From Pseudomonas capeferrum (GTDB taxonomy: Bacteria; Pseudomonadota; Gammaproteobacteria; Pseudomonadales; Pseudomonadaceae), in assembly GCF_000731675.1 (NCBI RefSeq), contig NZ_JMIT01000001.1:1301526-1365525 (forward strand): 64,000 bases of DNA. The letters are read 5' to 3'. The notes under the pieces are model-generated. The model had not been told where the DNA came from. It saw only the letters and a list, made by a program, of their open reading frames with translations, and did not search any database. Both the position numbers and the translations under genes were made by a program. Below are positions 1 to 64,000 of this stretch, one piece after another; position 1 is the first letter of the stretch, and each line of letters begins with the position of its first letter.

Positions 1-411
1 GCTCAATGGATTCATCAGCAATTCCAGTATGAGTTCGAGGACATTGACCTCGCCCAATGGCAGTTGGACTTCGCGCAAGGCCAGGGCAATGGCCAATGGC
101 AATGCCTGGTCGCACTGGATCAAGGCCACTTGCTGGGTGGCGCTGCCCTCGCCAAGGAAGACCTGCCGTCCCGCCCGGAGCTAGGCCCCTGGCTAGCCTG
201 CGTATTCGTGGACCCGGCAGCCAGAGGTGCCGGTATCGCCGAGCAGTTGATCGAGGGCATATGTACCCACGCACGTGACACCGGCGTAGAAACCTTATAC
301 CTGCACACCAGTGACAAACAGTCTTACTATGCCAAGCGTGGCTGGGCGGTGATCGAGCAGTTCGAGGCCTGGGGCAAGGCGCAGTGGCTGATGTCGCGAT
401 CGCTTCGCTGA
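1..411 (+). CDS. GNAT-family N-acetyltransferase (5' end outside window)
   Basis: The frame is open from the first base of the window, so the start lies upstream. The visible 136 residues carry the acetyl-CoA-binding motif A of GNAT enzymes (VDPAARGAGIAEQLI, with the R-G-x-G turn) followed by the strand-helix segment YAKRGWAVIEQF, typical of the C-terminal part of the fold. GNAT enzymes move an acetyl group from acetyl-CoA to an amine; the substrate cannot be told from the sequence. It is a cytoplasmic, chromosomal type of gene with no sign of phage origin. Confidence 0.8.
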   Translation, partial: AQWIHQQFQYEFEDIDLAQWQLDFAQGQGNGQWQCLVALDQGHLLGGAALAKEDLPSRPELGPWLACVFVDPAARGAGIAEQLIEGICTHARDTGVETLYLHTSDKQSYYAKRGWAVIEQFEAWGKAQWLMSRSLR

Positions 412-486
412 GCCTGCGCCCAAACGATGCCGCAGCGAGGCCCAACTGGGCCGTAGACGCACACTTCAAGGAACGCAGCCAAGATC

Positions 487-729
487 ATGGAACCGCTTCA
501 AACCATCAAATCAGACCTCGTCAAAACGGCCGACCACCTCAATGCACTCAGCAAGGCCATGACCGGGCATGCCAAGTTCATGGAGGCCAGAGCGACTCCG
601 GAAACCAAGATCGATGTACGCGCTCATATCAAGTCCATCGACGGCGTCGCCGATGAGTTGAGGTCAGTTGCCGCAAAAATCACAGACACCGCTCTACCCG
701 CTACTTCGAACAGGCAAATTGCTCGTTGA
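487..729 (+). CDS. Hypothetical protein, 80 aa
   Basis: Small ORF after a 75-bp gap from the GNAT gene. The product is charged and mostly helical in composition (KSDLVKTADHLNALSKAMTG...), without signal peptide, membrane segment or recognisable motif. Its last 29 bases overlap the 3' end of the convergent gene at 701-1000. I do not recognise the family. Confidence 0.5.
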   Translation: MEPLQTIKSDLVKTADHLNALSKAMTGHAKFMEARATPETKIDVRAHIKSIDGVADELRSVAAKITDTALPATSNRQIAR

Positions 730-1000
730 CAGGCATCGCATCGCTCGCGATACGCCGTGCTCGGCCTACGCCCCAGGCCAAAGCGCGAGTCATCGACTCG
801 CCTGGGCGCGAATCGAATGCCTCTTCATGAATCGCCATGCCGCTAGTGGCATAAACACCGATGAACATCTGCGTGCTGCCTGTTCGCGACAGTCGCACCT
901 GGACATCGATGTAGGTTCCATCGTTTAACGTTTCGTCGTGTGACCGATGGTGAAGCGTTGGGTCTGCCCAGCCCCAGAAAACGTCGCCGCGAATCCGCAT
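701..1000 (-). CDS. Hypothetical protein, 99 aa
   Basis: Begins with an ATG preceded by a strong AGGAGGGG ribosome site. The protein is soluble, with strand-rich segments (TYIDVQVRLSRTGSTQMFIGVY) and an Arg-rich C-terminal half. It resembles small orphan proteins often seen singly in Pseudomonas genomes, but I cannot name a domain. It converges on 487-729. Confidence 0.55.
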   Translation of the reverse strand: MRIRGDVFWGWADPTLHHRSHDETLNDGTYIDVQVRLSRTGSTQMFIGVYATSGMAIHEEAFDSRPGESMTRALAWGVGRARRIASDAMPVNEQFACSK

Positions 1001-1153
1001 GTCGCCCCTCCTACGACTTTAGTTGTATGCGTAAATGCCACCATAGCCAAAGCCAAACGGCACGCAACTGTACTTAGTCGGAATGAGAGCTGAATCGGAC
1101 AACTGGCTGTCAGGCGAAAGCGAAGTCATTTTCGCCTCTGCAATATCAACGCC

Positions 1154-1351
1154 TCAGGGTTTACCGTCCAGCTCTGGCGGCCATGCGCTCATGAAGATGA
1201 TGACCCCAGGTATGGAGAGCGCGAGCAAGTACTGCCCAGGGTGAACCACCACACCAATGGCCCAGACCGCCATCACAGCCCCACCGACAATACGCCGCTG
1301 TCGGGGCGTGAAGCGCTTTTGAAAGGTTTCCAGTTTTTTACGCCAAGCCAT
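1154..1351 (-). CDS. Small inner-membrane protein, 65 aa
   Basis: The basic, cytoplasmic-looking N-terminus (MAWRKKLETFQKRFTPRQRR) is followed by two hydrophobic segments separated by a short HPGQ turn. The C-terminus is PPELDGKP. An AAAGGA ribosome site precedes the ATG. A clear relative lies in the prophage early region at 61904-62101, with the same plan: basic amphipathic start with FxxRRR, two hydrophobic segments, and a PP-L-GGK-like end. That suggests a Pseudomonas family shared by chromosome and phages. Function unknown. Confidence 0.65.
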   Translation of the reverse strand: MAWRKKLETFQKRFTPRQRRIVGGAVMAVWAIGVVVHPGQYLLALSIPGVIIFMSAWPPELDGKP

Positions 1352-1411
1352 TACCCATTCCTTTGCACGCTCAGGTCCATTGCGTCGGCGCGTGGCTACG
1401 TTACAGATTCT

Positions 1412-1708
1412 TCAATCTTGCTCTGTCAGCTCACAGACACCATTTGCGCGACCCTTGCCGGTGTACGAAACGCCCGACGATCCGTCAGGGTTAACCATGA
1501 TCGATACGGTTACCCCACTGCCCTTGGCTTCGAAGTACGTGTCACTGAATTTCTTCAATTTTGCTTCCTTGCCATTGATGTACACAGGGCCGCCCTCATC
1601 GGCATGCACCTCGATATTCCCCGGGCATGTGGCATTGACCAGCGGGATCTGCGCATTGGCGATACCCGCAATGGAACACAACGCCGCACCTAGCAGTAAC
1701 TGCTTCAT
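1412..1708 (-). CDS. Secreted hypothetical protein, 98 aa
   Basis: A classical Sec signal peptide (MKQLLLGAALCSIAGIANA, cleavage after ANA) follows an AGGAGG ribosome site. The mature part is about 79 residues with two cysteines (ATCPG and NGVCEL) that could form a disulphide. The body is glycine-rich and beta-prone (YINGKEAKLKKFSDTYF, SIMVNPDGSSGVSYTGKG). Probably periplasmic; function unknown. Confidence 0.65.
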   Translation of the reverse strand: MKQLLLGAALCSIAGIANAQIPLVNATCPGNIEVHADEGGPVYINGKEAKLKKFSDTYFEAKGSGVTVSIMVNPDGSSGVSYTGKGRANGVCELTEQD

Positions 1709-1875
1709 TAAAACCTCCTGAGTTGCCGGGCTATGAAAATTCTAGAATTAGCCCAGCGCGAATGATCGCGCAACCCCTTCGTTCGGCCACTTCAGGTCGC
1801 CATCCGTCAGTCCCGTGGCACCCTGTCCCCAGCCCATGGCCCAAGAGATGTACTCACTCGAACGGGAGATACATC

Positions 1876-2262
1876 ATGAAACGGACACCTCCGCATACCC
1901 TGCTGCTCGCCCTTTGCCTGGGCGTCATTACCCCTATGGCCTTCGCGACCAGCGATATGAACGACAACGGCGCAGGCTCGCCTGGTACTCCAGGCGCAAA
2001 TAGCGGCCAAGGTAGCCCTAGCGGCGGCGGAGCAAGTGGCTCTGGTACGCCGGCAGATGCCATGGGCACCGGAGCAGGCACCGAAAGAAACGGAACCGAC
2101 AAAACAGGCGGCGATGGGACTGATCACACGGGTTCGGGTAATAGCGGTACCGCCGGCCCGGGGAGTAGCACCGGCGGCAGTGGTACGGGTAGCAGCGGTG
2201 CCGGTGGGGGCGCAGGTGGCAGCGGTGGGGCAAGCGGTGGGTCGGGTGGCGGCGGAAGTTAA
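1876..2262 (+). CDS. Secreted Gly/Ser/Thr-rich low-complexity protein
   Basis: The start is placed at the ATG after GGGAGAT. It gives a signal peptide ending near MAFATSD. The rest, about 105 residues, is almost entirely G, S, T, A and N with a few D/E. There is no repeat of fixed length and no folded domain. Such proteins are exported and disordered; a surface or periplasmic role is possible, but nothing in the sequence proves it. The longer upstream frame from 1723 has no signal peptide at its start and is rejected. Confidence 0.6.
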   Translation: MKRTPPHTLLLALCLGVITPMAFATSDMNDNGAGSPGTPGANSGQGSPSGGGASGSGTPADAMGTGAGTERNGTDKTGGDGTDHTGSGNSGTAGPGSSTGGSGTGSSGAGGGAGGSGGASGGSGGGGS

Positions 2263-2277
2263 GCTCGCGGCTGCAAC

Positions 2278-2850
2278 TTACACCGCGTCCGGCTCTACCA
2301 GCCACTTCTTGAATTTCGCCGGAGAGCCGGCATAAAGCGCATTGGCGACGACATCCTCAGTCACCACACTGTTGGCCGCAACCACACTGTTCTGGCCAAT
2401 GTTGACGCCCGGCAGGATCACGGCCCCCGCGCCTATCCATGCATTGTCGCCCACGGTGATCGGCGCTATGTAGTCGTTGCTCTTGCGCCGATCCGGGTGC
2501 ACATCGTGGCTGGTCGTGCACAGTCGTACCTGTGGTCCCAGCATCGCCTTGCGCCCAATGCGGATAGTTGCCTCGTCGAGTAACACGCAACCGCTATTGA
2601 TAAACGCGCCCTTGCCCAGTTCCAGGTTGCCGCGCTCGAAGTAGATCGGTGGGCGAATGACAACGCTGCCTTCAGTGCGAATACCCGCCTTGGCCATAAG
2701 GCGATTAGTCTGCTTCTTGCCCAGATCATGGGTATCCAGCAATCGCATGAGCTGGCGTGGGGTCAAGCTACGTTTGAGTTTTGCGATGAATAAAAACAAG
2801 CGGTAAACCCAATGAGGTGATGGTTGCTTAAGGTCGGATTGTCGACCCAT
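2278..2850 (-). CDS. Hexapeptide-repeat acyltransferase (sugar O-acetyltransferase-like)
   Basis: The left-handed beta-helix signature of LbH acyltransferases runs through residues ~70-180 (IGRKAMLGPQVRLC, ITVGDNAWIGAGAVILPGV, IGQNSVVAANSVVTEDV). It ends in the usual NALYAGSPAKFKKW tail seen in maltose/galactoside O-acetyltransferase relatives. The conserved catalytic His is in CTTSHDVHPD. An N-terminal amphipathic stretch of about 60 residues may contact the acceptor or membrane. I place the start at MGRQSDL; a GTG nine codons upstream is an alternative. Likely acetylates a sugar or polysaccharide precursor. Confidence 0.75.
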   Translation of the reverse strand: MGRQSDLKQPSPHWVYRLFLFIAKLKRSLTPRQLMRLLDTHDLGKKQTNRLMAKAGIRTEGSVVIRPPIYFERGNLELGKGAFINSGCVLLDEATIRIGRKAMLGPQVRLCTTSHDVHPDRRKSNDYIAPITVGDNAWIGAGAVILPGVNIGQNSVVAANSVVTEDVVANALYAGSPAKFKKWLVEPDAV

Positions 2851-3121
2851 GCGGCAAGCATGGCCGAGCTGAAGCACTAACGGGCCCGTGCCAAAGGTAC
2901 ACTTTATATAGCGCCGTTTTATCGGCGACCTTGCACACTTCTTTAGCCTATCGTGTCGGGCTCATGGTAATCGCCCCTGCAGCCCCTGGCCACCCATCCA
3001 CCCTGGACGCAAACCCAGTAACCCACCTGCCCTGCTCCGTAGTAGCGTCTCGGCCTCTACGAACTTCCAGGTCCGTCACTTTGAAACCCATGGACCTGGG
3101 CGATTCAGACCAGGAGGTCAA

Positions 3122-3379
3122 ATGCAGCGTGTTCAGGTGATTGATCAAGCAGCTTTGGATTCGGCACTGATAGCGTTTGCCCGCTACAAAACCGGAGAAA
3201 CAAAACTCTTCGATCTAGAGCGTGCAATGAGCTTTGAAGTAGGTGAAGCCCTGTCGAGGAGCGAGCTGGTGCGATTCACGATTACCAAAATGGTGTCGGG
3301 TCGGTATCGCATCCGTGATGAAGGAGAGAACGCCATCACCGATGCCGGGCGGGCTCGCCTCGAGGTGATTCGAGGCTAG
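3122..3379 (+). CDS. Hypothetical protein, 85 aa
   Basis: The start is fixed by a CAGGAGGTCAA ribosome site seven bases before the ATG. The product is a soluble, charged protein (FDLERAMSFEVGEALSRSELVRFTITK) of mixed helix and strand. No motif is recognised. It is free-standing, with no operon partner. Confidence 0.55.
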   Translation: MQRVQVIDQAALDSALIAFARYKTGETKLFDLERAMSFEVGEALSRSELVRFTITKMVSGRYRIRDEGENAITDAGRARLEVIRG

Positions 3380-3725
3380 CGCCGCCCTCAATAGCGCGTT
3401 CAGCCAGCTTCACCTCAAGCGCAGGGCAGGTATGCACCTCCCGCTTAGCATCGAGGTGAAGTCCCACGGCCAGTTCACAACGAATAAACAGGTCCTGCTT
3501 CAGGTGGTCAGAAGATACGCGGCGGCACCCTTGATCAAGCGCCAGGGCTTCCAGAGTGAAAGGTGCTCGAACAACCTGCTGGAGTTGCCCGCCAAGCCTG
3601 CAATCCAGAGATAGACGAACCACTTCCGTAGCAACCTGAGGGTTTTCTTTGTTTTCACTCGCAACAGTCAACACACCTTGATCAATGCCCCTGCCAGCAA
3701 AAATGAGTAGCACGTGAACACGCAC
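3336..3725 (-). CDS. Possible ORF covering the 3380-3874 gap (weak)
   Basis: The 495 bases between the genes at 3122 and 3875 have only this minus-strand frame of useful length (129 codons), running 44 bases into the 3' end of 3122-3379. No ribosome site precedes it and no domain is seen. The composition is not clearly non-coding (LSLDCRLGGQLQQVVRAPF). The rest of the gap (3726-3874) holds nothing I recognise. Confidence 0.25.
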   Translation of the reverse strand: MRVHVLLIFAGRGIDQGVLTVASENKENPQVATEVVRLSLDCRLGGQLQQVVRAPFTLEALALDQGCRRVSSDHLKQDLFIRCELAVGLHLDAKREVHTCPALEVKLAERAIEGGASLESPRGEPARHR

Positions 3726-3874
3726 ACACTCTGGCAGACAATCGGTTCCAAAAAAAGCGGGATTAGACCGCCTGTGACCGGCATTCTACAAGGGTCGCCG
3801 TTTAAGTTTTTAACGCATTTCAGCGTAAACCATCAGGGTCAGCTAGAGTTTTTCATGAGTTCAAACACCGTGAG

Positions 3875-4204
3875 ATGACGATCATGCTAAAACAAGAAGC
3901 GGACGACGTTATTGAGCGTATCAGGGACGATCTAAAACGGCACGGGGTGCTGATCGGCTACGATCCAGAGTTCACCACGCCTGAATTCGGCTGCGACCTG
4001 GATCACCACGTTGCTCAGATCAGAGAAGATCCGGAAAGCCATGTCGTGCGCATCGTGATCCATGACGAAGGCTTGTGGGCGCAGCTCAGACAGGGGTCCG
4101 TGTATCGCTGCGTCGTCAGTGAATGTAAAGGGAAGCTATTCGGCATGCCAATTACCATCGAACCTCGAACCGATGCGTCCTACACCATCCAGTACAAGCT
4201 CTGA
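3875..4204 (+). CDS. Hypothetical protein, 109 aa
   Basis: A soluble acidic protein with alternating strands (VVRIVIHDEGLWAQL, YRCVVSECKGKLFGMPITIEP). No signal or membrane segment. Two ATG codons three codons apart are possible starts. It sits between a non-coding gap and a decayed integrase fragment; family not recognised. Confidence 0.5.
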   Translation: MTIMLKQEADDVIERIRDDLKRHGVLIGYDPEFTTPEFGCDLDHHVAQIREDPESHVVRIVIHDEGLWAQLRQGSVYRCVVSECKGKLFGMPITIEPRTDASYTIQYKL

Positions 4205-4396
4205 AGCTTCTGCAGGGTTGTCTGGCGGCAGGACTGCCCTGCAGATCGAAAGCCGAACAATTCAGTGAAGCCCACTCGGCCTCCCAGGCCGTTAAGTGCT
4301 GGTTTCCGCTCATGCCCGTGTGCATCTTTCTCTCTTTGTCCATCGCGCGCGCCTGCGAGAGAGGGGTTGATTCGTGCGGTTCGAAATCTGCACCCT

Positions 4397-4645
4397 CAAT
4401 GGCGCCCGCCCCCTAAGACGCTGGGGATCAGATACCGCCCCCCGTATAACTGCCGCCATACCTATGCGACAATAGGCTCAATGTCTGGTCTCAACCCCGC
4501 ATTTATCGCCCAACAGCTCGGGCATGGCGTGCAGATGCTCTTATCGACTCATGCGCGCTGGATTGACACGTCCAACGACTGGCAGGAGCTGGAACCGCTC
4601 CAGATTGGTCCGAAATGGGCTCGCAGCTGCGACGAAGCCACGTAA
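4397..4645 (+). pseudogene. Tyrosine-recombinase (phage integrase) C-terminal remnant
   Basis: About 80 codons match the end of phage integrases: PYNCRHTYATIGSMSGLNPA (box with R-H-T), FIAQQLGHGVQMLL and STHARWIDTSNDW. The usual nucleophile is the Tyr of ST-Y-ARWI; here it reads His. The codons before ~4397 do not resemble an integrase, so the catalytic N-terminal part is gone. This is a scar of an earlier integration event and cannot be the integrase of the prophage to its right. Confidence 0.75.
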
Positions 4646-5125
4646 GTTATTGATAGGTAAGCTCCTTTGATCTCCACCGCTAACATCACCATGCAGTATT
4701 TAGGGGGTGTTTGGCGGTGACAAAGGGTTAATTTCATTGGGACAAACGCCCCACCATTACCCTCATATCCCAATCGGTGGTATCAAAATTGGTATCACCT
4801 GCTAGCTGTCGCTGACTGTCCGCTTTCGACCCAAAGCAGCCGGTGAGGATTATCTACATAAGCGTGCACAAATGACCTTGCGCAAGAGAGGGTGGAATCC
4901 GTTTACGCTCTAGCAGCCCGAACTCACCGCCTGGGCGACGGTAACTACACCCTGCATGATTGCAGTGGTTACTTGCACTTTGAAAATCTGCTAGTCTCAC
5001 AATCCTAAACCGACAACTGGCTTTCTGTACGGTGCGCTGCCTTACGCATACTAGGGCTATCGCCCGGATAGAGTGAACTCCCGCCGTTGCCGGTACTTGA
5101 TTGCCCCTTGTTTCCGAGGACTGGG
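4646..5125. other. Intergenic, no gene seen
   Basis: 480 bases between the integrase remnant and the membrane-protein gene. I see no supported reading frame, tRNA or clear repeat. It may hold the promoter of 5126-6040. Confidence 0.5.
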
Positions 5126-6040
5126 ATGCCCCCTGAAATAGAAAAGTTGCAAAAAACAATTGAAGCAATTACTGGCGTCACTGATGCAGTGGTTGATAAG
5201 GAGTACGTGTCGGAACTCTCAGAGGATCATTTTAGTCTTCTTCCCTACGGGGACTTGCCGCTCGGCGCACTGCGCCGTACTCACGGCGGCCTGGCGGACG
5301 AAGTCATAATTACCGTTAACTTTGGCATCTCGCGAGATTTAGCAGGGCTTCAAGCTCTGGAGCTTATCTCCTGGTGCGTGCGCGATGCTGCGCGCGGTGG
5401 TGAGCCTATTCAGGTCAGGTCCTTGGCGCTTCCGCCTATTGGAGAGCAATTCGGCACGACGCTTCGCTTTGTGATCGAGTACTTCTACGTCGACCCGGAA
5501 CAGGACATTGCGAAGCTGATCACCAAGGTGGGAGAGCTTGCCGATCAGTTCGGCATCATCCAAAACATGATGCCCCAACCCAGCCCTCTCAAAAAGTTCC
5601 TGCCGTGGCGTGCCAAACAAACCGGCACTGAACCGAACCACGAAGAAGAAAAAAGCAGTGACCGGCGCCGAGGAGCTTGGCTGATGCTAGGAGGCGTTGT
5701 TTCGTACTCCGGTTATACAAGACTTCCAGGTAGTTGGGCAGAGGGCTCTGGTCTGCTGGCAATCGGGATTTTTTTGGTCGCCTGTGCGATCATCTGTAAA
5801 CAGTCCACATTGGCTTTCATACAGCGCATCATAGTTGCTGCAATTAGCTTCTCTCTAGCTTGCCATTTCGCAGCCAAGCTTTATCAGGATGTGATAAACG
5901 GCCGCTATGGAGCTCTTGCCAATCTGCCGACGAGGTCAAACTGGGACTTGACGGTATTAATTGGGATGATCCTGGCTCTCATTGGGATCTCGGCGGCTAT
6001 GCTCTTCAAACCAAGCAAAAAGGGTAATAACCGATCCTGA
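5126..6040 (+). CDS. Hypothetical protein with C-terminal membrane anchor, 304 aa
   Basis: The start is chosen at MPPEIEKLQ, nine bases after a CGAGGA ribosome site. Residues 1-165 form a soluble domain with alternating strands and helices (DEVIITVNFGISRDLAGLQ, GTTLRFVIEYFYVDP). Residues ~166-190 are a charged linker (HEEEKSSDRRR). Residues ~190-300 carry about four hydrophobic segments ending in a basic tail. The layout suggests a sensor or effector domain held at the inner membrane. I do not recognise the family; a defence role is possible but unproven. Confidence 0.6.
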   Translation: MPPEIEKLQKTIEAITGVTDAVVDKEYVSELSEDHFSLLPYGDLPLGALRRTHGGLADEVIITVNFGISRDLAGLQALELISWCVRDAARGGEPIQVRSLALPPIGEQFGTTLRFVIEYFYVDPEQDIAKLITKVGELADQFGIIQNMMPQPSPLKKFLPWRAKQTGTEPNHEEEKSSDRRRGAWLMLGGVVSYSGYTRLPGSWAEGSGLLAIGIFLVACAIICKQSTLAFIQRIIVAAISFSLACHFAAKLYQDVINGRYGALANLPTRSNWDLTVLIGMILALIGISAAMLFKPSKKGNNRS

Positions 6041-6106
6041 AACGTGAATATCACATTTCAGCGCATCAAGCACGGCAATCTGCTTGAGCCACAGGTTTAT
6101 GCGTAA

Positions 6107-6153
6107 GTGTCCTGTACGGTAATTTGAATGTTCGAGTTAACCGTACAGGACAC
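6107..6153. repeat. 14-bp perfect inverted repeat
   Basis: GTGTCCTGTACGGT at 6107-6120 and its exact complement ACCGTACAGGACAC at 6140-6153 flank a 19-base spacer. It lies between the membrane-protein gene and the SOS block. There is no U-run next to it, so a simple terminator is unlikely. Confidence 0.7.
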
Positions 6154-6282
6154 CCGGTGGGTAAACGCCATCCGAATTCCCGATTCCGGCCGTTAGCGGC
6201 TCTTAGCCAACGGCAGCTTAGGGTCGAAAGCAGCCATCCACGACTGGCAACTATCGCCCCTAGCCGCCGCGCATCGAGCGGT

Positions 6283-6504
6283 TCAAGCGGTCTCTTCATC
6301 CTCAATCAGCGCCCACAGCCTGGCCGCCTCGGCAAACTCCAGCATGTCGGCCAACTGGTCTGCATCAACGTCACTGCGTCGGTGCGCAGAAATCGCGAGC
6401 TCGGCAAGCACTGCGGCCCTGCCATCGGGATCGGCTACCAGAGCGGGCTGGTCATTGAGTTCGGCCAACCAAGCCACTGGCAGGCTCAACACTTGACCGT
6501 CCAC
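6283..6504 (-). CDS. Hypothetical protein downstream of umuC, 73 aa
   Basis: Overlaps the last 19 bases of umuC, so it is probably translated from the same SOS transcript. The product is acidic, Ala-rich and helical ([40 protein letters not shown]). No domain recognised. Confidence 0.5.
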
Positions 6505-7760
6505 AGCTGATCAATCCGCGTGGTATAGGATTGGCTCATCATCTCCCTCCTCATTCCCCAGTCCGGTGTCGCCGGTACGCTGGCGGCTCGCATTGTCCCC
6601 CTCCCCCAGCGCTCGTTGATGTCATCCATCACCTGCATCAGTCGGTCACATGCCACCGATTGCTTGAGCGCAAACAAGTCCTCTGAAAACTCACCTGGTT
6701 GCCGCAGGTCCATCAGCAGCACCTCTGCCTTGCTGTACCGAAAACCCGGCCGGAAGATTCGCGCAACAGCATCGGTGGCCAGTCGGGTCATCAGCAGCGT
6801 GTCGCAGGTTGGGTATGGCAGTTCCACCAGCGCCCCTTGTGCGTGGCGCGCCTCGTCCGGGTTGAACATGCCGGTGCGAATGCTGACGCGCATGCGCTTG
6901 CACACTGAGCCCTGGGCCCGGAGTTTCTCCGTTGCTCGGCCAACGTAAGTGGCCACTGCCTGCTTGATGGGCGCCAGCTCTGTCAGCCGCATGCCGAACA
7001 TCCGGCTGCAGCAGATTTCCTGCTTTGGGGGTTCGGCCTCGTCCAGTTCCAGGCACGGGGTGCCAGCCAGCTCGCGGGCAGTCTTCTCCACCACCACACT
7101 GAATTTCTGCCGCAGCGTCCAGGCATCAGCCTTGGCCAGATCCATAGCCGTGTGGATGCCCATCGCCTCGAGGTGGGCGGTCATCCGCCGGCCAACACCC
7201 CATACCTCTTTCACCTCTGTGTTGCGCAGCACCCAATCGCGCTTGAACGGATCGGTAATATCGACCACGCCACCTGTCTGCGCCTGCAGCCGCTTGGCGG
7301 TGTGATTGGCCAGCTTAGCGAGCGTCTTTGTGCTGGCGAAGCCCACACCCACCGGAATGCCGGTGCACTGCAATATCCGTGAGCGAACTCTTCGCCCGAA
7401 TTGGGTCAGGTTTTCTTGAATGCCTGACAGATCGGCGAAGCATTCATCGATGCTGTAGACCTCCGTGGCAGGCACCATCGACTCGATTAGCGTCATAACG
7501 CGCTCGCTCATGTCGCCGTACAAGGCATAGTTGCTGCTGAAAGCCATGATGCCGTGTCGGCGCAACTTATCCTTTGCCTGGAAGTACGGCTCGCCCATTT
7601 TCACGAATGGCTTCGCGTCGTAGGACCTGGCAATCACGCAGCCGTCGTTGTTGCTCAGTACCACTATCGGGACCTTTGCCAAGTCAGGCCGAAACACCCG
7701 TTCGCAACTCGCATAGAACGAGTTGCAATCGATCAGCGCGAAGACCTGGTCACTGCGCAT
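6486..7760 (-). CDS. umuC: DNA polymerase V catalytic subunit UmuC-like
   Basis: A Y-family polymerase for error-prone lesion bypass. Residues near the start read [19 protein letters not shown], the metal-binding Asp and steric-gate region. Then come [17 protein letters not shown] (fingers) and [14 protein letters not shown] with the catalytic SIDE motif, HhH-like residues ([16 protein letters not shown]) and the C-terminal UmuC domain. At 424 aa the length is normal. I use MRSDQV as start because it overlaps the umuD stop by 11 bases (translational coupling); the frame is open 15 codons further upstream. Confidence 0.93.
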
Positions 7761-8178
7761 GGTCGCGAACGCTGTAACGCACAACGCCCCAGATGACGAG
7801 CTCATCGCCTTCCATGATGTACCGCGGCGGGTACGCTGGATTCTCCGATTTCAGAATCACTACGTCGTCGCGACGATGCAGACGCTTGCAGACCGGCTCG
7901 CTGTTTACTGCGGCAATGACTATATCGCCATGTTCGGCCTCACGGCCGCGATCTACGATGACGATGTCGCCGGAGTAAATCCCCGCCCCTTGCATGCTGT
8001 CGCCCTCCACTTTCACCAGATACACATGGGGTGCGCGGAGGTCGAATAGCTCATCAAGGGAAATATGGCCTTCCAGGTGGTCCGCTGCAGGGGATGGGAA
8101 GCCGGCCGGAACGTGAAACGAATACAGCGGTAGCGGTTCGGTACCGCCGGTTGGCGTACCCAAGAATGTGATGGTCAT
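7750..8178 (-). CDS. umuD: UmuD-like self-cleaving polymerase V subunit
   Basis: An S24 peptidase-fold protein of 142 aa. The nucleophile is in KVEGDSMQGAGI and the general-base Lys in EPVCKRLHRR, giving the Ser-Lys dyad. The N-terminal cleavage region is PAGFPSPAADH, the Ala-Gly bond being the expected cut site. RecA filaments trigger self-cleavage to the active form, which pairs with UmuC. The start MTITFLG is used; 21 upstream codons overlap the LexA box and cannot be coding in the regulated message. Confidence 0.92.
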   Translation of the reverse strand: MTITFLGTPTGGTEPLPLYSFHVPAGFPSPAADHLEGHISLDELFDLRAPHVYLVKVEGDSMQGAGIYSGDIVIVDRGREAEHGDIVIAAVNSEPVCKRLHRRDDVVILKSENPAYPPRYIMEGDELVIWGVVRYSVRDHAQ

Positions 8179-8198
8179 GATGGAAGGTCCAATGCAAA

Positions 8199-8214
8199 CT
8201 GTATGCATATACAG
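8199..8214. promoter_or_regulatory. LexA (SOS) box between umuD and the SRAP gene
   Basis: CTGTATGCATATACAG fits CTG-N10-CAG with near-perfect dyad symmetry. It lies 21 bases upstream of the umuD start and 68 bases before the divergent SRAP gene, so one LexA site may control both. Confidence 0.85.
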
Positions 8215-8281
8215 TAAATCTGGCATCGGGTGCTCGGTCAATCCTGGGCAGCGAAATTTCTGACGGGCGAGAGATGGGAAA

Positions 8282-9001
8282 ATGTGCGGACGGTACTCGA
8301 TCTACGAATCGATGGATTACTACCTGCGCCAGCTATCGCTGGACCTGGTAGTGATCAATGGCTACGACCATGAGCCGATCAACCGATACAACGTAGCGCC
8401 GTCCACTCGCGTGGAAATCGTTCGCCAGGTTGGGGGTCGATCGAGCGTGGATCGCGTCAAGTGGGGATGGTCGCCATTCTGGGCGAAGGGAAAGCGCCCC
8501 GATCCGATCAATGCTCGAGCCGAGACGGTGGTGGCAGGGAAGTTCTTCAAGGGCCTTTGGCCGAACGGCAGAGCTCTTGCCCCTGCAAATGGCTGGTTTG
8601 AGTGGATCGCTGATCCCACGGACCCAAAGCGAAAGCAGCCTTACTACATCACCAGCGCCGACGGCGGCCCGCTCTTCTTTGCGGCGCTGGCAGAGGTGCA
8701 CCACAGCCTGGAGCCGGACGAGCGCGATGGGTTTGTGATCATTACTGCAGCAGCCGACCAAGGCCTGGTCGACATCCACGACAGAAAGCCCCTGGTGCTG
8801 TCCCCTGAGATTGCTAGGGAATGGATGGACCCCGGTACAACGAGTGAGCGCGCGGAGGAGATTGTCGAAGCAGGATGCCGACCCGCTCATGATTTCCGCT
8901 GGTTCCCGGTAGGAAAAGCAGTCGGCAAGGTCGGTAACCAGGGACCGGAGCTAATCGAACCTGTCAGTGAGGAGAACCGCCAGGGCGACCTAGAGCTTTA
9001 A
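8282..9001 (+). CDS. SRAP-domain abasic-site-shielding protein (YedK/HMCES family)
   Basis: Starts MCGRYSIYE: after Met removal the N-terminal Cys is the residue that crosslinks to abasic sites in single-stranded DNA. Further SRAP landmarks are NVAPSTRVEIV, INARAETV (substrate pocket), RALAPANGWFEW with the conserved Trp-Glu, and the Thr-Ala/His region of FVIITAAADQGLVDIHDRKP. At 239 aa it is slightly longer than YedK. It is divergent from umuDC across one LexA box, forming a DNA-damage module. Confidence 0.92.
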   Translation: MCGRYSIYESMDYYLRQLSLDLVVINGYDHEPINRYNVAPSTRVEIVRQVGGRSSVDRVKWGWSPFWAKGKRPDPINARAETVVAGKFFKGLWPNGRALAPANGWFEWIADPTDPKRKQPYYITSADGGPLFFAALAEVHHSLEPDERDGFVIITAAADQGLVDIHDRKPLVLSPEIAREWMDPGTTSERAEEIVEAGCRPAHDFRWFPVGKAVGKVGNQGPELIEPVSEENRQGDLEL

Positions 9002-9170
9002 GCTGGTATTCGCTAACCGCTTGGAATTGCGATTCTGCGATCATGCGCAGTCGCTCGATCTCCAGGGGTGACGCTCCATCGCCCTGAGCCTGGTGATAAC
9101 GCTTCAATGCTTCGACTGCATCGGTATACATCGGATGATCTGGGAACAGTAACGGCGGAACATTTGACAT
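8964..9170 (-). CDS. Small hypothetical protein, paralogue of 9185-9403
   Basis: A 68-residue protein starting MSNVPPLLF after AAGGGGG. Its C-terminal half (LEIERLRMIAESQFQAVSEYQL) is clearly related to the neighbouring gene (VERLRLIADSLYQAVIDFQL), so the two are a tandem duplication. The last 38 bases overlap the convergent SRAP gene. Helical; function unknown. Confidence 0.6.
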   Translation of the reverse strand: MSNVPPLLFPDHPMYTDAVEALKRYHQAQGDGASPLEIERLRMIAESQFQAVSEYQLKALGRPGGSPH

Positions 9171-9184
9171 TACAGAGCCCCCTT

Positions 9185-9403
9185 TCAATGGATGGTATCA
9201 GGCGCCTGTTTGGCTTCGATCAGTTGAAAATCGATGACGGCCTGGTAGAGGGAGTCCGCGATAAGGCGCAACCGCTCCACCTCTTCAGCAGACGCGTTAG
9301 CAGCCTCAGCGGCTCGGAGCTCCCTCATGGCATCAATCGCCTTCTTAATCAGCGCCTCACCGGCCTCAACAATCCCAATGAAAGATCGCTTAGCCACAGT
9401 CAC
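9185..9403 (-). CDS. Small hypothetical protein, paralogue of 8964-9170
   Basis: A 72-residue helical protein with a GTG start. The shared ERLR-IA-S-YQAV--FQL motif marks a tandem duplicate of its neighbour. Such small proteins are common singletons in Pseudomonas prophages and genomes; no domain is named. Confidence 0.6.
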   Translation of the reverse strand: MTVAKRSFIGIVEAGEALIKKAIDAMRELRAAEAANASAEEVERLRLIADSLYQAVIDFQLIEAKQAPDTIH

Positions 9404-9474
9404 TCCAATCAGTTAATTTTGATGAAGCATAGGGTAAGACGATCCAAGCAGCTACAGCAGAAGATCCCTGCATT

Positions 9475-10269
9475 TTAGAAAAGTTGACCGAGTTGTGACG
9501 GCTCCCAATTCATGATCACCAGCTCACCGGTCAAATCGGCCTGGCCATGCCTCTGGTTCGCGGTGGTATACCGGATATCCAACCGCTCGAAGTGGAACCC
9601 GTCAAAAGCCGCTCGAATGTCGGGATGGTCGTTGATGCTCACCATGACGTTGCCTTTGCAGGTGCGCATGAACTCGGCCATGCGCTCATATTGGTCAAAC
9701 GGAAAGTCGACACCGTAGCCTGCGGTCTGCCAGTAAGGCGGGTCCATGTAGAAGAAGGTGTGTGCTCGATCATAGCGCTGCGCGCAGTCGAGCCATGACA
9801 GGTTCTCGACGTAGGTACCGGCCAGCCGTTGCCAGGCCGCGGAAAGGTTCTCCTCGATGCGCAACAGGTTGATAGCAGGGCCGGTGGTGGCGGTGCCGAA
9901 CGTTTGCCCAGTAACCTTCCCGCCGAAGGCGTGCTGCTGCAGATAAAAGAACCGCGCCGCGCGCTGGATATCGGTCAACGTCTCCGGTCTCGCCATCTTT
10001 TGCCACTCGAAGATCTGCCGAGACGAAAGTGCCCATTTGAACTGTCGGACAAATTCCTCCAAGTGGTTCTGCACCACCCTATACAGGTTGACCAGATCGC
10101 CGTTGAGATCATTCAAGACCTCCACCTGGGCGGGTTGTGGTCGCATGAAGTAGAGGGCGGCGCCACCGGCGAAGACTTCGACGTAGCACTCATGGGCGGG
10201 GAACAGCGGGATCAAGCGGTCGGCCAGGCGGCGCTTGCCGCCCATCCAGGGGATGATTGGGTTAGTCAA
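9475..10269 (-). CDS. dam: Phage-type DNA adenine methylase (D12 class)
   Basis: A 264-aa adenine-N6 methyltransferase. N-terminal MTNPIIPWMGGKRRLAD is the target-recognition start typical of D12 enzymes, VEVFAGGAALYF is the AdoMet-binding motif I, and FFYMDPPYW is the catalytic DPPY motif IV. A TTG start gives the canonical N-terminus. It follows the Rz genes at the end of the late region, a usual phage position, where it may protect phage DNA or alter host methylation. A LexA-like site lies 15 bases upstream. Confidence 0.9.
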   Translation of the reverse strand: MTNPIIPWMGGKRRLADRLIPLFPAHECYVEVFAGGAALYFMRPQPAQVEVLNDLNGDLVNLYRVVQNHLEEFVRQFKWALSSRQIFEWQKMARPETLTDIQRAARFFYLQQHAFGGKVTGQTFGTATTGPAINLLRIEENLSAAWQRLAGTYVENLSWLDCAQRYDRAHTFFYMDPPYWQTAGYGVDFPFDQYERMAEFMRTCKGNVMVSINDHPDIRAAFDGFHFERLDIRYTTANQRHGQADLTGELVIMNWEPSQLGQLF

Positions 10270-10283
10270 TTTGCAAACCTTTA

Positions 10284-10299
10284 CTGTATGGATGAACAG
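10284..10299. promoter_or_regulatory. Possible LexA box upstream of the Dam gene
   Basis: CTGTATGGATGAACAG keeps the CTGTAT half-site and the distal CAG at the right spacing; the second half-site is poorer than at 8199 or 55607. It sits 15 bases before the TTG start. Confidence 0.45.
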
Positions 10300-10436
10300 G
10301 TTCTAGGCTCGCCGTGCTTTGTGCACAGAGCGGGAGCCTTGGCTGGGCTTGCAGGTATGGTCTGCGGGTTCGGCGGTCAGCAGGGATGTTGACGCATCCC
10401 CGGTGGCCGCTCTCTTTGCATGAAGCCTTCGAATAA

Positions 10437-10958
10437 TTAGCGGGCGCTTCCTGACGCCCGTTTTGCGATCAGGGCGTCGTGTTCCCGGGAGCACTGCTCA
10501 CCGGCGATCCTGGCTCGGTCATAAGCCTGCGCCAGCTCTCGATTCGTAGCGACAGACCGGTCGAGCAGGTCGGAAAGCACCATGGCGGCGCGGGTGGCTG
10601 CCTGGCCTCGGGCGATAGCGGCGGTATCCGTGCCGGGGCAACTGACGGTGGCAGCGAGCTTGGCACCTTCGTCGCGCAGCCGTTGGCCAGCAGCATCGGC
10701 GCCAGCAGCGCCAGCATCAGCAATCGTTCTTTCTTCATGCGCTTTCACCCTCGCCTCTTGCTGCGCGTCTGCGCTCCGGTGTTCTTCCTGGCGCGCCGAT
10801 CGTTCGCCAATGACCTCGGCCAAGCGGTCGCCGCGGTCTCGTTGTGCTGATACCTGACCGCCCTTCGCCCGCTCTAGCGAGATGCCGTGTTGGTACGCGC
10901 CCCAATGGGAAGCCAGAAGGACAAGCACAGCGGCAGCCGTAGCAGGCCCAACACTCAT
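10437..10958 (-). CDS. Rz-like inner-membrane spanin
   Basis: A 173-aa protein with an N-terminal membrane anchor (ATAAAVLVLLASHWGAYQHG) and a long charged, coiled-coil-prone periplasmic part (HRSADAQQEARVKAHEERTI). The ATG overlaps the endolysin stop as ATGA. An Rz1-type lipoprotein gene is nested in another frame, which confirms the spanin assignment. Together they fuse inner and outer membranes in the last step of lysis. The sequence resembles the DUF2514 group of phage proteins. Confidence 0.85.
   Translation of the reverse strand: MSVGPATAAAVLVLLASHWGAYQHGISLERAKGGQVSAQRDRGDRLAEVIGERSARQEEHRSADAQQEARVKAHEERTIADAGAAGADAAGQRLRDEGAKLAATVSCPGTDTAAIARGQAATRAAMVLSDLLDRSVATNRELAQAYDRARIAGEQCSREHDALIAKRASGSAR
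10469..10738 (-). CDS. Rz1-like outer-membrane spanin lipoprotein, nested in Rz
   Basis: Lies wholly inside the Rz gene in a different frame. MKKERLLMLALLAPMLLANGC ends in a lipobox (L-A-N-G-C), so the mature protein begins with a lipidated Cys. The next 35 residues are proline-rich (PSSLPPSVAPARIPPLSP), as in lambda Rz1. Embedded Rz1 genes are the standard layout in lambda-like phages. Confidence 0.8.
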   Translation of the reverse strand: MKKERLLMLALLAPMLLANGCATKVPSSLPPSVAPARIPPLSPEARQPPAPPWCFPTCSTGLSLRIESWRRLMTEPGSPVSSAPGNTTP

Positions 10959-11401
10959 GACAAAGCCCGCCGGATACCCTCATCAATGATCATCGACGGG
11001 TACGGGTTGCCGCCGTTCTCGTGGATGATGATACCGAGCACCATCCCCCGCAGCGTGGCCGGCTCTTTGATGTCGATCGGGTCCGTGGCCTGAACGCCCA
11101 GGCGCTTGGCCACGGCAGCGGCGTAGGCCTGGGTGTCGTTCTCGTTGCTTGGCGCCCAGCGGTTGATAGTTTCGAGCACGGTGTCGATCCCCTTCCCGCC
11201 TACTCCCGGCATCCCGTCCTTGCCGCGGTAGTTGATCAGCAGCTTGCCCAAGGCGCGGATGCCGTTCTCGGGATGGTCAAATCGGGCGAAGCGCGGCTTG
11301 GCCACTCCCTCTTCCAAGCCGAGCTGGCCCTGCCAGGCGTTGCGCGGGTTGTAATCGATGTTGCCGGGGTTCTTGTTGCGGACTCCGCGAGGTGTGGTCA
11401 T
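10955..11401 (-). CDS. Endolysin-like / virion-associated muralytic protein
   Basis: A 148-aa protein starting MTTPRGVRNKNPGNIDYNP, the N-terminal signature of a lysozyme-like family annotated in phages as structural protein or endolysin. A Glu is in LGLEEGVAKPRFARFDHPE and the segment GIRALGKLLINYRGK is conserved. No signal peptide. Its position directly before Rz supports the lytic role; the holin-like genes lie far away at 48125-48781, so the lysis functions are split. The start follows GGAGAAAAC. Confidence 0.7.
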   Translation of the reverse strand: MTTPRGVRNKNPGNIDYNPRNAWQGQLGLEEGVAKPRFARFDHPENGIRALGKLLINYRGKDGMPGVGGKGIDTVLETINRWAPSNENDTQAYAAAVAKRLGVQATDPIDIKEPATLRGMVLGIIIHENGGNPYPSMIIDEGIRRALS

Positions 11402-11414
11402 GTTTTCTCCATGC

Positions 11415-11438
11415 ACAAAAAAGCCCACAAATGCGGGC
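11415..11438 (-). terminator. Intrinsic terminator upstream of the endolysin gene
   Basis: On the minus strand a GCCCGCA/TGTGGGC stem (11423-11438) is followed by six Us. It sits only about 20 bases before the endolysin start, so late transcripts must read through it. Confidence 0.75.
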
Positions 11439-11491
11439 GAGAAGGTAATATTCGCGGCTTACTCAGCAGCCCGATGAAAGGGAATTCAGAA

Positions 11492-13462
11492 ATGCAAGGC
11501 AAACACTTGGCCTATCGTCCGGACATAGACGGGCTCAGGGCTCTGGCCGTACTGGCCGTGACAATTTTCCACTTCAATAAGCAATGGCTACCTGGTGGCT
11601 TCGTAGGAGTTGACGTTTTTTTCGTCATATCCGGCTACCTGATCACAGGAATCATCTACGGGAAAGGCTCTGACTTTTCCTTTGGTGACTTTTACGGTCG
11701 TCGGGTCCGCCGAATTCTTCCTGCCGCGACATTTGTGACCATAGTCACTTTGATTGCTGGGTCATTGTTGCTCTTGCCAGCAGACGTGAAGGCCCTGTCG
11801 CAGTCAGCAATTGGCGCCACTCTTTCTGCAGCCAACATCTACTTCTGGCTTTTCCTAGATACAGGTTATTTCGCCGCTTCGTCCGATACCGTGCCGCTGT
11901 TGCACATGTGGTCGCTAGGCGTCGAAGAGCAGTTCTATATGATCTGGCCGGCACTCATGATCATCGCCATGAAACTCGGCGGTAAGCGCCTGCTTGTAGC
12001 TACCGGCGTGGTTCTGGCCATTGCATCGTTCGCAGTGAGCGAGTACTTCATTGCGCGTGACCCTTCCTTCGCTTACTACATGCTGCCATCCAGGGCTGGC
12101 GAACTGCTGGTAGGCGCCCTACTTTTCCTGTGGCAAGACTCCCGCCGTATTCCAGCTTCGGCTGCAAACATAGCTGGCGCCGTTGGCCTAGCCATGGTTG
12201 CAGGCGCAGTAGTGCTGCTCGACGAGAAAAATGGCTTCCCTGGTATACGATCGGTTATCCCTTCTGTAGGCGCAGCCCTACTGATTCTGGCGGGCACAAA
12301 TCAAGCCAGTCCTCTTTCCAAAATTCTCGGCAACTCGGCAGCTCGGTACATCGGGCTACGGTCCTTCTCGCTCTACCTGTGGCACTGGCCAGTGCTTGCC
12401 TTCTACCGCTACGCTTACGGCGAACCAACTTTGGCTGGCGGGCTAGCGTGCGCAGCACTGATGGTACTACTGACTCTGATCTCGTATCACCTAATCGAAA
12501 CCCCGTTCAGGTCGAGAAGCCCTATGTGGCTTCTCACCAAGGCAGGGCCCATCGTTGCGACAAGTGCTGGGGTAATAGTCGCCGGGTATGTCCTGGACAA
12601 TAACAAGGGCTACTGGCCAACCACTTCTGGCGATCAGTACAAAAGGTTAATTTCTCAGCACGACTACAACACCAAACCGGCCAGCCGCTTCCCGTTCAAT
12701 TGCCAGATGATGAAATACGATCCAATTAACTGGACTGAGGATCAGTGTGTAAACGGCGACAGGTCAGTACCTCCCGAAACTCTGCTTTGGGGTGACTCGA
12801 ATGCGGCACACTACGTAGGATATCTGAAAGCTATCGGAGAAAGCAGACACTTTTCAATCCGTAATATCTCCCACTCTTCTTGCCCACCGGTCAGGGATAC
12901 GAAAGGCATTCTTGGGCCAGACCGCGAAAAGTCCTGCAACGAATTCAACGTTCGGGCTTTTGCTGAGTCGAAGAAATATAGAACTGTGATAATCGGTGCG
13001 TCATGGGAGTCGTATGCAGCGAGAGGCGGAAAGGAAAAGTTTGCTGAAACCATTGCCGAATTGGCCGGTAATCACAATCAGGTAATCATCGCCCTCAACG
13101 TTCCTCTATTTGAAGGGCTCGACCGCATGTGTACTGCGAAATCCATTCGTATTCCTGGAATGGACTGCCCATCGACAGCGATCCTCCCCGACCAGGGCGA
13201 CAGCGAAGTAAATATGTACCTAAAGAAAATCGCCGCACAGTACCCGAACGTCGCAACGTTTGATGTACGCCCACAAATCTGCAAGGACGGCACCTGCTCG
13301 GCATATGACAAGGGTACCCTCCTCTATTTCGACCACGCCCACATAAGTATGATAGGGTCAGAGATATTAGGCCGATCTGTTTTGGAGAGCGATCAAGTAC
13401 CACAATCTATCGCAGCTCTTGGGCAGTCGGCTCGATCAGTAGGTCAACACACTCCTGATTAA
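11492..13462 (+). CDS. O-acetyltransferase with SGNH domain (OafA type), probable lysogenic-conversion gene
   Basis: About 656 aa. Residues 1-370 are the acyltransferase-3 membrane domain: YRPDIDGLRALAVLAVTIFH with the catalytic His and roughly ten hydrophobic segments, then GGFVGVDVFFVISGYL and SLGVEEQFYMIWP. Residues ~400-650 form a periplasmic SGNH domain (TLLWGDSNAAHYVGY block I; YFDHAHISMIG with the Asp/His pair). Such enzymes acetylate O-antigen or other surface sugars. It is plus-stranded inside the minus-strand late region and has its own terminator, the mark of a moron that alters the phage receptor in a lysogen. MKGNSEM (11474) is an alternative start. Confidence 0.9.
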   Translation: MQGKHLAYRPDIDGLRALAVLAVTIFHFNKQWLPGGFVGVDVFFVISGYLITGIIYGKGSDFSFGDFYGRRVRRILPAATFVTIVTLIAGSLLLLPADVKALSQSAIGATLSAANIYFWLFLDTGYFAASSDTVPLLHMWSLGVEEQFYMIWPALMIIAMKLGGKRLLVATGVVLAIASFAVSEYFIARDPSFAYYMLPSRAGELLVGALLFLWQDSRRIPASAANIAGAVGLAMVAGAVVLLDEKNGFPGIRSVIPSVGAALLILAGTNQASPLSKILGNSAARYIGLRSFSLYLWHWPVLAFYRYAYGEPTLAGGLACAALMVLLTLISYHLIETPFRSRSPMWLLTKAGPIVATSAGVIVAGYVLDNNKGYWPTTSGDQYKRLISQHDYNTKPASRFPFNCQMMKYDPINWTEDQCVNGDRSVPPETLLWGDSNAAHYVGYLKAIGESRHFSIRNISHSSCPPVRDTKGILGPDREKSCNEFNVRAFAESKKYRTVIIGASWESYAARGGKEKFAETIAELAGNHNQVIIALNVPLFEGLDRMCTAKSIRIPGMDCPSTAILPDQGDSEVNMYLKKIAAQYPNVATFDVRPQICKDGTCSAYDKGTLLYFDHAHISMIGSEILGRSVLESDQVPQSIAALGQSARSVGQHTPD

Positions 13463-13490
13463 CCATATGAACTGGTGATCCTGACGCAAC

Positions 13491-13518
13491 ATTAAGCCCG
13501 CAGTAAAGCGGGCTTAAT
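13491..13518. terminator. Bidirectional terminator between O-acetyltransferase and fibre genes
   Basis: A perfect 11-bp stem (ATTAAGCCCGC and complement) with a 6-base loop, T-rich on both flanks, between two convergent genes. Confidence 0.85.
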
Positions 13519-13523
13519 TTATC

Positions 13524-16391
13524 TCATTGCACTCCAAGATTACCGAACTCATATCCCGGGGACGAAACGTCCAGCCCCCTAGCCCCAACCACAGTGCTGC
13601 CAACTTCTTTTCCCGCAATCGATGGCGTCGGATTCACTCGCCCGGCTCCGGCTGCACTTAAAGCCCAGGCAAGCCAAGGTTTTCCGCCTTTGGTGTACTG
13701 GAATGCGCAGTTCACATCACCTTGGACGATATCGATAGGGGCTACTGCGTAGCCGCCGCGCCACTTATACCCCTGTCCAGCCAGGAAGGTTGTGTGAATG
13801 CCGGAGATAGCTGCTTGGTAGAATTTCCAGCTATTAGAGTTCCGACGGGCGAAAGGCAAGGCAGACGTCACATAGCGGCCATCCCCGGCCTCATAGGTTC
13901 GATCCATCCAGCTGGCACAGAACCCCCGTGTCGGGTGGAAGCAGACCGCAGCGAACACGTCCGGTGCGGCGCTCTTCGGCTGGGCACTTACCGAGGCCTC
14001 GTCGCTCGCAAGCAAAGGGCCGCGGTTATCACCGATATAGTGCACCCACTCAGGAAACGCAGAGTACACACCCATCTGCGGGCCGTTTTCGATTTCAACG
14101 ACCACATCCTCTAGTGCTTCGAACTCGTAGAGAACCTCCCAAGAACCAGGCCTTACATGCGCCACGAAGTGCTGCCGACCAACATAGCGCTCAAGCGTCA
14201 GGGTGTTGTAAGCAAGAAGCTCGACCTGCCAGGAAAACGTGGCTGTATCAGCCGGGCCGGAATAGGTTTGTTCGGCGGCCATCTCCTGACCATTGATGGA
14301 GCACTTCAGGTTCACCATCCGCGCGGTAGGCTTTGTCAGCTCAACCTCATTCCAGTGGCCGCCGCCCGTGTACTGCTTGGCTCCACCGTCCCCATTGTTG
14401 ACCGCACGCACTACCATGGGCGGAAGCCAGTCTGTGCTCCACCCACCAAGGTCTTCCCATGCCGCCGATTCAACGGTCGTTAGCGGCGCGATGCGCCAGC
14501 CCTTGAAGTTGAAAAGCTGGTTGATCTGGTTGGGACCGAACTTCTGCATGAACATCTGACCGGCGCCATGCGACCAAATGAAGTCGAAGTTATTGCCGGT
14601 GGTCTCGCCCTCCACCCACATCCGGCCGGCTTGCAGCTGCTTCGACGTAGCCGATGCGTTCGCGTAGGTGTACCGCGATGGATCGACAATCCAGCTTCTT
14701 GCGCTCGCACCCGAGGTGTTTGCGTTGATCGCAACGCCAAGAGCCGGCAAGGCTGCGGCGTCGATGGTCAGCTTGAACTTGATACCGGGACGACTCTTCG
14801 GCGTGATAATGAGCGTTTGGACGCCACCGTTACGGTCAATATCAGGTGCAGGATCGCTGTAGTTGTGGATCACCACATTGTCAGTTACAGCGCCATAGTC
14901 ATCCCGGTCAGACTCTTGGAAAATCCAGCCGTAGGTGTAATCACCGAACAAGGGAGCGCCGTTCTTTTGAAACGCAACCTTGTAGTATTTGGTCGGATCC
15001 GCACCTGAAACCTCACAGTTCAACAGGAAACTGTTAAGCACTGTGTTTACTGGCGAAGTCACACCGCCTTGCGCCATTGGCCGAAGGGGATAGTTTTTTC
15101 CCTTGTTGATGGTCAGCGCATCATCCTTCAGATACGGCGCGTCCACGTAGCACGATGGATCGACAATCCAGCTCCGACCAGGCGTACCCGAACTGTTGGA
15201 GTCAACTGGCACGCCTACAGATGGCAGGGCTGCGGCGTCGAGCGTAATTTGGAACCGCATCTCCTGCCGGAGGGCCGGCCTTACCGTGATGGTCTGGATG
15301 CCCCCGGTTCGGTTGATGTCGGGAGCCGGATCGGAGTAGGTATGGATCATCGTCACGGTGCCGGTCGCCGCATACGTCGAGGCGTCCGCTTCGTACAGAA
15401 CCCAGCCGAACTCGAAGCTGCCGGCGAGACCTGGCGCGCCGTTTTTTTGAAGGCTGATCAGGTAGTACTTGCCCGCAACAGCACCGAGCACTTCGCATTT
15501 CAGCAACAGTCGATTCATGACCGGGTTGGGTATAGATGTCACCCCACCACGGCTCATCGATCGCAGCGGCAAGCTCTTGCCAATATTTAGCGTCAGCGCG
15601 TCATCTTTAACGATTGGAGGGGCTGAGTACCTCGATGGATCAACGATCCAGCTTCGACCGGCAGCGCCCGTACTGTTCGAGTCAATAGCCGTTCCTGCCG
15701 CAGGAAGCGCCGCGGCATCCAGGGTGATCTTGAACCTGATATCTGGACGGAGCTGGGGGGTTACCGTGATCGTCTGGACCCCACCAGTCCGGCTAATGTC
15801 GGGGGCAGGATCGACCAACGAGTGAATTTGCGTAAATGCTCCGGTCGTCGCGTAGGTGGCAGCATCCGCTTCGAGCAGGATCCAGCCAAACTCATAGGCC
15901 CCCACAAGCCCGGTAGCACCGTTCTTTTGCAGCGAGATCAGGTAGTACTTCCCTGGCTCGGCGCCAATGATCTCGCAGTTCAGCAGGACGCGATTCATCA
16001 CTGCGTTTGCCGGTGAGGTGACGCCGCCCCGGTTCATTTGGCGGAGCGGGTACGCCTTGCCCCGGTTGATGGTCAGGGCATCGGCCAGCCAGGACAGCAG
16101 GGACGATATCTCAACCGCGACCCCGGCGTCGTTCCGGTAGCGGGTCTCGAACACGTCACCAGTACCTGGCACCGTGAAGAATCGGTTGTTCGTACCGGTT
16201 CCATTGGTCTTAGTCAGGCCCTCGGCAACAGTGGTGTAGGTGCCAATGCTCGCGAGAAATTCTGCGTAGATCTTTTTTAGGGTTGGCTTGGTGATGCCGT
16301 TGATCGTGACGAAGTCAGCATCAGATAGGAACAGCGCGTTGGCAGTGGTCACCAGCCCATGGAACAGCTGATTGTCGGTAGCTACGCTCAT
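13524..16391 (-). CDS. Tail fibre / receptor-binding protein with three tandem repeats
   Basis: 955 aa. Residues ~1-85 are an N-terminal attachment part (NGITKPTLKKIYAEFLASIG). Residues ~86-565 hold three tandem copies of a module of about 160 residues. Each begins with ALTINxGKxYPLRxM-RGGVTS and ends with RSWIVDPSRY; shared inner blocks are LLNCEV-GA-P-KYY, DPAPDI-R-GGVQT and FKITLDAAALPA. The C-terminal ~390 residues are non-repetitive, with GWRIAPL and WVHYIGDN segments. It follows the tail-tip gene and is the likely host-range determinant. The start has a GGAG site. Confidence 0.8.
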   Translation of the reverse strand: MSVATDNQLFHGLVTTANALFLSDADFVTINGITKPTLKKIYAEFLASIGTYTTVAEGLTKTNGTGTNNRFFTVPGTGDVFETRYRNDAGVAVEISSLLSWLADALTINRGKAYPLRQMNRGGVTSPANAVMNRVLLNCEIIGAEPGKYYLISLQKNGATGLVGAYEFGWILLEADAATYATTGAFTQIHSLVDPAPDISRTGGVQTITVTPQLRPDIRFKITLDAAALPAAGTAIDSNSTGAAGRSWIVDPSRYSAPPIVKDDALTLNIGKSLPLRSMSRGGVTSIPNPVMNRLLLKCEVLGAVAGKYYLISLQKNGAPGLAGSFEFGWVLYEADASTYAATGTVTMIHTYSDPAPDINRTGGIQTITVRPALRQEMRFQITLDAAALPSVGVPVDSNSSGTPGRSWIVDPSCYVDAPYLKDDALTINKGKNYPLRPMAQGGVTSPVNTVLNSFLLNCEVSGADPTKYYKVAFQKNGAPLFGDYTYGWIFQESDRDDYGAVTDNVVIHNYSDPAPDIDRNGGVQTLIITPKSRPGIKFKLTIDAAALPALGVAINANTSGASARSWIVDPSRYTYANASATSKQLQAGRMWVEGETTGNNFDFIWSHGAGQMFMQKFGPNQINQLFNFKGWRIAPLTTVESAAWEDLGGWSTDWLPPMVVRAVNNGDGGAKQYTGGGHWNEVELTKPTARMVNLKCSINGQEMAAEQTYSGPADTATFSWQVELLAYNTLTLERYVGRQHFVAHVRPGSWEVLYEFEALEDVVVEIENGPQMGVYSAFPEWVHYIGDNRGPLLASDEASVSAQPKSAAPDVFAAVCFHPTRGFCASWMDRTYEAGDGRYVTSALPFARRNSNSWKFYQAAISGIHTTFLAGQGYKWRGGYAVAPIDIVQGDVNCAFQYTKGGKPWLAWALSAAGAGRVNPTPSIAGKEVGSTVVGARGLDVSSPGYEFGNLGVQ

Positions 16392-16405
16392 AGAAACTCC
16401 AGGCG

Positions 16406-16427
16406 AAAAAAAACCCGCATGAGCGGG
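16406..16427 (-). terminator. Intrinsic terminator between tail gene 16435-16923 and the fibre gene
   Basis: The minus strand shows a short CCCGC/GCGGG stem followed by eight Us, then the fibre ribosome site GGAG within 20 bases. Confidence 0.75.
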
Positions 16428-16434
16428 CGAGCAT

Positions 16435-16923
16435 TCAATTGATCTGGGCTCCAGGCCAAGACTTGGTGTACCAACGCATAAGCTCGGCAGTTAGAGCTGC
16501 GTTCATGACCGGCAAAGGCATCCCGAGGAGCAACTCTGCGAAAGCAGCCTCATCGACAATGGGCAACTCAAACAGCTCCAAGGAGGCCGTGTATCGCCAC
16601 AGATCATCACTGGCAAACTCTGGGCCTTCGTAAATATCGGTGAATCTGGAGCGGGTCGGCCTAAGCCCTAAAGGTGTTCTGATGGGACAAAGAAACCAGT
16701 CTGCCCAGCCGATCTCCCATTTACACCACCCCTCAAACAACTTGGCTTCCTCGGTCGACAAGATCCAACTTACTCGCAGGATGGTTGGAACGCTGCCAAA
16801 CCGGCGACGCTGCATTGCCCTGCCACTCGCCATCGTTGTTCGAACTATTGGGCTGACTGGCTTGAAGCCGTAGCCGTCAGCAACTGGCAACGGAAGACCA
16901 TCAGGAAGTAACAGCATCCTCAA
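16435..16923 (-). CDS. Phage tail protein, 162 aa (hypothetical)
   Basis: The start overlaps the stop of the tail-tip gene as ATGA. A Trp-rich soluble protein (KLFEGWCKWEIGWADWFLCP) with no signal or membrane segment. Its place between tip and fibre genes, tightly coupled, supports a role in the tail tip or baseplate. No named domain. Confidence 0.65.
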   Translation of the reverse strand: MRMLLLPDGLPLPVADGYGFKPVSPIVRTTMASGRAMQRRRFGSVPTILRVSWILSTEEAKLFEGWCKWEIGWADWFLCPIRTPLGLRPTRSRFTDIYEGPEFASDDLWRYTASLELFELPIVDEAAFAELLLGMPLPVMNAALTAELMRWYTKSWPGAQIN

Positions 16924-19900
16924 GCATCCTCGGGAGCAAAATTGTCATCGTCTGCGTAGACGCGAACGTCGTAGTTGATGGCCTCCATTTCCGCCGAGTA
17001 ATCACCTGGCTCTATTGAGGTCACCAGAACCGGGTAGCACCACCGTGTCGAAATCCCGAACAGCAGGTGAGGCGGCTCAATCTGCTGGGAAAGATCCGGC
17101 ACAAAGTCGATAGATTGGATAGCGATGCGGTAGTCATCTATTCGATACGCAGCCCACGGACCGCTGATCGAACCGTCTGGCCGGCGCACTGCAAGAACAT
17201 GTGTCTGCCCTTCGCTCCAAACAAAAGCCTCGCTGCTTTCGATCACTACCGGCCCCTCTCCTGCGGAGAAGTCCGTCATGATTGATGACTGCGCATAGCC
17301 AGGAATGTCATCGGCCACCGCGTCATAGTTGAGATAACCGCTGTTCAGCGCGGAGAGCTCAGTACCCCAGCTATAGCTTTTGTTCTGATAGACCTGGGCC
17401 CGACGCTGACGCATGCCGTAGCGCCAAGCACGGTCGCGATCTGTGACCCCATCGAGTGTGATTTCCTTGACCGTCTGAAAGGCGTCACCTGGAAGCCTGC
17501 ACTTCACCGTTTCTTCAGCCCAGGTCCTCTGGTCCCGGTACTTGATGGAAACACCGTCAAAATCGTCAGGCGCAGGCAGGGTGAATGAGCGCTTGAGGGA
17601 TCCGTTCATGTTCTGCGGCGTGTACATGTTCTTGATCTGGCTGCGCGGCTCATCACGCACCGGAGTAATCCGGCCTCGCTCAAGCGTGAACTCTGCAAAT
17701 CCAGCTTTGAGAGCATCGTTGAGCACTTCCTTGACCGTGCCCGCCTCCTCCACTGAAAAGTCGAAGTAGTCCCCGCGGTTGTGCCAAATGGCGCCATACC
17801 GCACGAACTCTTCGATATCTACGTCATCATCTGTCGCCCCAACCGACTTCGAAACATAAGACGCCCACGGCGCGATATCGCGGGTAGCCGTTGGCTCCGA
17901 CCAGGCGCCATTGACCAAGACAGGGAGCTTGCGGGTGGCTATCAGCGACACCTGGCTCTCGGACTGAGCCGAAAGTTTGGTGCCGCCGCGCGCATACACC
18001 GCGATCGTGGTGACTCCCTCATAACGCAGCGGGGCTTTATCAATGCGTGCCCTGAGCCCATACCACTGCACACGGTCTTGCTGATTGCTGTCCGACGACT
18101 CCTCGCCGATTCGGCGAACCCTCATTTCCCCCCTCATGTAGGTAGGAAAGTTGATGGCCCGGGTGAATGCGATCTGATCTCGACGAGCCGCCTTGAACGT
18201 CCAAAAAACGCTTGTCCAGTTCTCGGCGGTGTTGATGTCGCGATACTGGGCCTCGACCTTGACGGTTACTTCAACCTGCCGCCCTTTCTTCGAGTAGGCA
18301 ATCAGGCCAGCGGGAAAGAAGAAGTCCAATTCAACGCTACGGACAACCTCATTCTCGGGGCAGACTGCGAACGATCCGGCCCAGTCGCCTTCAGTTGTGG
18401 AAGAGTCCAGCACAACCGATACATCGCTGGTTTGCATCGCGTCGAAGCCCAACCAGTCATCGTCCACTGCACCTGTATCAGTCAATCGAACGACCGTAAT
18501 CGCCGACGGCCCATGACTCTCGTCCTCTGGGGTGGCGCCGTCATCCTCCACTGAGTCATCGGAGACTTCCGTTATCCGGTACCGCAGTCCCCTATAGCCA
18601 ATCGTGGCCAGCAGCGATCCTGGCTGCAGCCCCACCGCCGGAGCGCCACCGTCATAAGCCATGGTCATGCGGGCGTACTGCCCATCCGCGGCCGCCTCTG
18701 TCTTAACGCCCGTCACGAACGCAGGGCTCGAACCGAGGATGTCAGTGACAGAACCCGTGATAGACAACGGCGAGCCGGTGAATGGCGCGGCCTGCTCTGC
18801 AATGCGCAGCCTCCCGGAGGAAGCGCTGGCCACCAGACCGGTACCGGACAGTGACGCACTCACCGCCGAAACGAGGCCTGCAAGGTTTGTAACGTTCGTA
18901 TTCAGAGATACCGGAAAGCTGCTCGCTCCTCGCGATACAGTGAAGCTCAGCGACACCACATCGAAGTTGAAACGAGCAGGCGCCGCGCTTCCGGTGACCA
19001 TTGACGCGCTACCAGGCACGGCCGGGGTACCGGGCACCTCAGGCTCATAGCTCGCAACAACATAGTTGCCAGCATTGGCGCCAGCGATCTCGATCCGCAT
19101 GCCGGCGAACGCCTGCAGCATGGGCAGATACGGACCGCTGACGATGGTCGCGCTGCCATCAATCGGGGTAGTGAAGGTATACGGGTAAGGCAACTCAACG
19201 CGCGCGATCATGCCGCTATCCCAGCCAAACGGGAACCAGCCCGCTCCGTCTGGAACGCTCAGCACCAGATCGGCAGCCAGCAGAGCATTGCCGCTGAACT
19301 GCTGTGCAACTTGAGTGGTGTTGGTGAGGGTAAGGCCGCCAGATCCGGTGTTTGTCGCACCGACTTCGGTCGAGTTATGCCACCACAACCGGGCTGACTC
19401 GGCGGCCAGTGACTCACCTGGTCCGTATACCTTGTATCGCGCAGTGCTGCCGAGCGAAGCGAGCGTGGTGTCGCCGATCTTGACGTCCGTGGGATTGATC
19501 TCGAACTCTCCGACGCCAACGCACAGCAATAGCTCAACCCACTGTTCCGTCTCGTTGACGAAGTGATGCCGAGGGGGGACCAGATAGTCCGGAAAGATGC
19601 GAGTTCTGCCCGCAACCTCGCGTATAACGTCACCCACTTTGACCTGGTTACCCGTTGTCTTGGCCAGGTTCAGGTTCTGCCCTGACCGACCCTGATTCCT
19701 TGGCGTGGACAGAGGCCTCTGAGTCATCATCACCACGCCGACGGCAACCACTGCGGCAACCACAGCCCACAACGCGACCTCCAGCCCGGTTCCCTTCGGC
19801 TCTGGATAAATGCAAACGGTATCTTGGGGTGAAAAGTCGGTCTTCGCCCAACGCTCGGGATTGATGAACACACCGTTCAACTCGACGCTGATAGGCGGCG

Positions 19901-20021
19901 ACTGACGCGGCGTATAGCCTGGAACGTTCTGGAACAGCCACCCTTCAATAGTCATAACCTGATCGGTCTTGTGGCGCTCCAGTGGAGATCCCTCAAGCTT
20001 GCTCGGGTAGAATTCGATCAC
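16920..20021 (-). CDS. Tail tip / host-specificity protein (J-like)
   Basis: 1033 aa. The N-terminal ~75 residues look like a small beta-grasp-like domain ([20 protein letters not shown]). A hydrophobic segment follows ([20 protein letters not shown]), then [21 protein letters not shown] and [20 protein letters not shown], the conserved block of lambda J-type tip proteins. Later beta-rich segments and [15 protein letters not shown] blocks match the central tip domains. It forms the distal end of the tail tube and contacts the receptor. Unlike lambda, no tail-assembly gene I homologue lies between it and the NlpC gene; one is found in the satellite instead. Confidence 0.85.
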
Positions 20022-20394
20022 GGTGGTAGCTCACTTTCAGATACTGGTCTTGAAAACGCCGAAGCGGCTTTATGGTTGCCCCGCTGGGCTTCATCTCTAG
20101 GCCGTGCAACCGGCCCTCCACCTCGACGATCAGCGCAACGTGAATGCAGATGTCGCCCCTCCACACGCAGGCAATAGCTCCTACCTCCGGCCCGCAGCGC
20201 TCCATCGCAGATGCCTCAAGGTTTACGGCCCGAGTGAACTCCTTAGGCATGGTGTTGCGCACGTACCCCCAGCTCGGCAACAACGGCAGGCCGTACACCT
20301 GGTGGCGCACCAACCGGGTCATTCCCCAGCAATCGAAGCGCGCAGGGCCGCGCCCGCCATCTTCGTAGGTGGCGGTGAGGTATTGATCGAACAT
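19993..20394 (-). CDS. NlpC/P60-type tail assembly peptidase (K-like)
   Basis: 133 aa. The catalytic Cys is in [14 protein letters not shown] and the catalytic His in [15 protein letters not shown], the order of NlpC/P60 cysteine peptidases. It lies between the DUF1833-like gene and the tip gene, overlapping both, as lambda gene K does. It probably processes tip components or cleaves peptidoglycan during DNA entry. Confidence 0.82.
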
Positions 20395-20879
20395 CAGGTG
20401 TACCTAAGGCAGGGAACGAAATCCAAGGTGTACTTGCGTCTTGGCCAGGCGAGGTTGACGAAGTCGAAGTAGCCAGCCTGCAGCTGCACGCTGGCCCCTT
20501 CCATGAAACCGCTCAGCACGTTCATGCGGTATGGCTTTTCCGCCGGTGCGGACAAGTCGGAAGACAGGAAAATGCGGAAGATCATGGTGATCTTCTCCCT
20601 GGCATCCAGCGCTTTATCAATCAGCTGCTGAGCCACGCCAGTCACGTTGTCGATAGCGAAGGTCAGCGATTGGTTACCGCTGTTATCGCGTTTTGGCAGC
20701 GCGGCATCGAAGGCGGTCGCCGTGAACGTCGCTAGAACGCCCTCCTCGGTCGTGGCCACTAGATCCTCAAACGCCGAGCAGATGTACACGGGGCCAGGCC
20801 AGGAGGCACAGCGAAGCTCAATGGTTGGAATGATCCACGCCTTGCCGCCAGAGGCGTACAAGGTTGCAATCGCGGTCAT
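20394..20879 (-). CDS. Tail protein of the DUF1833 type
   Basis: 161 aa, beta-rich ([59 protein letters not shown]). It is the minor tail protein normally found between tape measure and NlpC genes in this phage type, in the place of lambda L/M. It overlaps both neighbours. The family name is from pattern recognition, not a search. Confidence 0.7.
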
Positions 20880-23800
20880 CTTCCAACCCTCTGGTTCCTG
20901 TAAGTCGACTCGTACGTCTTGGCTACTTTTCCTTGGCCAGTCCTCATGCCGGAAGAAATATGGTCGTCAACAGCGGCGATGATGACCTTGAGCTGATCCC
21001 CATCCATGCGAGTACTTACCTTGTCATTTCCGTAGTTGAGAACCTGGACGTTGAGATTTGGCGAGGGCGATGCCGCCGCTACAGGAGTATCCGCCACTGC
21101 CTCCGATGAACCGCCAGGACCGCCGATGAAAGCAGCACGCCCATTGCTGATGGCCTCCAGCGTTCCTACACCAATCCGCGCTGTAGCCTCGGCGTCGAAA
21201 ACGTACTCACCCCGGTGCACCGGACCAGCTACCTCATCCTTGCGACCATGCCCCGTATAGCCACCATCCATAAAGCCGACACCGGCCATGGCCGTCATGC
21301 CAACGGCGGATGCAAGCGGCGTAGCGACGGTCAATGCACTAGCCATGGCAGCAGGTGCCAAGGCCGGACCAACAATAGGAATTGCCGCAGTTGAAGCGAA
21401 CGCAGCAAGACCAGCTTGAAGTGCGGTGGCCTGAGCATTCGCAGCTAGCATGCCTGCTGAGCTTGCCTGCGTAGTTTTGCCGACGAGCATCTGCACGCCC
21501 TGGTAAACCAGCCATTGCGCCGCCATATCGGTCAGCGCGTTGAGGACAGATTCTGCGAACCCGCCCAACATGTTGTTCAAAGCATCGCCAGCATCCTCCG
21601 CTCCGGTGGCAACATCCTTGAGGAACGTGCTCAGTTCACCCCTGGCGCTGCCAAGGGTGCTGTTGGTCAGATCGGCAGCCTGGGCTGAGTAGTTCTGTGC
21701 CTCGTCGGCAAAGTTCGCCCACGCTTCGCGAACGCCGTTCATCCAGTTGGACTGCTGCTCGTCAATCGCCGCATAGTAGTTCTGCTGAGCTTGCAGCCTC
21801 TTGTCCAGCTCCTCCTGAAGGACCTGTGTTTCGCTCGCATACAGCTCCGGCTCAATCTGCCCGGTGTTCCGCTGCTCATTCAGGGACTGGAGGTCCTCGA
21901 CATACTTCTGACGCAATGCCAGCTCAGACCGCATACGGTCGCGGGCCTTGTCCCCCAGGCCAATTCCGGCCAGCTCTTGGGCATAGCCATTTACCGCCGA
22001 CTGCGTGCCGGCTTGCTGAGCAGCCTTGAAAGCGCTGAGCTTTAGATCGTCTTCGTTGGCCTTCTTGATCTTGTTCAGGGTATCCAGCTCGGCGGCCAAC
22101 TCAAGCAGGCGCTTTTGCTGGGCTTTCGACAGATTGCCGAGCTTGCCCTCCTGAAGCTCGAAGGAGAGTTTCGCGACTTCCGTGGCGTTCTTCTGCTTGT
22201 CACCAGTGGTGTTGATCAGCTCGATCTGGCGCTTGTAACCCTCTTCCGCCGCCTTGAAATCCGTCAGCTGCTTCTTGGCAGCCTGCTCAGACTTTGATTC
22301 CCCCTCGCGCTTGGACTTGTTCGCCTTGTCATTGGCCTTTTTCTGCGCCTCGATGGCATTAGCTGCCGACAGGATGGCCTGGCGATCTGTTTCGGTGAGG
22401 TCCGCATTCTCGGCGATGTAGCGGTTCGCGATCTTGATCGCGTCATTGTTGTCTTGCAGGCCGCCGAGCTGTTTCTGCAGGGTTTCCAGGTAAGTTTGGC
22501 CAGCGCTGCTCATGCCGCTCTTCGCGGCATTGTTCGCTTCGGTCGCTACTGTGTTTTCCTTGGTGACCCCAGTGAGGACACGCAAGGTTTCGGCAATCAG
22601 GCCTGAGCGCTGATCAGCATCGCTGACGGCGCCGGCTTGGGTGATCCAGCCCTGCAACGTAGCCGCCGGCAACTGCAGGCGATTACTCACTTCCTTCAGG
22701 ATCGGGGCAAGGTCGGCACCAGAGGAGCGAGCCTCGTTCAGCCGATCGATGATCCCCTGGTACTCGGCCAGCTGCTTGTTGTACTGGCCGCCAGAGTCGC
22801 GAACAGGTGCTGTCACTGTTGCAGAGCGGATGGCCTGGGCAAGCTCTCCGTAGGCATCCTTGACCTTGTCCGTAGCGTTGATCTGCTCCTGCTGCCATTT
22901 CACCAAGCCAGCTTCGCGCTGGTCCTGGTTGAGCTTCTGGAACTCCTCCCGCAGTTGGGATACGGGCTTTTGCATGTCCTCCAGACTGACCCCAGCCTGG
23001 TCCGCGTTGTCACGCAGCAAGAGGAAGCTTGCCGCTACGGTGCCGGCGAGGATTGCCAGCCCCATCGGACCTCCCAGGCCTGCAAGCAGACCTGCCGAAG
23101 CAGCCTTCAAGCCAGACTGAGCGGTTGCTACTGCGGCGGTTGCGGCGGCCTCCTTTGTCCGCGCGGTCGCAAGCTGGATGGACATTTGGGTCTGAACTGC
23201 GGTGCCTCGCGCCGCAATCGCTTCCCGCTCAGCGAGAATGGTAGCCGTCTGAGCCTTCCGCTGATCTGCTATCGCCGCCTGTAGTGTTGCCTCAGCCTGG
23301 GCAACTCGTGCTGCCCGGTCAGCCCGCGCTGCCTGCACGGCCAACCCAGTTTTCACAACGTAGTTGGTCAGCGCAGCTGCACCGACGCCGCCCATGGCCA
23401 CGGCCACAAGGTCGACGTTGTTCGCCAGCGCAATCAGCACGTTCGCAAAGCCTGCGACTATGCCGGTTTGCTCTTCCATGCCACCCAGGAATGCCTGAAT
23501 GGCGTTGCTGATGTTCACCATCGCGTCCTGCACGCTGGTGGACATGTCGGCCGCAGCCTTGCGGTTGACCTCCACGTTGCGCAGCAGGCCGATATTAATG
23601 TAATCGAGCGACAGCTTGCCCTCGACGCCGAGCTTCCGGATCTCCTCGGCGCTCTTGCCGGTGGCGGTGGCAATCGCATTGACGATGGTCGGCATGGCGT
23701 CCTGAATAGACACCCAGCCATCCGCCTCTACCTTACCGGTCTGCAGCGCCTTCGAATAGGCATCCAAGGCCGACCCGGCTTTATCTGCAGCAGCCGCGTT

Positions 23801-24274
23801 GGTCACCAGCAGAAAGCTGAAGCTATCCGTGATATCCAGCGTCTCTTGGGTGTTAAAGCCCAGGCTACGCATAACGTCAGCAGTGCGGATGTACAGCTCT
23901 TGCGCCTCAGCCAGAGGACGGTAGGTTTCCTGCGCAGTTTGTAGCAGGTGGCCTTGAACCAACTGGTACTCACTTGCGCTACCAGCTGCAGCCTTCATCC
24001 GGTCAGACATCTGCCCGTAGGCATCAACTTGCTGGATGATGCCGCCTATCAGACCGGCGCCGGCCACTGCCGCGAAAGCGCCGCGCATGAGAGTGCCGGC
24101 TTGCTGCGCTGCTGCGCCTGCCCGATCAAAAGCTGAATCGACCTTGGCCAGGCTCTGGTCAATCGCCTGGGATGACCGCGCGACCAACTGATCCGCATTG
24201 GCCAACTCCCGACGCAGCTGGGCGGTGGTCGCCTCGATCTGGACCAGCATCCCCTGGACTTGTTGGTCGGCCAT
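20876..24274 (-). CDS. Tail tape measure protein
   Basis: About 1132 aa. An N-terminal coiled coil (LRRELANADQLVARSSQAID) leads into the tape-measure domain. Hydrophobic central stretches follow (GLLAGLGGPMGLAILAGTVAASF), then long Lys/Glu/Ala helices, and a Gly-rich C-terminus with MAGVGFMDGGYTGHGRKDE. This long helical, Ala-rich composition directly after the tail chaperone genes is diagnostic. It sets tail length and is ejected with the DNA. The start MADQQV follows GGAGAGCGG; an ATG four codons upstream overlaps that site. Confidence 0.92.
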   Translation of the reverse strand: MADQQVQGMLVQIEATTAQLRRELANADQLVARSSQAIDQSLAKVDSAFDRAGAAAQQAGTLMRGAFAAVAGAGLIGGIIQQVDAYGQMSDRMKAAAGSASEYQLVQGHLLQTAQETYRPLAEAQELYIRTADVMRSLGFNTQETLDITDSFSFLLVTNAAAADKAGSALDAYSKALQTGKVEADGWVSIQDAMPTIVNAIATATGKSAEEIRKLGVEGKLSLDYINIGLLRNVEVNRKAAADMSTSVQDAMVNISNAIQAFLGGMEEQTGIVAGFANVLIALANNVDLVAVAMGGVGAAALTNYVVKTGLAVQAARADRAARVAQAEATLQAAIADQRKAQTATILAEREAIAARGTAVQTQMSIQLATARTKEAAATAAVATAQSGLKAASAGLLAGLGGPMGLAILAGTVAASFLLLRDNADQAGVSLEDMQKPVSQLREEFQKLNQDQREAGLVKWQQEQINATDKVKDAYGELAQAIRSATVTAPVRDSGGQYNKQLAEYQGIIDRLNEARSSGADLAPILKEVSNRLQLPAATLQGWITQAGAVSDADQRSGLIAETLRVLTGVTKENTVATEANNAAKSGMSSAGQTYLETLQKQLGGLQDNNDAIKIANRYIAENADLTETDRQAILSAANAIEAQKKANDKANKSKREGESKSEQAAKKQLTDFKAAEEGYKRQIELINTTGDKQKNATEVAKLSFELQEGKLGNLSKAQQKRLLELAAELDTLNKIKKANEDDLKLSAFKAAQQAGTQSAVNGYAQELAGIGLGDKARDRMRSELALRQKYVEDLQSLNEQRNTGQIEPELYASETQVLQEELDKRLQAQQNYYAAIDEQQSNWMNGVREAWANFADEAQNYSAQAADLTNSTLGSARGELSTFLKDVATGAEDAGDALNNMLGGFAESVLNALTDMAAQWLVYQGVQMLVGKTTQASSAGMLAANAQATALQAGLAAFASTAAIPIVGPALAPAAMASALTVATPLASAVGMTAMAGVGFMDGGYTGHGRKDEVAGPVHRGEYVFDAEATARIGVGTLEAISNGRAAFIGGPGGSSEAVADTPVAAASPSPNLNVQVLNYGNDKVSTRMDGDQLKVIIAAVDDHISSGMRTGQGKVAKTYESTYRNQRVGR

Positions 24275-24290
24275 TCCGCTCTCCATAAAC

Positions 24291-24316
24291 GAAAAAGCCC
24301 GGCACATGGCCGGGCT
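24291..24316 (-). terminator. Intrinsic terminator between lipoprotein and tape-measure genes
   Basis: On the minus strand an AGCCCGGC/GCCGGGCT stem with a 5-base loop is followed by five Us, just before the tape-measure ribosome site. Confidence 0.8.
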
Positions 24317-24334
24317 CGTTGAAAGTTGTCGTGG

Positions 24335-24646
24335 CTATTTGTAGGGATTTGCCATGTCAGTGGTGGTGAAACTAGCAACCTTGCCCGTAGCATCAAGAAC
24401 AACGCTCAAGCCTTGGTTTTCGTAGCTAGAACCAGCAAAGCCGACTTTCGTATAGCCCCAGGACAAGACCTGAGTGCCATCAGAGTTTCTTGTCGTGGCA
24501 AGCGGTTGCCCGAAACTGCTCAGCAGTTCCTCTTTAGTGGTTACGCTCTGCTTAATTTGATCCAGCTGCGCTTGGGTAACCGGCTTACCATAGGTAGTGC
24601 ATGCTGCCAGTACGCACGCGGCCAGTAGGACAAACAGTCTCTTCAT
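24335..24646 (-). CDS. SmpA/BamE-like small lipoprotein (moron in tail operon)
   Basis: 103 aa. MKRLFVLLAACVLAAC is a lipoprotein signal with lipobox L-A-A-C. The mature part has the OmlA/SmpA-like pattern: KPVTQAQLDQIKQSVTTKEELLSSFGQPLATT, then an aromatic strand (QVLSWGYTKVGFAG). Such small outer-membrane lipoproteins are not virion parts. It sits between the tail chaperone and tape-measure genes and ends at its own terminator, as a lysogenic-conversion or exclusion moron would. The longer frame upstream lacks a signal and overlaps the chaperone extension. Confidence 0.72.
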   Translation of the reverse strand: MKRLFVLLAACVLAACTTYGKPVTQAQLDQIKQSVTTKEELLSSFGQPLATTRNSDGTQVLSWGYTKVGFAGSSYENQGLSVVLDATGKVASFTTTDMANPYK

Positions 24647-24698
24647 GTGATGGTGCCTCCTTGATGAGCCAGGGAATGTACCATAGAGGCAGATACAT

Positions 24699-25279
24699 TC
24701 AGGACCGCGCGCGCCCAGTAAGGGCTTGGCGCAGCTTGTCGGCAACTGTCGAGGCGCTAGGTTTCTGCTTGGCGCCTTGGGCCTTCCCTTTGCCGAAGGG
24801 GTTGGTCATTTGCGACCATTCGAGCCGGGCATCAAGTGCCATGAAAAGCTCAGGCAGCGGCGTGCACCAAGCAACATCCGGCGCCCAGCCCAGCCAACCC
24901 GTAGCAATCGAATAAAGCCGGTCAACGTAACTTCCGTCTTCGATGACGCTTACGCCGTCCCGGCTTGGTCGTTTCCCGGCTCTTTGCCGCGTGGGTTGTA
25001 CAGCGCAACCAGGTAGGCGTTCAGCTGCGTTGACACATCGAGAACGCCGTGCTGCCAGACTTGCTCTGGCACTGCCTTGGCGGCCTTCTCGTCAAGGCCG
25101 GCGCCGGCAACCAGGATGGCCGCGCAACCGTCGACGCTGAGCGAGTTGATCGCCTGGGAAGCACCGCGCAGGCCGCCAAATCGGCTCTCGATCGCCCGCA
25201 CAGCCTTCAGGGTTGGGGTCAGGGTGAACTCTTCATCACCCAGCTTGACGGTAACGGTACCGTGCAGCGTATTGTTCAT
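24699..25279 (-). CDS. Frameshifted tail assembly chaperone (G-T-like fusion, 193 aa)
   Basis: Produced if ribosomes slip -1 at GGGAAAC (24977-24971). The first 101 codons are those of the short chaperone. The -1 frame then stays open to a TGA at 24701-24699, adding about 90 residues that include SYVDRLYSIATGWLGWAPDV, CTPLPELFMALDARLEWSQM and NPFGKGKAQGAKQKPSA. This extension has no start codon of its own near its beginning and reads as a genuine protein. In lambda the equivalent gpGT binds the tape measure and recruits tail tube protein. Confidence 0.8.
24950..25279 (-). CDS. Tail assembly chaperone, short form (G-like, 109 aa)
   Basis: The zero-frame product MNNTLHGTVTVKLGDEEFTL continues with LTPTLKAVRAIESRFGGLRG and ends at a TAA at 24950. 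Its position between tail tube and tape measure is that of lambda G. It is made in excess over the frameshifted form and coats the tape measure during tail assembly. Confidence 0.85.
   Translation of the reverse strand: MNNTLHGTVTVKLGDEEFTLTPTLKAVRAIESRFGGLRGASQAINSLSVDGCAAILVAGAGLDEKAAKAVPEQVWQHGVLDVSTQLNAYLVALYNPRGKEPGNDQAGTA
24971..24977 (-). promoter_or_regulatory. Programmed -1 frameshift slippery heptamer GGGAAAC
   Basis: Read in the zero frame as G GGA AAC, it fits X XXY YYZ exactly and differs from lambda's GGGAAAG only in the last base. It lies seven codons before the short-form stop. Confidence 0.85.
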
Positions 25280-25319
25280 TAGGCAGGTCCTGTGAAGCCG
25301 GGGCCAAAGCCCCGGGCAC

Positions 25320-25823
25320 TTATGGGGTTACAGGGGCCGGCAGCAACTCGAGGATTTCCGAGTTGATGCCAAAGGTGATGTTGCGGCGCACCACGTTGTC
25401 AGCAGCGCCGGCGGCCACGGTGTTGTTCATTACCTTCGCTCGGTAGTAGAACGTGGTCGGGCTGATGGCCGGGGTGGCATCAGGGTCGCCGTCGTTGAGG
25501 GTGACCTTGATGTTGTAATCGCCCTTGCTGCGATCCTTGTGGGCGGTCTTGACCGCGTTCTGGCCAGCATCACCGTTATCCAGACCCACGGTCATGGTCA
25601 TGTCGCCGGCGTCAGCCGTGCCCTTGTACTTGCGCACCCGCCCATCCTCGAGCGACGTGAATGTCACGCTGCTGAAGGTGTCGCCGAACTCGCCGAGGTC
25701 TTCGATCTCACCAACACGCACGTAGGTGTCGGCCTCGAACTCGGTTTTGGTGGTCGCCCCGGTCTTGCTGCCAATGAAAAGGCGGCAGCCGGCGGCTGTA
25801 TTGAGGTTGTCTTCTGCGGGCAT
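25320..25823 (-). CDS. Major tail tube protein
   Basis: 167 aa. The beta-rich pattern of siphophage tube proteins is clear: GCRLFIGSKTGATTKTEFEA, YVRVGEIEDLGEFGDTFSSV, SLEDGRVRKYKGTADAGDMT and FYYRAKVMNNTVAAGAADNV. It follows the DUF3168 terminator gene and precedes the chaperone, the usual order. It polymerises into the tail tube. Confidence 0.85.
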   Translation of the reverse strand: MPAEDNLNTAAGCRLFIGSKTGATTKTEFEADTYVRVGEIEDLGEFGDTFSSVTFTSLEDGRVRKYKGTADAGDMTMTVGLDNGDAGQNAVKTAHKDRSKGDYNIKVTLNDGDPDATPAISPTTFYYRAKVMNNTVAAGAADNVVRRNITFGINSEILELLPAPVTP

Positions 25824-25878
25824 GGGTGATCCTCCAAAGCCACGTTGGATAGAAGCCGCAGCGCGGCCAGTGGGTGAT

Positions 25879-26265
25879 TCAGTGGGTGGTGATCACGCGG
25901 ACGGTGATCGAGCCCTGGTAGGTGATACCGTCGGCATCCCGCTGAGCGTCGGCCTGCTCGACTCGCACGGAAACCGCGCGTCCCACCTCCAGTGGCAGCC
26001 GGCGCTCATCCAGGGCGGCGATGACCTCGCCGTTGATGCGCTTCACCTCGGCCTGGCCAACGGCATCGGACCAGACCGACAGGTAGATCAGGCGCGTCTC
26101 GCGCTTGCGCCCAGAGATAGGGCTGGCATTTACCGAGATCTCCCGGTCGATCGACACATAGGGCATCGGGGTGTTGATGTTCGCACCGTCGTAGATCGGG
26201 CAGCTGACCTCAGCTTGTAGCCGGGCGAAGATGGCCTCTTGCAGGGCCAGCGATGGGTCAGCCAT
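25879..26265 (-). CDS. Tail terminator/completion protein (DUF3168 type)
   Basis: 128 aa. The start LALQEAIFARLQAEVSCPIYD and the blocks PYVSIDREI and RLIYLSVWSD are typical of the DUF3168 family that caps the tail. Overlaps the 3' end of the HK97 gp10-like gene by 8 bases. Confidence 0.78.
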   Translation of the reverse strand: MADPSLALQEAIFARLQAEVSCPIYDGANINTPMPYVSIDREISVNASPISGRKRETRLIYLSVWSDAVGQAEVKRINGEVIAALDERRLPLEVGRAVSVRVEQADAQRDADGITYQGSITVRVITTH

Positions 26266-26758
26266 TGCCTACCCCCTGGCTTGCCTTGCGCAGCGTTCGG
26301 CGCACAGCGGCCTCAATATCGGCCATCACATACTCTCGGTTGACCTGCATTGATGGGCGCAGCCATGGGTGTGCTGGCCGGGCCGGAATGTCCGGATACT
26401 TGCCGAAAAAGTGGGTGCCGTCGCTCTTGTTGGTAACGCGTCGGTTGCGATCCCCTGCCCGCTTGCCACCGATGTAGCCCTTGGTCCCATACTCGATGAA
26501 GCGCAGGTAAAAGAATCGCCGGTTGTCCCGCTTGCCACGTATCCCGATCTGCGCATCCAGACCGCTGGGCGAGACGTAAACCTTTAGCGCCGCAGCAGCC
26601 GCGCCGGTGTCCTTGGGCATCATCTGCCGCTGCGTCTCCAGGATACGATTCGCCGCCTCCAGCATCGCGGGCTGTAGCTCGTTGTCCATGGTCTTGTGAA
26701 TGTTGCGCAATGTCCGGCGCAGCCGGATATCACCACGGATGCTTGACCGGCGAGCCAT
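26258..26758 (-). CDS. HK97 gp10-family head-tail/tail protein
   Basis: 166 aa. Basic N-terminus (RRSSIRGDIRLRRTLRNIHK) and the family core RILETQRQMMPKDTGAAAAA, FYLRFIEYGTKG and ARPAHPWLRPSMQVNREYV. Gp10-type proteins join the connector to the tail. The ribosome site GGAG overlaps the stop of the 56-aa gene upstream. Confidence 0.85.
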   Translation of the reverse strand: MARRSSIRGDIRLRRTLRNIHKTMDNELQPAMLEAANRILETQRQMMPKDTGAAAAALKVYVSPSGLDAQIGIRGKRDNRRFFYLRFIEYGTKGYIGGKRAGDRNRRVTNKSDGTHFFGKYPDIPARPAHPWLRPSMQVNREYVMADIEAAVRRTLRKASQGVGNG

Positions 26759-26761
26759 GGA

Positions 26762-26932
26762 CTACTCCTTGGCCTGGGCGGCCTTCGCTGACTTCTCGGC
26801 CTTTTCGGTGACCTCTACGGCATAGCCGCGGGCAATCAGGCCTTCGCCATAGGCCTTGTCGACCTCGAACTCTTCGCCCTTCTCCCGCTCACCGGATGCG
26901 CCCGTCAACGGGCCTAGTGCTCGAATTTTCAT
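26762..26932 (-). CDS. Small head-tail region protein, 56 aa
   Basis: Short gene between head closure and gp10-like genes. It starts MKIRALGPLTGASGEREKGE and continues FEVDKAYGEGLIARGYAVEV, ending in a Lys/Ala tail. The first part resembles the small beta-barrel proteins often encoded here in Pseudomonas phages. Gene spacing (9 bases from its neighbour, stop overlapping the next ribosome site) supports translation. Confidence 0.7.
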   Translation of the reverse strand: MKIRALGPLTGASGEREKGEEFEVDKAYGEGLIARGYAVEVTEKAEKSAKAAQAKE

Positions 26933-26940
26933 TATTCACC

Positions 26941-27267
26941 TCATGGGTTAGGTACCGATGAGCAGAGAAGCCTCATCAAGGAGTTTTCGTTGTCCGGCAA
27001 CACGGCCTCAACCTGGTAGGTGATCCCCCGACGTGTCAGGCGCGATCCTGCGACGATATCTGGGCGCGGCCTGCCGATGATTTCGGCGGTTACAACAGCA
27101 CTCAGCTTTTCAGCAACCGCAATGACCCGACCGCTTGGGGTGCGAACCTCACCCCACATTTCAGGGCGAGCAGCTGGCAGCCACGTCACTGTGGCGCCCC
27201 CGGATCTATTCCTCTCCTCGTGTCGATGAGCCACCTGCAGCCGATGACGCAGCGGTCCGGCCCTCAT
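26941..27267 (-). CDS. Head closure / head-tail joining protein
   Basis: About 108 aa, starting MRAGPLRHRLQVAHRHEERN. The core WGEVRTPSGRVIAVAEKLSA and ITYQVEAVLPDNEN match the SPP1 gp16-like head-tail adaptor fold. Overlaps the connector gene by 4 bases. Confidence 0.78.
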   Translation of the reverse strand: MRAGPLRHRLQVAHRHEERNRSGGATVTWLPAARPEMWGEVRTPSGRVIAVAEKLSAVVTAEIIGRPRPDIVAGSRLTRRGITYQVEAVLPDNENSLMRLLCSSVPNP

Positions 27268-27605
27268 ATGCCCCACCCGATACGATGCGGCGTCAGGAGC
27301 GCCTTCGAACCTTGCGGCAGTTCGGTGGCAATCGTCCCGGTCACAACGTCCTCGCGGTTGGCGTAAAGGTGGCCGAGGATCAGCAAACAGGCAGCCTTGA
27401 TCTGCTTGTTGCAGACCATGGGAGACTCGCCGGCATCGTCGGCAGCGATAGCTTCATCCAGCGCCTGCTGGTCTGCGTAGAAGCGACGGTTCAGATAGTC
27501 CATCGCCTGCCCTTCGGCCGCCTCGATCAGGAGCACCAGGTATTCATCATCATCGTCAGGATCTCGGAGATGATGCCGAGCAATGGTCAAGCTGATGACC
27601 GACAT
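27264..27605 (-). CDS. Head-tail connector protein (gp6-like)
   Basis: 113 aa. The N-terminal LTIARHHLRDPDDDDEYLVL, then LIEAAEGQAMDYLNRRFY, and IKAACLLILGHLYANRED are the helical signature of HK97 gp6/SPP1 gp15 connectors that dock under the portal. Confidence 0.85.
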   Translation of the reverse strand: MSVISLTIARHHLRDPDDDDEYLVLLIEAAEGQAMDYLNRRFYADQQALDEAIAADDAGESPMVCNKQIKAACLLILGHLYANREDVVTGTIATELPQGSKALLTPHRIGWGI

Positions 27606-27609
27606 ACCC

Positions 27610-28143
27610 TTATTCCTTCAGCGGTTCGAGCGATGCCAGATTCCGCTGTACCAGTTCCTCCGCATGCCGGCGCTGCACCGTATAAGCAGGCCCGCCACGA
27701 CGACGAAGCTCGCCTTCATCCATGTAAGACCGAAGCGGATAAATCTGAAGAGTCGCAGGGTTAGGGTTGGCCTGGCCATCTTGTGCCAACTGACCAGCGG
27801 CGGTGTCGCTATCAGCCAAGGCTGACGCGGCCTGACTGGCCTCTTTGGATAACGCAGCGTCAGTCGCGGCGATGCCGGAGCTATCACCTTGGTCGCCCGT
27901 AACGACATCCGAGCCAGTACCGGCGACTGCTTGTCCTTCTGCCGGCACAACGCCTGGGCCTTCCCCTGGAGCTGGAGCAGTTGTAGGAGCACCCGAGTCG
28001 CCCGGGTCACCGCTTGCTGGAAGGGGCGCCGCGGCCGGCGAAAGAGGCGAATCACCTTCAGGCGCGCCGTGAGTGGAGTCAACGGTCGAGACCGGATTCG
28101 TCGCCTCAGCCGTGGAGGCTGGTGTTTCCTGTTTACGTGCCAT
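27610..28143 (-). CDS. Low-complexity protein between capsid and connector genes, 177 aa
   Basis: Residues 1-120 are a disordered A/P/G/S/T/D-rich stretch; residues ~125-177 look folded (LQIYPLRSYMDEGELRRRGG, RRHAEELVQRNLASLEPLKE). A small hairpin (28160-28176) lies between the capsid stop and this start. The folded tail resembles small proteins found next to phage capsid genes; a decoration or connector-accessory role is only a guess. Confidence 0.6.
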   Translation of the reverse strand: MARKQETPASTAEATNPVSTVDSTHGAPEGDSPLSPAAAPLPASGDPGDSGAPTTAPAPGEGPGVVPAEGQAVAGTGSDVVTGDQGDSSGIAATDAALSKEASQAASALADSDTAAGQLAQDGQANPNPATLQIYPLRSYMDEGELRRRGGPAYTVQRRHAEELVQRNLASLEPLKE

Positions 28144-28194
28144 TGGATTGCTCCATTGGGGCGCCATTTCTGGCGCCGCGTTGCGGAAGGTTGA

Positions 28195-29376
28195 TTAAGG
28201 CGTGACCAAGGGGCCAGTAACGAATGCTTCGTCGCGGTAGATCGCGAACGCCAAGCGCTCCTCGGCGCGAATCGTCGCCATGTTGTTTTCGAAGTCCTTA
28301 TCGTTCTCGGTCGAGATCAGCACTTCGATTTCCATGCGGTCGAAGATCTGCGCGCCGAGCTTGAAGGCGCCTACCAGGAAGTCGTTCTGGGTCATGGCCT
28401 GAGTCGAAACCACCGGGCGATTCCAGAGTTTCGCGTTGGTGCCTTCCTGAGGCTGACCGATGATGTACCGGCCCTCGCCATCCTTGGTCAGCTCAATGGC
28501 CGCCCAGTCGATGGGGTTCAACACGATGCCATCCGAAGGGAAGTCGGCCAGCTCAGCTTGCAGCAGCGCCAGGCGCAGACGGTCGATCCGTTGCTCACCC
28601 ACCACTGTCAGACCGGCCTGCGGCGCATACAGCTGTGCGACCGTGACAAGGCCCTGCAGGTTGGCACCCGTGCCGTTGCCGTAAAGCAGCTGGGCTTCTT
28701 CCGCCATATTCAGGCCGTAACGAGCGCGCCCATCGATGTAGCTCTGCAGCGCCTTGGCATCGTCGAGCATCTGCCGGCTAGCCTTAAACAGGTGGGCAAT
28801 GGTTCGTACGTTCGCGGTGGTGAGTGCGAAGGTGATGTCGGAGTACGGCTTGGCGGTGTTCTCCGCGACAGTACGCGCGTTGTTGGTGAATCCGGTCTCG
28901 CGAATGTACTCGATGGAGTTCGACTCGGTCTGGCCAGGCGCCACCAAATCGCGAATGGTCAGCCGACGCTGAGGGGGAGCAACGACGCCACCCAAACGCT
29001 CAGCAGGCACCAAGTCGCCGCCGGTTGCAGTGGTAATTGCCGCACGCGGCACGGACACACGGCGCGAGCCGCGGAAGGACGAGTTCATGTCCTGCATTTC
29101 TTCGCTACCGATCACCAGAGCGCCGACCGACTTCTGCGGCTCGTCCTGGTTGCCGCGATCACGGCTGGCGTTGACCAGCTTTTGCTCGGCTTCCTGCAAG
29201 CGCGCCGACACCTCGCCCTGCTTGGTCAACAGCTCGTCGACCTTGGCGCGGGTTTCGGCGTTCATCTCACCAGAGGCCTTGATCTGCTTTTCGGTGGCTT
29301 CGGCCTGGGCCTTGATCTGGTCGCCAATGCCCTTGAGGGTGGCGTTGAATTCCTTGACTTGGGCTTCGTAGTCCAT
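28195..29376 (-). CDS. Major capsid protein, HK97 fold
   Basis: 393 aa. Residues ~1-110 are a coiled-coil scaffold (delta) domain (NATLKGIGDQIKAQAEATEK, ARLQEAEQKLVNASRDRGNQ) removed by the prohead protease. The mature part has the HK97 blocks LVPAERLGGVVAPPQRRLTI, IEYIRETGFTNNARTVAE, LFKASRQMLDDAKALQSYID, VLNPIDWAAIELTKD and LWNRPVVSTQAM. The ATG at 29376 follows AAGGAAAGTG. Its gene order (portal, protease, capsid) is intact. Confidence 0.95.
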   Translation of the reverse strand: MDYEAQVKEFNATLKGIGDQIKAQAEATEKQIKASGEMNAETRAKVDELLTKQGEVSARLQEAEQKLVNASRDRGNQDEPQKSVGALVIGSEEMQDMNSSFRGSRRVSVPRAAITTATGGDLVPAERLGGVVAPPQRRLTIRDLVAPGQTESNSIEYIRETGFTNNARTVAENTAKPYSDITFALTTANVRTIAHLFKASRQMLDDAKALQSYIDGRARYGLNMAEEAQLLYGNGTGANLQGLVTVAQLYAPQAGLTVVGEQRIDRLRLALLQAELADFPSDGIVLNPIDWAAIELTKDGEGRYIIGQPQEGTNAKLWNRPVVSTQAMTQNDFLVGAFKLGAQIFDRMEIEVLISTENDKDFENNMATIRAEERLAFAIYRDEAFVTGPLVTP

Positions 29377-29378
29377 GG

Positions 29379-30236
29379 TCACTTTCCTTTAAGAGAATTG
29401 AGGAGATTGGTTGCCGCGCTCAGTGAGGCGGAGAGGTCTGGCGCGGCAGCGCTTGGCGTGCCGGTCGGAACAGCGCGCGGCGTGTTCCCGCTGGTAGCGC
29501 GAGGCATGCCAGATTTGAAAGTGGCGAAGAGTTCGCGGCGCTCGGAGCGCGGCATGCCGGCCTTGGCCAGGGCTGCGTCCATGGCCTTGAGTGCATTGGC
29601 CTGGCCGACCTCCTCGGTCTCGCGCTCGGTGACCTCGGTCGCGGCCAGCAGGCCGGTGGCCAGCCCCAACTCCACCGCGCGCTTACCACGGATGAACGTC
29701 TCATCATCCATCAGCTCGGCCATGTCCTCGACGGACTGTCCGCTGGTCTCGGCATAAAGGTCGGCCATGGCGGCGTCGAACTCTTCCATGTCGTCCGATA
29801 CGTCGCGCAGGTAGTGGCGATTACCGGAGAGGAAGGTCCAGCAGTTGTGAATCATCAGGAAGGCGCTGCTGGCCACTTGGCGCTCAGCACCGGCTAGGTA
29901 GATGATCGAAGCCGCGCTGGCGGCCATGCCCAGCACCTTGGTAGTGACCTTCTGGCTGTGCTCGCGCAGGCGGTTGTAGATGGCGATGCCTTCGAACATA
30001 TCGCCGCCGGGCGAGTTGATATAGACCGTCACCTCGCGGTCCCCGATGGCACGCAGCGCTGCATCGATGCGTTTGACGGTCACGCCCTCCCCGTACCAGT
30101 CTTCGCCGATCACGCCGTAGATGGTGATGGTCTCCGATGTGTTTTCCACGGCCGCCTGGATGGCGGGGTTCCATTTGTCGAGCGCACGCGGGCTCATCTC
30201 GCTGCGCAGGCCGCGAGACTGGATCTTGTGTTTCAT
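29379..30236 (-). CDS. ClpP-type prohead protease
   Basis: 285 aa. The oxyanion region is YINSPGGDMFEGIAIYNRL, the serine nucleophile in VLGMAASAASIIYLA, and the His in FLMIHNCWTFLSGN, followed by the Asp-bearing helix. This Clp-fold class processes HK97-type capsids. The C-terminal ~70 residues are disordered and may act as scaffold. It sits between portal and capsid genes. Confidence 0.93.
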   Translation of the reverse strand: MKHKIQSRGLRSEMSPRALDKWNPAIQAAVENTSETITIYGVIGEDWYGEGVTVKRIDAALRAIGDREVTVYINSPGGDMFEGIAIYNRLREHSQKVTTKVLGMAASAASIIYLAGAERQVASSAFLMIHNCWTFLSGNRHYLRDVSDDMEEFDAAMADLYAETSGQSVEDMAELMDDETFIRGKRAVELGLATGLLAATEVTERETEEVGQANALKAMDAALAKAGMPRSERRELFATFKSGMPRATSGNTPRAVPTGTPSAAAPDLSASLSAATNLLNSLKGK

Positions 30237-30239
30237 GGG

Positions 30240-31541
30240 TTACTCCCCGGAGTTGCTTTGGAGCCAGTTCATCAGCGCCGCGCGTGCGGCTTGGCTGTCG
30301 TTTTGTTTGCCCAGCTGGTCAAGCGGCACCAGGTTCGATTGCACGGTGAGGATGTCGCCGCCAGGCATGCTTGGCAGGTTCTCTTTGTGCCGGCCCTCGT
30401 TTCGGGTCATGTAGCCGTTTTGGCCCATAGTGCTCAGATAGGCGGCACGGCCGGCACTATCGGCGCGCAGGAAGGCTTCCAGCGAAAATTCCGAGTAGTG
30501 CTTGATCCGGTCCACTGCCGTCATGCAGCGCTTATTGACGCACTGCTCGATGGGGGCCGTGTACGTCATGATGCAGTAGGTCAGGAACGCGATCTGCTGC
30601 TGCTCAAGACCTGTGCCCCAGTTGCTGCCCTTGTCAGTTTTCATCACCATCCAGGGCGGCACGCCGAACCAACGACAAATCTCCTCGATGCTGTGCCCAC
30701 GCGACTCGAGCAGCTGAGCGTCAGCCGGGTTGATGCCGATCATCTCGGGCTTCACGCCCTGCTCGAGCACCGGGCTCTTACCCGCATTCAGCGCACCCGA
30801 GATCGTCTTGACGTAGTCGCGGAACTCGGCACGCTGCGTAGGGTTGAGCGTCTTGTCCACCGAGAAGGCTACGGTGGGCATCATCCCGTTCTTGAAGGTG
30901 GTGTTGGCCGCATCGTCGGCCGACATGGCCGAGCCGAATACGTCCGCGCCGTAGCGAATCGCCGACAAACCCATCCGGCCGTCCAGAGTAAAGGCCGGGA
31001 TGTGCAGCATATCTGCCCGCTCGATCTCCCGGCGTGCCCCCTTGCGTGGCTGGAAGAAGTAGCGCAGTCGTCCATCGTCGTCCGGCTCCGGGGTTACCCG
31101 CGAAGGCATCAGGAAGTCGAGGGCAATGACCCGTCCACCGGCCCGGTGAATCTCGCAATAGGCATTGCCCCACAGCAGCATCGAAGCAACAACCGCCTGC
31201 CAGAAGTGGAAAGCCGCCATGTCCTCGTTCGGGCTGTTGTGCACCACGTCGTAGAGCGGGAAGTCTCGCGCCGTCTCGCGTCCGCCGTCCGGGAGGCGTC
31301 GGTAGATGCTGAGCGGCAAGCCTGCGACCGAGGTGGAAATGATCCGCACGCAGGCCCAGACCGCCGACAGGCGCATGGCTTTGTCGACTGTGACCGCCTT
31401 GCCGCTGCTTGACTGGGCGCCAGAGAAGGCGCTCCAGAACCCACCGTCCGACAGACGAATGGTTTTGCCCAGCCAGCTGCTCATGCTCGCCGAGGGCTTG
31501 GCCGCAGCGGTACCGAGCGCTTGAGAGAGGGTTTTAATCAC
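30240..31541 (-). CDS. Portal protein, HK97 type
   Basis: 433 aa, GTG start overlapping the 53-aa gene upstream by 8 bases. The family blocks are VDKAMRLSAVWACVRIISTS, PLSIYRRLPDGGRET, FWQAVVASMLLWGNAYCEIH, ADMLHIPAFTLDGRMGLSAI and SIEEICRWFGVPPWMV. It forms the dodecameric DNA gate at one capsid vertex and docks the terminase. Confidence 0.95.
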   Translation of the reverse strand: MIKTLSQALGTAAAKPSASMSSWLGKTIRLSDGGFWSAFSGAQSSSGKAVTVDKAMRLSAVWACVRIISTSVAGLPLSIYRRLPDGGRETARDFPLYDVVHNSPNEDMAAFHFWQAVVASMLLWGNAYCEIHRAGGRVIALDFLMPSRVTPEPDDDGRLRYFFQPRKGARREIERADMLHIPAFTLDGRMGLSAIRYGADVFGSAMSADDAANTTFKNGMMPTVAFSVDKTLNPTQRAEFRDYVKTISGALNAGKSPVLEQGVKPEMIGINPADAQLLESRGHSIEEICRWFGVPPWMVMKTDKGSNWGTGLEQQQIAFLTYCIMTYTAPIEQCVNKRCMTAVDRIKHYSEFSLEAFLRADSAGRAAYLSTMGQNGYMTRNEGRHKENLPSMPGGDILTVQSNLVPLDQLGKQNDSQAARAALMNWLQSNSGE

Positions 31542-31695
31542 TGCTCAGCCCTCGGCGGATGAACGCTGCGATGCTGAACAGGCTGACGGAGCCGGCGAGC
31601 AAGGCCCAGCCAGTGCCCGCCAGAATCCAGACTCCTGCGCAAGCTAGGCCGAACCCGCACACCGCGCAAATGATGAAATAGTGAAATGCGTTCAT
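31534..31695 (-). CDS. Small membrane protein between terL and portal, 53 aa
   Basis: MNAFHYFIICAVCGFGLACA, then WILAGTGWALLAGSVSLFSI, ending FIRRGLSSD: two hydrophobic segments with a basic C-terminus. Its start overlaps the terL stop and its end overlaps the portal start, so it is translated as part of the packaging-head operon. Function unknown. Confidence 0.65.
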   Translation of the reverse strand: MNAFHYFIICAVCGFGLACAGVWILAGTGWALLAGSVSLFSIAAFIRRGLSSD

Positions 31696-33173
31696 GCGAT
31701 CAGTGGGTCCCGAATGCCAGCCATGAAGTTATCCATTCCCCCTCGGCCTTCAGGATTGAGGCTGATCAGAGAAACGGCGTTGAAAGTAGCCATCAGCGGG
31801 TCAATCTTTGCTGTGCCCGAAGCCTGCTTGGTAATCAAGAACGCATTGGCCGATGGCACCCCTTTGGCGTTACCGCAAGACCAGGCCATCAACGGTTGGC
31901 CGCAGTGCAGGAGCGTGCCTTCGGCAAGCTTGCGCTCTGTCGTCTTGATTGCGCCGGTGAGCTTCCAGCCCTGGGAGATGCCGACGATCTTGTCTTCCTC
32001 GACCTCAGCATCCGCCAAGGCATCAAGAACAGAGCCAATCCCTGCAGGGTCGAGACCCACCTTATCTAGAAGACCTGTGGCATTGACCCGGGCCACAATA
32101 GCCGCGAACTGCGCTACGTCGTCACCGATACGCTCGACGATGGTGAGGTCACCTGCTTTCTCCAGGTCTCTGAGGCGTGGCGCCTCAGATTTGCGCCGTT
32201 CAAGAACAGAAGGATGTGCCCAAGCGTGAGCCCAGTGGAACCACCTGCGGGTACCAGCCTCCCGCCCGATCACTGCTAGCCCGAGCAGGTCATCAAGACC
32301 CCCTCCATCACCACCCACATCGACCACCTCGCACCTGGTGAGGATTTCATCAAGGTTCAGCCAAGTAGCAGCTTGAGCCTCCCAAAACTCCGCGCCGACC
32401 CATGCGTCCGACATCAGCGCGAGGCCGATCTCGATATTGAGATGCTTGGCTAAAAATCCGCGAAGCTCAGCCTCGCCATCCAGTTCAGCCTGCATGAACA
32501 GGCGTTCTAGGGTGGGGCGATCGACCGAGTATTCAATGTTGGGGTTCACCAGATGGAAGTTTTCAGGCTTCCGCGCCTCTCCGCTTTTGATCATCTCCTT
32601 CGAGAATTCGTAGATGATCGGCAGGAAGCGGTTGTCGTCGATTCGACCATCCCGCACGCCCCGAGCATAGGTCAGCTTCGACTTGAAAACGCCTGCTGGC
32701 GGCTCGTTCGACTGCGTCGTAAGCCAGATGATGAAGCCCTCAGGCCGTGACAGCAGGCCACCGGTAGCCTCTCGAATCATGTCGGCCGCTTTCGGGTTCT
32801 TGCCGAACAGCCAGGCTTCGTCGATCAGGACACCAACTGCCTTCTTGCCGCCCACCACGTCGCTATCGGCTGCTACCACTTTCAAGGTCGCGCCAGTCTC
32901 GCGATGAGTGATCAATCGCAAGTGTGGCTGCACGTGCAACAACGCTTTCAGCTCGTCGTCGTTGTTGACCATGTCCTTGGCCGGGATGAACGAGTTGTCG
33001 GCAATCTCCTTGGTCGGCGCCAAGATGATGAACTCCGCCGAAAGCCGCCAGTTGCGGATCAGTGCAGTCAGCATGATCCCAGCGGCGATCGTAGATTTGC
33101 TGTTCTTTTTAGGGATGTCAATACGAAGCCGCAGGCCCCTTCTAATAATGCTTCGAGCATCATGGCGGCACAA
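31692..33173 (-). CDS. terL: Terminase large subunit, 3' part (gene split by the satellite)
   Basis: Codes for residues 86-559 of the rebuilt protein. It opens in the middle of the P-loop (IPKKNSKSTIAAGIM). Then come GVLIDEAWLFGKNPKAADMI (Walker B), GFIIWLTTQSNEPP (coupling motif) and the RNase H-like nuclease with VDVGGDGGGLDDLLGLAVIG. Codons upstream of 33117 (MCRHDARSIIRRG...) come from satellite DNA and do not match terminases. The missing 85-90 N-terminal codons are at 46873-47148, 13.8 kb away. As it stands, no functional motor ATPase can be made; excision at the 15-bp repeat would restore the frame. Confidence 0.93.
   Translation of the reverse strand: MCRHDARSIIRRGLRLRIDIPKKNSKSTIAAGIMLTALIRNWRLSAEFIILAPTKEIADNSFIPAKDMVNNDDELKALLHVQPHLRLITHRETGATLKVVAADSDVVGGKKAVGVLIDEAWLFGKNPKAADMIREATGGLLSRPEGFIIWLTTQSNEPPAGVFKSKLTYARGVRDGRIDDNRFLPIIYEFSKEMIKSGEARKPENFHLVNPNIEYSVDRPTLERLFMQAELDGEAELRGFLAKHLNIEIGLALMSDAWVGAEFWEAQAATWLNLDEILTRCEVVDVGGDGGGLDDLLGLAVIGREAGTRRWFHWAHAWAHPSVLERRKSEAPRLRDLEKAGDLTIVERIGDDVAQFAAIVARVNATGLLDKVGLDPAGIGSVLDALADAEVEEDKIVGISQGWKLTGAIKTTERKLAEGTLLHCGQPLMAWSCGNAKGVPSANAFLITKQASGTAKIDPLMATFNAVSLISLNPEGRGGMDNFMAGIRDPLIA
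33103..33117. repeat. Satellite attachment core, left copy
   Basis: TTCTTTTTAGGGATG, identical to 46880-46894; the flanking bases differ on both sides. Read on the minus strand it encodes I-P-K-K-N of the terminase P-loop. Confidence 0.9.
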
Positions 33174-33194
33174 TGTACCCCCTTAGATACCCCC
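33174..33194. promoter_or_regulatory. Integrase arm-type sites, left end of satellite
   Basis: TGTACCCCC (33174-33182) and GATACCCCC (33186-33194) occur about 60 bases inside the left core; the same two motifs occur at the right end. Confidence 0.65.
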
Positions 33195-33334
33195 ACTGTG
33201 ACGATGGTGATATGCTTAAATTCAGAGTTTTTTAAACTGAACGTCAAAATAAGATCGCTACTGAAATTTGAAGGTCGCGCTCGAAAAGCGCCAACCTGCG
33301 CAACGTGATGAGCCCGGCTGGAAGGACGCCACCA

Positions 33335-35617
33335 ATGACAAGCTATGATTTCCAACAGCTTTCCCCAAATGACTTCGAGGTGCTTTCTCGAGACCTTATT
33401 CAGGCTCGAGATCAGATCACCCTTGAATCCTTTAAGTCTGGAAGAGATGGCGGAATAGACTTCCGGATTGCCCAAGGATCAAAAAACACAATTGTGCAAT
33501 GTAAGCACTATAGTGGCACCGGCTTCGCTGGATTGTTGAGCAGCCTAAAAAAAGAAACGATTAAGGCTCAAAACCTGAGCCCAGATCGATATATCTTAGT
33601 AACATCGGTAGGATTGACCCCAGAAAACAAGTCCACGATTACAAAAATATTTGGCCCAATACTTTCGACAAGTGACATCATCGGCCGAGACGACCTGAAC
33701 AACCTGCTAACCCTGTTCCCAAAAGTCCAACTTACACACTACAAACTCTGGCTCGCAAGTAAGATCGTACTAGATAGAGTTCTTTTTAATGCCTCTATTA
33801 CGCAAAGCGAGTTCGATGCACAGCGTGTCCATCGAGACATTCAGCGATATGTAAGCAGCGCAGCATTCCCTAGGGCGCTGACAATGCTTAAAAAAGAGCA
33901 TGTCGCAATCATCTCCGGCGCTCCAGGGGTCGGCAAAACAACCTTAGCGAAAATGCTAATCTTCCAATTTCTCGACCAGGGCTACGAACTTATATCCATT
34001 GTAGAAGGGTTCCGGAGCGCCCGAGAGCGCTATGATAAAAATATAAAGCAAATATTTTATTATGATGATTTTATTGGAGCCACTTTCCTTGGTGAGAGCG
34101 GTTCGTCTTTCACAAGAAACGAAGACCGCGAGATCTTGGACTTTATCGAGCTAGTGCAAAGCTCCACCAATTCAGCCCTCATAATGACCACGCGAGAACA
34201 CATTTTACGACAAGCGATTTCAATATCGGAAAAGCTTAAGCACTCCACCATTATTGATAGGCACTGCGTCCTCGAGATATCGGACTATTCGCAGCACGAG
34301 CGGGCGCTAATCCTATATAACCATATATATTTCAGCAAACTACCAAAAGAGTACAGATCAGCACTTCTAAAGGATCGCTTCTACACCAAAATTGTTAAGC
34401 ATGCCAAATTCAATCCCAGACTTATAGAATGGTTATCATCTTACTATCGAGTCAAATCGGTGCCCGCGGAACACTATCAAGAATTCATAACAAACCTGCT
34501 TGACAATCCCGCTGAGATTTGGGCTCACGCTTACGAGAATCAAATTAGTGATGCAGCTAGATCCGTACTTTTAGCGCTCTACCTATGCGGCGGGAGAACT
34601 GATGTAAGAAACTTGGAGAGATCGTATAGCGCTCTCCATGTTATTCGATCAGTACATTACGGATTCCGTACTCAACCATCAGACTGGCGGAGGGCGCTAG
34701 CGGAAGTAAATGGGTCCTTCATTCGACCAGGAGCCAAGATCGAATTCATCAACCCTTCTGTGTTAGACATGTTGAACAAAGTAATTCGAGAAGACACTTC
34801 CAACTTCCTCGATATATTAGATGCTACCGAAAACTTCCCTCAGCTTCGACGTCTGTGGTTTTTTGCTCAAGCAGAAGGTAGCGGGAGGCTCTTGAGCCAA
34901 CTAAAACGCGATCCGGATCACCTGGCAAAAACACTCGATAGAATCATTAATAAAACGCCTGCCACTGAATACAATCCCGAAACTCACTTCTATTACTCTA
35001 ATACATTAGAAGCAAGAACCGAGACAGTCTTGCAAATCACCTCATCAATTAGCTCTGATAGAATTCAAAAAATTGCGTTAAATTGCCTGAAATCTCTTAC
35101 AAACTCATGGTCAAAAAAAACCGCCAATATAATCAGCGGCGTCGATGTCTTTAAGCAGCTAAACAAAAGCAATTCCCTCCCCACAAACCTCAAAGATCTT
35201 TATCTAGACCTTATCATAGACACCCTGCTGGAACACTCACTGAATGAAGTCCGCTCGAATGATCTTTGCTCACTTCTAGATATCATTGACAAGCGTCCTA
35301 GCACTTTGCGCTCTGACACTCTTGCAAAGGCAATTGAACAATATCTAGACGATTACTTCAGGGAAGAGCTCTCAGAACTCAGCTCAGTATCAGAGTTTGA
35401 GTCTTTCGAGCAAGACCTTATTACTCTAGGCAACCAAATAGATGTTGACATTTCCTCTGAACGCACTTGGATTTCTGAAAAAATTAGTGAGCTCGAGGCT
35501 TATCATGACGAACAGTCTTCTTATGCTTATGAGAGCTGGAAGGAAAGCAGAGGATCCTATCGGGAGTCTGAGCCATCTATTGATGAGCTATTCAACACTC
35601 TGAGCGGTTCAGATTAA
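33335..35617 (+). CDS. Mrr-like nuclease-STAND NTPase fusion, probable anti-phage protein
   Basis: 760 aa; start after GGAAGGACGCCACCA. Residues ~1-115 form a restriction-endonuclease-like domain: FEVLSRDLIQ, then GRDGGIDFRI and NTIVQCKHYSG, the D-x(n)-Q-C-K pattern of Mrr-type nucleases. Residues ~150-400 are a STAND-type NTPase with P-loop ISGAPGVGKTTLAKML, acidic IFYYDDFIGATF and MTTREHILRQ sensor region. The remaining ~350 residues are helical and repeat-like, the likely sensor. The layout matches nSTAND effector-NTPase-sensor defence proteins. The gene is markedly AT-richer than its neighbours and sits at the cargo end of the satellite. Confidence 0.85.
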   Translation: MTSYDFQQLSPNDFEVLSRDLIQARDQITLESFKSGRDGGIDFRIAQGSKNTIVQCKHYSGTGFAGLLSSLKKETIKAQNLSPDRYILVTSVGLTPENKSTITKIFGPILSTSDIIGRDDLNNLLTLFPKVQLTHYKLWLASKIVLDRVLFNASITQSEFDAQRVHRDIQRYVSSAAFPRALTMLKKEHVAIISGAPGVGKTTLAKMLIFQFLDQGYELISIVEGFRSARERYDKNIKQIFYYDDFIGATFLGESGSSFTRNEDREILDFIELVQSSTNSALIMTTREHILRQAISISEKLKHSTIIDRHCVLEISDYSQHERALILYNHIYFSKLPKEYRSALLKDRFYTKIVKHAKFNPRLIEWLSSYYRVKSVPAEHYQEFITNLLDNPAEIWAHAYENQISDAARSVLLALYLCGGRTDVRNLERSYSALHVIRSVHYGFRTQPSDWRRALAEVNGSFIRPGAKIEFINPSVLDMLNKVIREDTSNFLDILDATENFPQLRRLWFFAQAEGSGRLLSQLKRDPDHLAKTLDRIINKTPATEYNPETHFYYSNTLEARTETVLQITSSISSDRIQKIALNCLKSLTNSWSKKTANIISGVDVFKQLNKSNSLPTNLKDLYLDLIIDTLLEHSLNEVRSNDLCSLLDIIDKRPSTLRSDTLAKAIEQYLDDYFREELSELSSVSEFESFEQDLITLGNQIDVDISSERTWISEKISELEAYHDEQSSYAYESWKESRGSYRESEPSIDELFNTLSGSD

Positions 35618-35697
35618 TATTTTATGCCAGCGGCGCTTTAGTTGAGAGCGACTCCAAACCCGCCTTGACTCACATCCTAAACTAATATTCGCCTAAG

Positions 35698-35720
35698 GGT
35701 GTCCTCAAACTGAGGACACC
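35698..35720. terminator. Perfect 10-bp hairpin between convergent cargo genes
   Basis: GGTGTCCTCA, AAC loop, TGAGGACACC. It lies between the STAND gene and the convergent DUF3825 gene. No long U-run, so termination is inferred from position. A near-copy is at 37521-37544. Confidence 0.55.
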
Positions 35721-35729
35721 ACTGTTCAC

Positions 35730-36500
35730 TTATGGCTGCAACCACTCCTTGTCCGGCTTAGCTAGCAAGCGAGCATTGCCGTAGGCCCAGTCCAGCATCA
35801 GACAGGTCGCAGCCCGATAGAAGGTGTTGTGATCTTCAATCACCAGCGCCAAATCAGCTTTGGCGGGGTTGCCTATACACAGCGGAAGCATTAACTGAAC
35901 TTTGCCTTTATAAAAATTTGGAACAGCTGTTTTATAATTGCGCCGAACTCTCTCACGGGCATTGTCTATAACGCCTTTCAGAAGGGACTGTAAAACGTAA
36001 TTCTCCATACCACAATATGGATGAGGAAAACGCTCTTTATTCTCAGAGACTATATGCTCAACATTAACCCGGAAATCTTTCCGATGATCGAACACGAGCA
36101 CTGCTGGATCATCAAAATAATGAGCCATTTCCGGTAGGTATTCGAAACTATTTAAGTCGGCTTCACCTCGGCGTACGAACCGCTGAAAATACCAAGGCTG
36201 CCTAGCTCCAACGTTACGATTTTGGTTGAACAAGGCGTAAATCGGTTCTTGTGTAGGCGTTACTAGCCCTGTATTAAAAGTAACATGCTGACCGTCCCCA
36301 GCCAACTCTACCTTTTCTTCTTTGGCAAGGCGCTTGTATGTGTGTTTTAGATAGTTCCCTAAGATCGGCTTACGACCATCAGCCTCAGTGAACTGGTAAT
36401 CCCAGTTTTCTGGCTCAGCCAAATCTGAAAGCTGGTCAAGCTTTTCATCCCAACCTGGGAAAAATGCGAAGTCGAACAAGTCTTCCGGTAGATCTTTCAC
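35730..36500 (-). CDS. DUF3825-domain protein
   Basis: 256 aa. The blocks LGNYLKHTYKRLAKEEKVEL, HVTFNTGLVTPTQEPIYALF, PWYFQRFVRRGEADL and VQLMLPLCIGNPAKADLALV correspond to the DUF3825 family as I remember it; this was not searched. Members are linked with RNA-binding and nuclease partners. No signal or membrane segment. It sits in the satellite cargo block and is AT-rich compared with phage genes. A defence role is inferred from the neighbours only. Confidence 0.65.
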   Translation of the reverse strand: MKDLPEDLFDFAFFPGWDEKLDQLSDLAEPENWDYQFTEADGRKPILGNYLKHTYKRLAKEEKVELAGDGQHVTFNTGLVTPTQEPIYALFNQNRNVGARQPWYFQRFVRRGEADLNSFEYLPEMAHYFDDPAVLVFDHRKDFRVNVEHIVSENKERFPHPYCGMENYVLQSLLKGVIDNARERVRRNYKTAVPNFYKGKVQLMLPLCIGNPAKADLALVIEDHNTFYRAATCLMLDWAYGNARLLAKPDKEWLQP

Positions 36501-36745
36501 TGGTCCACTCCTGTGCTTGAGAGGAGCTGTATAGCTAGGAAGATGTGCGGTGTCAATCTGCCACTAGACGGCAGTCAACACGATCGTGGCGCGTCGACCC
36601 AGCGGTCATCACGAGATGAAGAAGAGGTGCCAGAGGCAGCCATCAGTCATTTTTGCATTACAAGCGATCGTCACATAGGGCTCTGTTGAGCTCGGCACGG
36701 GCACCGCCTACCATGGAAGCAATTGGCCGCCACTGGGAGGGGAAC

Positions 36746-37483
36746 ATGATTTCGGCGATGATCGATGGGGAAAAGCGGCCTCCTATCCAGAAGGGAGAGC
36801 GGACGGCATGCGAGGGTTGCGGTGGGGTACTTAACGCCGTCATGCCGCAATTCAACGCTGCGCACTGGAGACATAAGGGAGGTGACTGTGACCCGTGGAG
36901 CGAAGCGGAGGGCGAATGGCACAGGATGTGGAAGAGCTTGTTCCGCCCGGCGCATTGCGAGGTCTTCATGCGCGACCCCCACAGCCAGGAGATCCATAGG
37001 GCCGATGTGATGTGCCCTGGCGAAGGAGCAAAAGGTGTCGTACTTGAGCTTCAGCACTCACACATTTCCGAGGAAGAGCGTTCGGCTAGAGAAACATTCT
37101 ACTCCAGGGAACACCGTATGTTTTGGCTCCTGAATATGCACAGAACACCGTCTCTCGCGTTCAGCTTCGGCACCTGCTTGAGCTTTCAGGAAGCGAAAAA
37201 GGAAAGCTTTGGTGGTCGGGATTTCTACCACATGGAATGGATCATGCGTGGGTCGCTGCTCGATAAATGGAAGCAGTCACGGGCTCATGTATTCCTGAAT
37301 TACGACGGTCATATCTACTACCTCGCAACCAACGCTGCTTGTCGCCCTATTGTTAGTCGGCAGGCCAAGGGACATTTCGCACTAGCTGCGTTGAGCATTC
37401 GAGAATTTCTCAGCGCAGTGTCTGGTGGAAATGAGTCAGCGATACAGCTACCGCCGCGGAGCGCAGCGGCAAAGGGCCAATGA
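36746..37483 (+). CDS. CoiA-like nuclease-family protein
   Basis: 245 aa; the start follows GGGAGGGG. An N-terminal zinc-finger-like part (ACEGCGGVLNAVMPQFNAAH, HWRHKGGDCDPW) precedes the nuclease-like core WHRMWKSLFRPAHCEVFM, IHRADVMCPG and VVLELQHSHISEEERSARE. These Cys/His, R-A-D and E-x-Q-H-S features are those of the CoiA competence-protein family. Stand-alone CoiA-like proteins occur in mobile cargo; whether this one acts on incoming DNA is unknown. Confidence 0.75.
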   Translation: MISAMIDGEKRPPIQKGERTACEGCGGVLNAVMPQFNAAHWRHKGGDCDPWSEAEGEWHRMWKSLFRPAHCEVFMRDPHSQEIHRADVMCPGEGAKGVVLELQHSHISEEERSARETFYSREHRMFWLLNMHRTPSLAFSFGTCLSFQEAKKESFGGRDFYHMEWIMRGSLLDKWKQSRAHVFLNYDGHIYYLATNAACRPIVSRQAKGHFALAALSIREFLSAVSGGNESAIQLPPRSAAAKGQ

Positions 37484-37520
37484 TACGCACGCGGAAATGC
37501 AAACTTCTCCAGCGCGACGA

Positions 37521-37544
37521 GGTATCCTCAAAACTGAGGACACC
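37521..37544. terminator. Hairpin between CoiA-like and gpI-like genes
   Basis: GGTATCCTCA-AAAC-TGAGGACACC, one mismatch in a 10-bp stem; a near-copy of 35698-35720, again between convergent genes. Confidence 0.5.
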
Positions 37545-37590
37545 TCTAATTTCCCGTAGCTCGGGATGTTCGCAGTGATCCTGGCTCACT

Positions 37591-38190
37591 TTAAGCCTTG
37601 TCCTCTGCCACGATCGAGGCTGAGATGATAGCCCCGCCCCAGCGGCGGTGTCCGATGCAAATTGGCACGGGTAGGCCGCTGGCTGTGGTGTTCTTGGCGC
37701 TGCCAAAGGCGTAGCTCGCCATGTTCTCGGGCGAACCGCTGTGGCTTAGCCCGCTGGTCTGTGGGCTTAGCATCTGCAGCACTCCACCGGCCACGTTAGC
37801 AATACCGGCGCCCATCAGGCCGGCAGCAAGGCCTCCTGAGGCGAATGAAGCAGCGACGATCAGCGCTACGCCAAGAACGGTCTGCAGCAGCCCGCCACGC
37901 TTGCTGCCATGTACCACTGGGACAAACCAGAGCTCCCTGGCCCCGCCCAGGTCAAGTTCGCCTTCGCTGATGTTCTTTCCATTCTTGAAAATGGCGAAGC
38001 GCAGCCCCTTCGCTTCAGAATCCGCCAGGTCACGGGCGAAGCCTGGGTGGTTGGCATCCAGCGCCTTGGTGGCCTCTCGAGCGTCGCCACGATCCAGCAC
38101 GAAGTGGTGGTGCTTGCCGTACTTCTTGCCCAAGAAGCCGCCCAAGCGGATTTTGGTTTTTGGTGCGTAGTCGATCACGGCGGCATTCAT
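37591..38190 (-). CDS. Lambda gpI-like tail assembly protein in the satellite
   Basis: 199 aa, starting MNAAVIDYAPKTKIRLGGFL. The N-terminal half is a ubiquitin-like beta-grasp (FLGKKYGKHHHFVLDRGDA, NGKNISEGELDLGGARELWF). The second half has the Gly/Ala-rich hydrophobic stretch of gpI (GGLLQTVLGVALIVAASFAS, GGVLQMLSPQTSGLSHSGSP). The last ~25 residues (PVPICIGHRRWGGAIISASI) match the usual C-terminus. The surrounding prophage has no such gene at its normal site between NlpC and J. The ATG overlaps the upstream gene's stop. Confidence 0.8.
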   Translation of the reverse strand: MNAAVIDYAPKTKIRLGGFLGKKYGKHHHFVLDRGDAREATKALDANHPGFARDLADSEAKGLRFAIFKNGKNISEGELDLGGARELWFVPVVHGSKRGGLLQTVLGVALIVAASFASGGLAAGLMGAGIANVAGGVLQMLSPQTSGLSHSGSPENMASYAFGSAKNTTASGLPVPICIGHRRWGGAIISASIVAEDKA

Positions 38191-38549
38191 CACACGGCCT
38201 CCTGTGGCATAGCCAGGTGCACGCCCAAGCGCCGAGCGAGCATCTCGCGGCACTGTAACGCCTCCAGGCGAATGGAGGCCTCTCGGGCAGGGTCAGGGTT
38301 CCAGTTGGGCGCATAGCTCGACATGGAAGCGAGAGCGCCGCGCAGGGTGCCACGCAGCAAGTCGGCGGATATCCGTGCTTCCTCCTCTGTAAAGAACACG
38401 CCATCGAGCTTGATCCTCTGGCCGGCCTGGATGTGCTCGACTTCCCACAGCTGATAGCTGGGCCCACCCTTATCAATGGTGAAGGTGGCCACGTTGCAGG
38501 CTCGGGCGAAACGCTCTTGAAAGGTGGATGGAGCTGTTTGAATAGTCAT
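38190..38549 (-). CDS. Hypothetical satellite protein, 119 aa
   Basis: A soluble helical protein (TFQERFARACNVATFTIDKG, EEEARISADLLRGTLRGALA) coupled to the gpI-like gene by an overlapping stop/start. It is preceded by the GTTAAC-rich cos-like region. Family not recognised. Confidence 0.6.
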   Translation of the reverse strand: MTIQTAPSTFQERFARACNVATFTIDKGGPSYQLWEVEHIQAGQRIKLDGVFFTEEEARISADLLRGTLRGALASMSSYAPNWNPDPAREASIRLEALQCREMLARRLGVHLAMPQEAV

Positions 38550-38567
38550 CAGCGGTAGCCTCCAGGT

Positions 38568-38707
38568 GTTAACTCGCAGGAGTTAAAGCGTTAACTTTTT
38601 GAGGTTAAAGGTGTTAACTCGGTTAACACCCGCCAGCGGCTGCTATCGGCGTCTATGCCTCTGTTTCCGTGGCTTCCAGCTCCATGCACGTTCGGCATGG
38701 TGTTAAC
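38568..38707. repeat. GTTAAC/GTTAAA box array beside the satellite cos-like site
   Basis: Seven GTTAA[A/C] boxes start at 38568, 38582, 38590, 38604, 38613, 38622 and 38702. Two such boxes (47618, 47630) lie beside the helper's copy of the cos-like block. They could be small-terminase binding sites (cosB-like) or a promoter-region operator array. Confidence 0.55.
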
Positions 38708-38729
38708 CTCGTTTTAACTTTTTTTTAAC

Positions 38730-38796
38730 ACGGGAAAAAATGTGTACGTGGGGTCCTAGGCGGTCTAGGTCAGCGAACCTTCCAGACTTTCGACCC
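38730..38796. other. Putative cos site mimic in the satellite
   Basis: Identical to the helper sequence at 47646-47712 in three blocks at identical spacing. Block 1 is 26 bases (38730-38755, containing GGGAAAAAATGTGTACGTGG); four differing bases follow. Block 2 is GCGGTCTAG (38760-38768); 23 differing bases follow. Block 3 is GACCC (38792-38796). In the helper this lies between the HNH and small-terminase genes, where HK97-type phages have cos. Conservation in patches with fixed spacing argues for a functional protein-DNA site rather than a recent duplication. Confidence 0.8.
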
Positions 38797-38803
38797 GCCC
38801 CCC

Positions 38804-39001
38804 TCAGTAGGTCGGCGCGATGTACGGCGGCGCCGACCGGATCTGCTCCAGCGCTTCGGCTGCGCTCAGGCCGCTGGCCAACAGGCGATCGATCTCTTTG
38901 CTCAACCGCTCACGCTCTTCCATCTGGCGCAACAGGGCGCGGCTGTGGGCGATCTGGTTGAGGGCTCGTTGAACTGGCTTGGGTAGATGGGTATGGCTCA
39001 T
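38804..39001 (-). CDS. Small helical satellite protein, 65 aa
   Basis: MSHTHLPKPVQRALNQIAHS, then ALLRQMEERERLSKEIDRLL and a Pro/Tyr tail: an amphipathic, coiled-coil-prone protein. It lies between the capsid gene and the cos-like site; a GGAGAAGACC ribosome site follows a terminator. It could be a scaffold or capsid-size factor by position, but nothing proves this. Confidence 0.55.
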   Translation of the reverse strand: MSHTHLPKPVQRALNQIAHSRALLRQMEERERLSKEIDRLLASGLSAAEALEQIRSAPPYIAPTY

Positions 39002-39021
39002 GGTCTTCTCCGGTGTGAATG

Positions 39022-39043
39022 AAAAGGCCCGCGAGTGCGGGCC
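39022..39043 (-). terminator. Intrinsic terminator downstream of the satellite capsid gene
   Basis: GGCCCGC/GCGGGCC 7-bp stem with a 4-base loop, followed on the minus strand by UUUUC. Confidence 0.75.
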
Positions 39044-39130
39044 AGTGCCGGATCACCCCACAAAGGAAAGAAGGGCTCCGACTGCTGCGGTTAGGAGGTC
39101 GTGGCACTCACAGCTAACCCACGCTCGTTG

Positions 39131-40288
39131 TTACGGTGTCGGCGTGCCGGCCAGCGTGACGAGTCGAGTAGCTGTGGGAGCGAACACAGCCAGGCCAGCG
39201 CGCAGCTCTGCCAGGATGGTCACCATGTTGCGGCGGAAGTTGTCGCCGTCGTGGCGGCTAGCCTCCACGGTCACTTCCTGGCGGTCCAGCAACGCGGCCA
39301 CGCTGGTATCGAGGATCAATGCCTCGCCTTGCGGCATGCCGTTGGTGACGACTACAGGGGTGCCCCACAGGCTGGGCGGCGCTGGATCGCGCGGGGTGCC
39401 AATCACATACTGGCCGTCGCCATCCTCGGCGCGCTCGCTCTCGATGGCGAACCAGTCACGCGGGTTCATCACGATGACGTTCGGGTTCCAACCTTCGGCC
39501 TTGAGGTCAGTGAGGGCTGCGCCGATGCGGTCAGCTGGCTTGCCGGTGGTGATGCCAGCAGCGGTTGCCTGCTTCTTGAACCCGAGGATTTCACCTGGCC
39601 CACCGTCGCCGTTGATGAGCTCGGCCTCCAGCTTCTGGCGAACCCCCACGCTCATCAGCGTGTTGATCTGCCCCTCAAGCTGGTCATTGTCCTGCAGCAC
39701 CTGGAGGCTCGCCGGAATCCAGGTAGCGATGGTGGCGATCTCCGCCCGCTCCATTTTGGTGGGCATCGACCCTTCGGCCTTCTCCTCACCTTCTTCTTTC
39801 TGGTAGGCCGCGCCGTTGATGTAGCCGTCGAGGCGAACGAACTCGTAGGTAGCGCTGGTGACCGGCACGATCGGCAGCACATCCAGCAAGCTCAGCCGCG
39901 GCTGCGGAATGCCACGGATGCCGGCGCCGTCACGCTGCGGGGCGGTTGGGTAGCTGGTCGAACCAGTGACGCCCTTGTTGGGGTTGGTGATCGCCGCACG
40001 AACGCCGACTTTGCAACTGATCTGGCCAGTGGATTTCATCCCGGCCCTGAAGCCGGTGATGCCATCAGCGGCCACGACCTGGGTAGTCACGGCATTGGAG
40101 TCGGTGGAGTCGTCGTTGGCGCCTCGGCGGGCGCTGACATTCACCAGCTTCTGTTCGATTTCCAAGAGGCGGGCGCCGAACTCGGTTTGCTTCTCGGCTG
40201 AGGACGATTTGAAGTCGGTGATCTGGGTGCCGATGTTTTTGAGGGTTGAATTCAGCTCGGTCATGTCCTGCTGATAGGGGTCTGGCAT
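39131..40288 (-). CDS. HK97-type major capsid protein of the satellite
   Basis: 385 aa. An N-terminal scaffold-like coiled coil (LNSTLKNIGTQITDFKSSSA, ARLLEIEQKLVNVSARRGAN) precedes the HK97 core: LSLLDVLPIVPVTSATYEFV, MERAEIATIATWIPASLQVL, VIVMNPRDWFAIESERAEDG, GQYVIGTPRDPAPPSLWGTP and NMVTILAELRAGLAVFAP. It is related to, but far diverged from, the helper capsid (28195-29376). The satellite has no protease, portal or connectors, so maturation would need the helper's. This fits capsid redirection by a satellite; a relic of a larger phage is the other possibility. Confidence 0.92.
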   Translation of the reverse strand: MPDPYQQDMTELNSTLKNIGTQITDFKSSSAEKQTEFGARLLEIEQKLVNVSARRGANDDSTDSNAVTTQVVAADGITGFRAGMKSTGQISCKVGVRAAITNPNKGVTGSTSYPTAPQRDGAGIRGIPQPRLSLLDVLPIVPVTSATYEFVRLDGYINGAAYQKEEGEEKAEGSMPTKMERAEIATIATWIPASLQVLQDNDQLEGQINTLMSVGVRQKLEAELINGDGGPGEILGFKKQATAAGITTGKPADRIGAALTDLKAEGWNPNVIVMNPRDWFAIESERAEDGDGQYVIGTPRDPAPPSLWGTPVVVTNGMPQGEALILDTSVAALLDRQEVTVEASRHDGDNFRRNMVTILAELRAGLAVFAPTATRLVTLAGTPTP

Positions 40289-40369
40289 GGGTATCTCCGG
40301 GGTGTCTAAGTAATGCCATCTACCCTATGCGCGCACGCACACCCCGGTCAGCGGTTAACTTCGACGTCC

Positions 40370-40600
40370 TCAGTCGGTATCCGTCGCAAAGCGCACTATG
40401 TCGGCTATTTTGTAGAACCGCCGATTGCCACGGCGCACGAATGGCAGCGGTGACCGACCCTCGGCAGCCAGGCGGCGGAGGTAGCTGGGGGCATATCCCA
40501 GCAGGTCTGCCGTGGCTGGCTCGGGTACCAAGCCTCCAATCAATGGAGTGATGCCGGCCTGGGCCAACCGCTCGGTAACGTCCTGTTCAACGTCCACCAT
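40370..40600 (-). CDS. MerR/excisionase-like DNA-binding protein, 76 aa
   Basis: The segment PEPATADLLGYAPSYLRRLA followed by AEGRSPLPFVRRGNRRFYKI has the winged helix-turn-helix pattern of AlpA/MerR-type regulators (helix-turn-helix, then a wing with RR-NRRFY). It is encoded 3 bases downstream of the recombinase gene at 40604-41893, so it could be a recombination directionality factor or a regulator of the capsid gene below it. Confidence 0.7.
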   Translation of the reverse strand: MVDVEQDVTERLAQAGITPLIGGLVPEPATADLLGYAPSYLRRLAAEGRSPLPFVRRGNRRFYKIADIVRFATDTD

Positions 40601-40603
40601 GAT

Positions 40604-41893
40604 TTACATGCTCCTCTGTGATGCATCCGGGTTTTCGCTAGAGGCCGCGTGGTCTGTGGCCTGTGTCGGATTTTGTGGGATTGCGTATCTCGGGTATGTC
40701 TCGCCTGTGAGTGCGTTCAACCCGAGCCCGTCTAAATGGTCGTGCCAGCGTTCCAGGGCTTGGCGCTTGAGGGCTTCGGCGGTGGTGTGGATGTAGGTGG
40801 CGTCCATGTTGCGCAGGGCGTGGTTCACCAGCATCTCGCCCACCAGGTAATCCACGCCCAGGTCCATCCAGCAGGTGCGGGCCACCTTGCGCACATCGTG
40901 GCTAGTCCACTGGCGGTCGCTCAGTTCGGCAAACACCTGGCTCGCTGCGGTGGTGCTAAGTGGCCCGCGCCGGCTGGCTGGGAACAGGTAGGCACCGTGA
41001 TAGCCCTGGGCGGCCTGCTGGGCTTGATAGCGGCTCAGCAGTGCGCAGGCTTGGCGGGTGAGCGGCAGGATGTGGTTCTGCTTGGTCTTGGTGTCATCAG
41101 CGGGGATGAACCACTGGCCGGCCTGCAGATCGACGTTGCGCCACAGCGCGCTGCGCGTCTCGCCCAGGCGGGTACCGTGGCACAGCATCATCAGCGCCAG
41201 CAGGGCGTCACCGGGCCGCACCTCGCTCCAGCCTGCCAGCTTGGCCAGCAGATCGGGCAAGTGCTTCTCGCGCAGCCGGGACGACTTCGGCTTGATCCGC
41301 ACCGCAACGAAATCCCCGAAGCGCAGCGAGCCCATGGGGTTCTGCTCGATCATCCCGAGCCGGTGTGCCTTGCGCATGGCCACCGCCAGCACGTTGAACA
41401 CCAGACGGACGAACGACAGTGCATAGCGCTCCTGCAGTGGCCACATCAGGCGTTGATCGAGTGTGGCCTTGTTCACCTCGGCCAGCGGTAAGTCATGCAG
41501 CCGTGGCGCCAGGTGGCAGGTCATGGCCGACTTCGCGCCGGCCTTGCGCTTGGCTGACAAGTTGCGGTCGCGCAGCATGCGATCCAGGTACCAGTCCAGC
41601 AGCTCACCGGTACGGCTCCAGGTGCTGGTCAGCGAGGTGGCCTCGGCGTCTGCGGCACGGCGCCCCAGGATGGCCGGCAGCGCGGTCAGCATGGCCTTGG
41701 TGGTCAGGCTGGGGAAGTCGCCGGCCTTGCCCCACTTGCCCCTGACAACGACGTGCCAGGCGCCCCGGGTGCGGTCGACGGTCGAATAGCGGAATCGCAG
41801 CTCGGGGTAACGCGGGTCACGCAATTGGCGCACTGGCTGGCCGGCCTGCTTGCGTATCTCGGCGTCACTGAGGGTGATGTGTTTGGTGGTCAT
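40604..41893 (-). CDS. Second tyrosine recombinase of the satellite
   Basis: 429 aa. The catalytic pattern is present: Arg I in LLALMMLCHGTRLGETRSAL, the H-x-x-R box in WTSHDVRKVARTCWMDLGVD, a further His in MLVNHALRNMD and Tyr in ATYIHTTAE. It is a close structural parallel of the helper gene at 50775-52064, also 429 aa, sharing LMWPLQE, RLVFNVLAVA, NPMGSLRFGDF and the HGTRLGETR box. It is internal, not next to an attachment core, so its target is unlikely to be the terL junction. Inverted repeats cluster just upstream of its start. Confidence 0.85.
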   Translation of the reverse strand: MTTKHITLSDAEIRKQAGQPVRQLRDPRYPELRFRYSTVDRTRGAWHVVVRGKWGKAGDFPSLTTKAMLTALPAILGRRAADAEATSLTSTWSRTGELLDWYLDRMLRDRNLSAKRKAGAKSAMTCHLAPRLHDLPLAEVNKATLDQRLMWPLQERYALSFVRLVFNVLAVAMRKAHRLGMIEQNPMGSLRFGDFVAVRIKPKSSRLREKHLPDLLAKLAGWSEVRPGDALLALMMLCHGTRLGETRSALWRNVDLQAGQWFIPADDTKTKQNHILPLTRQACALLSRYQAQQAAQGYHGAYLFPASRRGPLSTTAASQVFAELSDRQWTSHDVRKVARTCWMDLGVDYLVGEMLVNHALRNMDATYIHTTAEALKRQALERWHDHLDGLGLNALTGETYPRYAIPQNPTQATDHAASSENPDASQRSM

Positions 41894-42030
41894 GTTTGCT
41901 CCTCAAACTGAGGGTGTCGTTTAACCGAACCAGGCCAGATGATCCGAATCAGACCAAATGAGCCGATTCGGATCAGGGCGCCACTGTGTCGAAAGCAACA
42001 CACTGTGGCGTTTTCTACACAGTGGCGAAC
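41894..42030. repeat. Cluster of inverted repeats upstream of the second recombinase
   Basis: CCTCAAACTGAGG lies at about 41900-41912. GATCCGAATC (41941-41950) pairs with GATTCGGATC (41965-41974). GCCACTGTGT (41980-41989) pairs with ACACAGTGGC (42017-42026), with another CACTGTGG between. All dyads are perfect. They fill the 250-base non-coding stretch between the recombinase and the next gene. Confidence 0.75.
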
Positions 42031-42143
42031 GCGGTCGGGCCATCCGATAAGGTGGGAAAATCCCGTGTTTTGCCGAAGCGGGAATTCCCGCCAACCTCGT
42101 CGAGCGCTCGCCGATTGCTCGCCTAGGTATCCACTGAGTCTCG

Positions 42144-42437
42144 TCACGGCCCCACCTCCGCACCTGGCCAGCGCACGCGCACGTCGGCCAGCGCTTCGTC
42201 GCGGGTAATTGGCTCGCTGATCATGGTGAATGGCCGGCACTCCGGCACCAGCACCGTCCAGTTGCAGCGGCGCTCCAGGCCATCGTTCGCAGCCAGCTCG
42301 GCCAGCAGCGCCAGACGATGAGCCTTGACGTACCTGCGCACGTCGTCGGTCAGCTTTGACGCGGGTGAAATCCGCACCCGCATACCTTGCTTCTTGGCGG
42401 TAAATCCACGTTCCACCAGGTAGTCGAGCGCGGCCAT
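42144..42437 (-). CDS. Small satellite protein, 97 aa
   Basis: Begins MAALDYLVERGFTAKKQGMR and has the pattern VRISPASKLTDDVRRYVKAH, then LALLAELAAND, resembling the small helix-strand domain found in TubC-type docking and phage helicase-neighbour proteins. The start overlaps the helicase stop (TAATG), so it is made with the replication genes. Possibly a helicase partner. Confidence 0.6.
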   Translation of the reverse strand: MAALDYLVERGFTAKKQGMRVRISPASKLTDDVRRYVKAHRLALLAELAANDGLERRCNWTVLVPECRPFTMISEPITRDEALADVRVRWPGAEVGP

Positions 42438-43711
42438 TACAGATCCTCCGCATCATCATCCAGTGATGGGAGTGACGTTCCGTCTGGCAGTGGCCCTCTC
42501 AGGTATTTCGCCCAGTCGTGCCCTTTTTCTTCAGTCATGCCCATGTCCAAGGGTGGGCACGACTGAGGGCCAGAAGGCACGACTGAGGGGAATGGGGCAT
42601 AGGCGCCTTCGGCCTGAGGAAGGGACCAAGTGACAACGGTGTCCCCTCCAAAGCCGGATCGATCTGTAGTGATCGAGAGACGTTCGCGTGCAGTACGAAT
42701 CTGCTTTTGGGTGTAGCCATTGCCGACCATCAAGCTCTTTGCTTCTTTGCCTGGCAGCGGGCCCTTGCTGAGAATCCTACGCAAAGCTTCAGCCGGATCA
42801 TCCGAGTCATCCAGCCGCATACCATCATCTTGGCCTTCCACATCACCCAGGATCTCGCGGGCTGAACCCTGAATCAAATCACCCCACAGAACACGGGTGG
42901 CCTGAATGCCTCCGTCAATCGTGTATGGCTCGATGGTGTAGGAAACGCCTCCCTCATCAGTCCCGATGTTGGACTTCGCACGCGCCAGCACACGGGTGTC
43001 GGAGTCTTCCTGCTTAGCCGCCACCATTACTGTGCGTGCCAGTGCAGAGAACGCCTGCGACCCAATGACCCGGTCAGCAGGTGATGCCCCTGCGCCACCT
43101 TTGGCGAAGTGGGATATACCCACTACGGCACATAGGTTCTGCTCGGCGAAATCAACAACACCCTGCAGGCCCCGCCGCACGTCATTAGCTTTGTGCATAT
43201 CGCCTTTGACGGCGCTAACCACAGGGTCGAGCATCAACAGCGAGATTCCGCCGATCTCGCGCACCGTGTCTCGAAGCAGACCAATGTCGTTACCGGGATC
43301 GAAGGGGTCCGATTCTCCATTGGCATTGATCCGACCTTGAATGATGTAGACCCGCCCCATATCAGCGCCCGCAGCAATCAAGCGCGGCACCAGGGTGTCT
43401 GATGGATCGTCCTCGCTCGACCAAATCAGCGCATTGCCAGGCTCGCTGCTGAGGCTCCCGTCAGGCCAGCGTCCGCCAGTGGTGATGGTTGCAATCAGGC
43501 CGATCAGCAGCGTGGTTTTCCCGGTACCGCCGGCGCCAGCAAGGATGTGCAGCTTTCCTCGTGCCAGCCAACCAGGCCAGAGCCAACGAATCGGTACCGC
43601 TTTAATTGTCGATGCCTTCACCGCATTGACTCGCCAGAGAGGCGTGACGGTTTCCCGATTGATGGGGCTCAGTGGCTCTGTCCATTCTTGTGCGAAGCGA
43701 TCTGTAGTCAT
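42437..43711 (-). CDS. RepA/DnaB-like replicative helicase (AAA family)
   Basis: 424 aa. P-loop in LHILAGAGGTGKTTLLIGLI, Walker B in ISLLMLDPVVSAVKGDMHKA, further RecA-fold motifs in VVGISHFAKGGAGASPADRV and QAFSALARTVMVAAKQEDSD. This is the RepA-type hexameric helicase of satellites and plasmids. A C-terminal winged-helix-like part follows (RILSKGPLPGKEAKSLMVGN). The last 50 codons contain an iteron cluster (42514-42584). It is directly coupled to the primase gene upstream. Confidence 0.85.
   Translation of the reverse strand: MTTDRFAQEWTEPLSPINRETVTPLWRVNAVKASTIKAVPIRWLWPGWLARGKLHILAGAGGTGKTTLLIGLIATITTGGRWPDGSLSSEPGNALIWSSEDDPSDTLVPRLIAAGADMGRVYIIQGRINANGESDPFDPGNDIGLLRDTVREIGGISLLMLDPVVSAVKGDMHKANDVRRGLQGVVDFAEQNLCAVVGISHFAKGGAGASPADRVIGSQAFSALARTVMVAAKQEDSDTRVLARAKSNIGTDEGGVSYTIEPYTIDGGIQATRVLWGDLIQGSAREILGDVEGQDDGMRLDDSDDPAEALRRILSKGPLPGKEAKSLMVGNGYTQKQIRTARERLSITTDRSGFGGDTVVTWSLPQAEGAYAPFPSVVPSGPQSCPPLDMGMTEEKGHDWAKYLRGPLPDGTSLPSLDDDAEDL
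42514..42584. repeat. Iteron cluster A (crr/ori-like) inside the helicase gene
   Basis: AGTCGTGCCC (42514) and AGTCATGCCC (42533), then inverted GGGCACGACT (42555) and AGGCACGACT (42575). Starts are 19, 22 and 20 bases apart. The same arrangement recurs at 45123-45193. Confidence 0.85.
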
Positions 43712-44115
43712 TTAACCCCCAGGCGCTGCTTGGCGAGGTTGAAGCGCGCCAGGTCGTCACCCTCCAACTTCCCTGCTTGTTGGAGAGAGTGGCCGATCCG
43801 ATAAACCATGCGCTCATGTTCAATTGCAGCCTTACTTGGGCCATGCCGAGTTTGTTTGCCTCCGGGGAACAAATCCCGCAGCTCCAGGCCAACTGCAGAG
43901 ACAATTTCTTTAGTCGTGCAACCTGCCCAGCACTTGAGCAAGATAACACCCTCGGAAGTTTCACTTATTGCCAAGCTTGGGTGCTTGTCGTCGTGTGCAG
44001 GGCAGCAGGCTTTCCATTTATCAATACCAGCGGACTTAACTTTGTCTAACCGAGTAAGAACTTTATCCAGGCAAGCCGATCCCATCGGCGCAAGTGCACC
44101 GTTTTGAATGTTCAT
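43708..44115 (-). CDS. CHC2-type zinc-binding primase protein, 135 aa
   Basis: Residues ~35-80 hold the primase zinc-ribbon pattern: WKACCPAHDDKHPSLAISET, then VILLKCWAGCTTKEIVSAVG (C-x2-H ... C-x2-C). Only the zinc domain and a short helical tail are present; the TOPRIM catalytic part of full primases is absent. It likely recruits priming activity together with the helicase whose gene it overlaps by 4 bases. Confidence 0.8.
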   Translation of the reverse strand: MNIQNGALAPMGSACLDKVLTRLDKVKSAGIDKWKACCPAHDDKHPSLAISETSEGVILLKCWAGCTTKEIVSAVGLELRDLFPGGKQTRHGPSKAAIEHERMVYRIGHSLQQAGKLEGDDLARFNLAKQRLGVK

Positions 44116-44117
44116 GG

Positions 44118-44414
44118 TTAGGCTCCGGGTTTAACTTCGGATAAATGGTAAGTCGCTGCAGCGCCAGTGTCGGACAAGTTGCCGACTAGACTGCCCAGGC
44201 TTTCGAGAAGCCAGCCTATATCAGTGACCGCCGCAGAGCTCAGACCGGTTTCACCGTTCGATGCTGTACAAGCCAACAAGTGGCCTATGCCTGATATCCC
44301 ATGTGCGAGCACCGACACACAGCTTTCAGTTGCCTGCTCTGTCGCTTTGAGCTGACCGGGAGTCATGTTCTTCAGCGCTTCGTGGCGTGGCAGGAGATCG
44401 TTCCAGTAGCTCAT
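44118..44414 (-). CDS. Hypothetical satellite protein, 98 aa
   Basis: Pattern MSYWNDLLPRHEALKNMTPG, then ESCVSVLAHGISGIGHLLAC and DIGWLLESLGSLVGNLSDTG: helical with small residues. It overlaps the upstream ORF by 4 bases. It resembles short helical proteins of Pseudomonas mobile elements; function unknown. Confidence 0.6.
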   Translation of the reverse strand: MSYWNDLLPRHEALKNMTPGQLKATEQATESCVSVLAHGISGIGHLLACTASNGETGLSSAAVTDIGWLLESLGSLVGNLSDTGAAATYHLSEVKPGA

Positions 44415-44680
44415 TGAACACCCCCGACTTCGTTTGCGCCGTAGCTATAGCCGATATACCGGTGCCGCCAGCAAAAGTTCTGCGAACCGAGTTTGACGTT
44501 ATCGAGCTGCGCGTAAAGGTCTTTCGAGATCGGATGCTGCTGCCCAAGAGCCGGGATAATCATCGCAGTGAGGATACGTTCGAGCTTTTTGAACGCCTCC
44601 CTTGCCTGGTTTTGATGATGGCATTCGAAATCGGCGAGAACGGCCGGCTCCAGCAGGGTTTGCTTAGGAACACGGATCAT
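44411..44680 (-). CDS. Hypothetical satellite protein, 89 aa
   Basis: Helical soluble protein (DFECHHQNQAREAFKKLERI, ISKDLYAQLDNVKLG). Overlaps both neighbours by 4 bases, which supports translation. No domain recognised. Confidence 0.6.
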   Translation of the reverse strand: MIRVPKQTLLEPAVLADFECHHQNQAREAFKKLERILTAMIIPALGQQHPISKDLYAQLDNVKLGSQNFCWRHRYIGYSYGANEVGGVQ

Positions 44681-44835
44681 TGCTCACCCCCTTGGGCTTC
44701 AAGGGCGCGAGCCTGGTCTATGTGGTGGTTGTAGCGCTTCAAGCGGAGGGAAAGGGAAGACTTTGCGCGGAGAGCGCAGAGAGCGAGCTTGCGATGCGCG
44801 AAGGCTCGAATTTTGGACGGAATAAGGGCGTGCAT
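44677..44835 (-). CDS. Small basic satellite protein, 52 aa
   Basis: The start ATG at 44835 follows AAAAGGAGCTACGCCC, a strong ribosome site. The product is very basic (SKIRAFAHRKLALCALRAKS, SLRLKRYNHHIDQ) and might bind nucleic acid. It is the first gene of the replication operon. Confidence 0.6.
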   Translation of the reverse strand: MHALIPSKIRAFAHRKLALCALRAKSSLSLRLKRYNHHIDQARALEAQGGEQ

Positions 44836-44986
44836 GGGCGTAGCTCCTTTTGCTGTGGAGCTGCCACGATCCTTCCTACGGGATTGGGTGGCAGCTATGC
44901 GTGGGGTAGGAATACCGGGGCAAAAGGGTCCCGGCCAGACCGAAGTCTGCCCACGCACAGCCGCCATAAAACAGGAATGCGGACGC

Positions 44987-45019
44987 AAAAAAAAGCGCCT
45001 GCAATCGAAATGGGGCGCT
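44987..45019 (-). terminator. Intrinsic terminator downstream of alpA
   Basis: AGCGCC/GGCGCT stem with a 14-base loop followed on the minus strand by eight Us. It would stop transcripts coming from alpA after they cross the iterons. Confidence 0.65.
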
Positions 45020-45122
45020 GTGCGCCTTTTGCTTGCTCGGGTTCCTACGCCCGGTCGCTGAATTTGCAGCGACGTGCGAACGATAGCCGCTCCAATAGGC
45101 TGTGGCAACAGGAATATTCATC

Positions 45123-45193
45123 AGTCGTGCCCTTGTGCCCTCAGTAATGCCCAACCTTATGCATGGGCACCACTGAAGAAAAAGGGCACGACT
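45123..45193. repeat. Iteron cluster B (ori-like) in the alpA-replication intergenic region
   Basis: AGTCGTGCCC (45123) and AGTAATGCCC (45143), then inverted GGGCACCACT (45165) and GGGCACGACT (45184). Starts are 20, 22 and 19 bases apart, the mirror of cluster A. Confidence 0.85.
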
Positions 45194-45207
45194 GGGGGCC
45201 TTGCGCC

Positions 45208-45396
45208 CTACACGCATCGTCTTGAGCCTCGTTCTGCGATCCGTCCAGCAATCCACGCTTCAACCTCGGCCTCCACCCACGCCACAGATCGCAGCCCAAT
45301 CTTTACGGGCTGGGGGAAAGAGATATCAGTGTAAATAGCAGTCTTGCTCAAGCCGGTGCGGCTTTTTACCTGTTCTAATTTTAGTAGCGTAGCCAT
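45208..45396 (-). CDS. alpA: AlpA-family regulator/excisionase
   Basis: 62 aa from MATLLKLEQ. The winged helix-turn-helix of AlpA is clear: KLEQVKSRTGLSKTAIYTDI, FPQPVKIGLRSVAWVEAEVE, AWIAGRIAERGSRR. In P4-like and Gram-negative island satellites AlpA turns on integrase/excision functions. It lies just downstream of the integrase gene and is separated from it by a terminator, with the start preceded by GGAGAG. Confidence 0.88.
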   Translation of the reverse strand: MATLLKLEQVKSRTGLSKTAIYTDISFPQPVKIGLRSVAWVEAEVEAWIAGRIAERGSRRCV

Positions 45397-45410
45397 TTTT
45401 CTCTCCAAAT

Positions 45411-45435
45411 AAAAAAGCCCCGTTTGAACGGGGCT
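45411..45435 (-). terminator. Intrinsic terminator of the integrase gene
   Basis: AGCCCCGTT/AACGGGGCT 9-bp stem, 2-base loop, six Us on the minus strand; between integrase stop and alpA start. Confidence 0.85.
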
Positions 45436-45453
45436 TGAAAGGGAACACTATAC

Positions 45454-46641
45454 TCAGACCGGGGGTTTGTAGCTCTGCCGCCTTAAATCCAAGTAATCGG
45501 CCCAATTCTGCATTAATGCAATGCGAGGCTTAATATAAAGAGCATGATTGTACGCAGAACTCACTTTGCCTCTTGATAGGTGTGCAAGCTGGGTCTCAAT
45601 GTGTTCATGATCATATCCCTGCTCATGCAAAATAGTCGAAGCCACCCCACGAAAACCGTGCGAGGTCATTGAGTTCCGATAGCCCATACTTTTAAGAGCC
45701 ATCAAAATGGCAGCTCGACTCATAGTAGTCTTGTGCCCTGCTCTACCGGGGAATAGATACTCTCCCCCATAAGTTATTTGCTTTAGCCGCTTGATAATTT
45801 CGATTGCCTGAGTAGAAAGAGGGACTATATGGGGAGACCCCATTTTCATACGTTCAGAAGGAATCACCCATCGAGCATTATCCAGATCAAACTCAGACCA
45901 GGTAGCCCCAAGCATTTCACCAACTCGAACGAATGTCAGGGCGAGCATCCGCATAGCCAACCTGGTGACCTCGCTCGGGTAATGATCTATCGCATAAAGC
46001 AGTGCCGGAAGGCCCTTTTCGTCCACTCTCGCATGATTCCGAGTTCTATGCTCCCGCAGAAAGTCACTTCCCTGCAGTTCGGAAACCGTGTTGCGGTCGG
46101 CTAGGTCATGAGCCACGGCGTACCGCATGATCTGACCGCAGTATCCGAAGATTTTCCGCGATACGGTCGGCGCCCTGTCCTCAATGCGCTTTAGCATGTC
46201 TCGAAACGTTGAAGGCGGGATGTCGTTAACTGGCCGCCGGCCGATCTCCGGGAACACATCGTTTTCCAACCGACCCCAGACAATTTTGGCGAAATCGGCC
46301 TTCTTCTGAGGCGCCCAGTGTTCATGCCAAAGCTGCGCGGCCTGCTTGAAAGTAACAAAGGCCGGCGAACTCTCGTTTGTCTTACGTTTGGCAGCGACAG
46401 GATCGATCCCGTTCGCCAGAACCAAGCGAGCATCGCGATGGAGATTGCGAGCGGCCGCCAGGGACACCTCAGGATAGACCCCAAGCGCCATCAGTTTCTC
46501 TCTTCCACCGAACCGATATTTCCACCGCCAGTAGCGCCCGCCGGTAGGCGTAACAAGTAAGTATAGCCCTCGACCATCTGAAAGCTTACGGCGGGTGCCG
46601 TCAGCCTTGACGTGCCGAAGCTTGACGTCTGTAAGGTTCAT
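45454..46641 (-). CDS. int: P4-type tyrosine integrase of the satellite
   Basis: 395 aa. The N-terminal arm-binding domain is of the DUF4102 type (LSDGRGLYLLVTPTGGRYWR, WKYRFGGREKLMALGVYPEV). The catalytic domain shows FVRVGEMLGATWSE (Arg I), MTSHGFRGVASTILHEQGYD (H-x-x-R), HLSRGKVSSAYNHALY (third His box and nucleophilic Tyr). It is the first gene inside the right attachment core, 240 bases away, as expected for the enzyme that integrated the element. Most P4-type integrases target tRNA genes; this one appears to use a protein-coding P-loop sequence. Confidence 0.93.
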   Translation of the reverse strand: MNLTDVKLRHVKADGTRRKLSDGRGLYLLVTPTGGRYWRWKYRFGGREKLMALGVYPEVSLAAARNLHRDARLVLANGIDPVAAKRKTNESSPAFVTFKQAAQLWHEHWAPQKKADFAKIVWGRLENDVFPEIGRRPVNDIPPSTFRDMLKRIEDRAPTVSRKIFGYCGQIMRYAVAHDLADRNTVSELQGSDFLREHRTRNHARVDEKGLPALLYAIDHYPSEVTRLAMRMLALTFVRVGEMLGATWSEFDLDNARWVIPSERMKMGSPHIVPLSTQAIEIIKRLKQITYGGEYLFPGRAGHKTTMSRAAILMALKSMGYRNSMTSHGFRGVASTILHEQGYDHEHIETQLAHLSRGKVSSAYNHALYIKPRIALMQNWADYLDLRRQSYKPPV

Positions 46642-46681
46642 AGCTGTAAAGCTCTGTTTCGTATGGTAAGGGTGCTGTGTT

Positions 46682-46740
46682 GGGGGTACATGAGTTACAT
46701 ACAGGGAGATACCTTAAAGATACCCCCAAATGTACCCCCA
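46682..46740. promoter_or_regulatory. Integrase arm-type sites, right end of satellite
   Basis: GGGGGTACA (46682-46690), GATACCCCC (46719-46727) and TGTACCCCC (46731-46739). The same motifs occur inside the left core at 33174-33194. Confidence 0.65.
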
Positions 46741-46872
46741 AAATTTCAGCGCTTTAGGCGAACCATCTGAAACCTCGGGAAACCTAGATACTTTCAAATA
46801 TCCCTGTAGATTCAGATAGTTAAGACAGTTTCCTATGCCGCTTGGAACTGCTATGAACGCCGTTGAACCAAT

Positions 46873-47148
46873 CTACGAATTCTTTTTAGGGATGCAGAGC
46901 ATCACCTCACGGATGAGGCGCTCACCGGTCTCGCTGTTGTAGCTTCCGAAGATTGCTCCAGCGAACGCCAACACCCATGGCGCGCATGCGGCCTCGATCG
47001 TCGGGCTTCCTGGGGCATCGACGATCTTCAGCCCTTTGAACACCTCAAGGCTTGCCTCGGCCTCTTCGGGAAATAACGGCTCGGGGATGATCGACTCACC
47101 CGCAGCAAGACACCTCCACCAATCCGGGCAGGCTGTTGTCCATTGCAT
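46873..47148 (-). CDS. terL: Terminase large subunit, 5' part (gene split by the satellite)
   Basis: 91 codons: MQWTTACPDWWRCLAAGESI, then PLFPEEAEASLEVFKGLKIV, ACAPWVLAFAGAIFGSYNSE and RLIREVMLCIPKKNS before a stop. This is the N-terminal region of HK97/P27-type large terminases and ends exactly inside the P-loop. The remaining 474 residues are encoded at 31692-33117. As present, it could make only a short ATP-binding-defective peptide. Confidence 0.92.
   Translation of the reverse strand: MQWTTACPDWWRCLAAGESIIPEPLFPEEAEASLEVFKGLKIVDAPGSPTIEAACAPWVLAFAGAIFGSYNSETGERLIREVMLCIPKKNS
46880..46894. repeat. Satellite attachment core, right copy
   Basis: TTCTTTTTAGGGATG, identical to 33103-33117. 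On the minus strand the terL 5' part runs through it and stops four bases beyond, at a TAG. Confidence 0.9.
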
Positions 47149-47151
47149 AGG

Positions 47152-47628
47152 TCAATTCTTCACTACAGAGAGGGGTGGCTTGCCTTGGGAGTACTTGCCT
47201 TTACCGACCTGTTTGGCAGCCTCGGCCTTCTGCTCTTTCTTGCCCTGGTCGGCGACCTTGCCGTGCACATAAGGCATCAGCGTCTTTGCCGCTTCCAGTC
47301 GCATACGCATGTCGGCGCCTTCGGCGTTCATTAGCTCAGTCAAGAAGGCGCGCGGATCGTCGGTCTCGGTTAGCGACAAGTCATCAGCCTGCTGAACCTG
47401 CGGCTGTTCAGCTTTAACTTTTCGAGACGGTTTAACCTCGGCGCTGGAAGCCTGCTTTTGCTTCAACCGGCGTCCGACTTCAGCAAGGACATCGGGGTCC
47501 TTCGCAAGCTTGGAGCCCGCTTGCGACGCGGTCTTCTCCGAATATCCAGCAGCGATCGCTGCCTCGCGATTTGTGGCACCCGACAGCAAAGCGTCAACAA
47601 ACCGCCGCTTCTTGTCGGTTAAAGCCAT
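47152..47628 (-). CDS. terS: Terminase small subunit
   Basis: 158 aa. The N-terminal DNA-binding helix-turn-helix is typical (MALTDKKRRFVDALLSGATN, EAAIAAGYSEKTASQAGSKL, DPDVLAEVGRRL). A charged linker and the C-terminal motor-binding helices follow (FLTELMNAEGADMRMRLEAA, LMPYVHGKVADQGKKEQKAE). It recognises cos and feeds DNA to TerL. The gene lies directly upstream of the split terL and next to the putative cos. Confidence 0.9.
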   Translation of the reverse strand: MALTDKKRRFVDALLSGATNREAAIAAGYSEKTASQAGSKLAKDPDVLAEVGRRLKQKQASSAEVKPSRKVKAEQPQVQQADDLSLTETDDPRAFLTELMNAEGADMRMRLEAAKTLMPYVHGKVADQGKKEQKAEAAKQVGKGKYSQGKPPLSVVKN

Positions 47629-47645
47629 GGTTAACTTTTCCTGAA

Positions 47646-47712
47646 ACGGGAAAAAATGTGTACGTGGGGTCGGTGGCGGTCTAGCTAGATGAGAATCGCT
47701 AGCTTTTGACCC
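47646..47712. other. Putative cos (packaging) site of the prophage
   Basis: Lies between the HNH and small-terminase genes, the normal cos position in HK97-type phages. It contains the same three blocks as the satellite site: 26 bases at 47646-47671, GCGGTCTAG at 47676-47684, GACCC at 47708-47712. The 158-base gap has no gene. Confidence 0.7.
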
Positions 47713-47786
47713 CCCTACCACTTCCGCAGCACGTCACTGGCGTGCTTCTGTACCGCCGCGCTGGGTTTCGGCGATCCGCTGACATG

Positions 47787-48125
47787 TCAGCCACCCAGCC
47801 CCGCCGCCTCCTCGGCCTGCTTGACTGAGTCGTGGCAAGGCTTGCAGAGACTCTGCCAGTTGGTCTGATCCCAGAAGAGAACCATATCTCCACGGTGAGC
47901 AGCGATGTGGTCGACAACCCTGGCGGCAGTTGTGCGGCCGTTCCGCTCGCAGTAGACGCACAGCGGGTTGTCGCGCAGGTACCGCTCTCGGGCTTGCTGC
48001 CACTTGTAGCCATAGCCGCGTTGGGAGCTAGTCATGCCGCTTCGCCAACTACCAGGTGAAACAACCTTCACCCGCGAGCCTGCACTCTCCTTGATGCGGG
48101 AGCCGAGCGTCTTGAGCCTAGCCAT
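47787..48125 (-). CDS. HNH endonuclease of the packaging module
   Basis: 112 aa. Zinc ligands in NPLCVYCERNGRT and SLCKPCHDSVKQ, HNH core in ARVVDHIAAHRGDMVLF and DQTNWQSLCKPCHD. HNH proteins of this kind next to terminase genes assist cos cleavage (as HK97 gp74). The start overlaps the stop of the upstream holin-like gene. Confidence 0.9.
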   Translation of the reverse strand: MARLKTLGSRIKESAGSRVKVVSPGSWRSGMTSSQRGYGYKWQQARERYLRDNPLCVYCERNGRTTAARVVDHIAAHRGDMVLFWDQTNWQSLCKPCHDSVKQAEEAAGLGG

Positions 48126-48406
48126 CAGTCAACCCGAACGATCTTGGCCACGTTGCCCTTGGCCCGGCACACCAGAACGGCAGCCAACAGGTAGAACGCT
48201 GTGTTGAACCAGGAGGCATCGGAAAAGTCATCATGCATTATCATCCGTCCGACGAGGCTGATGAACTGCATGCCCGTGACAGCACATGCAGCCCAGGCCA
48301 TTAGGGATACACCCAGCTTGTAGCGGGCGTCCGGGTAAGGCCGGTAGCGCAGGCCGATCATCACGAATATGACCGCACACAGCGCAGCCTGGATAACGGC
48401 AACCAT
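48125..48406 (-). CDS. Holin-like membrane protein, 93 aa
   Basis: Three hydrophobic segments (VIQAALCAVIFVMIGLRY, LMAWAACAVTGMQFISLV, TAFYLLAAVLVC) and a basic C-terminus. It lies between another membrane protein and HNH at the start of the late operon; a GGAGGG site precedes it. Position and size suggest a holin or antiholin pair with 48407-48781. Confidence 0.7.
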   Translation of the reverse strand: MVAVIQAALCAVIFVMIGLRYRPYPDARYKLGVSLMAWAACAVTGMQFISLVGRMIMHDDFSDASWFNTAFYLLAAVLVCRAKGNVAKIVRVD

Positions 48407-48781
48407 TCAACCCTCCTTCCTAGCTCGCAGGCGAAAGACCCATTGCAGCCAGCTTGGCATGCGTCCGGTTTCCATCCACTCAAGCAAGCCGGAGAACGTG
48501 ACCACACAGAGCACACCGCAGACAAAGGCGCTGAAGCCCGCAGTCTGGGTCCAGGCCCGACCCATCAGTTCAGCTGCACCGAAGTAGCCACCGATCCAGC
48601 CAGCCAGCAGGTAGCCGACGCGGCGCCAGGTGCTGATGTCCTTGGCGAACACCACATAAAAGAAGGCCCCGCCGAATGCGCCTACCAATGCAGCGAGATC
48701 CAGCTGGGGGAATGCAGCACCCAGGCCGACGCTGGCAAGTACGCCGGTCACTGCAAGGGCGCCGGTACCTGGCTCTGCCAT
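48407..48781 (-). CDS. Putative phage holin, 124 aa
   Basis: Starts MAEPGTGALAVTGVLASVGL with three to four hydrophobic segments (LVGAFGGAFFYVVFAKD, YLLAGWIGGYFGAAELMG, FSAFVCGVLCVVTFSGL) and a positively charged tail (RLRARKEG). This fits holins found at the head of the late operon in Pseudomonas siphophages. The ribosome site is ATGGAGC upstream of the ATG. Confidence 0.72.
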   Translation of the reverse strand: MAEPGTGALAVTGVLASVGLGAAFPQLDLAALVGAFGGAFFYVVFAKDISTWRRVGYLLAGWIGGYFGAAELMGRAWTQTAGFSAFVCGVLCVVTFSGLLEWMETGRMPSWLQWVFRLRARKEG

Positions 48782-48855
48782 AGGTGATGCTCCATAAAGA
48801 AAAAGACCGGCTTCGTGATAATGTCCAAATCCCATCATCATTAAGCCTTGAACAA

Positions 48856-49395
48856 ATGAAGAAATGCTCTGAAACAAACAACTTTGCGCGGTGGCCCTTC
48901 GTGCCGGAGAAGCCGCGAGAAGATGGCGAACGTAACAACGGCGCATTTGACCTTTTGGCCAATCCCGAACAGATCGATCTGATCCATGAGGCCACTGAAG
49001 ATAACGGCCTTCGAGCATTAATCGCCCAGCTGAACAGCTCAGATGGGCTGTTTATGACGCTTGGCTGCGCATCTGGACAAGAGGGAGACCTCTACTACTC
49101 ATATCTGGAGCTGACTTTCCGTAACGCAGACGTTGCGAGAGATGAGCATTCAATCACCTCACTGGAAGACCAGTGGAAGGCCTGGGTAACGGAACACTGC
49201 CAAAAACAACCTGAGTTCGCGGCAGCTTTATTGGCCGCTGTAGCCTGGGAGTACCGCGAGTTTTCACTGAGGAAAGCAGAACCACAGTATCTGGTGACCG
49301 TCTATTCACGGGCAATAAATGCCGCAGATCACGCGCTACTTCTGACTTGGATCGAAGGCTTCTTCAGCTCTTACGAGAAGAACCAGTCACATTAA
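48856..49395 (+). CDS. Hypothetical plus-strand moron, 179 aa
   Basis: A soluble acidic protein (FDLLANPEQIDLIHEATEDN, LEDQWKAWVTEHCQKQPEFA, ALLLTWIEGFFSSYEKNQSH) encoded against the direction of its neighbours and ending at its own terminator. It sits at the junction of regulatory and late regions. I favour MKKCSETNN; the frame stays open to a GTG at 48784. Function unknown, expression from the prophage state is likely. Confidence 0.6.
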   Translation: MKKCSETNNFARWPFVPEKPREDGERNNGAFDLLANPEQIDLIHEATEDNGLRALIAQLNSSDGLFMTLGCASGQEGDLYYSYLELTFRNADVARDEHSITSLEDQWKAWVTEHCQKQPEFAAALLAAVAWEYREFSLRKAEPQYLVTVYSRAINAADHALLLTWIEGFFSSYEKNQSH

Positions 49396-49408
49396 CGGGA
49401 CTAGCGAA

Positions 49409-49432
49409 AAACCCGGCTCAGTGGCCGGGTTT
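49409..49432 (+). terminator. Terminator of the plus-strand moron
   Basis: AAACCCGGC/GCCGGGTTT 9-bp stem with a 6-base loop, 13 bases after the stop codon. Confidence 0.75.
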
Positions 49433-49499
49433 CTGAATGTTTTCGCCAAAGGCGAAATTATGACGATGGCAAAATAGTGCCAGAACACTCCTCAAAACG

Positions 49500-50183
49500 T
49501 CAAGCGGCTAATTCGCCATCCTCGTCCCAGTCTCGGATCCTCTCAACAGCCGCCGAAATTGGCTTCAGTGCCTGCCGGTCCAACTTGTCGATCTGCGAAC
49601 CTAGTCGCCCCCAAATCTCCTGCCAATCACGAGCCCAGTTCTGAGGGTTCATCTTCTCCCCGGTTCGCTCCTCGACGAACAAGCAGACCGCTCCAGGGCC
49701 CATTCCCTCACGACCGGCCACCAGCAGTTTGTGGGACTGAAGCGCAGCCATTGCCATCCAGTAAGCACGCTGCTTTTTGCGGTCGGTCAGCGAGTCGAGC
49801 CCGCTGCCAAGCCAGACCAGGCCATGTGCGATGCTCAGGTCGTTCCCATTCGCGATTGGCGAATAGAGGAAGTTGCCGAAGTGCCGGAGACTTTTCGGCA
49901 GCGAGTCAATTGCGAGAAGGATCAGTCCAGCAGTGAGCATGTGAATACATTTGGACTCTGTCAGTCGGCGCCCGGATCGGGTCTCCTGAACATCCTCAGT
50001 GCGGACCTTGTAAACCTTAGCCACCTCTTTGCCGTCATGGTTCTCCAACATAACCATGATCTTGTTTTCTCCTGAGCCGAACTTTCTACCGATCACAGCC
50101 GCCTCAGCGGCGACTGCCAGAGCAGAAGGCCGGTCTTCGTGGAGTGCATCGTGCCAAGCCTGGCGAGCGCAAATTACCTTCAT
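49500..50183 (-). CDS. Late-region regulator candidate, 227 aa
   Basis: Start MKVICARQAWHD after GGAAGGAC. Soluble, mixed composition (IHMLTAGLILLAIDSLPKSL, SLTDRKKQRAYWMAMAALQS, KLDRQALKPISAAVERIRDW). It is the last gene of the right operon, directly before the late genes, which is where lambda-like phages keep their late antiterminator Q. No Q motif is recognised, so this is a positional suggestion only. Confidence 0.55.
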   Translation of the reverse strand: MKVICARQAWHDALHEDRPSALAVAAEAAVIGRKFGSGENKIMVMLENHDGKEVAKVYKVRTEDVQETRSGRRLTESKCIHMLTAGLILLAIDSLPKSLRHFGNFLYSPIANGNDLSIAHGLVWLGSGLDSLTDRKKQRAYWMAMAALQSHKLLVAGREGMGPGAVCLFVEERTGEKMNPQNWARDWQEIWGRLGSQIDKLDRQALKPISAAVERIRDWDEDGELAA

Positions 50184-50194
50184 GTCCTTCCCCC

Positions 50195-50509
50195 TCAATC
50201 CCCGGTGTAGTTGGTGCCGCCGGCGCCGCGCCGGTTGCTTCCCTGATATGTAGCCTCAGGCCCGGACGCCTGAGGGCTCTTCAACTGCTCGATCTGCCGG
50301 AGCGCCGCCCGAAGCCTCATGCTGAGCTGGGTCACCAGTACATCCAGGGGCAGGGCCTCACCGGTTGCTGCTGCCACAAAGCCCGAGGCGTTGCAGTGGT
50401 CGCATGGCAGTTCGTGAAACAAACCCTTGGTGACCGCTCTCCCACGGCACAAAGGGCACTTGTCCAGCTCGATCACGGCCTTCTTGAAGGCTGGGCCGTG
50501 CTTCTTCAT
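50195..50509 (-). CDS. Zinc-finger protein (DnaJ-like CxxCxG), 104 aa
   Basis: Residues ~17-45 read CPLCRGRAVTKGLFHELPCD followed by HCNASGFV: two C-x2-C pairs as in DnaJ-type zinc ribbons and in the zinc part of lambda Q. A helical segment follows (LVTQLSMRLRAALRQIEQLK). The start overlaps the stop of the previous gene. It may be a regulatory partner in late-gene control. Confidence 0.65.
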   Translation of the reverse strand: MKKHGPAFKKAVIELDKCPLCRGRAVTKGLFHELPCDHCNASGFVAAATGEALPLDVLVTQLSMRLRAALRQIEQLKSPQASGPEATYQGSNRRGAGGTNYTGD

Positions 50510-50778
50510 CAGCCGACCACCTTCAGCCCTTGGGCGCGCAGCGACTTTTCAGCCACCTCGTGGGCCCACTGCCCATCAGGGTCACCCATGATCAGTTCGA
50601 AAGGGTTTCTGATGCGCAGCGATTCGCGAGAGGCCTGCCAGATCAGGAAATAGATCGGGTAAGGGTGAATCAGCTGGCTCTCGCACCACGCAGCGAAGTG
50701 CGGATAGCCAGGATGGGCGGTGATTGACTGCTTGAGCACCGAAGGAAGGTCAGAGCGCACCTTGTCGCCGTTTTTCAT
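50509..50778 (-). CDS. Hypothetical protein, 89 aa
   Basis: Start MKNGDKVRSDLPSVLKQSIT overlaps the recombinase stop as ATGA. Aromatic-rich middle (HFAAWCESQLIHPYPIYFLI). Soluble, no named domain; part of the right operon by coupling. Confidence 0.6.
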   Translation of the reverse strand: MKNGDKVRSDLPSVLKQSITAHPGYPHFAAWCESQLIHPYPIYFLIWQASRESLRIRNPFELIMGDPDGQWAHEVAEKSLRAQGLKVVG

Positions 50779-52064
50779 TTCGAATCCTCGCTTATGGTGG
50801 ATACCGGAAATCCGTCGAAACCCGCACGTTCTGCCGCCCGCGAGAGAATCCATGAATCCATTGATCTATCACCGGTCAAGCCGTGAACCGACTCGAAACC
50901 CTTCTGATCAAGGTGTGCGTGCCACTTCTCCAGCGCCTCACGCTTGCGGGCCATGACGTCGGACTGGATGTACACCTTCACGTTGTGGCCCATGGCATGG
51001 TTGATCAGTAGCTCGCCCACCAGGTGGTCAACACCCAGGTCAGCCCAGCCGGTGCGGGCCAGCTTGCGTAGGTCGTGGCTGGTCCATTCGCCTTGGCCCA
51101 TGACCGTGAACACAGCAGAGGCCTTCGCTTCACTCATAGGCTTGCCCTGTCGGCCCGGGAACAGGAACTGGCCGTCATATCCCTGGTTGCGCTGGATCTC
51201 GCGGTAAGCCATCAACAGGAAGCGCACCTGGTCGGTCAGTGGCAGTCGGTGCTGAACGCCGGTCTTGGTGTGCTCGGCAGGAATGAACCACTCCCGCTCG
51301 GCCAGGCTGATGTGGTTCCAGCGAGCCAGTCGGGTTTCACCCAGCCGGGTACCGTGGCACAGCATCATCAGGGCCAGTACGCCATGCTGCGGGAGGTTCG
51401 CCAGGGTGCTCTTCATGCGCGACATCAGGTCTTCCAGGTGCACACCGCGCAGCCGCGACGGCTTGACCGTGACCTTGACCTTCGAGAAGTCGCCAAAGCG
51501 AATGCCGGCCATGGGATTGGAGCTGAGCAGGCCGAGCTTGGTGGCCTGCCGGAAGGCCAGTGCCAGCAGCTGGAACACCAGGCGCACGTAGTCGATCGAC
51601 AGCGACTCTTGCAGTGGCCACATCAGTTCGCGATCGAGCAGCGCCTTGTCGATTTGGGCCAGCGGGATTTCGCCCAAGCGAGGCACCAGGTGCTGCTTGA
51701 TAGCCGACGCCGCCGTGCTCTTGCGCTTGCCCGACAGGTTGCGGTCACGGGACATGCGCGCAGCGAACCAGGACAGCAGCTCACCAGTCAGCACCCAGCT
51801 CGATAAGCTCGATCCTTCGCCAGCCTCCAGTCGCAGACGGATATCCGGCAGCGCTGCGGCCACCTTGGCGGCGCTCAGTTCTGGGTACGAGCCGATCAGG
51901 TTCCACTTACCCTTGTGGATCAGGTACCAGGACCCGCGCTCACGGGAACGGTGGAACCGAAAATACAGGCCGTGATTGCCCAGGGCACGCAGGTCGCGCA
52001 CCTGGCCGGCGGCCTGCCGGCGAATCTCTGCATCGCTGATTTTCACAGCGGCGGTGTTGGTCAT
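50775..52064 (-). CDS. Tyrosine recombinase inside the right operon
   Basis: 429 aa. Catalytic pattern: LALMMLCHGTRLGETRLARW (Arg I), WTSHDLRKLARTGWADLGVD (H-x-x-R), LLINHAMGHNVKVYIQSDV (His and Tyr). It is translationally coupled on both sides to replication-recombination genes, far from any attachment site, and is the counterpart of the satellite's 40604-41893. It is unlikely to be the lysogeny integrase, which should lie beyond the right edge. It may resolve replication multimers or act in a conserved process of this phage group. Confidence 0.85.
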   Translation of the reverse strand: MTNTAAVKISDAEIRRQAAGQVRDLRALGNHGLYFRFHRSRERGSWYLIHKGKWNLIGSYPELSAAKVAAALPDIRLRLEAGEGSSLSSWVLTGELLSWFAARMSRDRNLSGKRKSTAASAIKQHLVPRLGEIPLAQIDKALLDRELMWPLQESLSIDYVRLVFQLLALAFRQATKLGLLSSNPMAGIRFGDFSKVKVTVKPSRLRGVHLEDLMSRMKSTLANLPQHGVLALMMLCHGTRLGETRLARWNHISLAEREWFIPAEHTKTGVQHRLPLTDQVRFLLMAYREIQRNQGYDGQFLFPGRQGKPMSEAKASAVFTVMGQGEWTSHDLRKLARTGWADLGVDHLVGELLINHAMGHNVKVYIQSDVMARKREALEKWHAHLDQKGFESVHGLTGDRSMDSWILSRAAERAGFDGFPVSTISEDSK

Positions 52065-52489
52065 GCTGCAACCTCCGTTTTAGGCAGGGCCAGGTACGCC
52101 CTCAGGCACTCCATGGCGTCGAAATACCCCTGACACACAACGGCCAGGTAGCCTTGGTCGTTCAGCCGGCGAATGCACGCTTGCTGGCTGGAGGAGACAG
52201 GCGCCGGGTCAACGGTCGCCTTGAATTCGATGTACAGACCGAAGTACCCGCCTCGGGCCATGGTCAGCACCAGGTCGGGGATGCCGGCCTTCACGCCCTG
52301 GGCCTTGAGTCTCTGCGCCACGCCCTTGTGCCGGTGACCGCCGTTCGGGACGTGGTAGATCAGCTCGAACACCTCGGGATAGCGCAGCTGGATCTCTTCG
52401 AGCAGGGCAGCCTGTTCCTGCCCTTCCCTGTCCACGGGCTTGGCTCGGGAAACCTTGGTCTTGTACGGGCGAAGGGCGGGAGCATTCAT
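52061..52489 (-). CDS. VRR-NUC domain nuclease
   Basis: 142 aa. Core: EQAALLEEIQLRYPEVFELI, HVPNGGHRHKGVAQRLKAQG, VKAGIPDLVLTMARGGYFGL and YIEFKATVDPAPVSSSQQ: the G-x-P-D...E-x-K pattern of VRR-NUC nucleases. In this nin-like position such enzymes replace Rap/RusA as Holliday-junction or flap nucleases in phage recombination. Confidence 0.85.
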   Translation of the reverse strand: MNAPALRPYKTKVSRAKPVDREGQEQAALLEEIQLRYPEVFELIYHVPNGGHRHKGVAQRLKAQGVKAGIPDLVLTMARGGYFGLYIEFKATVDPAPVSSSQQACIRRLNDQGYLAVVCQGYFDAMECLRAYLALPKTEVAA

Positions 52490-52782
52490 GCGACCAGAAC
52501 CCCCTCGCTGATCAGTTGAGCCTGCGTCCGCATCACGCCTTCGGCGTGGCACTGGCGGGCAGTGCTACGGTCGATTTGCCGGCTACGGCCGTCACAGGCG
52601 TCATGGCAGGCGCTGCAGGCCCAAGCGCCCTGCAGGTCGTTCGGTTTGCGACCCACGCCGCAGGTGCCGGCCATGCGGTAGTGCGCCAGAACGGTGGTTT
52701 CCGGGTTGCCGTTGCACACGCCCGGGATGCGCACTTGGCACTCCCGGCCACGGGCGGCCTTGGTCAGTTTTGTTTGGCGCAC
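52486..52782 (-). CDS. DUF1364/YbcO-like nuclease
   Basis: 98 aa. MRQTKLTKAARGRECQVRIP, then GVCNGNPETTVLAHYRMAGT, GVGRKPNDLQGAWACSACHD: the Cys/His-rich HNH-like family found in lambdoid nin regions (YbcO). It precedes the VRR-NUC gene with a 4-base overlap. Confidence 0.85.
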   Translation of the reverse strand: MRQTKLTKAARGRECQVRIPGVCNGNPETTVLAHYRMAGTCGVGRKPNDLQGAWACSACHDACDGRSRQIDRSTARQCHAEGVMRTQAQLISEGVLVA

Positions 52783-52806
52783 AAGATCGCCTCCTTGCTG
52801 GTTTAT

Positions 52807-53493
52807 TTATCGGCGCCCCGCCAAGCGGGCACGCATGGCGGCTAGGGCAGAGTTTCCGACTTGCGGGGTGCTGCGTGCGGCAACCTCTGCGGGAAGGGCT
52901 AGTGGCATCTTCTGCAGCGGCTCCCCAGCCATCAGCCGACGAACCGCAATGCTGTAGTTGCGCTCGAACAGCTTCGAACTGGCATCGGACGGCAGCTTGT
53001 TAAGGTTCTCGAAGCCGCATTCCTTGGCCGCGTGCCAGATCGCGTCGTGACTCCACTTGCCCCGGCCAGCCATCGCTGGATGGGCATTGCGAGTTGCTTC
53101 GCGGAAAGCGGCCGCCAAGGCCGGCAGACCGAGCATCTCTGGTGACGGCTGGCACCACTGGATAAACTCACCGGGCGGCGGGATGAACGGCGCCCCCGAC
53201 TGGCGGCAGCGCATCAGCCCAAACTGCAACTGCTCGGGCTTGCAGATTCCAGCCTCCAGAAACGCGGTAAGCCATTGCTGCTTGGACGCGTTGTAGGTGG
53301 CCTGGTCTGGCCAAGCCTGCTTCCAGGCGGTGCAGATCGAGCGCAGATCGCGGAACAGGTCGTTGATCACCTCCGCAGTCTTCCGATTGAGTTCGGCCTT
53401 CACGTCATCGGGCAGCTCATATCCAGTAGGGATGTGCTGGCCGGACTGGACCTTGGCCCATAGGCCATGAGTGACAACTGCGACTGGGTTCAT
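52807..53493 (-). CDS. Replication protein P-like helicase loader
   Basis: About 228 aa from MNPVAVVTHGLWAKVQ. The lambda-P-like segments are VINDLFRDLRSICTAWKQAW, LTAFLEAGICKPEQLQFGLM and IPPPGEFIQWCQP. It would bring host DnaB to the phage origin. The start overlaps the stop of the O-like gene as ATGA; an upstream frame of 45 codons is not used. Confidence 0.85.
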   Translation of the reverse strand: MNPVAVVTHGLWAKVQSGQHIPTGYELPDDVKAELNRKTAEVINDLFRDLRSICTAWKQAWPDQATYNASKQQWLTAFLEAGICKPEQLQFGLMRCRQSGAPFIPPPGEFIQWCQPSPEMLGLPALAAAFREATRNAHPAMAGRGKWSHDAIWHAAKECGFENLNKLPSDASSKLFERNYSIAVRRLMAGEPLQKMPLALPAEVAARSTPQVGNSALAAMRARLAGRR

Positions 53494-54218
53494 TGGGCGC
53501 TTCCTTGCTCGATCCACGACGTATCGCTGTCGTCGAGCTGCTGGCCACCAGATCCTGCCCGCAGAGGAACGACCTTCGCAGCATTCGCAAGGTCGCGCTT
53601 TCTCCAGCCGACCAGATCGGCGATCCACTGACTCTCGGTCTTTGCCAGCCCCTTCGCGTCGTGATGGACGACAAAGCCCGAAATGGCCTTTTCCGAGAAC
53701 TCCTCGACGGCTACCCCGGAGCGCTTGGCGTAAGCCTCAAGCTGAGCCTGGTCAGGGGTCCAATCGAGGAACATCGCGAACGGCTCGCGCGGAGAGTGTG
53801 TATTACTTCCCTTCCCTTCCCTTCCGGGGGTGAGGCCTCGATCACCGCTAGACGAGCCTTCGCCGACTTCTCGGCGAGAGCTCGGCGAAGGCTCAACGAA
53901 TTCAGGGTGCTTTACGGTAGGTCTGTCGATCTTCTGGTGGTGCCATCCGTTGACGTGCAGATACTGCTTCGATGCCGCCTCGTAGATGGTAATGAGTCGG
54001 TTCGTTACCAGCTCAGTGAGAAGGCCTTCCACCGCAAGCGCAGTGATGTCGTCACCAGGGAAAACGAGAGCTTTGATGGTCTTCGGGGACATCGGATGGT
54101 TGCCTGCGTCGTCGCAGAAGTTCCAGATCCCGATGAACAGGAGTCGAGCCATCGCCGAGCACTCCATGACCTGTTCACTGGTCCAGAACTCAGGCTTGAT
54201 GGTGCGGATTCGAGCCAT
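53490..54218 (-). CDS. Replication initiator O-like / DnaT-type protein
   Basis: 242 aa. Residues ~1-95 are the winged-helix initiator domain (MARIRTIKPEFWTSEQVMEC, GIWNFCDDAGNHPMSPKTIK, LVTNRLITIYEAASKQYLHV, NGWHHQKIDRPTVKHPEF). A low-complexity linker follows. Residues ~145-215 are a DnaT-like C-terminal domain (DWTPDQAQLEAYAKRSGV, AISGFVVHHDAKGLAKTESQ, WIADLVGWRKRDL). The linker DNA carries repeats and a strong dyad, a likely origin. Confidence 0.87.
   Translation of the reverse strand: MARIRTIKPEFWTSEQVMECSAMARLLFIGIWNFCDDAGNHPMSPKTIKALVFPGDDITALAVEGLLTELVTNRLITIYEAASKQYLHVNGWHHQKIDRPTVKHPEFVEPSPSSRREVGEGSSSGDRGLTPGREGKGSNTHSPREPFAMFLDWTPDQAQLEAYAKRSGVAVEEFSEKAISGFVVHHDAKGLAKTESQWIADLVGWRKRDLANAAKVVPLRAGSGGQQLDDSDTSWIEQGSAQ
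53805..53894. other. Possible replication origin inside the O-like gene
   Basis: Four tandem CTTCC-type units (53805-53825) are followed by a perfect 13-bp inverted repeat (GAGCCTTCGCCGA at 53854-53866, complement at 53882-53894). The spacer contains another small dyad TCTCG-G-CGAGA. It falls in the interdomain linker, as lambda ori does. Confidence 0.5.
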
Positions 54219-54296
54219 TACGAACGCCCTCCATGACTGGCAGCCTGACGCGTCAGATTCGGCGAAATGCCAAAACCTGACGTGGAAAGCGTGGTA

Positions 54297-54374
54297 TTGC
54301 CTGCATCGGCCATGCGGTGCATAATCGACCTCGATGTTGTTTCAAGAAGACCGCCCTGCCAGGCGGTTTTTTTT
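54297..54374 (+). ncRNA. OOP-like antisense small RNA with its promoter
   Basis: Promoter TTGCCT (54297-54302), 17 bases, CATAAT (54320-54325). The transcript would start near 54332 and end at an intrinsic terminator: ACCGCC/GGCGGT stem (54350-54367) plus eight Ts (to 54374). It opposes the cro-O-P operon and lies between cro and the O-like gene, exactly where lambda has OOP RNA. Length about 43 nt. Confidence 0.55.
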
Positions 54375-54463
54375 CGTCCGCTGATTGGCTACTGGATGCC
54401 TGAACAGCTGGACCACCCCACTACTGGCGCAAGGCCAGGTCACGCATACTTCATCTCACAAGT

Positions 54464-54667
54464 TCATCCGGCGGCTTGCTCACTCCCCGGCACGTCTTGG
54501 CGTTTAGCGATCAGCAACCCGCCAGACTCCTTTTCGAGGACGCACTGCATGGGGTATGAAAATCCGCCGGATGTCCTGCATTGAGAAACCCGGCTTCCGC
54601 TGACACCCAGCGCGTCGCCGATGGCCTTCCCTGACCCGAAAAACTTCAGGGCCTCGTCAAATGTCAT
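54464..54667 (-). CDS. cro: Cro-like repressor
   Basis: 67 aa after AGGAGGAG. MTFDEALKFFGSGKAIGDAL continues GVSGSRVSQCRTSGG, a helix-turn-helix of Cro/YdaS size, with a basic-hydrophobic tail. It is divergent from cI across the operators and is the first gene of the right operon. Its promoter is TTGCCA (54722-54717), 17 bases, TAAACT (54699-54694) on the minus strand. Confidence 0.82.
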   Translation of the reverse strand: MTFDEALKFFGSGKAIGDALGVSGSRVSQCRTSGGFSYPMQCVLEKESGGLLIAKRQDVPGSEQAAG

Positions 54668-54693
54668 GGCTTTGCTCCTCCTGTTTGCGGCCA

Positions 54694-54756
54694 GTTTAGA
54701 AAGATTAACAACCTATGGCAAGTTATCTAAACATCGAAATGTTTAGAATCCTAAAC
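54694..54756. promoter_or_regulatory. Right operator region with three repressor sites (OR)
   Basis: The sites are GTTTAGAAAGATTAAC (54694-54709), GGCAAGTTATCTAAAC (54717-54732) and GTTTAGAATCCTAAAC (54741-54756). Centres are 23 and 24 bp apart, as in lambda OR. The first two overlap the -10 and -35 of the cro promoter. The third overlaps TAGAAT (54744-54749), the -10 for cI. Confidence 0.8.
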
Positions 54757-55407
54757 ATGGAATTCAAAGACAGAATGAAGTCGCGGATGGAGGCCCTTGG
54801 CCTGCGCGCGACAGACATAAGCGAGCGCCTAAAGGTCTCTCGTGCCACCGTTACGTTCTGGCTGAACGGGACAAACGGCGCGAAAGGGAAAAACCTGCTG
54901 TCTCTTGCGGAGCTGCTGGGATGCTCAGCAACTTGGCTTGAGACAGGGAAAGGCCAAGAACCTGGGCCTGGCTCCAACGTTGAGCCGGCATTTCGCCCAT
55001 TCAAGAAAGCGATCAGCTATCCAGTAATCAGCTGGGTTGCCGCCGGCCAAAGGGCTGAGTCGCCTGATCAATATGTTGGTGGTGCTGGATTGTATTTCGA
55101 GTCTGACCAGAGCGCGGGCGAACACGGATACTGGCTTGAAGTGAAGGGCAATTCGATGGTGTCGAGCTCAAGCCCGAGCTTCCTTCCAGGAACCTACGTA
55201 CTTGTTCAGCCCGAAGGGTTTGATCTGGTGAGCGGCAAGTACTACATCGCCCGGCACCGCGACGGCGAAACCACGTTCAAGCAGTATGTCTACGATGCAG
55301 GAAAAGAATACCTGGCCCCGCTCAATCCGGCCTTCGAGACCGTTCAGGTTAAAGACGATTGGGAGTTCATCGGTCGCGTGATCGACGTGAAAGTCACCGG
55401 GCTCTGA
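54757..55407 (+). CDS. cI: CI-type repressor, LexA-like self-cleaving
   Basis: 216 aa from MEFKDRMKSRMEALG. The helix-turn-helix is LRATDISERLKVSRATVTFW; an acidic linker follows. The S24 peptidase domain has VISWVAAGQRAES (Ala-Gly cleavage bond), WLEVKGNSMVSSSSPSFLPG (Ser nucleophile) and GKYYIARHRDGETTFKQYVY (Lys). It keeps the prophage silent and is inactivated by RecA. No ribosome site precedes the ATG and the -10 TAGAAT ends 7 bases before it, so the message is probably leaderless, like lambda cI from PRM. A start at 54715 would code across the operators and is rejected. Confidence 0.88.
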   Translation: MEFKDRMKSRMEALGLRATDISERLKVSRATVTFWLNGTNGAKGKNLLSLAELLGCSATWLETGKGQEPGPGSNVEPAFRPFKKAISYPVISWVAAGQRAESPDQYVGGAGLYFESDQSAGEHGYWLEVKGNSMVSSSSPSFLPGTYVLVQPEGFDLVSGKYYIARHRDGETTFKQYVYDAGKEYLAPLNPAFETVQVKDDWEFIGRVIDVKVTGL

Positions 55408-55426
55408 CCCATCCGACTCGCATCAA

Positions 55427-55450
55427 GCCCGCCTTTGTGCGGGCTTTTTT
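55427..55450 (+). terminator. Intrinsic terminator of cI
   Basis: GCCCGC/GCGGGC stem, 6-base loop, followed by TTTTTT. Confidence 0.88.
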
Positions 55451-55606
55451 GTGCTCCGACGTTGTACATGTGCGAAAAGTTTACACACCAGCCAGTTGTT
55501 TTCGCCTTGCCAACTAGAAAGCCCTTCGGCAGCCCAATAAATCAACAGCTTGCGAGAATCTATCTGCTTGATTTCTTGACAGGTGACTTTTTATACGCCG
55601 CTGATA

Positions 55607-55622
55607 CTGTATGTACATACAG
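55607..55622. promoter_or_regulatory. Perfect LexA box upstream of 55643-55894
   Basis: CTGTATGTACATACAG is a perfect 16-bp palindrome matching the SOS operator. A TTGACA (55576-55581) lies upstream. Confidence 0.88.
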
Positions 55623-55642
55623 CTATTGCAAGGAGGTAACAG

Positions 55643-55894
55643 ATGGCCAGAGCAAAAACCGCGACACCACCAGCCCCTACGACGTATGACCTCATAGGCT
55701 TCAGGCTGCAGAAAATCATCAATTCGCCGGAGGCGCAGAGAGAGAAAGCCGTTGTCCTTTCCAAGCTTCCAGAAGAATCGGATACCGACTGGGATCAAGT
55801 GGTCAGCGACATTTCAGAAGTCGACAACGTTACGGTTGGAAATCTGGCCGATGGCAGTATCAAGGTTCAATGGGTAGTCCCGTTCGAAGGCTGA
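55643..55894 (+). CDS. LexA-controlled small protein next to cI, 83 aa
   Basis: The ATG follows AAGGAGGTAACAG and is 20 bases after the LexA palindrome. The protein is acidic in its second half (ESDTDWDQVVSDISEVDNVT) with a basic, Pro-rich start. No domain recognised. SOS control and position beside cI make it a candidate antirepressor or induction timer, by analogy with LexA-controlled antirepressors of Salmonella prophages. This is inference. Confidence 0.7.
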   Translation: MARAKTATPPAPTTYDLIGFRLQKIINSPEAQREKAVVLSKLPEESDTDWDQVVSDISEVDNVTVGNLADGSIKVQWVVPFEG

Positions 55895-55974
55895 TTTAAC
55901 CCCTCCTCCCCCCCTCGAAAGCCTGCGCAAGCGCGGGCTTCCCGCTTCGCTCCCCATCCCCCTCAAAAATTCTT

Positions 55975-56026
55975 GTTAAGTTTTCTTAAAATATTCCTTG
56001 ACCATTTTTGTTAAGTTTTCTAAATT
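55975..56026 (+). promoter_or_regulatory. Left operator/promoter (OL/PL)
   Basis: Operators GTTAAGTTTTCTTAAA (55975-55990) and GTTAAGTTTTCTAAAT (56010-56025) match the OR pattern GTT(T/A)AG-N4-CTAAAC. Promoter TTGACC (55998-56003), 17 bases, TAAATT (56021-56026) is overlapped by the second site and faces the plus-strand early genes. Confidence 0.72.
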
Positions 56027-56035
56027 TCGCTTAAC

Positions 56036-56525
56036 GGCGAGCCTGCAGCGGTTCGCCGGGGCTACCAGGCCACCGCTCTTTACACAACTCGACCGATTCA
56101 AGCTCCTGCCGGGAAAGGCGTTAGCGAATCCACATAGCCATGCGGCTCCCTGGGATTGGCCGTATCGACCTCGGTAAGCGGGAGCGGCAACACGAATCTT
56201 CGAATTAGCGCCCCGAGCTTCGGCATTGAGGGGCGCCGGACCTCATGCACCCTGCCCCAATCAATCGGGCACACAGAGCTGCAGCGTGCATGTTGTAAGG
56301 ACCTGCGATCCATGGCGAACAGGCACTGATTGCCGCCATGAGGAGGAAGCTCGAAGCCCACACCGACGAAGACCGGCCAGCCCTGCAATCAGCGGCGGGT
56401 AGCGGGCCAGCACCGCTGACGTAGTACCCCGGCCTGTCGCCAGTAGCGAGGCCGGGATTCACAGACGATTCCCCGATGCGCCTCAAGTGGAGCGCATCAG
56501 GGGGAATCCACTGGAGGAACATGCG
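56036..56525. other. Early leader region, no certain gene
   Basis: 490 bases between the left promoter and the first early gene. A minus-strand frame (56098-56388) exists without ribosome site or domain and is not accepted. A leader of this length could hold an antitermination (nut-like) site; no clear boxA/boxB was identified. Confidence 0.4.
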
Positions 56526-56714
56526 ATGAACCAACCTGCAACAGAGCCCGTGAAATGCGCCAGATGCCACCTGCCGGTGGACAAGCCGATCTACGTAACC
56601 ATCCACTTCATTGGCTTCGACCGCCAGTCCGGCAAGCGGGAGGCCATGAGCGAAAGCCTGCCCTTCTGCAGCGAAGAGCACGCCAGCCAAGAGCAAATGA
56701 GTCGCGAGAGTTGA
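56526..56714 (+). CDS. Small zinc-binding-type early protein, 62 aa
   Basis: Start after CTGGAGGAACATGCG. Two Cys pairs and His: VKCARCHLPVDKPI and LPFCSEEHASQEQ (C-x2-C ... C-x3-H) suggest one zinc site. First gene of the left operon. Function unknown. Confidence 0.65.
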   Translation: MNQPATEPVKCARCHLPVDKPIYVTIHFIGFDRQSGKREAMSESLPFCSEEHASQEQMSRES

Positions 56715-56768
56715 CGATTTCACTGGCTGGCCTTGGCGACAGGCTACATCGTCATAAAGCTCACCCCC

Positions 56769-56810
56769 GTTAACCTTAAGGCTATTAAAACCTACCATCG
56801 TTAACCTTAA
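56769..56810. repeat. Direct repeat GTTAACCTTAA, two copies 31 bp apart
   Basis: Copies at 56769-56779 and 56800-56810, on the same face of the helix (three turns). They lie between the zinc-protein gene and the large hairpin, upstream of the ParB-like gene. Confidence 0.65.
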
Positions 56811-56819
56811 TTCGACTGA

Positions 56820-56883
56820 ATTGGTCGTGACGTTCGCTCTCCCCGGGTCCGGGAGGTACACGGCAGCGAGCGTCACGACCAAT
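56820..56883. repeat. 19-bp-arm hairpin upstream of the ParB-like gene
   Basis: The left arm (56820-56838, starting ATTGGTCGTGACG) and right arm (56865-56883, ending CGTCACGACCAAT) pair over 19 bases with one mismatch. The 26-base loop contains a small GC-rich hairpin. No U-run follows. It ends 24 bases before the ParB-like start. Confidence 0.75.
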
Positions 56884-56907
56884 GCAGCCCAACGGAAGTG
56901 AATTGCA

Positions 56908-57759
56908 ATGGCAAAGTCATTCAAACAGATGATCAAGGATGGCGAGGTTCGGCGCGCCGACGCTATGAAGGTGCAGCTGGAAGACCTTCACGAAGAACCA
57001 GGCTTTAACCTTCGAACCGAAGGCGATGCCCTGGAGTCGAGCATCGACCTGCTAGCGGAGTTCATAGCCGGCGGCGGTCAAATTCCACCGCTAGAAGTCC
57101 GGCCACGGGCAGAAGGTGGTGTGTGGGTTGTCGATGGCCACCGTCGACGCCGCGCGCTGCTCAAGTTGGACAACGCGGGTCGTTTACCACGAACGCCGAG
57201 CAAAGCTAACCCGGCAATCTTGGAGGCGTGGATCCCAGTTAACTCGTTCGAAGGCAGCGATGCAGATCGAGTTGCGAGGATTATCACTAGCCAGGAGAAC
57301 GAGAAGCTGTCTCCGCTTGAGCTCGCCGAAGGTTACAAGCGACTGAAGGCATTCGGCTGGACTCCTGAGCAGATAGCCAAGAAGGTCGGCAAGACCCGTC
57401 AGCATGTCGAGCAGGTGCTCACCGTGGGAAACGCGAACACCGATGTACAGAACCTGGTAGCCGCCGGCCACGTTTCAGCTACGACAGCTGCACAGGTTGT
57501 TCGAGAACATGGCGACGGCGCAGGGCAAGTACTGGGCGCCGAGCTGGAAAAGGCCCAGGCGAGCGGTAAAAAACGAATAACCGCCGGATCTATGAAGGGC
57601 CCATCGATACCGAAGCCCAGGCTTGAAGCAGTGCACTCCGCATCACGCAATCTAATTGCATCACTGAACTCGATTGATGAGGACAGCCACTCCCTCACCA
57701 TTCCAACTGCGCTTGTCCTGCAACTGCGCGAAGCCCTGGACGGCGCCAAACCGAGATAG
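56908..57759 (+). CDS. ParB/Spo0J-like protein
   Basis: 283 aa. The N-terminal ParB domain shows FNLRTEGDALESSIDLLAEF, IPPLEVRPRAEGGVWVVDGH and RRRRALLK (the G-H-R-R-x2-A box), then IITSQENEKLSPLELAEGYK. The helix-turn-helix is WTPEQIAKKVGKTRQHVEQV. The C-terminal part is helical. No ParA gene is adjacent, so a segregation role is doubtful; phage ParB-like proteins often act as regulators or nucleases. Confidence 0.85.
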   Translation: MAKSFKQMIKDGEVRRADAMKVQLEDLHEEPGFNLRTEGDALESSIDLLAEFIAGGGQIPPLEVRPRAEGGVWVVDGHRRRRALLKLDNAGRLPRTPSKANPAILEAWIPVNSFEGSDADRVARIITSQENEKLSPLELAEGYKRLKAFGWTPEQIAKKVGKTRQHVEQVLTVGNANTDVQNLVAAGHVSATTAAQVVREHGDGAGQVLGAELEKAQASGKKRITAGSMKGPSIPKPRLEAVHSASRNLIASLNSIDEDSHSLTIPTALVLQLREALDGAKPR

Positions 57760-57765
57760 CACCTC

Positions 57766-58149
57766 ATGGACACGATCACTTGCGGCTCATGGATAGGCCA
57801 TCTTGGCCGAGGCCTGGCGCCTCGCGAATTGCAATGCATCCTCGACGTCGCCCAGGGCTCCACCACCAAGGAAATCGCCAGGCACTTCGGAATCAGCGAA
57901 AGCGGTGTCGAGAAGCGTATCGGCGACGCCATGCTGAAGCTCGGCGTTGCCCGCCGCGCCGCAGCCGTGGCGGAAGCCATGCGCCGCCAGATCATCAGCC
58001 CGCTCTGCATCTTGCTGGTTGGCCTCATGGCCATGCACGCGGCGATCAACGACAGCGACCCCATGCGCCGCGACCGCCGCGCACCGGAGCGCCGCACCGC
58101 CCAAGTTCGAATCGTTCGCAAGGCCGAGTCCTTCGAATACCCCGCCTGA
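57766..58149 (+). CDS. LuxR-type HTH protein with membrane segment
   Basis: 127 aa. The HTH of the LuxR/GerE class is clear (LAPRELQCILDVAQGSTTKE, IARHFGISESGVEKRIGDAM, LKLGVARRAAAVAEAM). A hydrophobic segment follows (IISPLCILLVGLMAMHAAI), then a basic tail. There is no receiver or ligand domain. Six bases after the ParB-like gene, so co-transcribed. Confidence 0.8.
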   Translation: MDTITCGSWIGHLGRGLAPRELQCILDVAQGSTTKEIARHFGISESGVEKRIGDAMLKLGVARRAAAVAEAMRRQIISPLCILLVGLMAMHAAINDSDPMRRDRRAPERRTAQVRIVRKAESFEYPA

Positions 58150-58167
58150 CCCACCCGAGGATCACCC

Positions 58168-58437
58168 ATGCAGACAGCAATGCACCCTGCTTTCGAGCAG
58201 AAGCTTGCCGTGCTCGCGGCCCTGCTCGAGCGCAGTAAGTCAGTGAGGGCCGAGGCGCACGCCAAGGTCAACCAGCCCGCACCGCGCTACCAGGCATCGG
58301 GCAAGGACGGGAAATGGGATGTGGTGGAGATCTCCACCGGCGCCGTTCAGGGCTACGCCTTCACCTATCGGGCCGTAATGCGCTTCGTTGATGCGATGGA
58401 GGCAGGTGCGGCGAGCAAGGGAGGCGGACTTCAATGA
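58168..58437 (+). CDS. Hypothetical early protein, 89 aa
   Basis: Helical N-terminus (FEQKLAVLAALLERSKSVRA) and a folded-looking WDVVEISTGAVQGYAFTYRA segment. Eighteen bases after the LuxR-type gene; overlaps the next gene by 4. No domain recognised. Confidence 0.6.
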   Translation: MQTAMHPAFEQKLAVLAALLERSKSVRAEAHAKVNQPAPRYQASGKDGKWDVVEISTGAVQGYAFTYRAVMRFVDAMEAGAASKGGGLQ

Positions 58438-58982
58438 TCGGCAGCCCAAATCAAGACCAGCGCAGCGCTGTCCTTGCCCAGCTCACTGCGAGCATCGACA
58501 GCTTCTTCCTCGAAGGAGGAAGCGTGCAGAACCTGCCGGGCTGCCAGTACGTACCACACCGCGTTCGCCGAGAGCTTGAACCCGAGCGAGCGCCGGCGGA
58601 GCCACCGCCGAGTAAGCGAGTTGCCAAGCGGCTGCAGCATCTTGCGGTCATTCGCGAGCTGGCCAAAACCATGACCTACGCCGAAGCGATGACCCATACA
58701 GGGCTTTCGCAGTCATGCCTCGTTCGAGCTGCGTTTGATGGCCAGTTCAAATTCAGGCCCGACCCAAGGCGCGGGAAAGGCAACCTTGGCAAGAAGCTCA
58801 GTGATCCAGCCCTGGATAGGGCCAAGGCAAAACAGATCATCGCCTATCGCAATGTGGGCATGACCAGAGCTCAGGTTATTCGAGAGCTGCAAATTTCCTT
58901 CAAGCAGCTAGGGCGGATCGTTCGAGAGTTCGAAATCGACTTCCCCACCGCCGCCGAAAAGCGAGCGACACGAAGATCATGA
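58434..58982 (+). CDS. Hypothetical DNA-binding-like early protein, 182 aa
   Basis: Two helix-turn-helix-like segments: MTYAEAMTHTGLSQSCLVRA and GMTRAQVIRELQISFKQLGR, the second followed by IVREFEIDFP. Basic linker (RPDPRRGKGNLGKKL). Likely a regulator; family not named. Confidence 0.6.
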   Translation: MIGSPNQDQRSAVLAQLTASIDSFFLEGGSVQNLPGCQYVPHRVRRELEPERAPAEPPPSKRVAKRLQHLAVIRELAKTMTYAEAMTHTGLSQSCLVRAAFDGQFKFRPDPRRGKGNLGKKLSDPALDRAKAKQIIAYRNVGMTRAQVIRELQISFKQLGRIVREFEIDFPTAAEKRATRRS

Positions 58983-59063
58983 GACGCATCACCGCGCGCG
59001 CCCGGCACGGCCGGCGCCAGCAGCACATCAATCTGCCGCCTAGCGGCTTGGGAGGTATCAGCG

Positions 59064-59420
59064 ATGGCCGAGGAAAAGACCGGGGTCGCGAAACACTCTG
59101 CGGACTACCGGGCCCGGCAGAAGGCTCAGGCGAAGAAGCTGGGAATCGAGAAGGTTTTCTTCAGTATGCCGGAAGGGATCAAGGCTGCTATGGCTGCCGA
59201 GATCGAGCGCCACGGTTACGAGCAGGTGCAGGAACTCTGGCAGGATCTGGCCTTGTCGTGGATTTCGCAGGATCCTGAAGAGCGGACGCGTCGGCTTGAA
59301 CGACCTGACGCGCCAGCTTTTTACATCTCGCCAAAACTAGCGCGCCATTTCGAAGAGGCCAGCATGGCTGAATTCCGAAGAGACCCTGACGACGACATTT
59401 GCAGCCCTACTAGTCCTTGA
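59064..59420 (+). CDS. Hypothetical early protein, 118 aa
   Basis: KVFFSMPEGIKAAMAAEIER, HGYEQVQELWQDLALSWI resemble a ribbon-helix-helix-like fold (strand, then two helices) with a Lys/Arg/Gln-rich start. The C-terminal ~40 residues are acidic. It overlaps the convergent gene 59410-59637 by 11 bases. Confidence 0.6.
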   Translation: MAEEKTGVAKHSADYRARQKAQAKKLGIEKVFFSMPEGIKAAMAAEIERHGYEQVQELWQDLALSWISQDPEERTRRLERPDAPAFYISPKLARHFEEASMAEFRRDPDDDICSPTSP

Positions 59421-59637
59421 ACAACACGCGACCATTTGCGTAAGCGCCAATCGCCCTGAGGTCCTCTGTACTTAGCGTTGATGCGCCTTTGAGGATGAGG
59501 CGCCCAGCGCCCATGGCTGCTCGGGATGCCAGTTGGCAAAGCTCGATTGTTGTCCTTCCAGAAACGGACATCTCGATCGCAACCCCTGCATCGATTAGTT
59601 CAGCCAGCTCGTTTAGCGGCCTTGCTTCGAATCCCAT
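59410..59637 (-). CDS. Hypothetical minus-strand protein, 75 aa
   Basis: Start after AAGGAGCCGTT. Compact fold-like sequence ([60 protein letters not shown]). Runs against the early operon, so it is probably a moron with its own promoter. Function unknown. Confidence 0.6.
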
Positions 59638-59769
59638 AACGGCTCCTTGATCAGGCCCTATGCCTGCCTGCAAGTAGTACCGCACCAGAGCCTCGAAACA
59701 CAAATACTCGACACTTTGCCGCGTATTTCGATAAACACCATGCCGCCAGCCGGCCACGGAGGAACACCC

Positions 59770-60780
59770 ATGCCCATTCGCCACGCAGTGATGCACTTCA
59801 TCGACAAGAAGCCGGACGGCAGCCCGGCGGCCCTGCACATGGCCAGCGCCAGCCTTCCGGAAAGCGCTGCCATCGAGAATCTGGTGAACGATGTGAACGA
59901 CGGCTACAACGCCAAGACCGGCAAGGCCTGGGGATTCTTCCACAGCGAGTCCGGCGCCTACCCTCTCAGCGGTTGGCTGGCCAAGGTCGTCAGCGGCGAC
60001 ATGCAGTTCATCGACTTCACCTGCACGGCGGTTGAGCACGTGACGCGCCTCATGGAGGAATCCAACCTGGCAGTCGGCGGGCACGTCCTGTTCGCACTGT
60101 ACCAGCAGGGCCTGACCGACTACCTCACCATCGCCATCCTGCGTGAGGCCGAGACGATCTCGGTCGCCGATGACCTAACTGTCTCGGTATCGCGCCACCT
60201 GGATACCGACGCCCTGCACTTCGCCGCCCGGATCAACTTGAGCGAGTGGAAGCACAACCCGGCGTCGCGACAGTACATCTCGTTCATCAAGAGCAAAAAA
60301 GGGCGCAAGGCCTCGGACTACTTCCGCGATTTCATCGGCTGCCAGGAAGGCATCGACGGCCCGGGTGAAACCCGCACCCTGCTCAAGGCGTTCAGCGACT
60401 TCGTGGAGAGTGAGGACCTGCCTGAGGACGCGGCCCGCGAAAAGACCCTCACCTTGGTCGAGTACGCCACCGCCCAGACCAAGCTGGGGGAGCCGGTGAC
60501 GCTACAGGAACTTTCCGAGCTGCTCGATGAGGACCGCCCCCAGAACTTCGCCGACTTCATCCACTGCGCGGGCTATGGCCTGTCGGCCGAAATACCCGCG
60601 GATAAGCGGACGATCAACCAGTTCCGCCGCTTCACTGGGCGAGCTGCGGGCCTGTCGATCAGCTTCGAAGCGCATCTGCTGGGCGACAAGATTGAGTTCG
60701 ACCAAGAGGCCGGCACGCTGATGATCAAGGGAATTCCGACTCAGCTGGTCGACCAGCTCAAGCGGGCTGCAGACGCCTGA
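59770..60780 (+). CDS. YejK/NdpA-like nucleoid-associated protein
   Basis: 336 aa from [17 protein letters not shown] after CGGAGGAACACCC. The family pattern is present along the length: [92 protein letters not shown] and the conserved C-terminal part. Host YejK binds DNA and modulates topoisomerases; a phage copy may act on phage DNA or on host nucleoid structure. Confidence 0.85.
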
Positions 60781-60816
60781 CCAACTGGCGCTGCCCGTCC
60801 AGCCAGCTACCAACGA

Positions 60817-61221
60817 TCAGGATTGGTCTGGTAGCGCATACTCAAATTTATAAGAGTGCTGCCCATCTGTGATCGTGATGACCATGCTACCAGTCAACCC
60901 CGAAAGCGCGTCAGTTCCGGAATCAGGTACCACGGTGATGGACTGAGCGGGTGTTCCACGATTCATAGACGAACTGTGTTGAAGTACGAAGCTCCCGCTG
61001 CGACCGTGCAAGGTTCCATGCACAACCTCCATGGCAACGTAGCCGGCCGAGCCTTGAAAGCTGCTGCGGAAAGACAACATCTCACCTTGGCTGGTGGCTT
61101 CTAGATCACCCTGAAACTGCTTGTCCAAAGACAATCGACCCAGGCCAGACTGCTCAGCGACGCTGCTCAAAGGTTCCGGATTGAGCGTGATGTCGAACGG
61201 CCCTATGGCGGTGTAATGCAT
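60817..61221 (-). CDS. DUF3224-like protein
   Basis: 134 aa. A beta-barrel-like sequence: LDKQFQGDLEATSQGEMLSF, QGSAGYVAMEVVHGTLHGRS, GSFVLQHSSSMNRGTPAQSI, TVVPDSGTDALSGLTGSMVI, matching the DUF3224 pattern as I recall it. Normally a chromosomal gene; here it lies against the early operon direction. Function unknown. Confidence 0.75.
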   Translation of the reverse strand: MHYTAIGPFDITLNPEPLSSVAEQSGLGRLSLDKQFQGDLEATSQGEMLSFRSSFQGSAGYVAMEVVHGTLHGRSGSFVLQHSSSMNRGTPAQSITVVPDSGTDALSGLTGSMVITITDGQHSYKFEYALPDQS

Positions 61222-61293
61222 TTCAAATTCCTTTTGACCCGGCTCGATGCCGGCCAACCGTAATACCTCATCACAAACCAAATTGCCACCATT

Positions 61294-61339
61294 CCGCATC
61301 CGGCCACGGAGGGCGGCGCATGCATGGAGAAAGCCATGA
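61294..61339. repeat. 46-bp direct repeat, copy 1 (gene leader)
   Basis: Identical to 62986-63031. It contains CCACGGAGGG, two nested ATG codons and the codons M-E-K-A-M that open the gene at 61324. Confidence 0.9.
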
Positions 61340-61881
61340 ACGTCGAGACCTCGACCGTCACCAAGCTGCTGGTCACCGGTGCCGAAGGCCTGGACCCGGT
61401 CAGCGTCTACTTGGAAGACTTCGCGCCCTGCAAGGGCAAGATCACCGTCAGCTGCTTCGACAAGACCTGGCACGCCCATTGGGGAGGAATGTGGGATGGC
61501 CTGACGGTGGGCCAGTTCTTCTGCAGGCTAAACGAGGCATACATCATCGGTTACTTCGACCGATCGCTGAAATCCCGCCGGTTCAGCGCCGAGGCCCTAG
61601 CCAGCAAGGCTCGCAAGATCATCCTGCAGATGCGTCGTGACCGCGACCTAGATGCCGAGGATGCGCGAGACCTCATCGACGAAGCAGAGGGCTTAAGCCA
61701 CACGTCATCCCTGGATGAATGCGGTGGGGCACACCGCGAGTTTATGCACCGGGTGTTTGGTGATGAGTGGTGGATTCTGCCGGCGGATGCTGAAGAGCCG
61801 AACCCGGACTGGGCCTACCTCTGCCGCATCATCGCGACAGTGCAGCAGTCCCTGGCCAAGCAGTTCCCGATCGCCGACTGA
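61324..61881 (+). CDS. Hypothetical early protein, 185 aa
   Basis: Opens MEKAMNVETSTVTKLLVTG. An N-terminal domain (PVSVYLEDFAPCKGKITVSC, FDKTWHAHWGGMWDGLTVGQ) is followed by LNEAYIIGYFDRSL and a C-terminal Trp/Asp-rich stretch. It resembles a phage protein family without assigned role. The first five codons lie in the 46-bp repeat, so MNVETS (61336) is a possible true start. Confidence 0.65.
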   Translation: MEKAMNVETSTVTKLLVTGAEGLDPVSVYLEDFAPCKGKITVSCFDKTWHAHWGGMWDGLTVGQFFCRLNEAYIIGYFDRSLKSRRFSAEALASKARKIILQMRRDRDLDAEDARDLIDEAEGLSHTSSLDECGGAHREFMHRVFGDEWWILPADAEEPNPDWAYLCRIIATVQQSLAKQFPIAD

Positions 61882-61903
61882 CCCCGCGCTGCCCGCCAGC
61901 GCC

Positions 61904-62101
61904 TCAACGCTTTCCGCCAAGAACGGGGGGCAAGGCCGTGAAGAACCAGTAGATCCCAGTCCCTAGCACCAAGGTCCACCGGCTTTCCGGGTTGAGAAAC
62001 ATCCCGACCACGCCAAGCGCGATCAGCGCAACACCAGCCCACCGTCTGCGCTTCGGGTTGAACCACACCTGGAACGCCCGGAGCCTATCACGCAAACGCA
62101 T
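61904..62101 (-). CDS. Small inner-membrane protein, 65 aa (relative of 1154-1351)
   Basis: MRLRDRLRAFQVWFNPKRRR, two hydrophobic segments (WAGVALIALGVVGMFLN, TLVLGTGIYWFFTALP), then PPVLGGKR. Same plan and length as 1154-1351. Minus-strand within the early region; ATG preceded by GGAGAGTG. Confidence 0.65.
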   Translation of the reverse strand: MRLRDRLRAFQVWFNPKRRRWAGVALIALGVVGMFLNPESRWTLVLGTGIYWFFTALPPVLGGKR

Positions 62102-62137
62102 CACCACTCTCCTTTTGGTAAGCGGCGAAGCATATCA

Positions 62138-62170
62138 CCCCTATTCAACGATAACGCCTCCCCGGCGAGG
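62138..62170. repeat. 33-bp linker repeat, copy 1
   Basis: Begins CCCCTATTCAACGATAACGC and ends CCCCGGCGAGG; one mismatch to 63640-63672. Non-coding in both places. Confidence 0.85.
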
Positions 62171-62251
62171 CATCCGAATACCAGTCGCCTGACGAAAGTC
62201 GCAGAGGCGGCGCCCTATGAAATTCACACCCCAAACCACAAAGGAATGACC

Positions 62252-62884
62252 ATGAATTACTTTGGAAACATCACCGCGCACGGCACGCTTTATCTCTATC
62301 CAGAGCGACCGCCGCAAGACCTCTTCTGGATCGACCAACTGGGCCACACCAACTACTGGTGCTCAGTCCAAGGTGGCACATCGGGAACCTCTAAGACCCC
62401 ACGCACAGAGAGCCGCCAGACACTTCCTGACTCCCCTGTATCGTTCAACTGGATTCGCGGCAGCGCCAAGCACTCTATGGCAGGCCGGGTACGGGTCGAG
62501 AGCGCTCCATCTAGCGGTAAGGTTATCGTCGGTCAAATCCACGGACTGAATGCCCCGAACCCATTCCTGATGGTGATTTGGTGGAACGGCTTTGTTCGGA
62601 TCGATGCCCGCGATAAACCAAGTAGCACAACCCGGACGCTGTTGAAGAAGGCAATCTCACTGGGCCAGCCCTTTGAATACAGCGTCCAGGTTGATGCCAC
62701 CGGCGAGTTGAGTGTTCAGCTCGACACACTGTTCGGCAATGCAACAGTGAACACGGCATGGGACAAATTCCCGTTCTACTTCAAGGCTGGTTCCTACGTG
62801 ATCGACAACGAAGGCCCGGTAACCGAAGGCGGCTGGGTAGTGTACGAGTCTTTCGACGTGTTCAACGGCGCGTTGCAACCCTAA
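62252..62884 (+). CDS. PL7 (alginate-lyase-like) fold protein, no signal peptide
   Basis: 210 aa from MNYFGNITAHG. Three signatures of PL7 alginate lyases appear in order: PRTESRQTL (for R-x-E-x-R), VIVGQIHGLNAPNPF (the Q-I-H catalytic motif) and FPFYFKAGSYVIDN (for YFKAGxYxQ). The intervening strands and length fit a jelly-roll lyase. There is no signal peptide and no tail-fibre module, so it would act in the cytoplasm or be released by lysis. The substrate (alginate or another polyuronate) is not proven. Confidence 0.72.
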   Translation: MNYFGNITAHGTLYLYPERPPQDLFWIDQLGHTNYWCSVQGGTSGTSKTPRTESRQTLPDSPVSFNWIRGSAKHSMAGRVRVESAPSSGKVIVGQIHGLNAPNPFLMVIWWNGFVRIDARDKPSSTTRTLLKKAISLGQPFEYSVQVDATGELSVQLDTLFGNATVNTAWDKFPFYFKAGSYVIDNEGPVTEGGWVVYESFDVFNGALQP

Positions 62885-62985
62885 AATCCAGTCAGCCCCG
62901 AGCTGACTGACCAGATCCTGGAAGAGTCCAAGTCAGGCTTCCCTTACTGACTCTTCCAACTGGCCTAATCAACAAATCCACCATG

Positions 62986-63031
62986 CCGCATCCGGCCACG
63001 GAGGGCGGCGCATGCATGGAGAAAGCCATGA
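62986..63031. repeat. 46-bp direct repeat, copy 2 (gene leader)
   Basis: Identical to 61294-61339; supplies the ribosome site and first codons of the gene at 63016. Confidence 0.9.
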
Positions 63032-63612
63032 TCGAAGCCACCGAGGAGCAGCTCGGCCTACTCTGGCACACCCTGGGCCTAAACCCGGGATGCCGTACCG
63101 GCAACAGAAACCACTTTCTCACCAGTCCAGGCTATGACGACGCCAACAACTTGGATGTGCTGGTAGAGGCAGGCCTGATGACGCGAGGCAAGGCGCCAGC
63201 CTTCTGTGATGCTGATGACGTGGTGTACCGGGCAACGCCTGAAGGCAAGCAGTTTGCGCTATCCAAGCTGCCTCCACCGCCGCCACCTCGAAAGTACACC
63301 AGGTTCGATGCCTATCTCGACGAGTGCGAGTGCTACGACGGCTTCGCCCACTTCCTAGGGATCAACCAGCCGCAGATCCAGCAGCGCGGCACCTGGGACA
63401 ACTACGAGTACCGGATGGTCCGCTACCCACGCGGAAGTGCCTACTGCGAGCATCGCCGGCCTACCCGTTTCGCGTACTGGTCGCCCTACGAGACGCTTGA
63501 GGTCGCCGGCGAGTGGGCGCCGACCATGAAAGCGGCCAAGGTCAGCTACAAAGAAGCGCTTCGGCTGCACCAGGCCAAGGGCCGCGCCGATAAGAAGCGC
63601 CTCGCGGCCTAA
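63016..63612 (+). CDS. Hypothetical early protein, about 198 aa
   Basis: Opens MEKAMIEATEEQLGLLWHTL. Residues ~1-85 look like a small winged-helix-type domain (NLDVLVEAGLMTRGKAPAFC, VVYRATPEGKQFALSKL). A Pro6 linker and an aromatic C-terminal half follow (YEYRMVRYPRGSAYCEHRRP). The leader and first codons are the 46-bp repeat. Function unknown. Confidence 0.65.
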   Translation: MEKAMIEATEEQLGLLWHTLGLNPGCRTGNRNHFLTSPGYDDANNLDVLVEAGLMTRGKAPAFCDADDVVYRATPEGKQFALSKLPPPPPPRKYTRFDAYLDECECYDGFAHFLGINQPQIQQRGTWDNYEYRMVRYPRGSAYCEHRRPTRFAYWSPYETLEVAGEWAPTMKAAKVSYKEALRLHQAKGRADKKRLAA

Positions 63613-63639
63613 CCCTCCGGCGCTGCCCGCCAACGCCTT

Positions 63640-63672
63640 CCCCTATTCAACGATAACGCCACCCCGGCGAGG
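63640..63672. repeat. 33-bp linker repeat, copy 2
   Basis: Near-identical to 62138-62170. A shorter shared motif (GCGCTGCCCGCCA) precedes it at about 63620, and recurs near 61888. Confidence 0.85.
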
Positions 63673-63754
63673 GCGCGTGTAACAGAAGCCTCCAGTCCAC
63701 ACTGCACTATTGACGCTAATACTGGATCGGCCTCGAATATAGAGATAATGCCAC

Positions 63755-63967
63755 CTAAGAAGTAAGTTTTCTTACGCGACTGAAACCGCCAGCCTCGTCA
63801 AAGTGGCGCGTCAACTCGAATCGTTGGCTTCCTAGCTTGCCACTACTCCTTTTATATTGGATGGTGATCTCAGTTCGGTCGTCGTAAATTAGCTCAGTCG
63901 AAAAACGCACCTCGCCGTCCTTGTGAAGCGGCTCCAAGTCAATATTAAATAACTCTCCACTACTCAT
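63755..63967 (-). CDS. Hypothetical protein, 70 aa
   Basis: Start MSSGELFNIDLEPLHKDGEV; strand-rich soluble protein (RFSTELIYDDRTEITIQYKR). Near the edge of the window, against the early operon. Not recognised. Confidence 0.5.
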   Translation of the reverse strand: MSSGELFNIDLEPLHKDGEVRFSTELIYDDRTEITIQYKRSSGKLGSQRFELTRHFDEAGGFSRVRKLTS

Positions 63968-64000
63968 CACATAAGAAAGATTTACACTGTCACAGTACTC

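Follow-up and report, generated by a model that had tools for sequence, protein, structure and literature searches.

Satellites seated inside a helper prophage were first reported from gut bacteria in 2023, as the helper-embedded PICIs (HE-PICIs; Tommasini et al. 2023), which reside in the late genes of Enterobacteriaceae prophages, the terminase gene included (PMC10111431). The founding member is 11capE in prophage 50icd of E. coli NRG857c, and upon treatment with mitomycin C the 11capE/50icd composite was excised and replicated, after which 11capE itself was excised (PMC10111431). The authors were unable to isolate phage particles from 11capE/50icd (PMC10111431), a result that counts against the reading preferred here. 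The insertion sites of HE-PICIs include Terminase_1:245 and 246, several members carry a C4-type immunity RNA and nine carry secondary integrases, and the authors of the survey expected further such satellites elsewhere (PMC10111431). Satellites inside prophages are also cited in the available portion of a 2024 review (PMC11389934). The first-pass annotation of the present locus named tRNA or host genes as the usual seats of satellites, a statement that is incomplete in omitting the HE-PICIs of 2023 with their terminase site.

The DNA analysed here, hereafter the window, is a stretch of 64,000 nucleotides from Pseudomonas capeferrum (contig NZ_JMIT01000001.1, positions 1,301,526 to 1,365,525), and coordinates refer to it unless another locus is named. 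The locus is read, with good confidence, as a helper-embedded P4/PICI-type satellite at the P-loop codons of terL, and packaging by the prophage is likely blocked until the satellite is excised.

The Interrupted Terminase Gene

The late genes of the helper prophage run on the minus strand in the order HNH endonuclease (47787..48125), terminase small subunit terS (47152..47721; PF03592, with a probable ATG at 47628), terL, portal protein (30240..31541), head protease (29379..30236) and major capsid (28195..29382), the HNH, portal, protease and capsid genes being assigned by family match. Among the phage records nearest to the window, 29 of 36 were from Pseudomonas. Helper terL was found to be broken on the minus strand at IPKKN|SKST by an element of 13,777 bp (core-to-core spacing), which occupies 33103..46894 with both core repeats included. 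The 5' piece (46880..47148, minus strand) was recognised from intact homologues and PHROG terminase families, and its frame reads on into element DNA as far as the stop at 46873; the 3' piece (31692..33102, minus strand) holds the remainder of the P-loop with the ATPase and nuclease domains. A repeat search placed the attL core, which encodes (C)IPKKN, at 46880..46894 and the attR core at 33103..33117, CATCCCTAAAAAGAA (minus strand) being an exact 15-bp repeat at both terL junctions. At up to 2 mismatches this core had only 2 places in the window, versus 0.07 ± 0.26 in shuffles. No break separates the junction codons at 17 intact loci (16 related genomes) or in phage vB_PaeS-D14B; there, one contiguous stretch of 15 bp is both where similarity to the 5' piece stops and where similarity to the 3' piece starts, although some of these loci deviate from the bases of the window at one position or more. 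From its position and form, we take IPKKNSKST to be the TerL P-loop (Walker A).

The first-pass annotation had the N-terminal codons of terL (46873-47148, minus strand) ending in IPKKNS and a stop and the C-terminal codons (to 31692, minus strand) resuming at IPKKNSKST, with a 15-bp direct repeat marking both junctions and 13,777 bp removable between them, all of which was confirmed. Its 559-residue TerL on rejoining also agrees, by arithmetic only: the 269 coding bases ending at 46880 and the 1411 beginning at 33102 sum to 1680, or 560 codons including the stop. The split at the end of the N piece stands, but the last S codon and the stop are not terL sequence, being partly element DNA (AA|TTCGTAG). 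An assembly error as the cause of the split was rejected, since two other records show the same arrangement.

Elsewhere in the prophage, the lysis and terminase genes have a tyrosine recombinase gene (50775-52064) upstream of them, and a recombinase of another prophage (L231, 10001-11281) is similarly placed ahead of an intact terL. The role of the former as the helper lysogeny integrase is doubtful, as it lies mid-prophage and another integrase is present at window coordinate 70541-71734, outside the window. To the left of the helper tail genes are an ImpB/MucB/SamB-type polymerase gene (6486-7805) and a D12-class adenine methyltransferase gene (9475-10269).

Gene Content and Attachment Boxes of the Satellite

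Judged by its gene set, the 13.8-kb insert is a P4/PICI-type satellite. Its genes lie on the minus strand unless stated otherwise, beginning with the P4-type tyrosine integrase int1 (45454..46641; PF13356, PF22022 and PF00589), co-oriented with terL, and followed by an AlpA-family excisionase/regulator (45208..45408; PF05930), the a1/b1 targets of the C4 antisense RNA (45034..45086; RF03163, 58 bits) and the C4 antisense (immunity) RNA itself (44884..44971; RF01695, 79.8 bits), also found in the relatives. A C4 antisense RNA with an a1/b1 target constitutes the P4 immunity switch. Beyond it are two small conserved satellite genes (44411-44680 and 44118-44414), a zinc-ribbon primase-like protein (43708..44115) and a RepA-like AAA_25 replication helicase (42437..43711), both assigned by family match, and a small conserved gene with no family match (42144..42437). 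These are followed by a second tyrosine recombinase, int2 (40604..41893), which shares about 48% identity with the recombinase type on the helper side (50775-52064), an HTH_17-like small protein below the Pfam cut-off (40370..40600), the satellite's own HK97-type major capsid (39131..40288; family match), a further small conserved gene (38804..39001), a conserved gene also present in the satellite phiAH14b (38190..38549; 48%) and a tail assembly protein I (TAPI) homologue (37591..38253; phrog_32). The cargo is clustered at the attR end and comprises a CoiA nuclease-like protein just under the Pfam cut-off (36653..37483, plus strand), a DUF3825 protein (35730..36500; family match) and an nSTAND3 NTPase with an Mrr-type nuclease domain (33305..35617, plus strand), the defence candidate PDC-S73. 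No portal, terminase, tape measure or protease gene was found among the element genes scanned, and the virion set is incomplete.

The element presents several of the features by which gram-negative PICIs and P4-type satellites are recognised, namely a P4-type integrase followed by AlpA, a C4/CI-type immunity RNA and an incomplete virion gene set. With P4-type satellites and gram-negative PICIs it shares the P4-type integrase, AlpA, the C4 RNA with its a1/b1 target, the co-oriented body and a variable defence locus, such hotspots being the subject of PMC9122126 as judged from the part of that paper available; those satellites are usually chromosomal and apart from their helper, whereas the window element lies inside it. 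Similarly, phiAH14b of Pseudomonas sp. ANT_H14, which according to the accessible part of its report is packed in the capsids of its helper phiAH14a (PMC4936722), shares the integrase (38%), AlpA (45%), the 38190-38549 type gene (48%) and TAPI (48%) with the window element. In tblastn searches at E 1e-3, phiAH14b presented no relative of the window capsid, the primase pair, the small genes on the C4 side or the second recombinase, int2 matching only as a generic integrase (25%). It is a separate prophage, and the same part of the report does not describe it as embedded (PMC4936722).

Putative integrase arm-type boxes were located on the attL side (46682..46739, minus strand), where GGGGGTAC and GGGGGTAT stand 12 bp apart together with one inverted copy, and on the attR side (33175..33194, minus strand), again 12 bp apart. 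The paired GGGGGTAY boxes, with 12-bp spacing, lie inward of attL by 154-167 bp and inward of attR by 65-77 bp, both in the window and in its closest relative (G163, below), and a third carrier, IMG 2919155634, has the same layout with one degenerate attR box.

Relatives at the Same terL Codon

The integrase was searched for in 398 genomes of the genus, and one close match was found, in G163 (96%), the next match listed being at 40%. The terL gene of G163 is split at the same codon, with N and C pieces 90% and 93% identical to those of the window, and its satellite body genes are 76-100% identical, the 44118-44414 gene being unmatched. Its cargo consists of PD-T7-4 and an AAA_15 ATPase in place of the window cargo. 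The third terL carrier, IMG 2919155634, came from a scan of viral contigs with body proteins; its integrase is 75% identical, its terL N and C pieces 53% and 69%, and its portal 97%, and its cargo is Gabija, defence candidates thus being present in every element read. Two tail assembly protein I homologues stand in tandem in this satellite (L199, 11906-13478). The first-pass annotation had set relatives at the same codon in other phages as a refutation test, and both G163 and IMG 2919155634 carry one. Inteins and homing elements often target conserved motifs, and a target in the conserved P-loop codons would explain the use of terL genes with only 53% N-piece identity by related integrases. 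At a silent position the core reads CCT in the window and CCG in G163, and within each genome its two ends agree. In IMG 2919155634 the core ends agree at only 12 of 15 bases, which makes its crossover less certain and counts against the preferred reading.

Such interruptions are rare: of 54 TerL-N matches in 47 of the 398 genus genomes, only those of the window and G163 (2/54) are split, which is also counted against the preferred reading, and the remaining 52 frames have 557-644 residues. Wider searches of 369 genomes of the class and 398 of the phylum retrieved no split copy besides the window, the phylum search adding five uninterrupted ones. Among phage and plasmid records the best integrase matches listed had about 44% and 46% identity, respectively, and the satellite capsid had no match in phage records at 1e-60. 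In E. coli, 1240 of the 1244 genomes with this terL had a place that covers at least 80% of the gene (60 of 1248 records listed), and the published E. coli terminase sites were not located in that search. An E. coli protein cluster of 277 member sequences (P0018) contains a 137-residue TerL fragment, in 84 contigs, that has foreign last residues and ends about 40 residues past the P-loop.

A Box Shared with the Helper and Late Transcription

A satellite stretch (38714..38768, minus strand) matches a helper sequence (47631..47684, minus strand) that ends 2 bp before the probable terS ATG (47628). Such a stretch matches the helper of its own genome at or just before the terS start in the window (87% over 55 bp), G163 (76% over 68 bp) and IMG 2919155634 (100% over 37 bp). 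The box was found in all eight satellites compared, in four of them with the copy of another satellite as query, and the helper form in 14 of the 17 related intact loci tested, with no match in G326, G140 and G348. Its position makes a role as a packaging site of the cos type likely. The satellite box best matches its own helper in two of the three pairs; that of G163 scores slightly better with the helper of the window (64 vs 60), which is counted against the preferred reading.

On the minus strand, no terminator-like site was found from 47800 to the integrase stop, and one was found directly after that stop. The integrase is read along the late operon with no terminator-like site between, and late readthrough could therefore drive excision. 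Nevertheless, terminator- and promoter-like counts were no higher than in shuffles, a further result that counts against the preferred reading.

Satellites of the Same Body at tRNA Genes

The capsid query gave 16 matches in 14 of 368 genomes. Two of them are the terL cases, and the other 14 were all fetched. In seven of the 14, an integrase of the same family (35-40% identical to that of the window) begins 184-214 bp past a tRNA gene, which is tRNA-Leu(CAA) in five, tRNA-Met in one and tRNA-Leu(TAA) in one. In a further six, a tRNA-Met or tRNA-Arg gene lies somewhere in the fetched stretch, and in G258 no tRNA gene was found there. The sibling satellites in G072, G215, the second copy of G163 and IMG L189 have body genes mostly 75-100% identical to those of the window, the shared box and the C4 RNA, and differ from the window element in an integrase only 38-40% identical and in their place beside tRNA-Leu(CAA). 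In G072 the capsid is 97% and the second recombinase 96% identical to those of the window, against 40% for the integrase, and G163 holds two satellites of the family, one in terL (L162-L163) and one at tRNA-Leu(CAA) (L255). The two terL copies share a replication gene at 97.6% identity, and its identity to those of the tRNA-Leu satellites is 75-77% in most cases. The integration module thus appears to have been swapped and the satellite body retained, the replication gene excepted. Two related satellites of G221 carry a terS-like gene (L256, 7944-8468; L257, 11940-12440), 45-47% identical to that of the helper, right after the small gene, a place where the other satellites have only the shared box.

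Integrase Lineage

The integrase protein search, in which 7999 candidates were scored, returned 16 clusters at E <= 1e-150. In the trees, 15 of these clusters (P0060-P0074) fall together with the integrases of the three terL elements, and a support of 100 separates this group from P0075 and the tRNA-associated integrases. The five nearest outsiders with DNA read (L009-L013) have a tRNA-Ser neighbour in four cases and tRNA-Gln in one; integrases at 47-55% identity had been considered as terL users, which was rejected for L009-L013, all lying beside tRNA genes. Records of a clade integrase and of a TerL fragment share the species and the length of the longest contig both in Paraburkholderia tropica (237,373 bp) and in Burkholderia ubonensis (103,960 bp), and in the two fragments the TerL sequence stops at the same KKN codon. 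These are indirect signs of the same terL arrangement in Burkholderiaceae. A regular expression had flagged 16 of 158 protein fragments, several of which were frameshifts, contig ends or motif variants, and only the P. tropica and B. ubonensis fragments were relied on. The named clade members P0069 and P0073 had no TerL-fragment partner among the 120 listed of 558 fragments, and in the genus search around G998 for the Paraburkholderia case the matches, in 6 of 60 genomes, were all uninterrupted.

Comparison with Helper-Embedded PICIs

The window element resembles the HE-PICIs in being a small int-alpA-primase satellite with its own capsid and mostly co-oriented genes, lying within, co-oriented with and interrupting a prophage late gene. 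Its integrase, however, is only 26% identical to that of 11capE (118 bits by BLASTP, the survey having used a TBLASTN cut-off of 400), and in the tree the 11capE integrase stands on a long isolated branch. The doubled TGTATTGC motif that flanks attP in HE-PICIs is absent here, and a doubled GGGGGTAY box with a 12-bp period is found instead. The family searches run found no Bro-type gene in the window element. The host group is not Enterobacterales and the site is the TerL P-loop, which maps near position 30 of the 178-position TerL_ATPase profile and is therefore taken to differ from Terminase_1:245 and 246. It lacks two features that unite the HE-PICIs in the survey, the integrase clade and the attP motif; the element is regarded as working in a like manner and is not classed with them. 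In the literature covered, no report was found of a satellite at the terL P-loop or of an embedded Pseudomonas satellite, the supplementary site list of PMC10111431 lying outside that coverage. In the Arsenophonus nasoniae plasmid paIh1 (L272, 23530-30702), an integrase, two AlpA genes and a P4-family primase are co-oriented in a phage late operon after a gp10-like gene, possibly an embedded satellite of the published kind.

Proposed Mechanism and Alternative Explanations

According to the preferred reading, helper induction would start late transcription that passes terS and the terL stub and enters the co-oriented integrase gene. The satellite would then be excised as a circle across the core by integrase and AlpA, which would make terL whole, and TerS/TerL could package both the helper and the excised satellite by recognising the cos-like box of the latter. 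The satellite would thus shut the very gene whose product it needs, and the opening of that gene would coincide with its own release. A dependence of packaging on prior excision is plausible and agrees with what was shown for another embedded satellite (PMC10111431). Protection of the lysogen against other phages is the likely role of the variable defence genes at the attR end.

It is unlikely that the element is a fossil stuck together with its prophage, the split terL being permanent damage that silences a defence-carrying prophage. The rarity of split copies (2/54) would suit such a relic, as would the many embedded-satellite helpers that the published survey calls truncated-looking (PMC10111431), but three records retain the integrase, AlpA and both attachment sites with intact frame or sequence, the cargo varies between copies, and the differing histories of element and flanks indicate that the element has moved. 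Those histories also make it quite improbable that a single old insertion was inherited with the prophage and gave rise to all three split copies. The codon and the gene order are indeed the same, and the carriers read number only three, of which two belong to a single genus. In the tree of the terL 3' piece, however, G163 grouped with three intact copies with a support of 99 and the window fell outside; between the window and G163, divergence is 9-12% across most of the element, against 19% in the flank from capsid to terL and 14% in the short HNH flank; and the third carrier pairs a terL N piece at 53% with a portal at 97%. Because the terL tree parts them, the window and G163 are probably separate insertions, which is the simplest reading. 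The least credible alternative, with very little in its favour, is an anti-phage island that inserts into terL of incoming related phages, as the first-pass annotation had also proposed. Defence candidates in every element read and an essential phage gene as target are in keeping with it; nevertheless, residence in a prophage, a packaging-like box and an own capsid fit hitch-hiking, and one insertion would spoil only one phage copy among many.

Significance

The helper-embedded configuration is known already, even with a terminase gene as the target. What the satellite at the terL P-loop appears to add is an integrase lineage that is distant (26%) and has different arm sites, an insertion at the P-loop, another host group and a change of target through a swap of the integrase module. 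It is somewhat favoured that late-gene embedding evolved twice, a P4-type integrase clade, sister to tRNA-Ser integrases, having taken the TerL P-loop codons in Pseudomonas and Burkholderiaceae, with the module swap turning tRNA satellites into locks on the packaging motor that their cos-like site needs. This suggests that late-gene embedding was reached more than once, rather than being a peculiarity of a single enterobacterial integrase clade. Additionally, a near-identical body seated at a tRNA gene or in terL, with both in G163, would allow the benefit of a seat in the packaging gene of the helper to be assessed in a natural controlled comparison.
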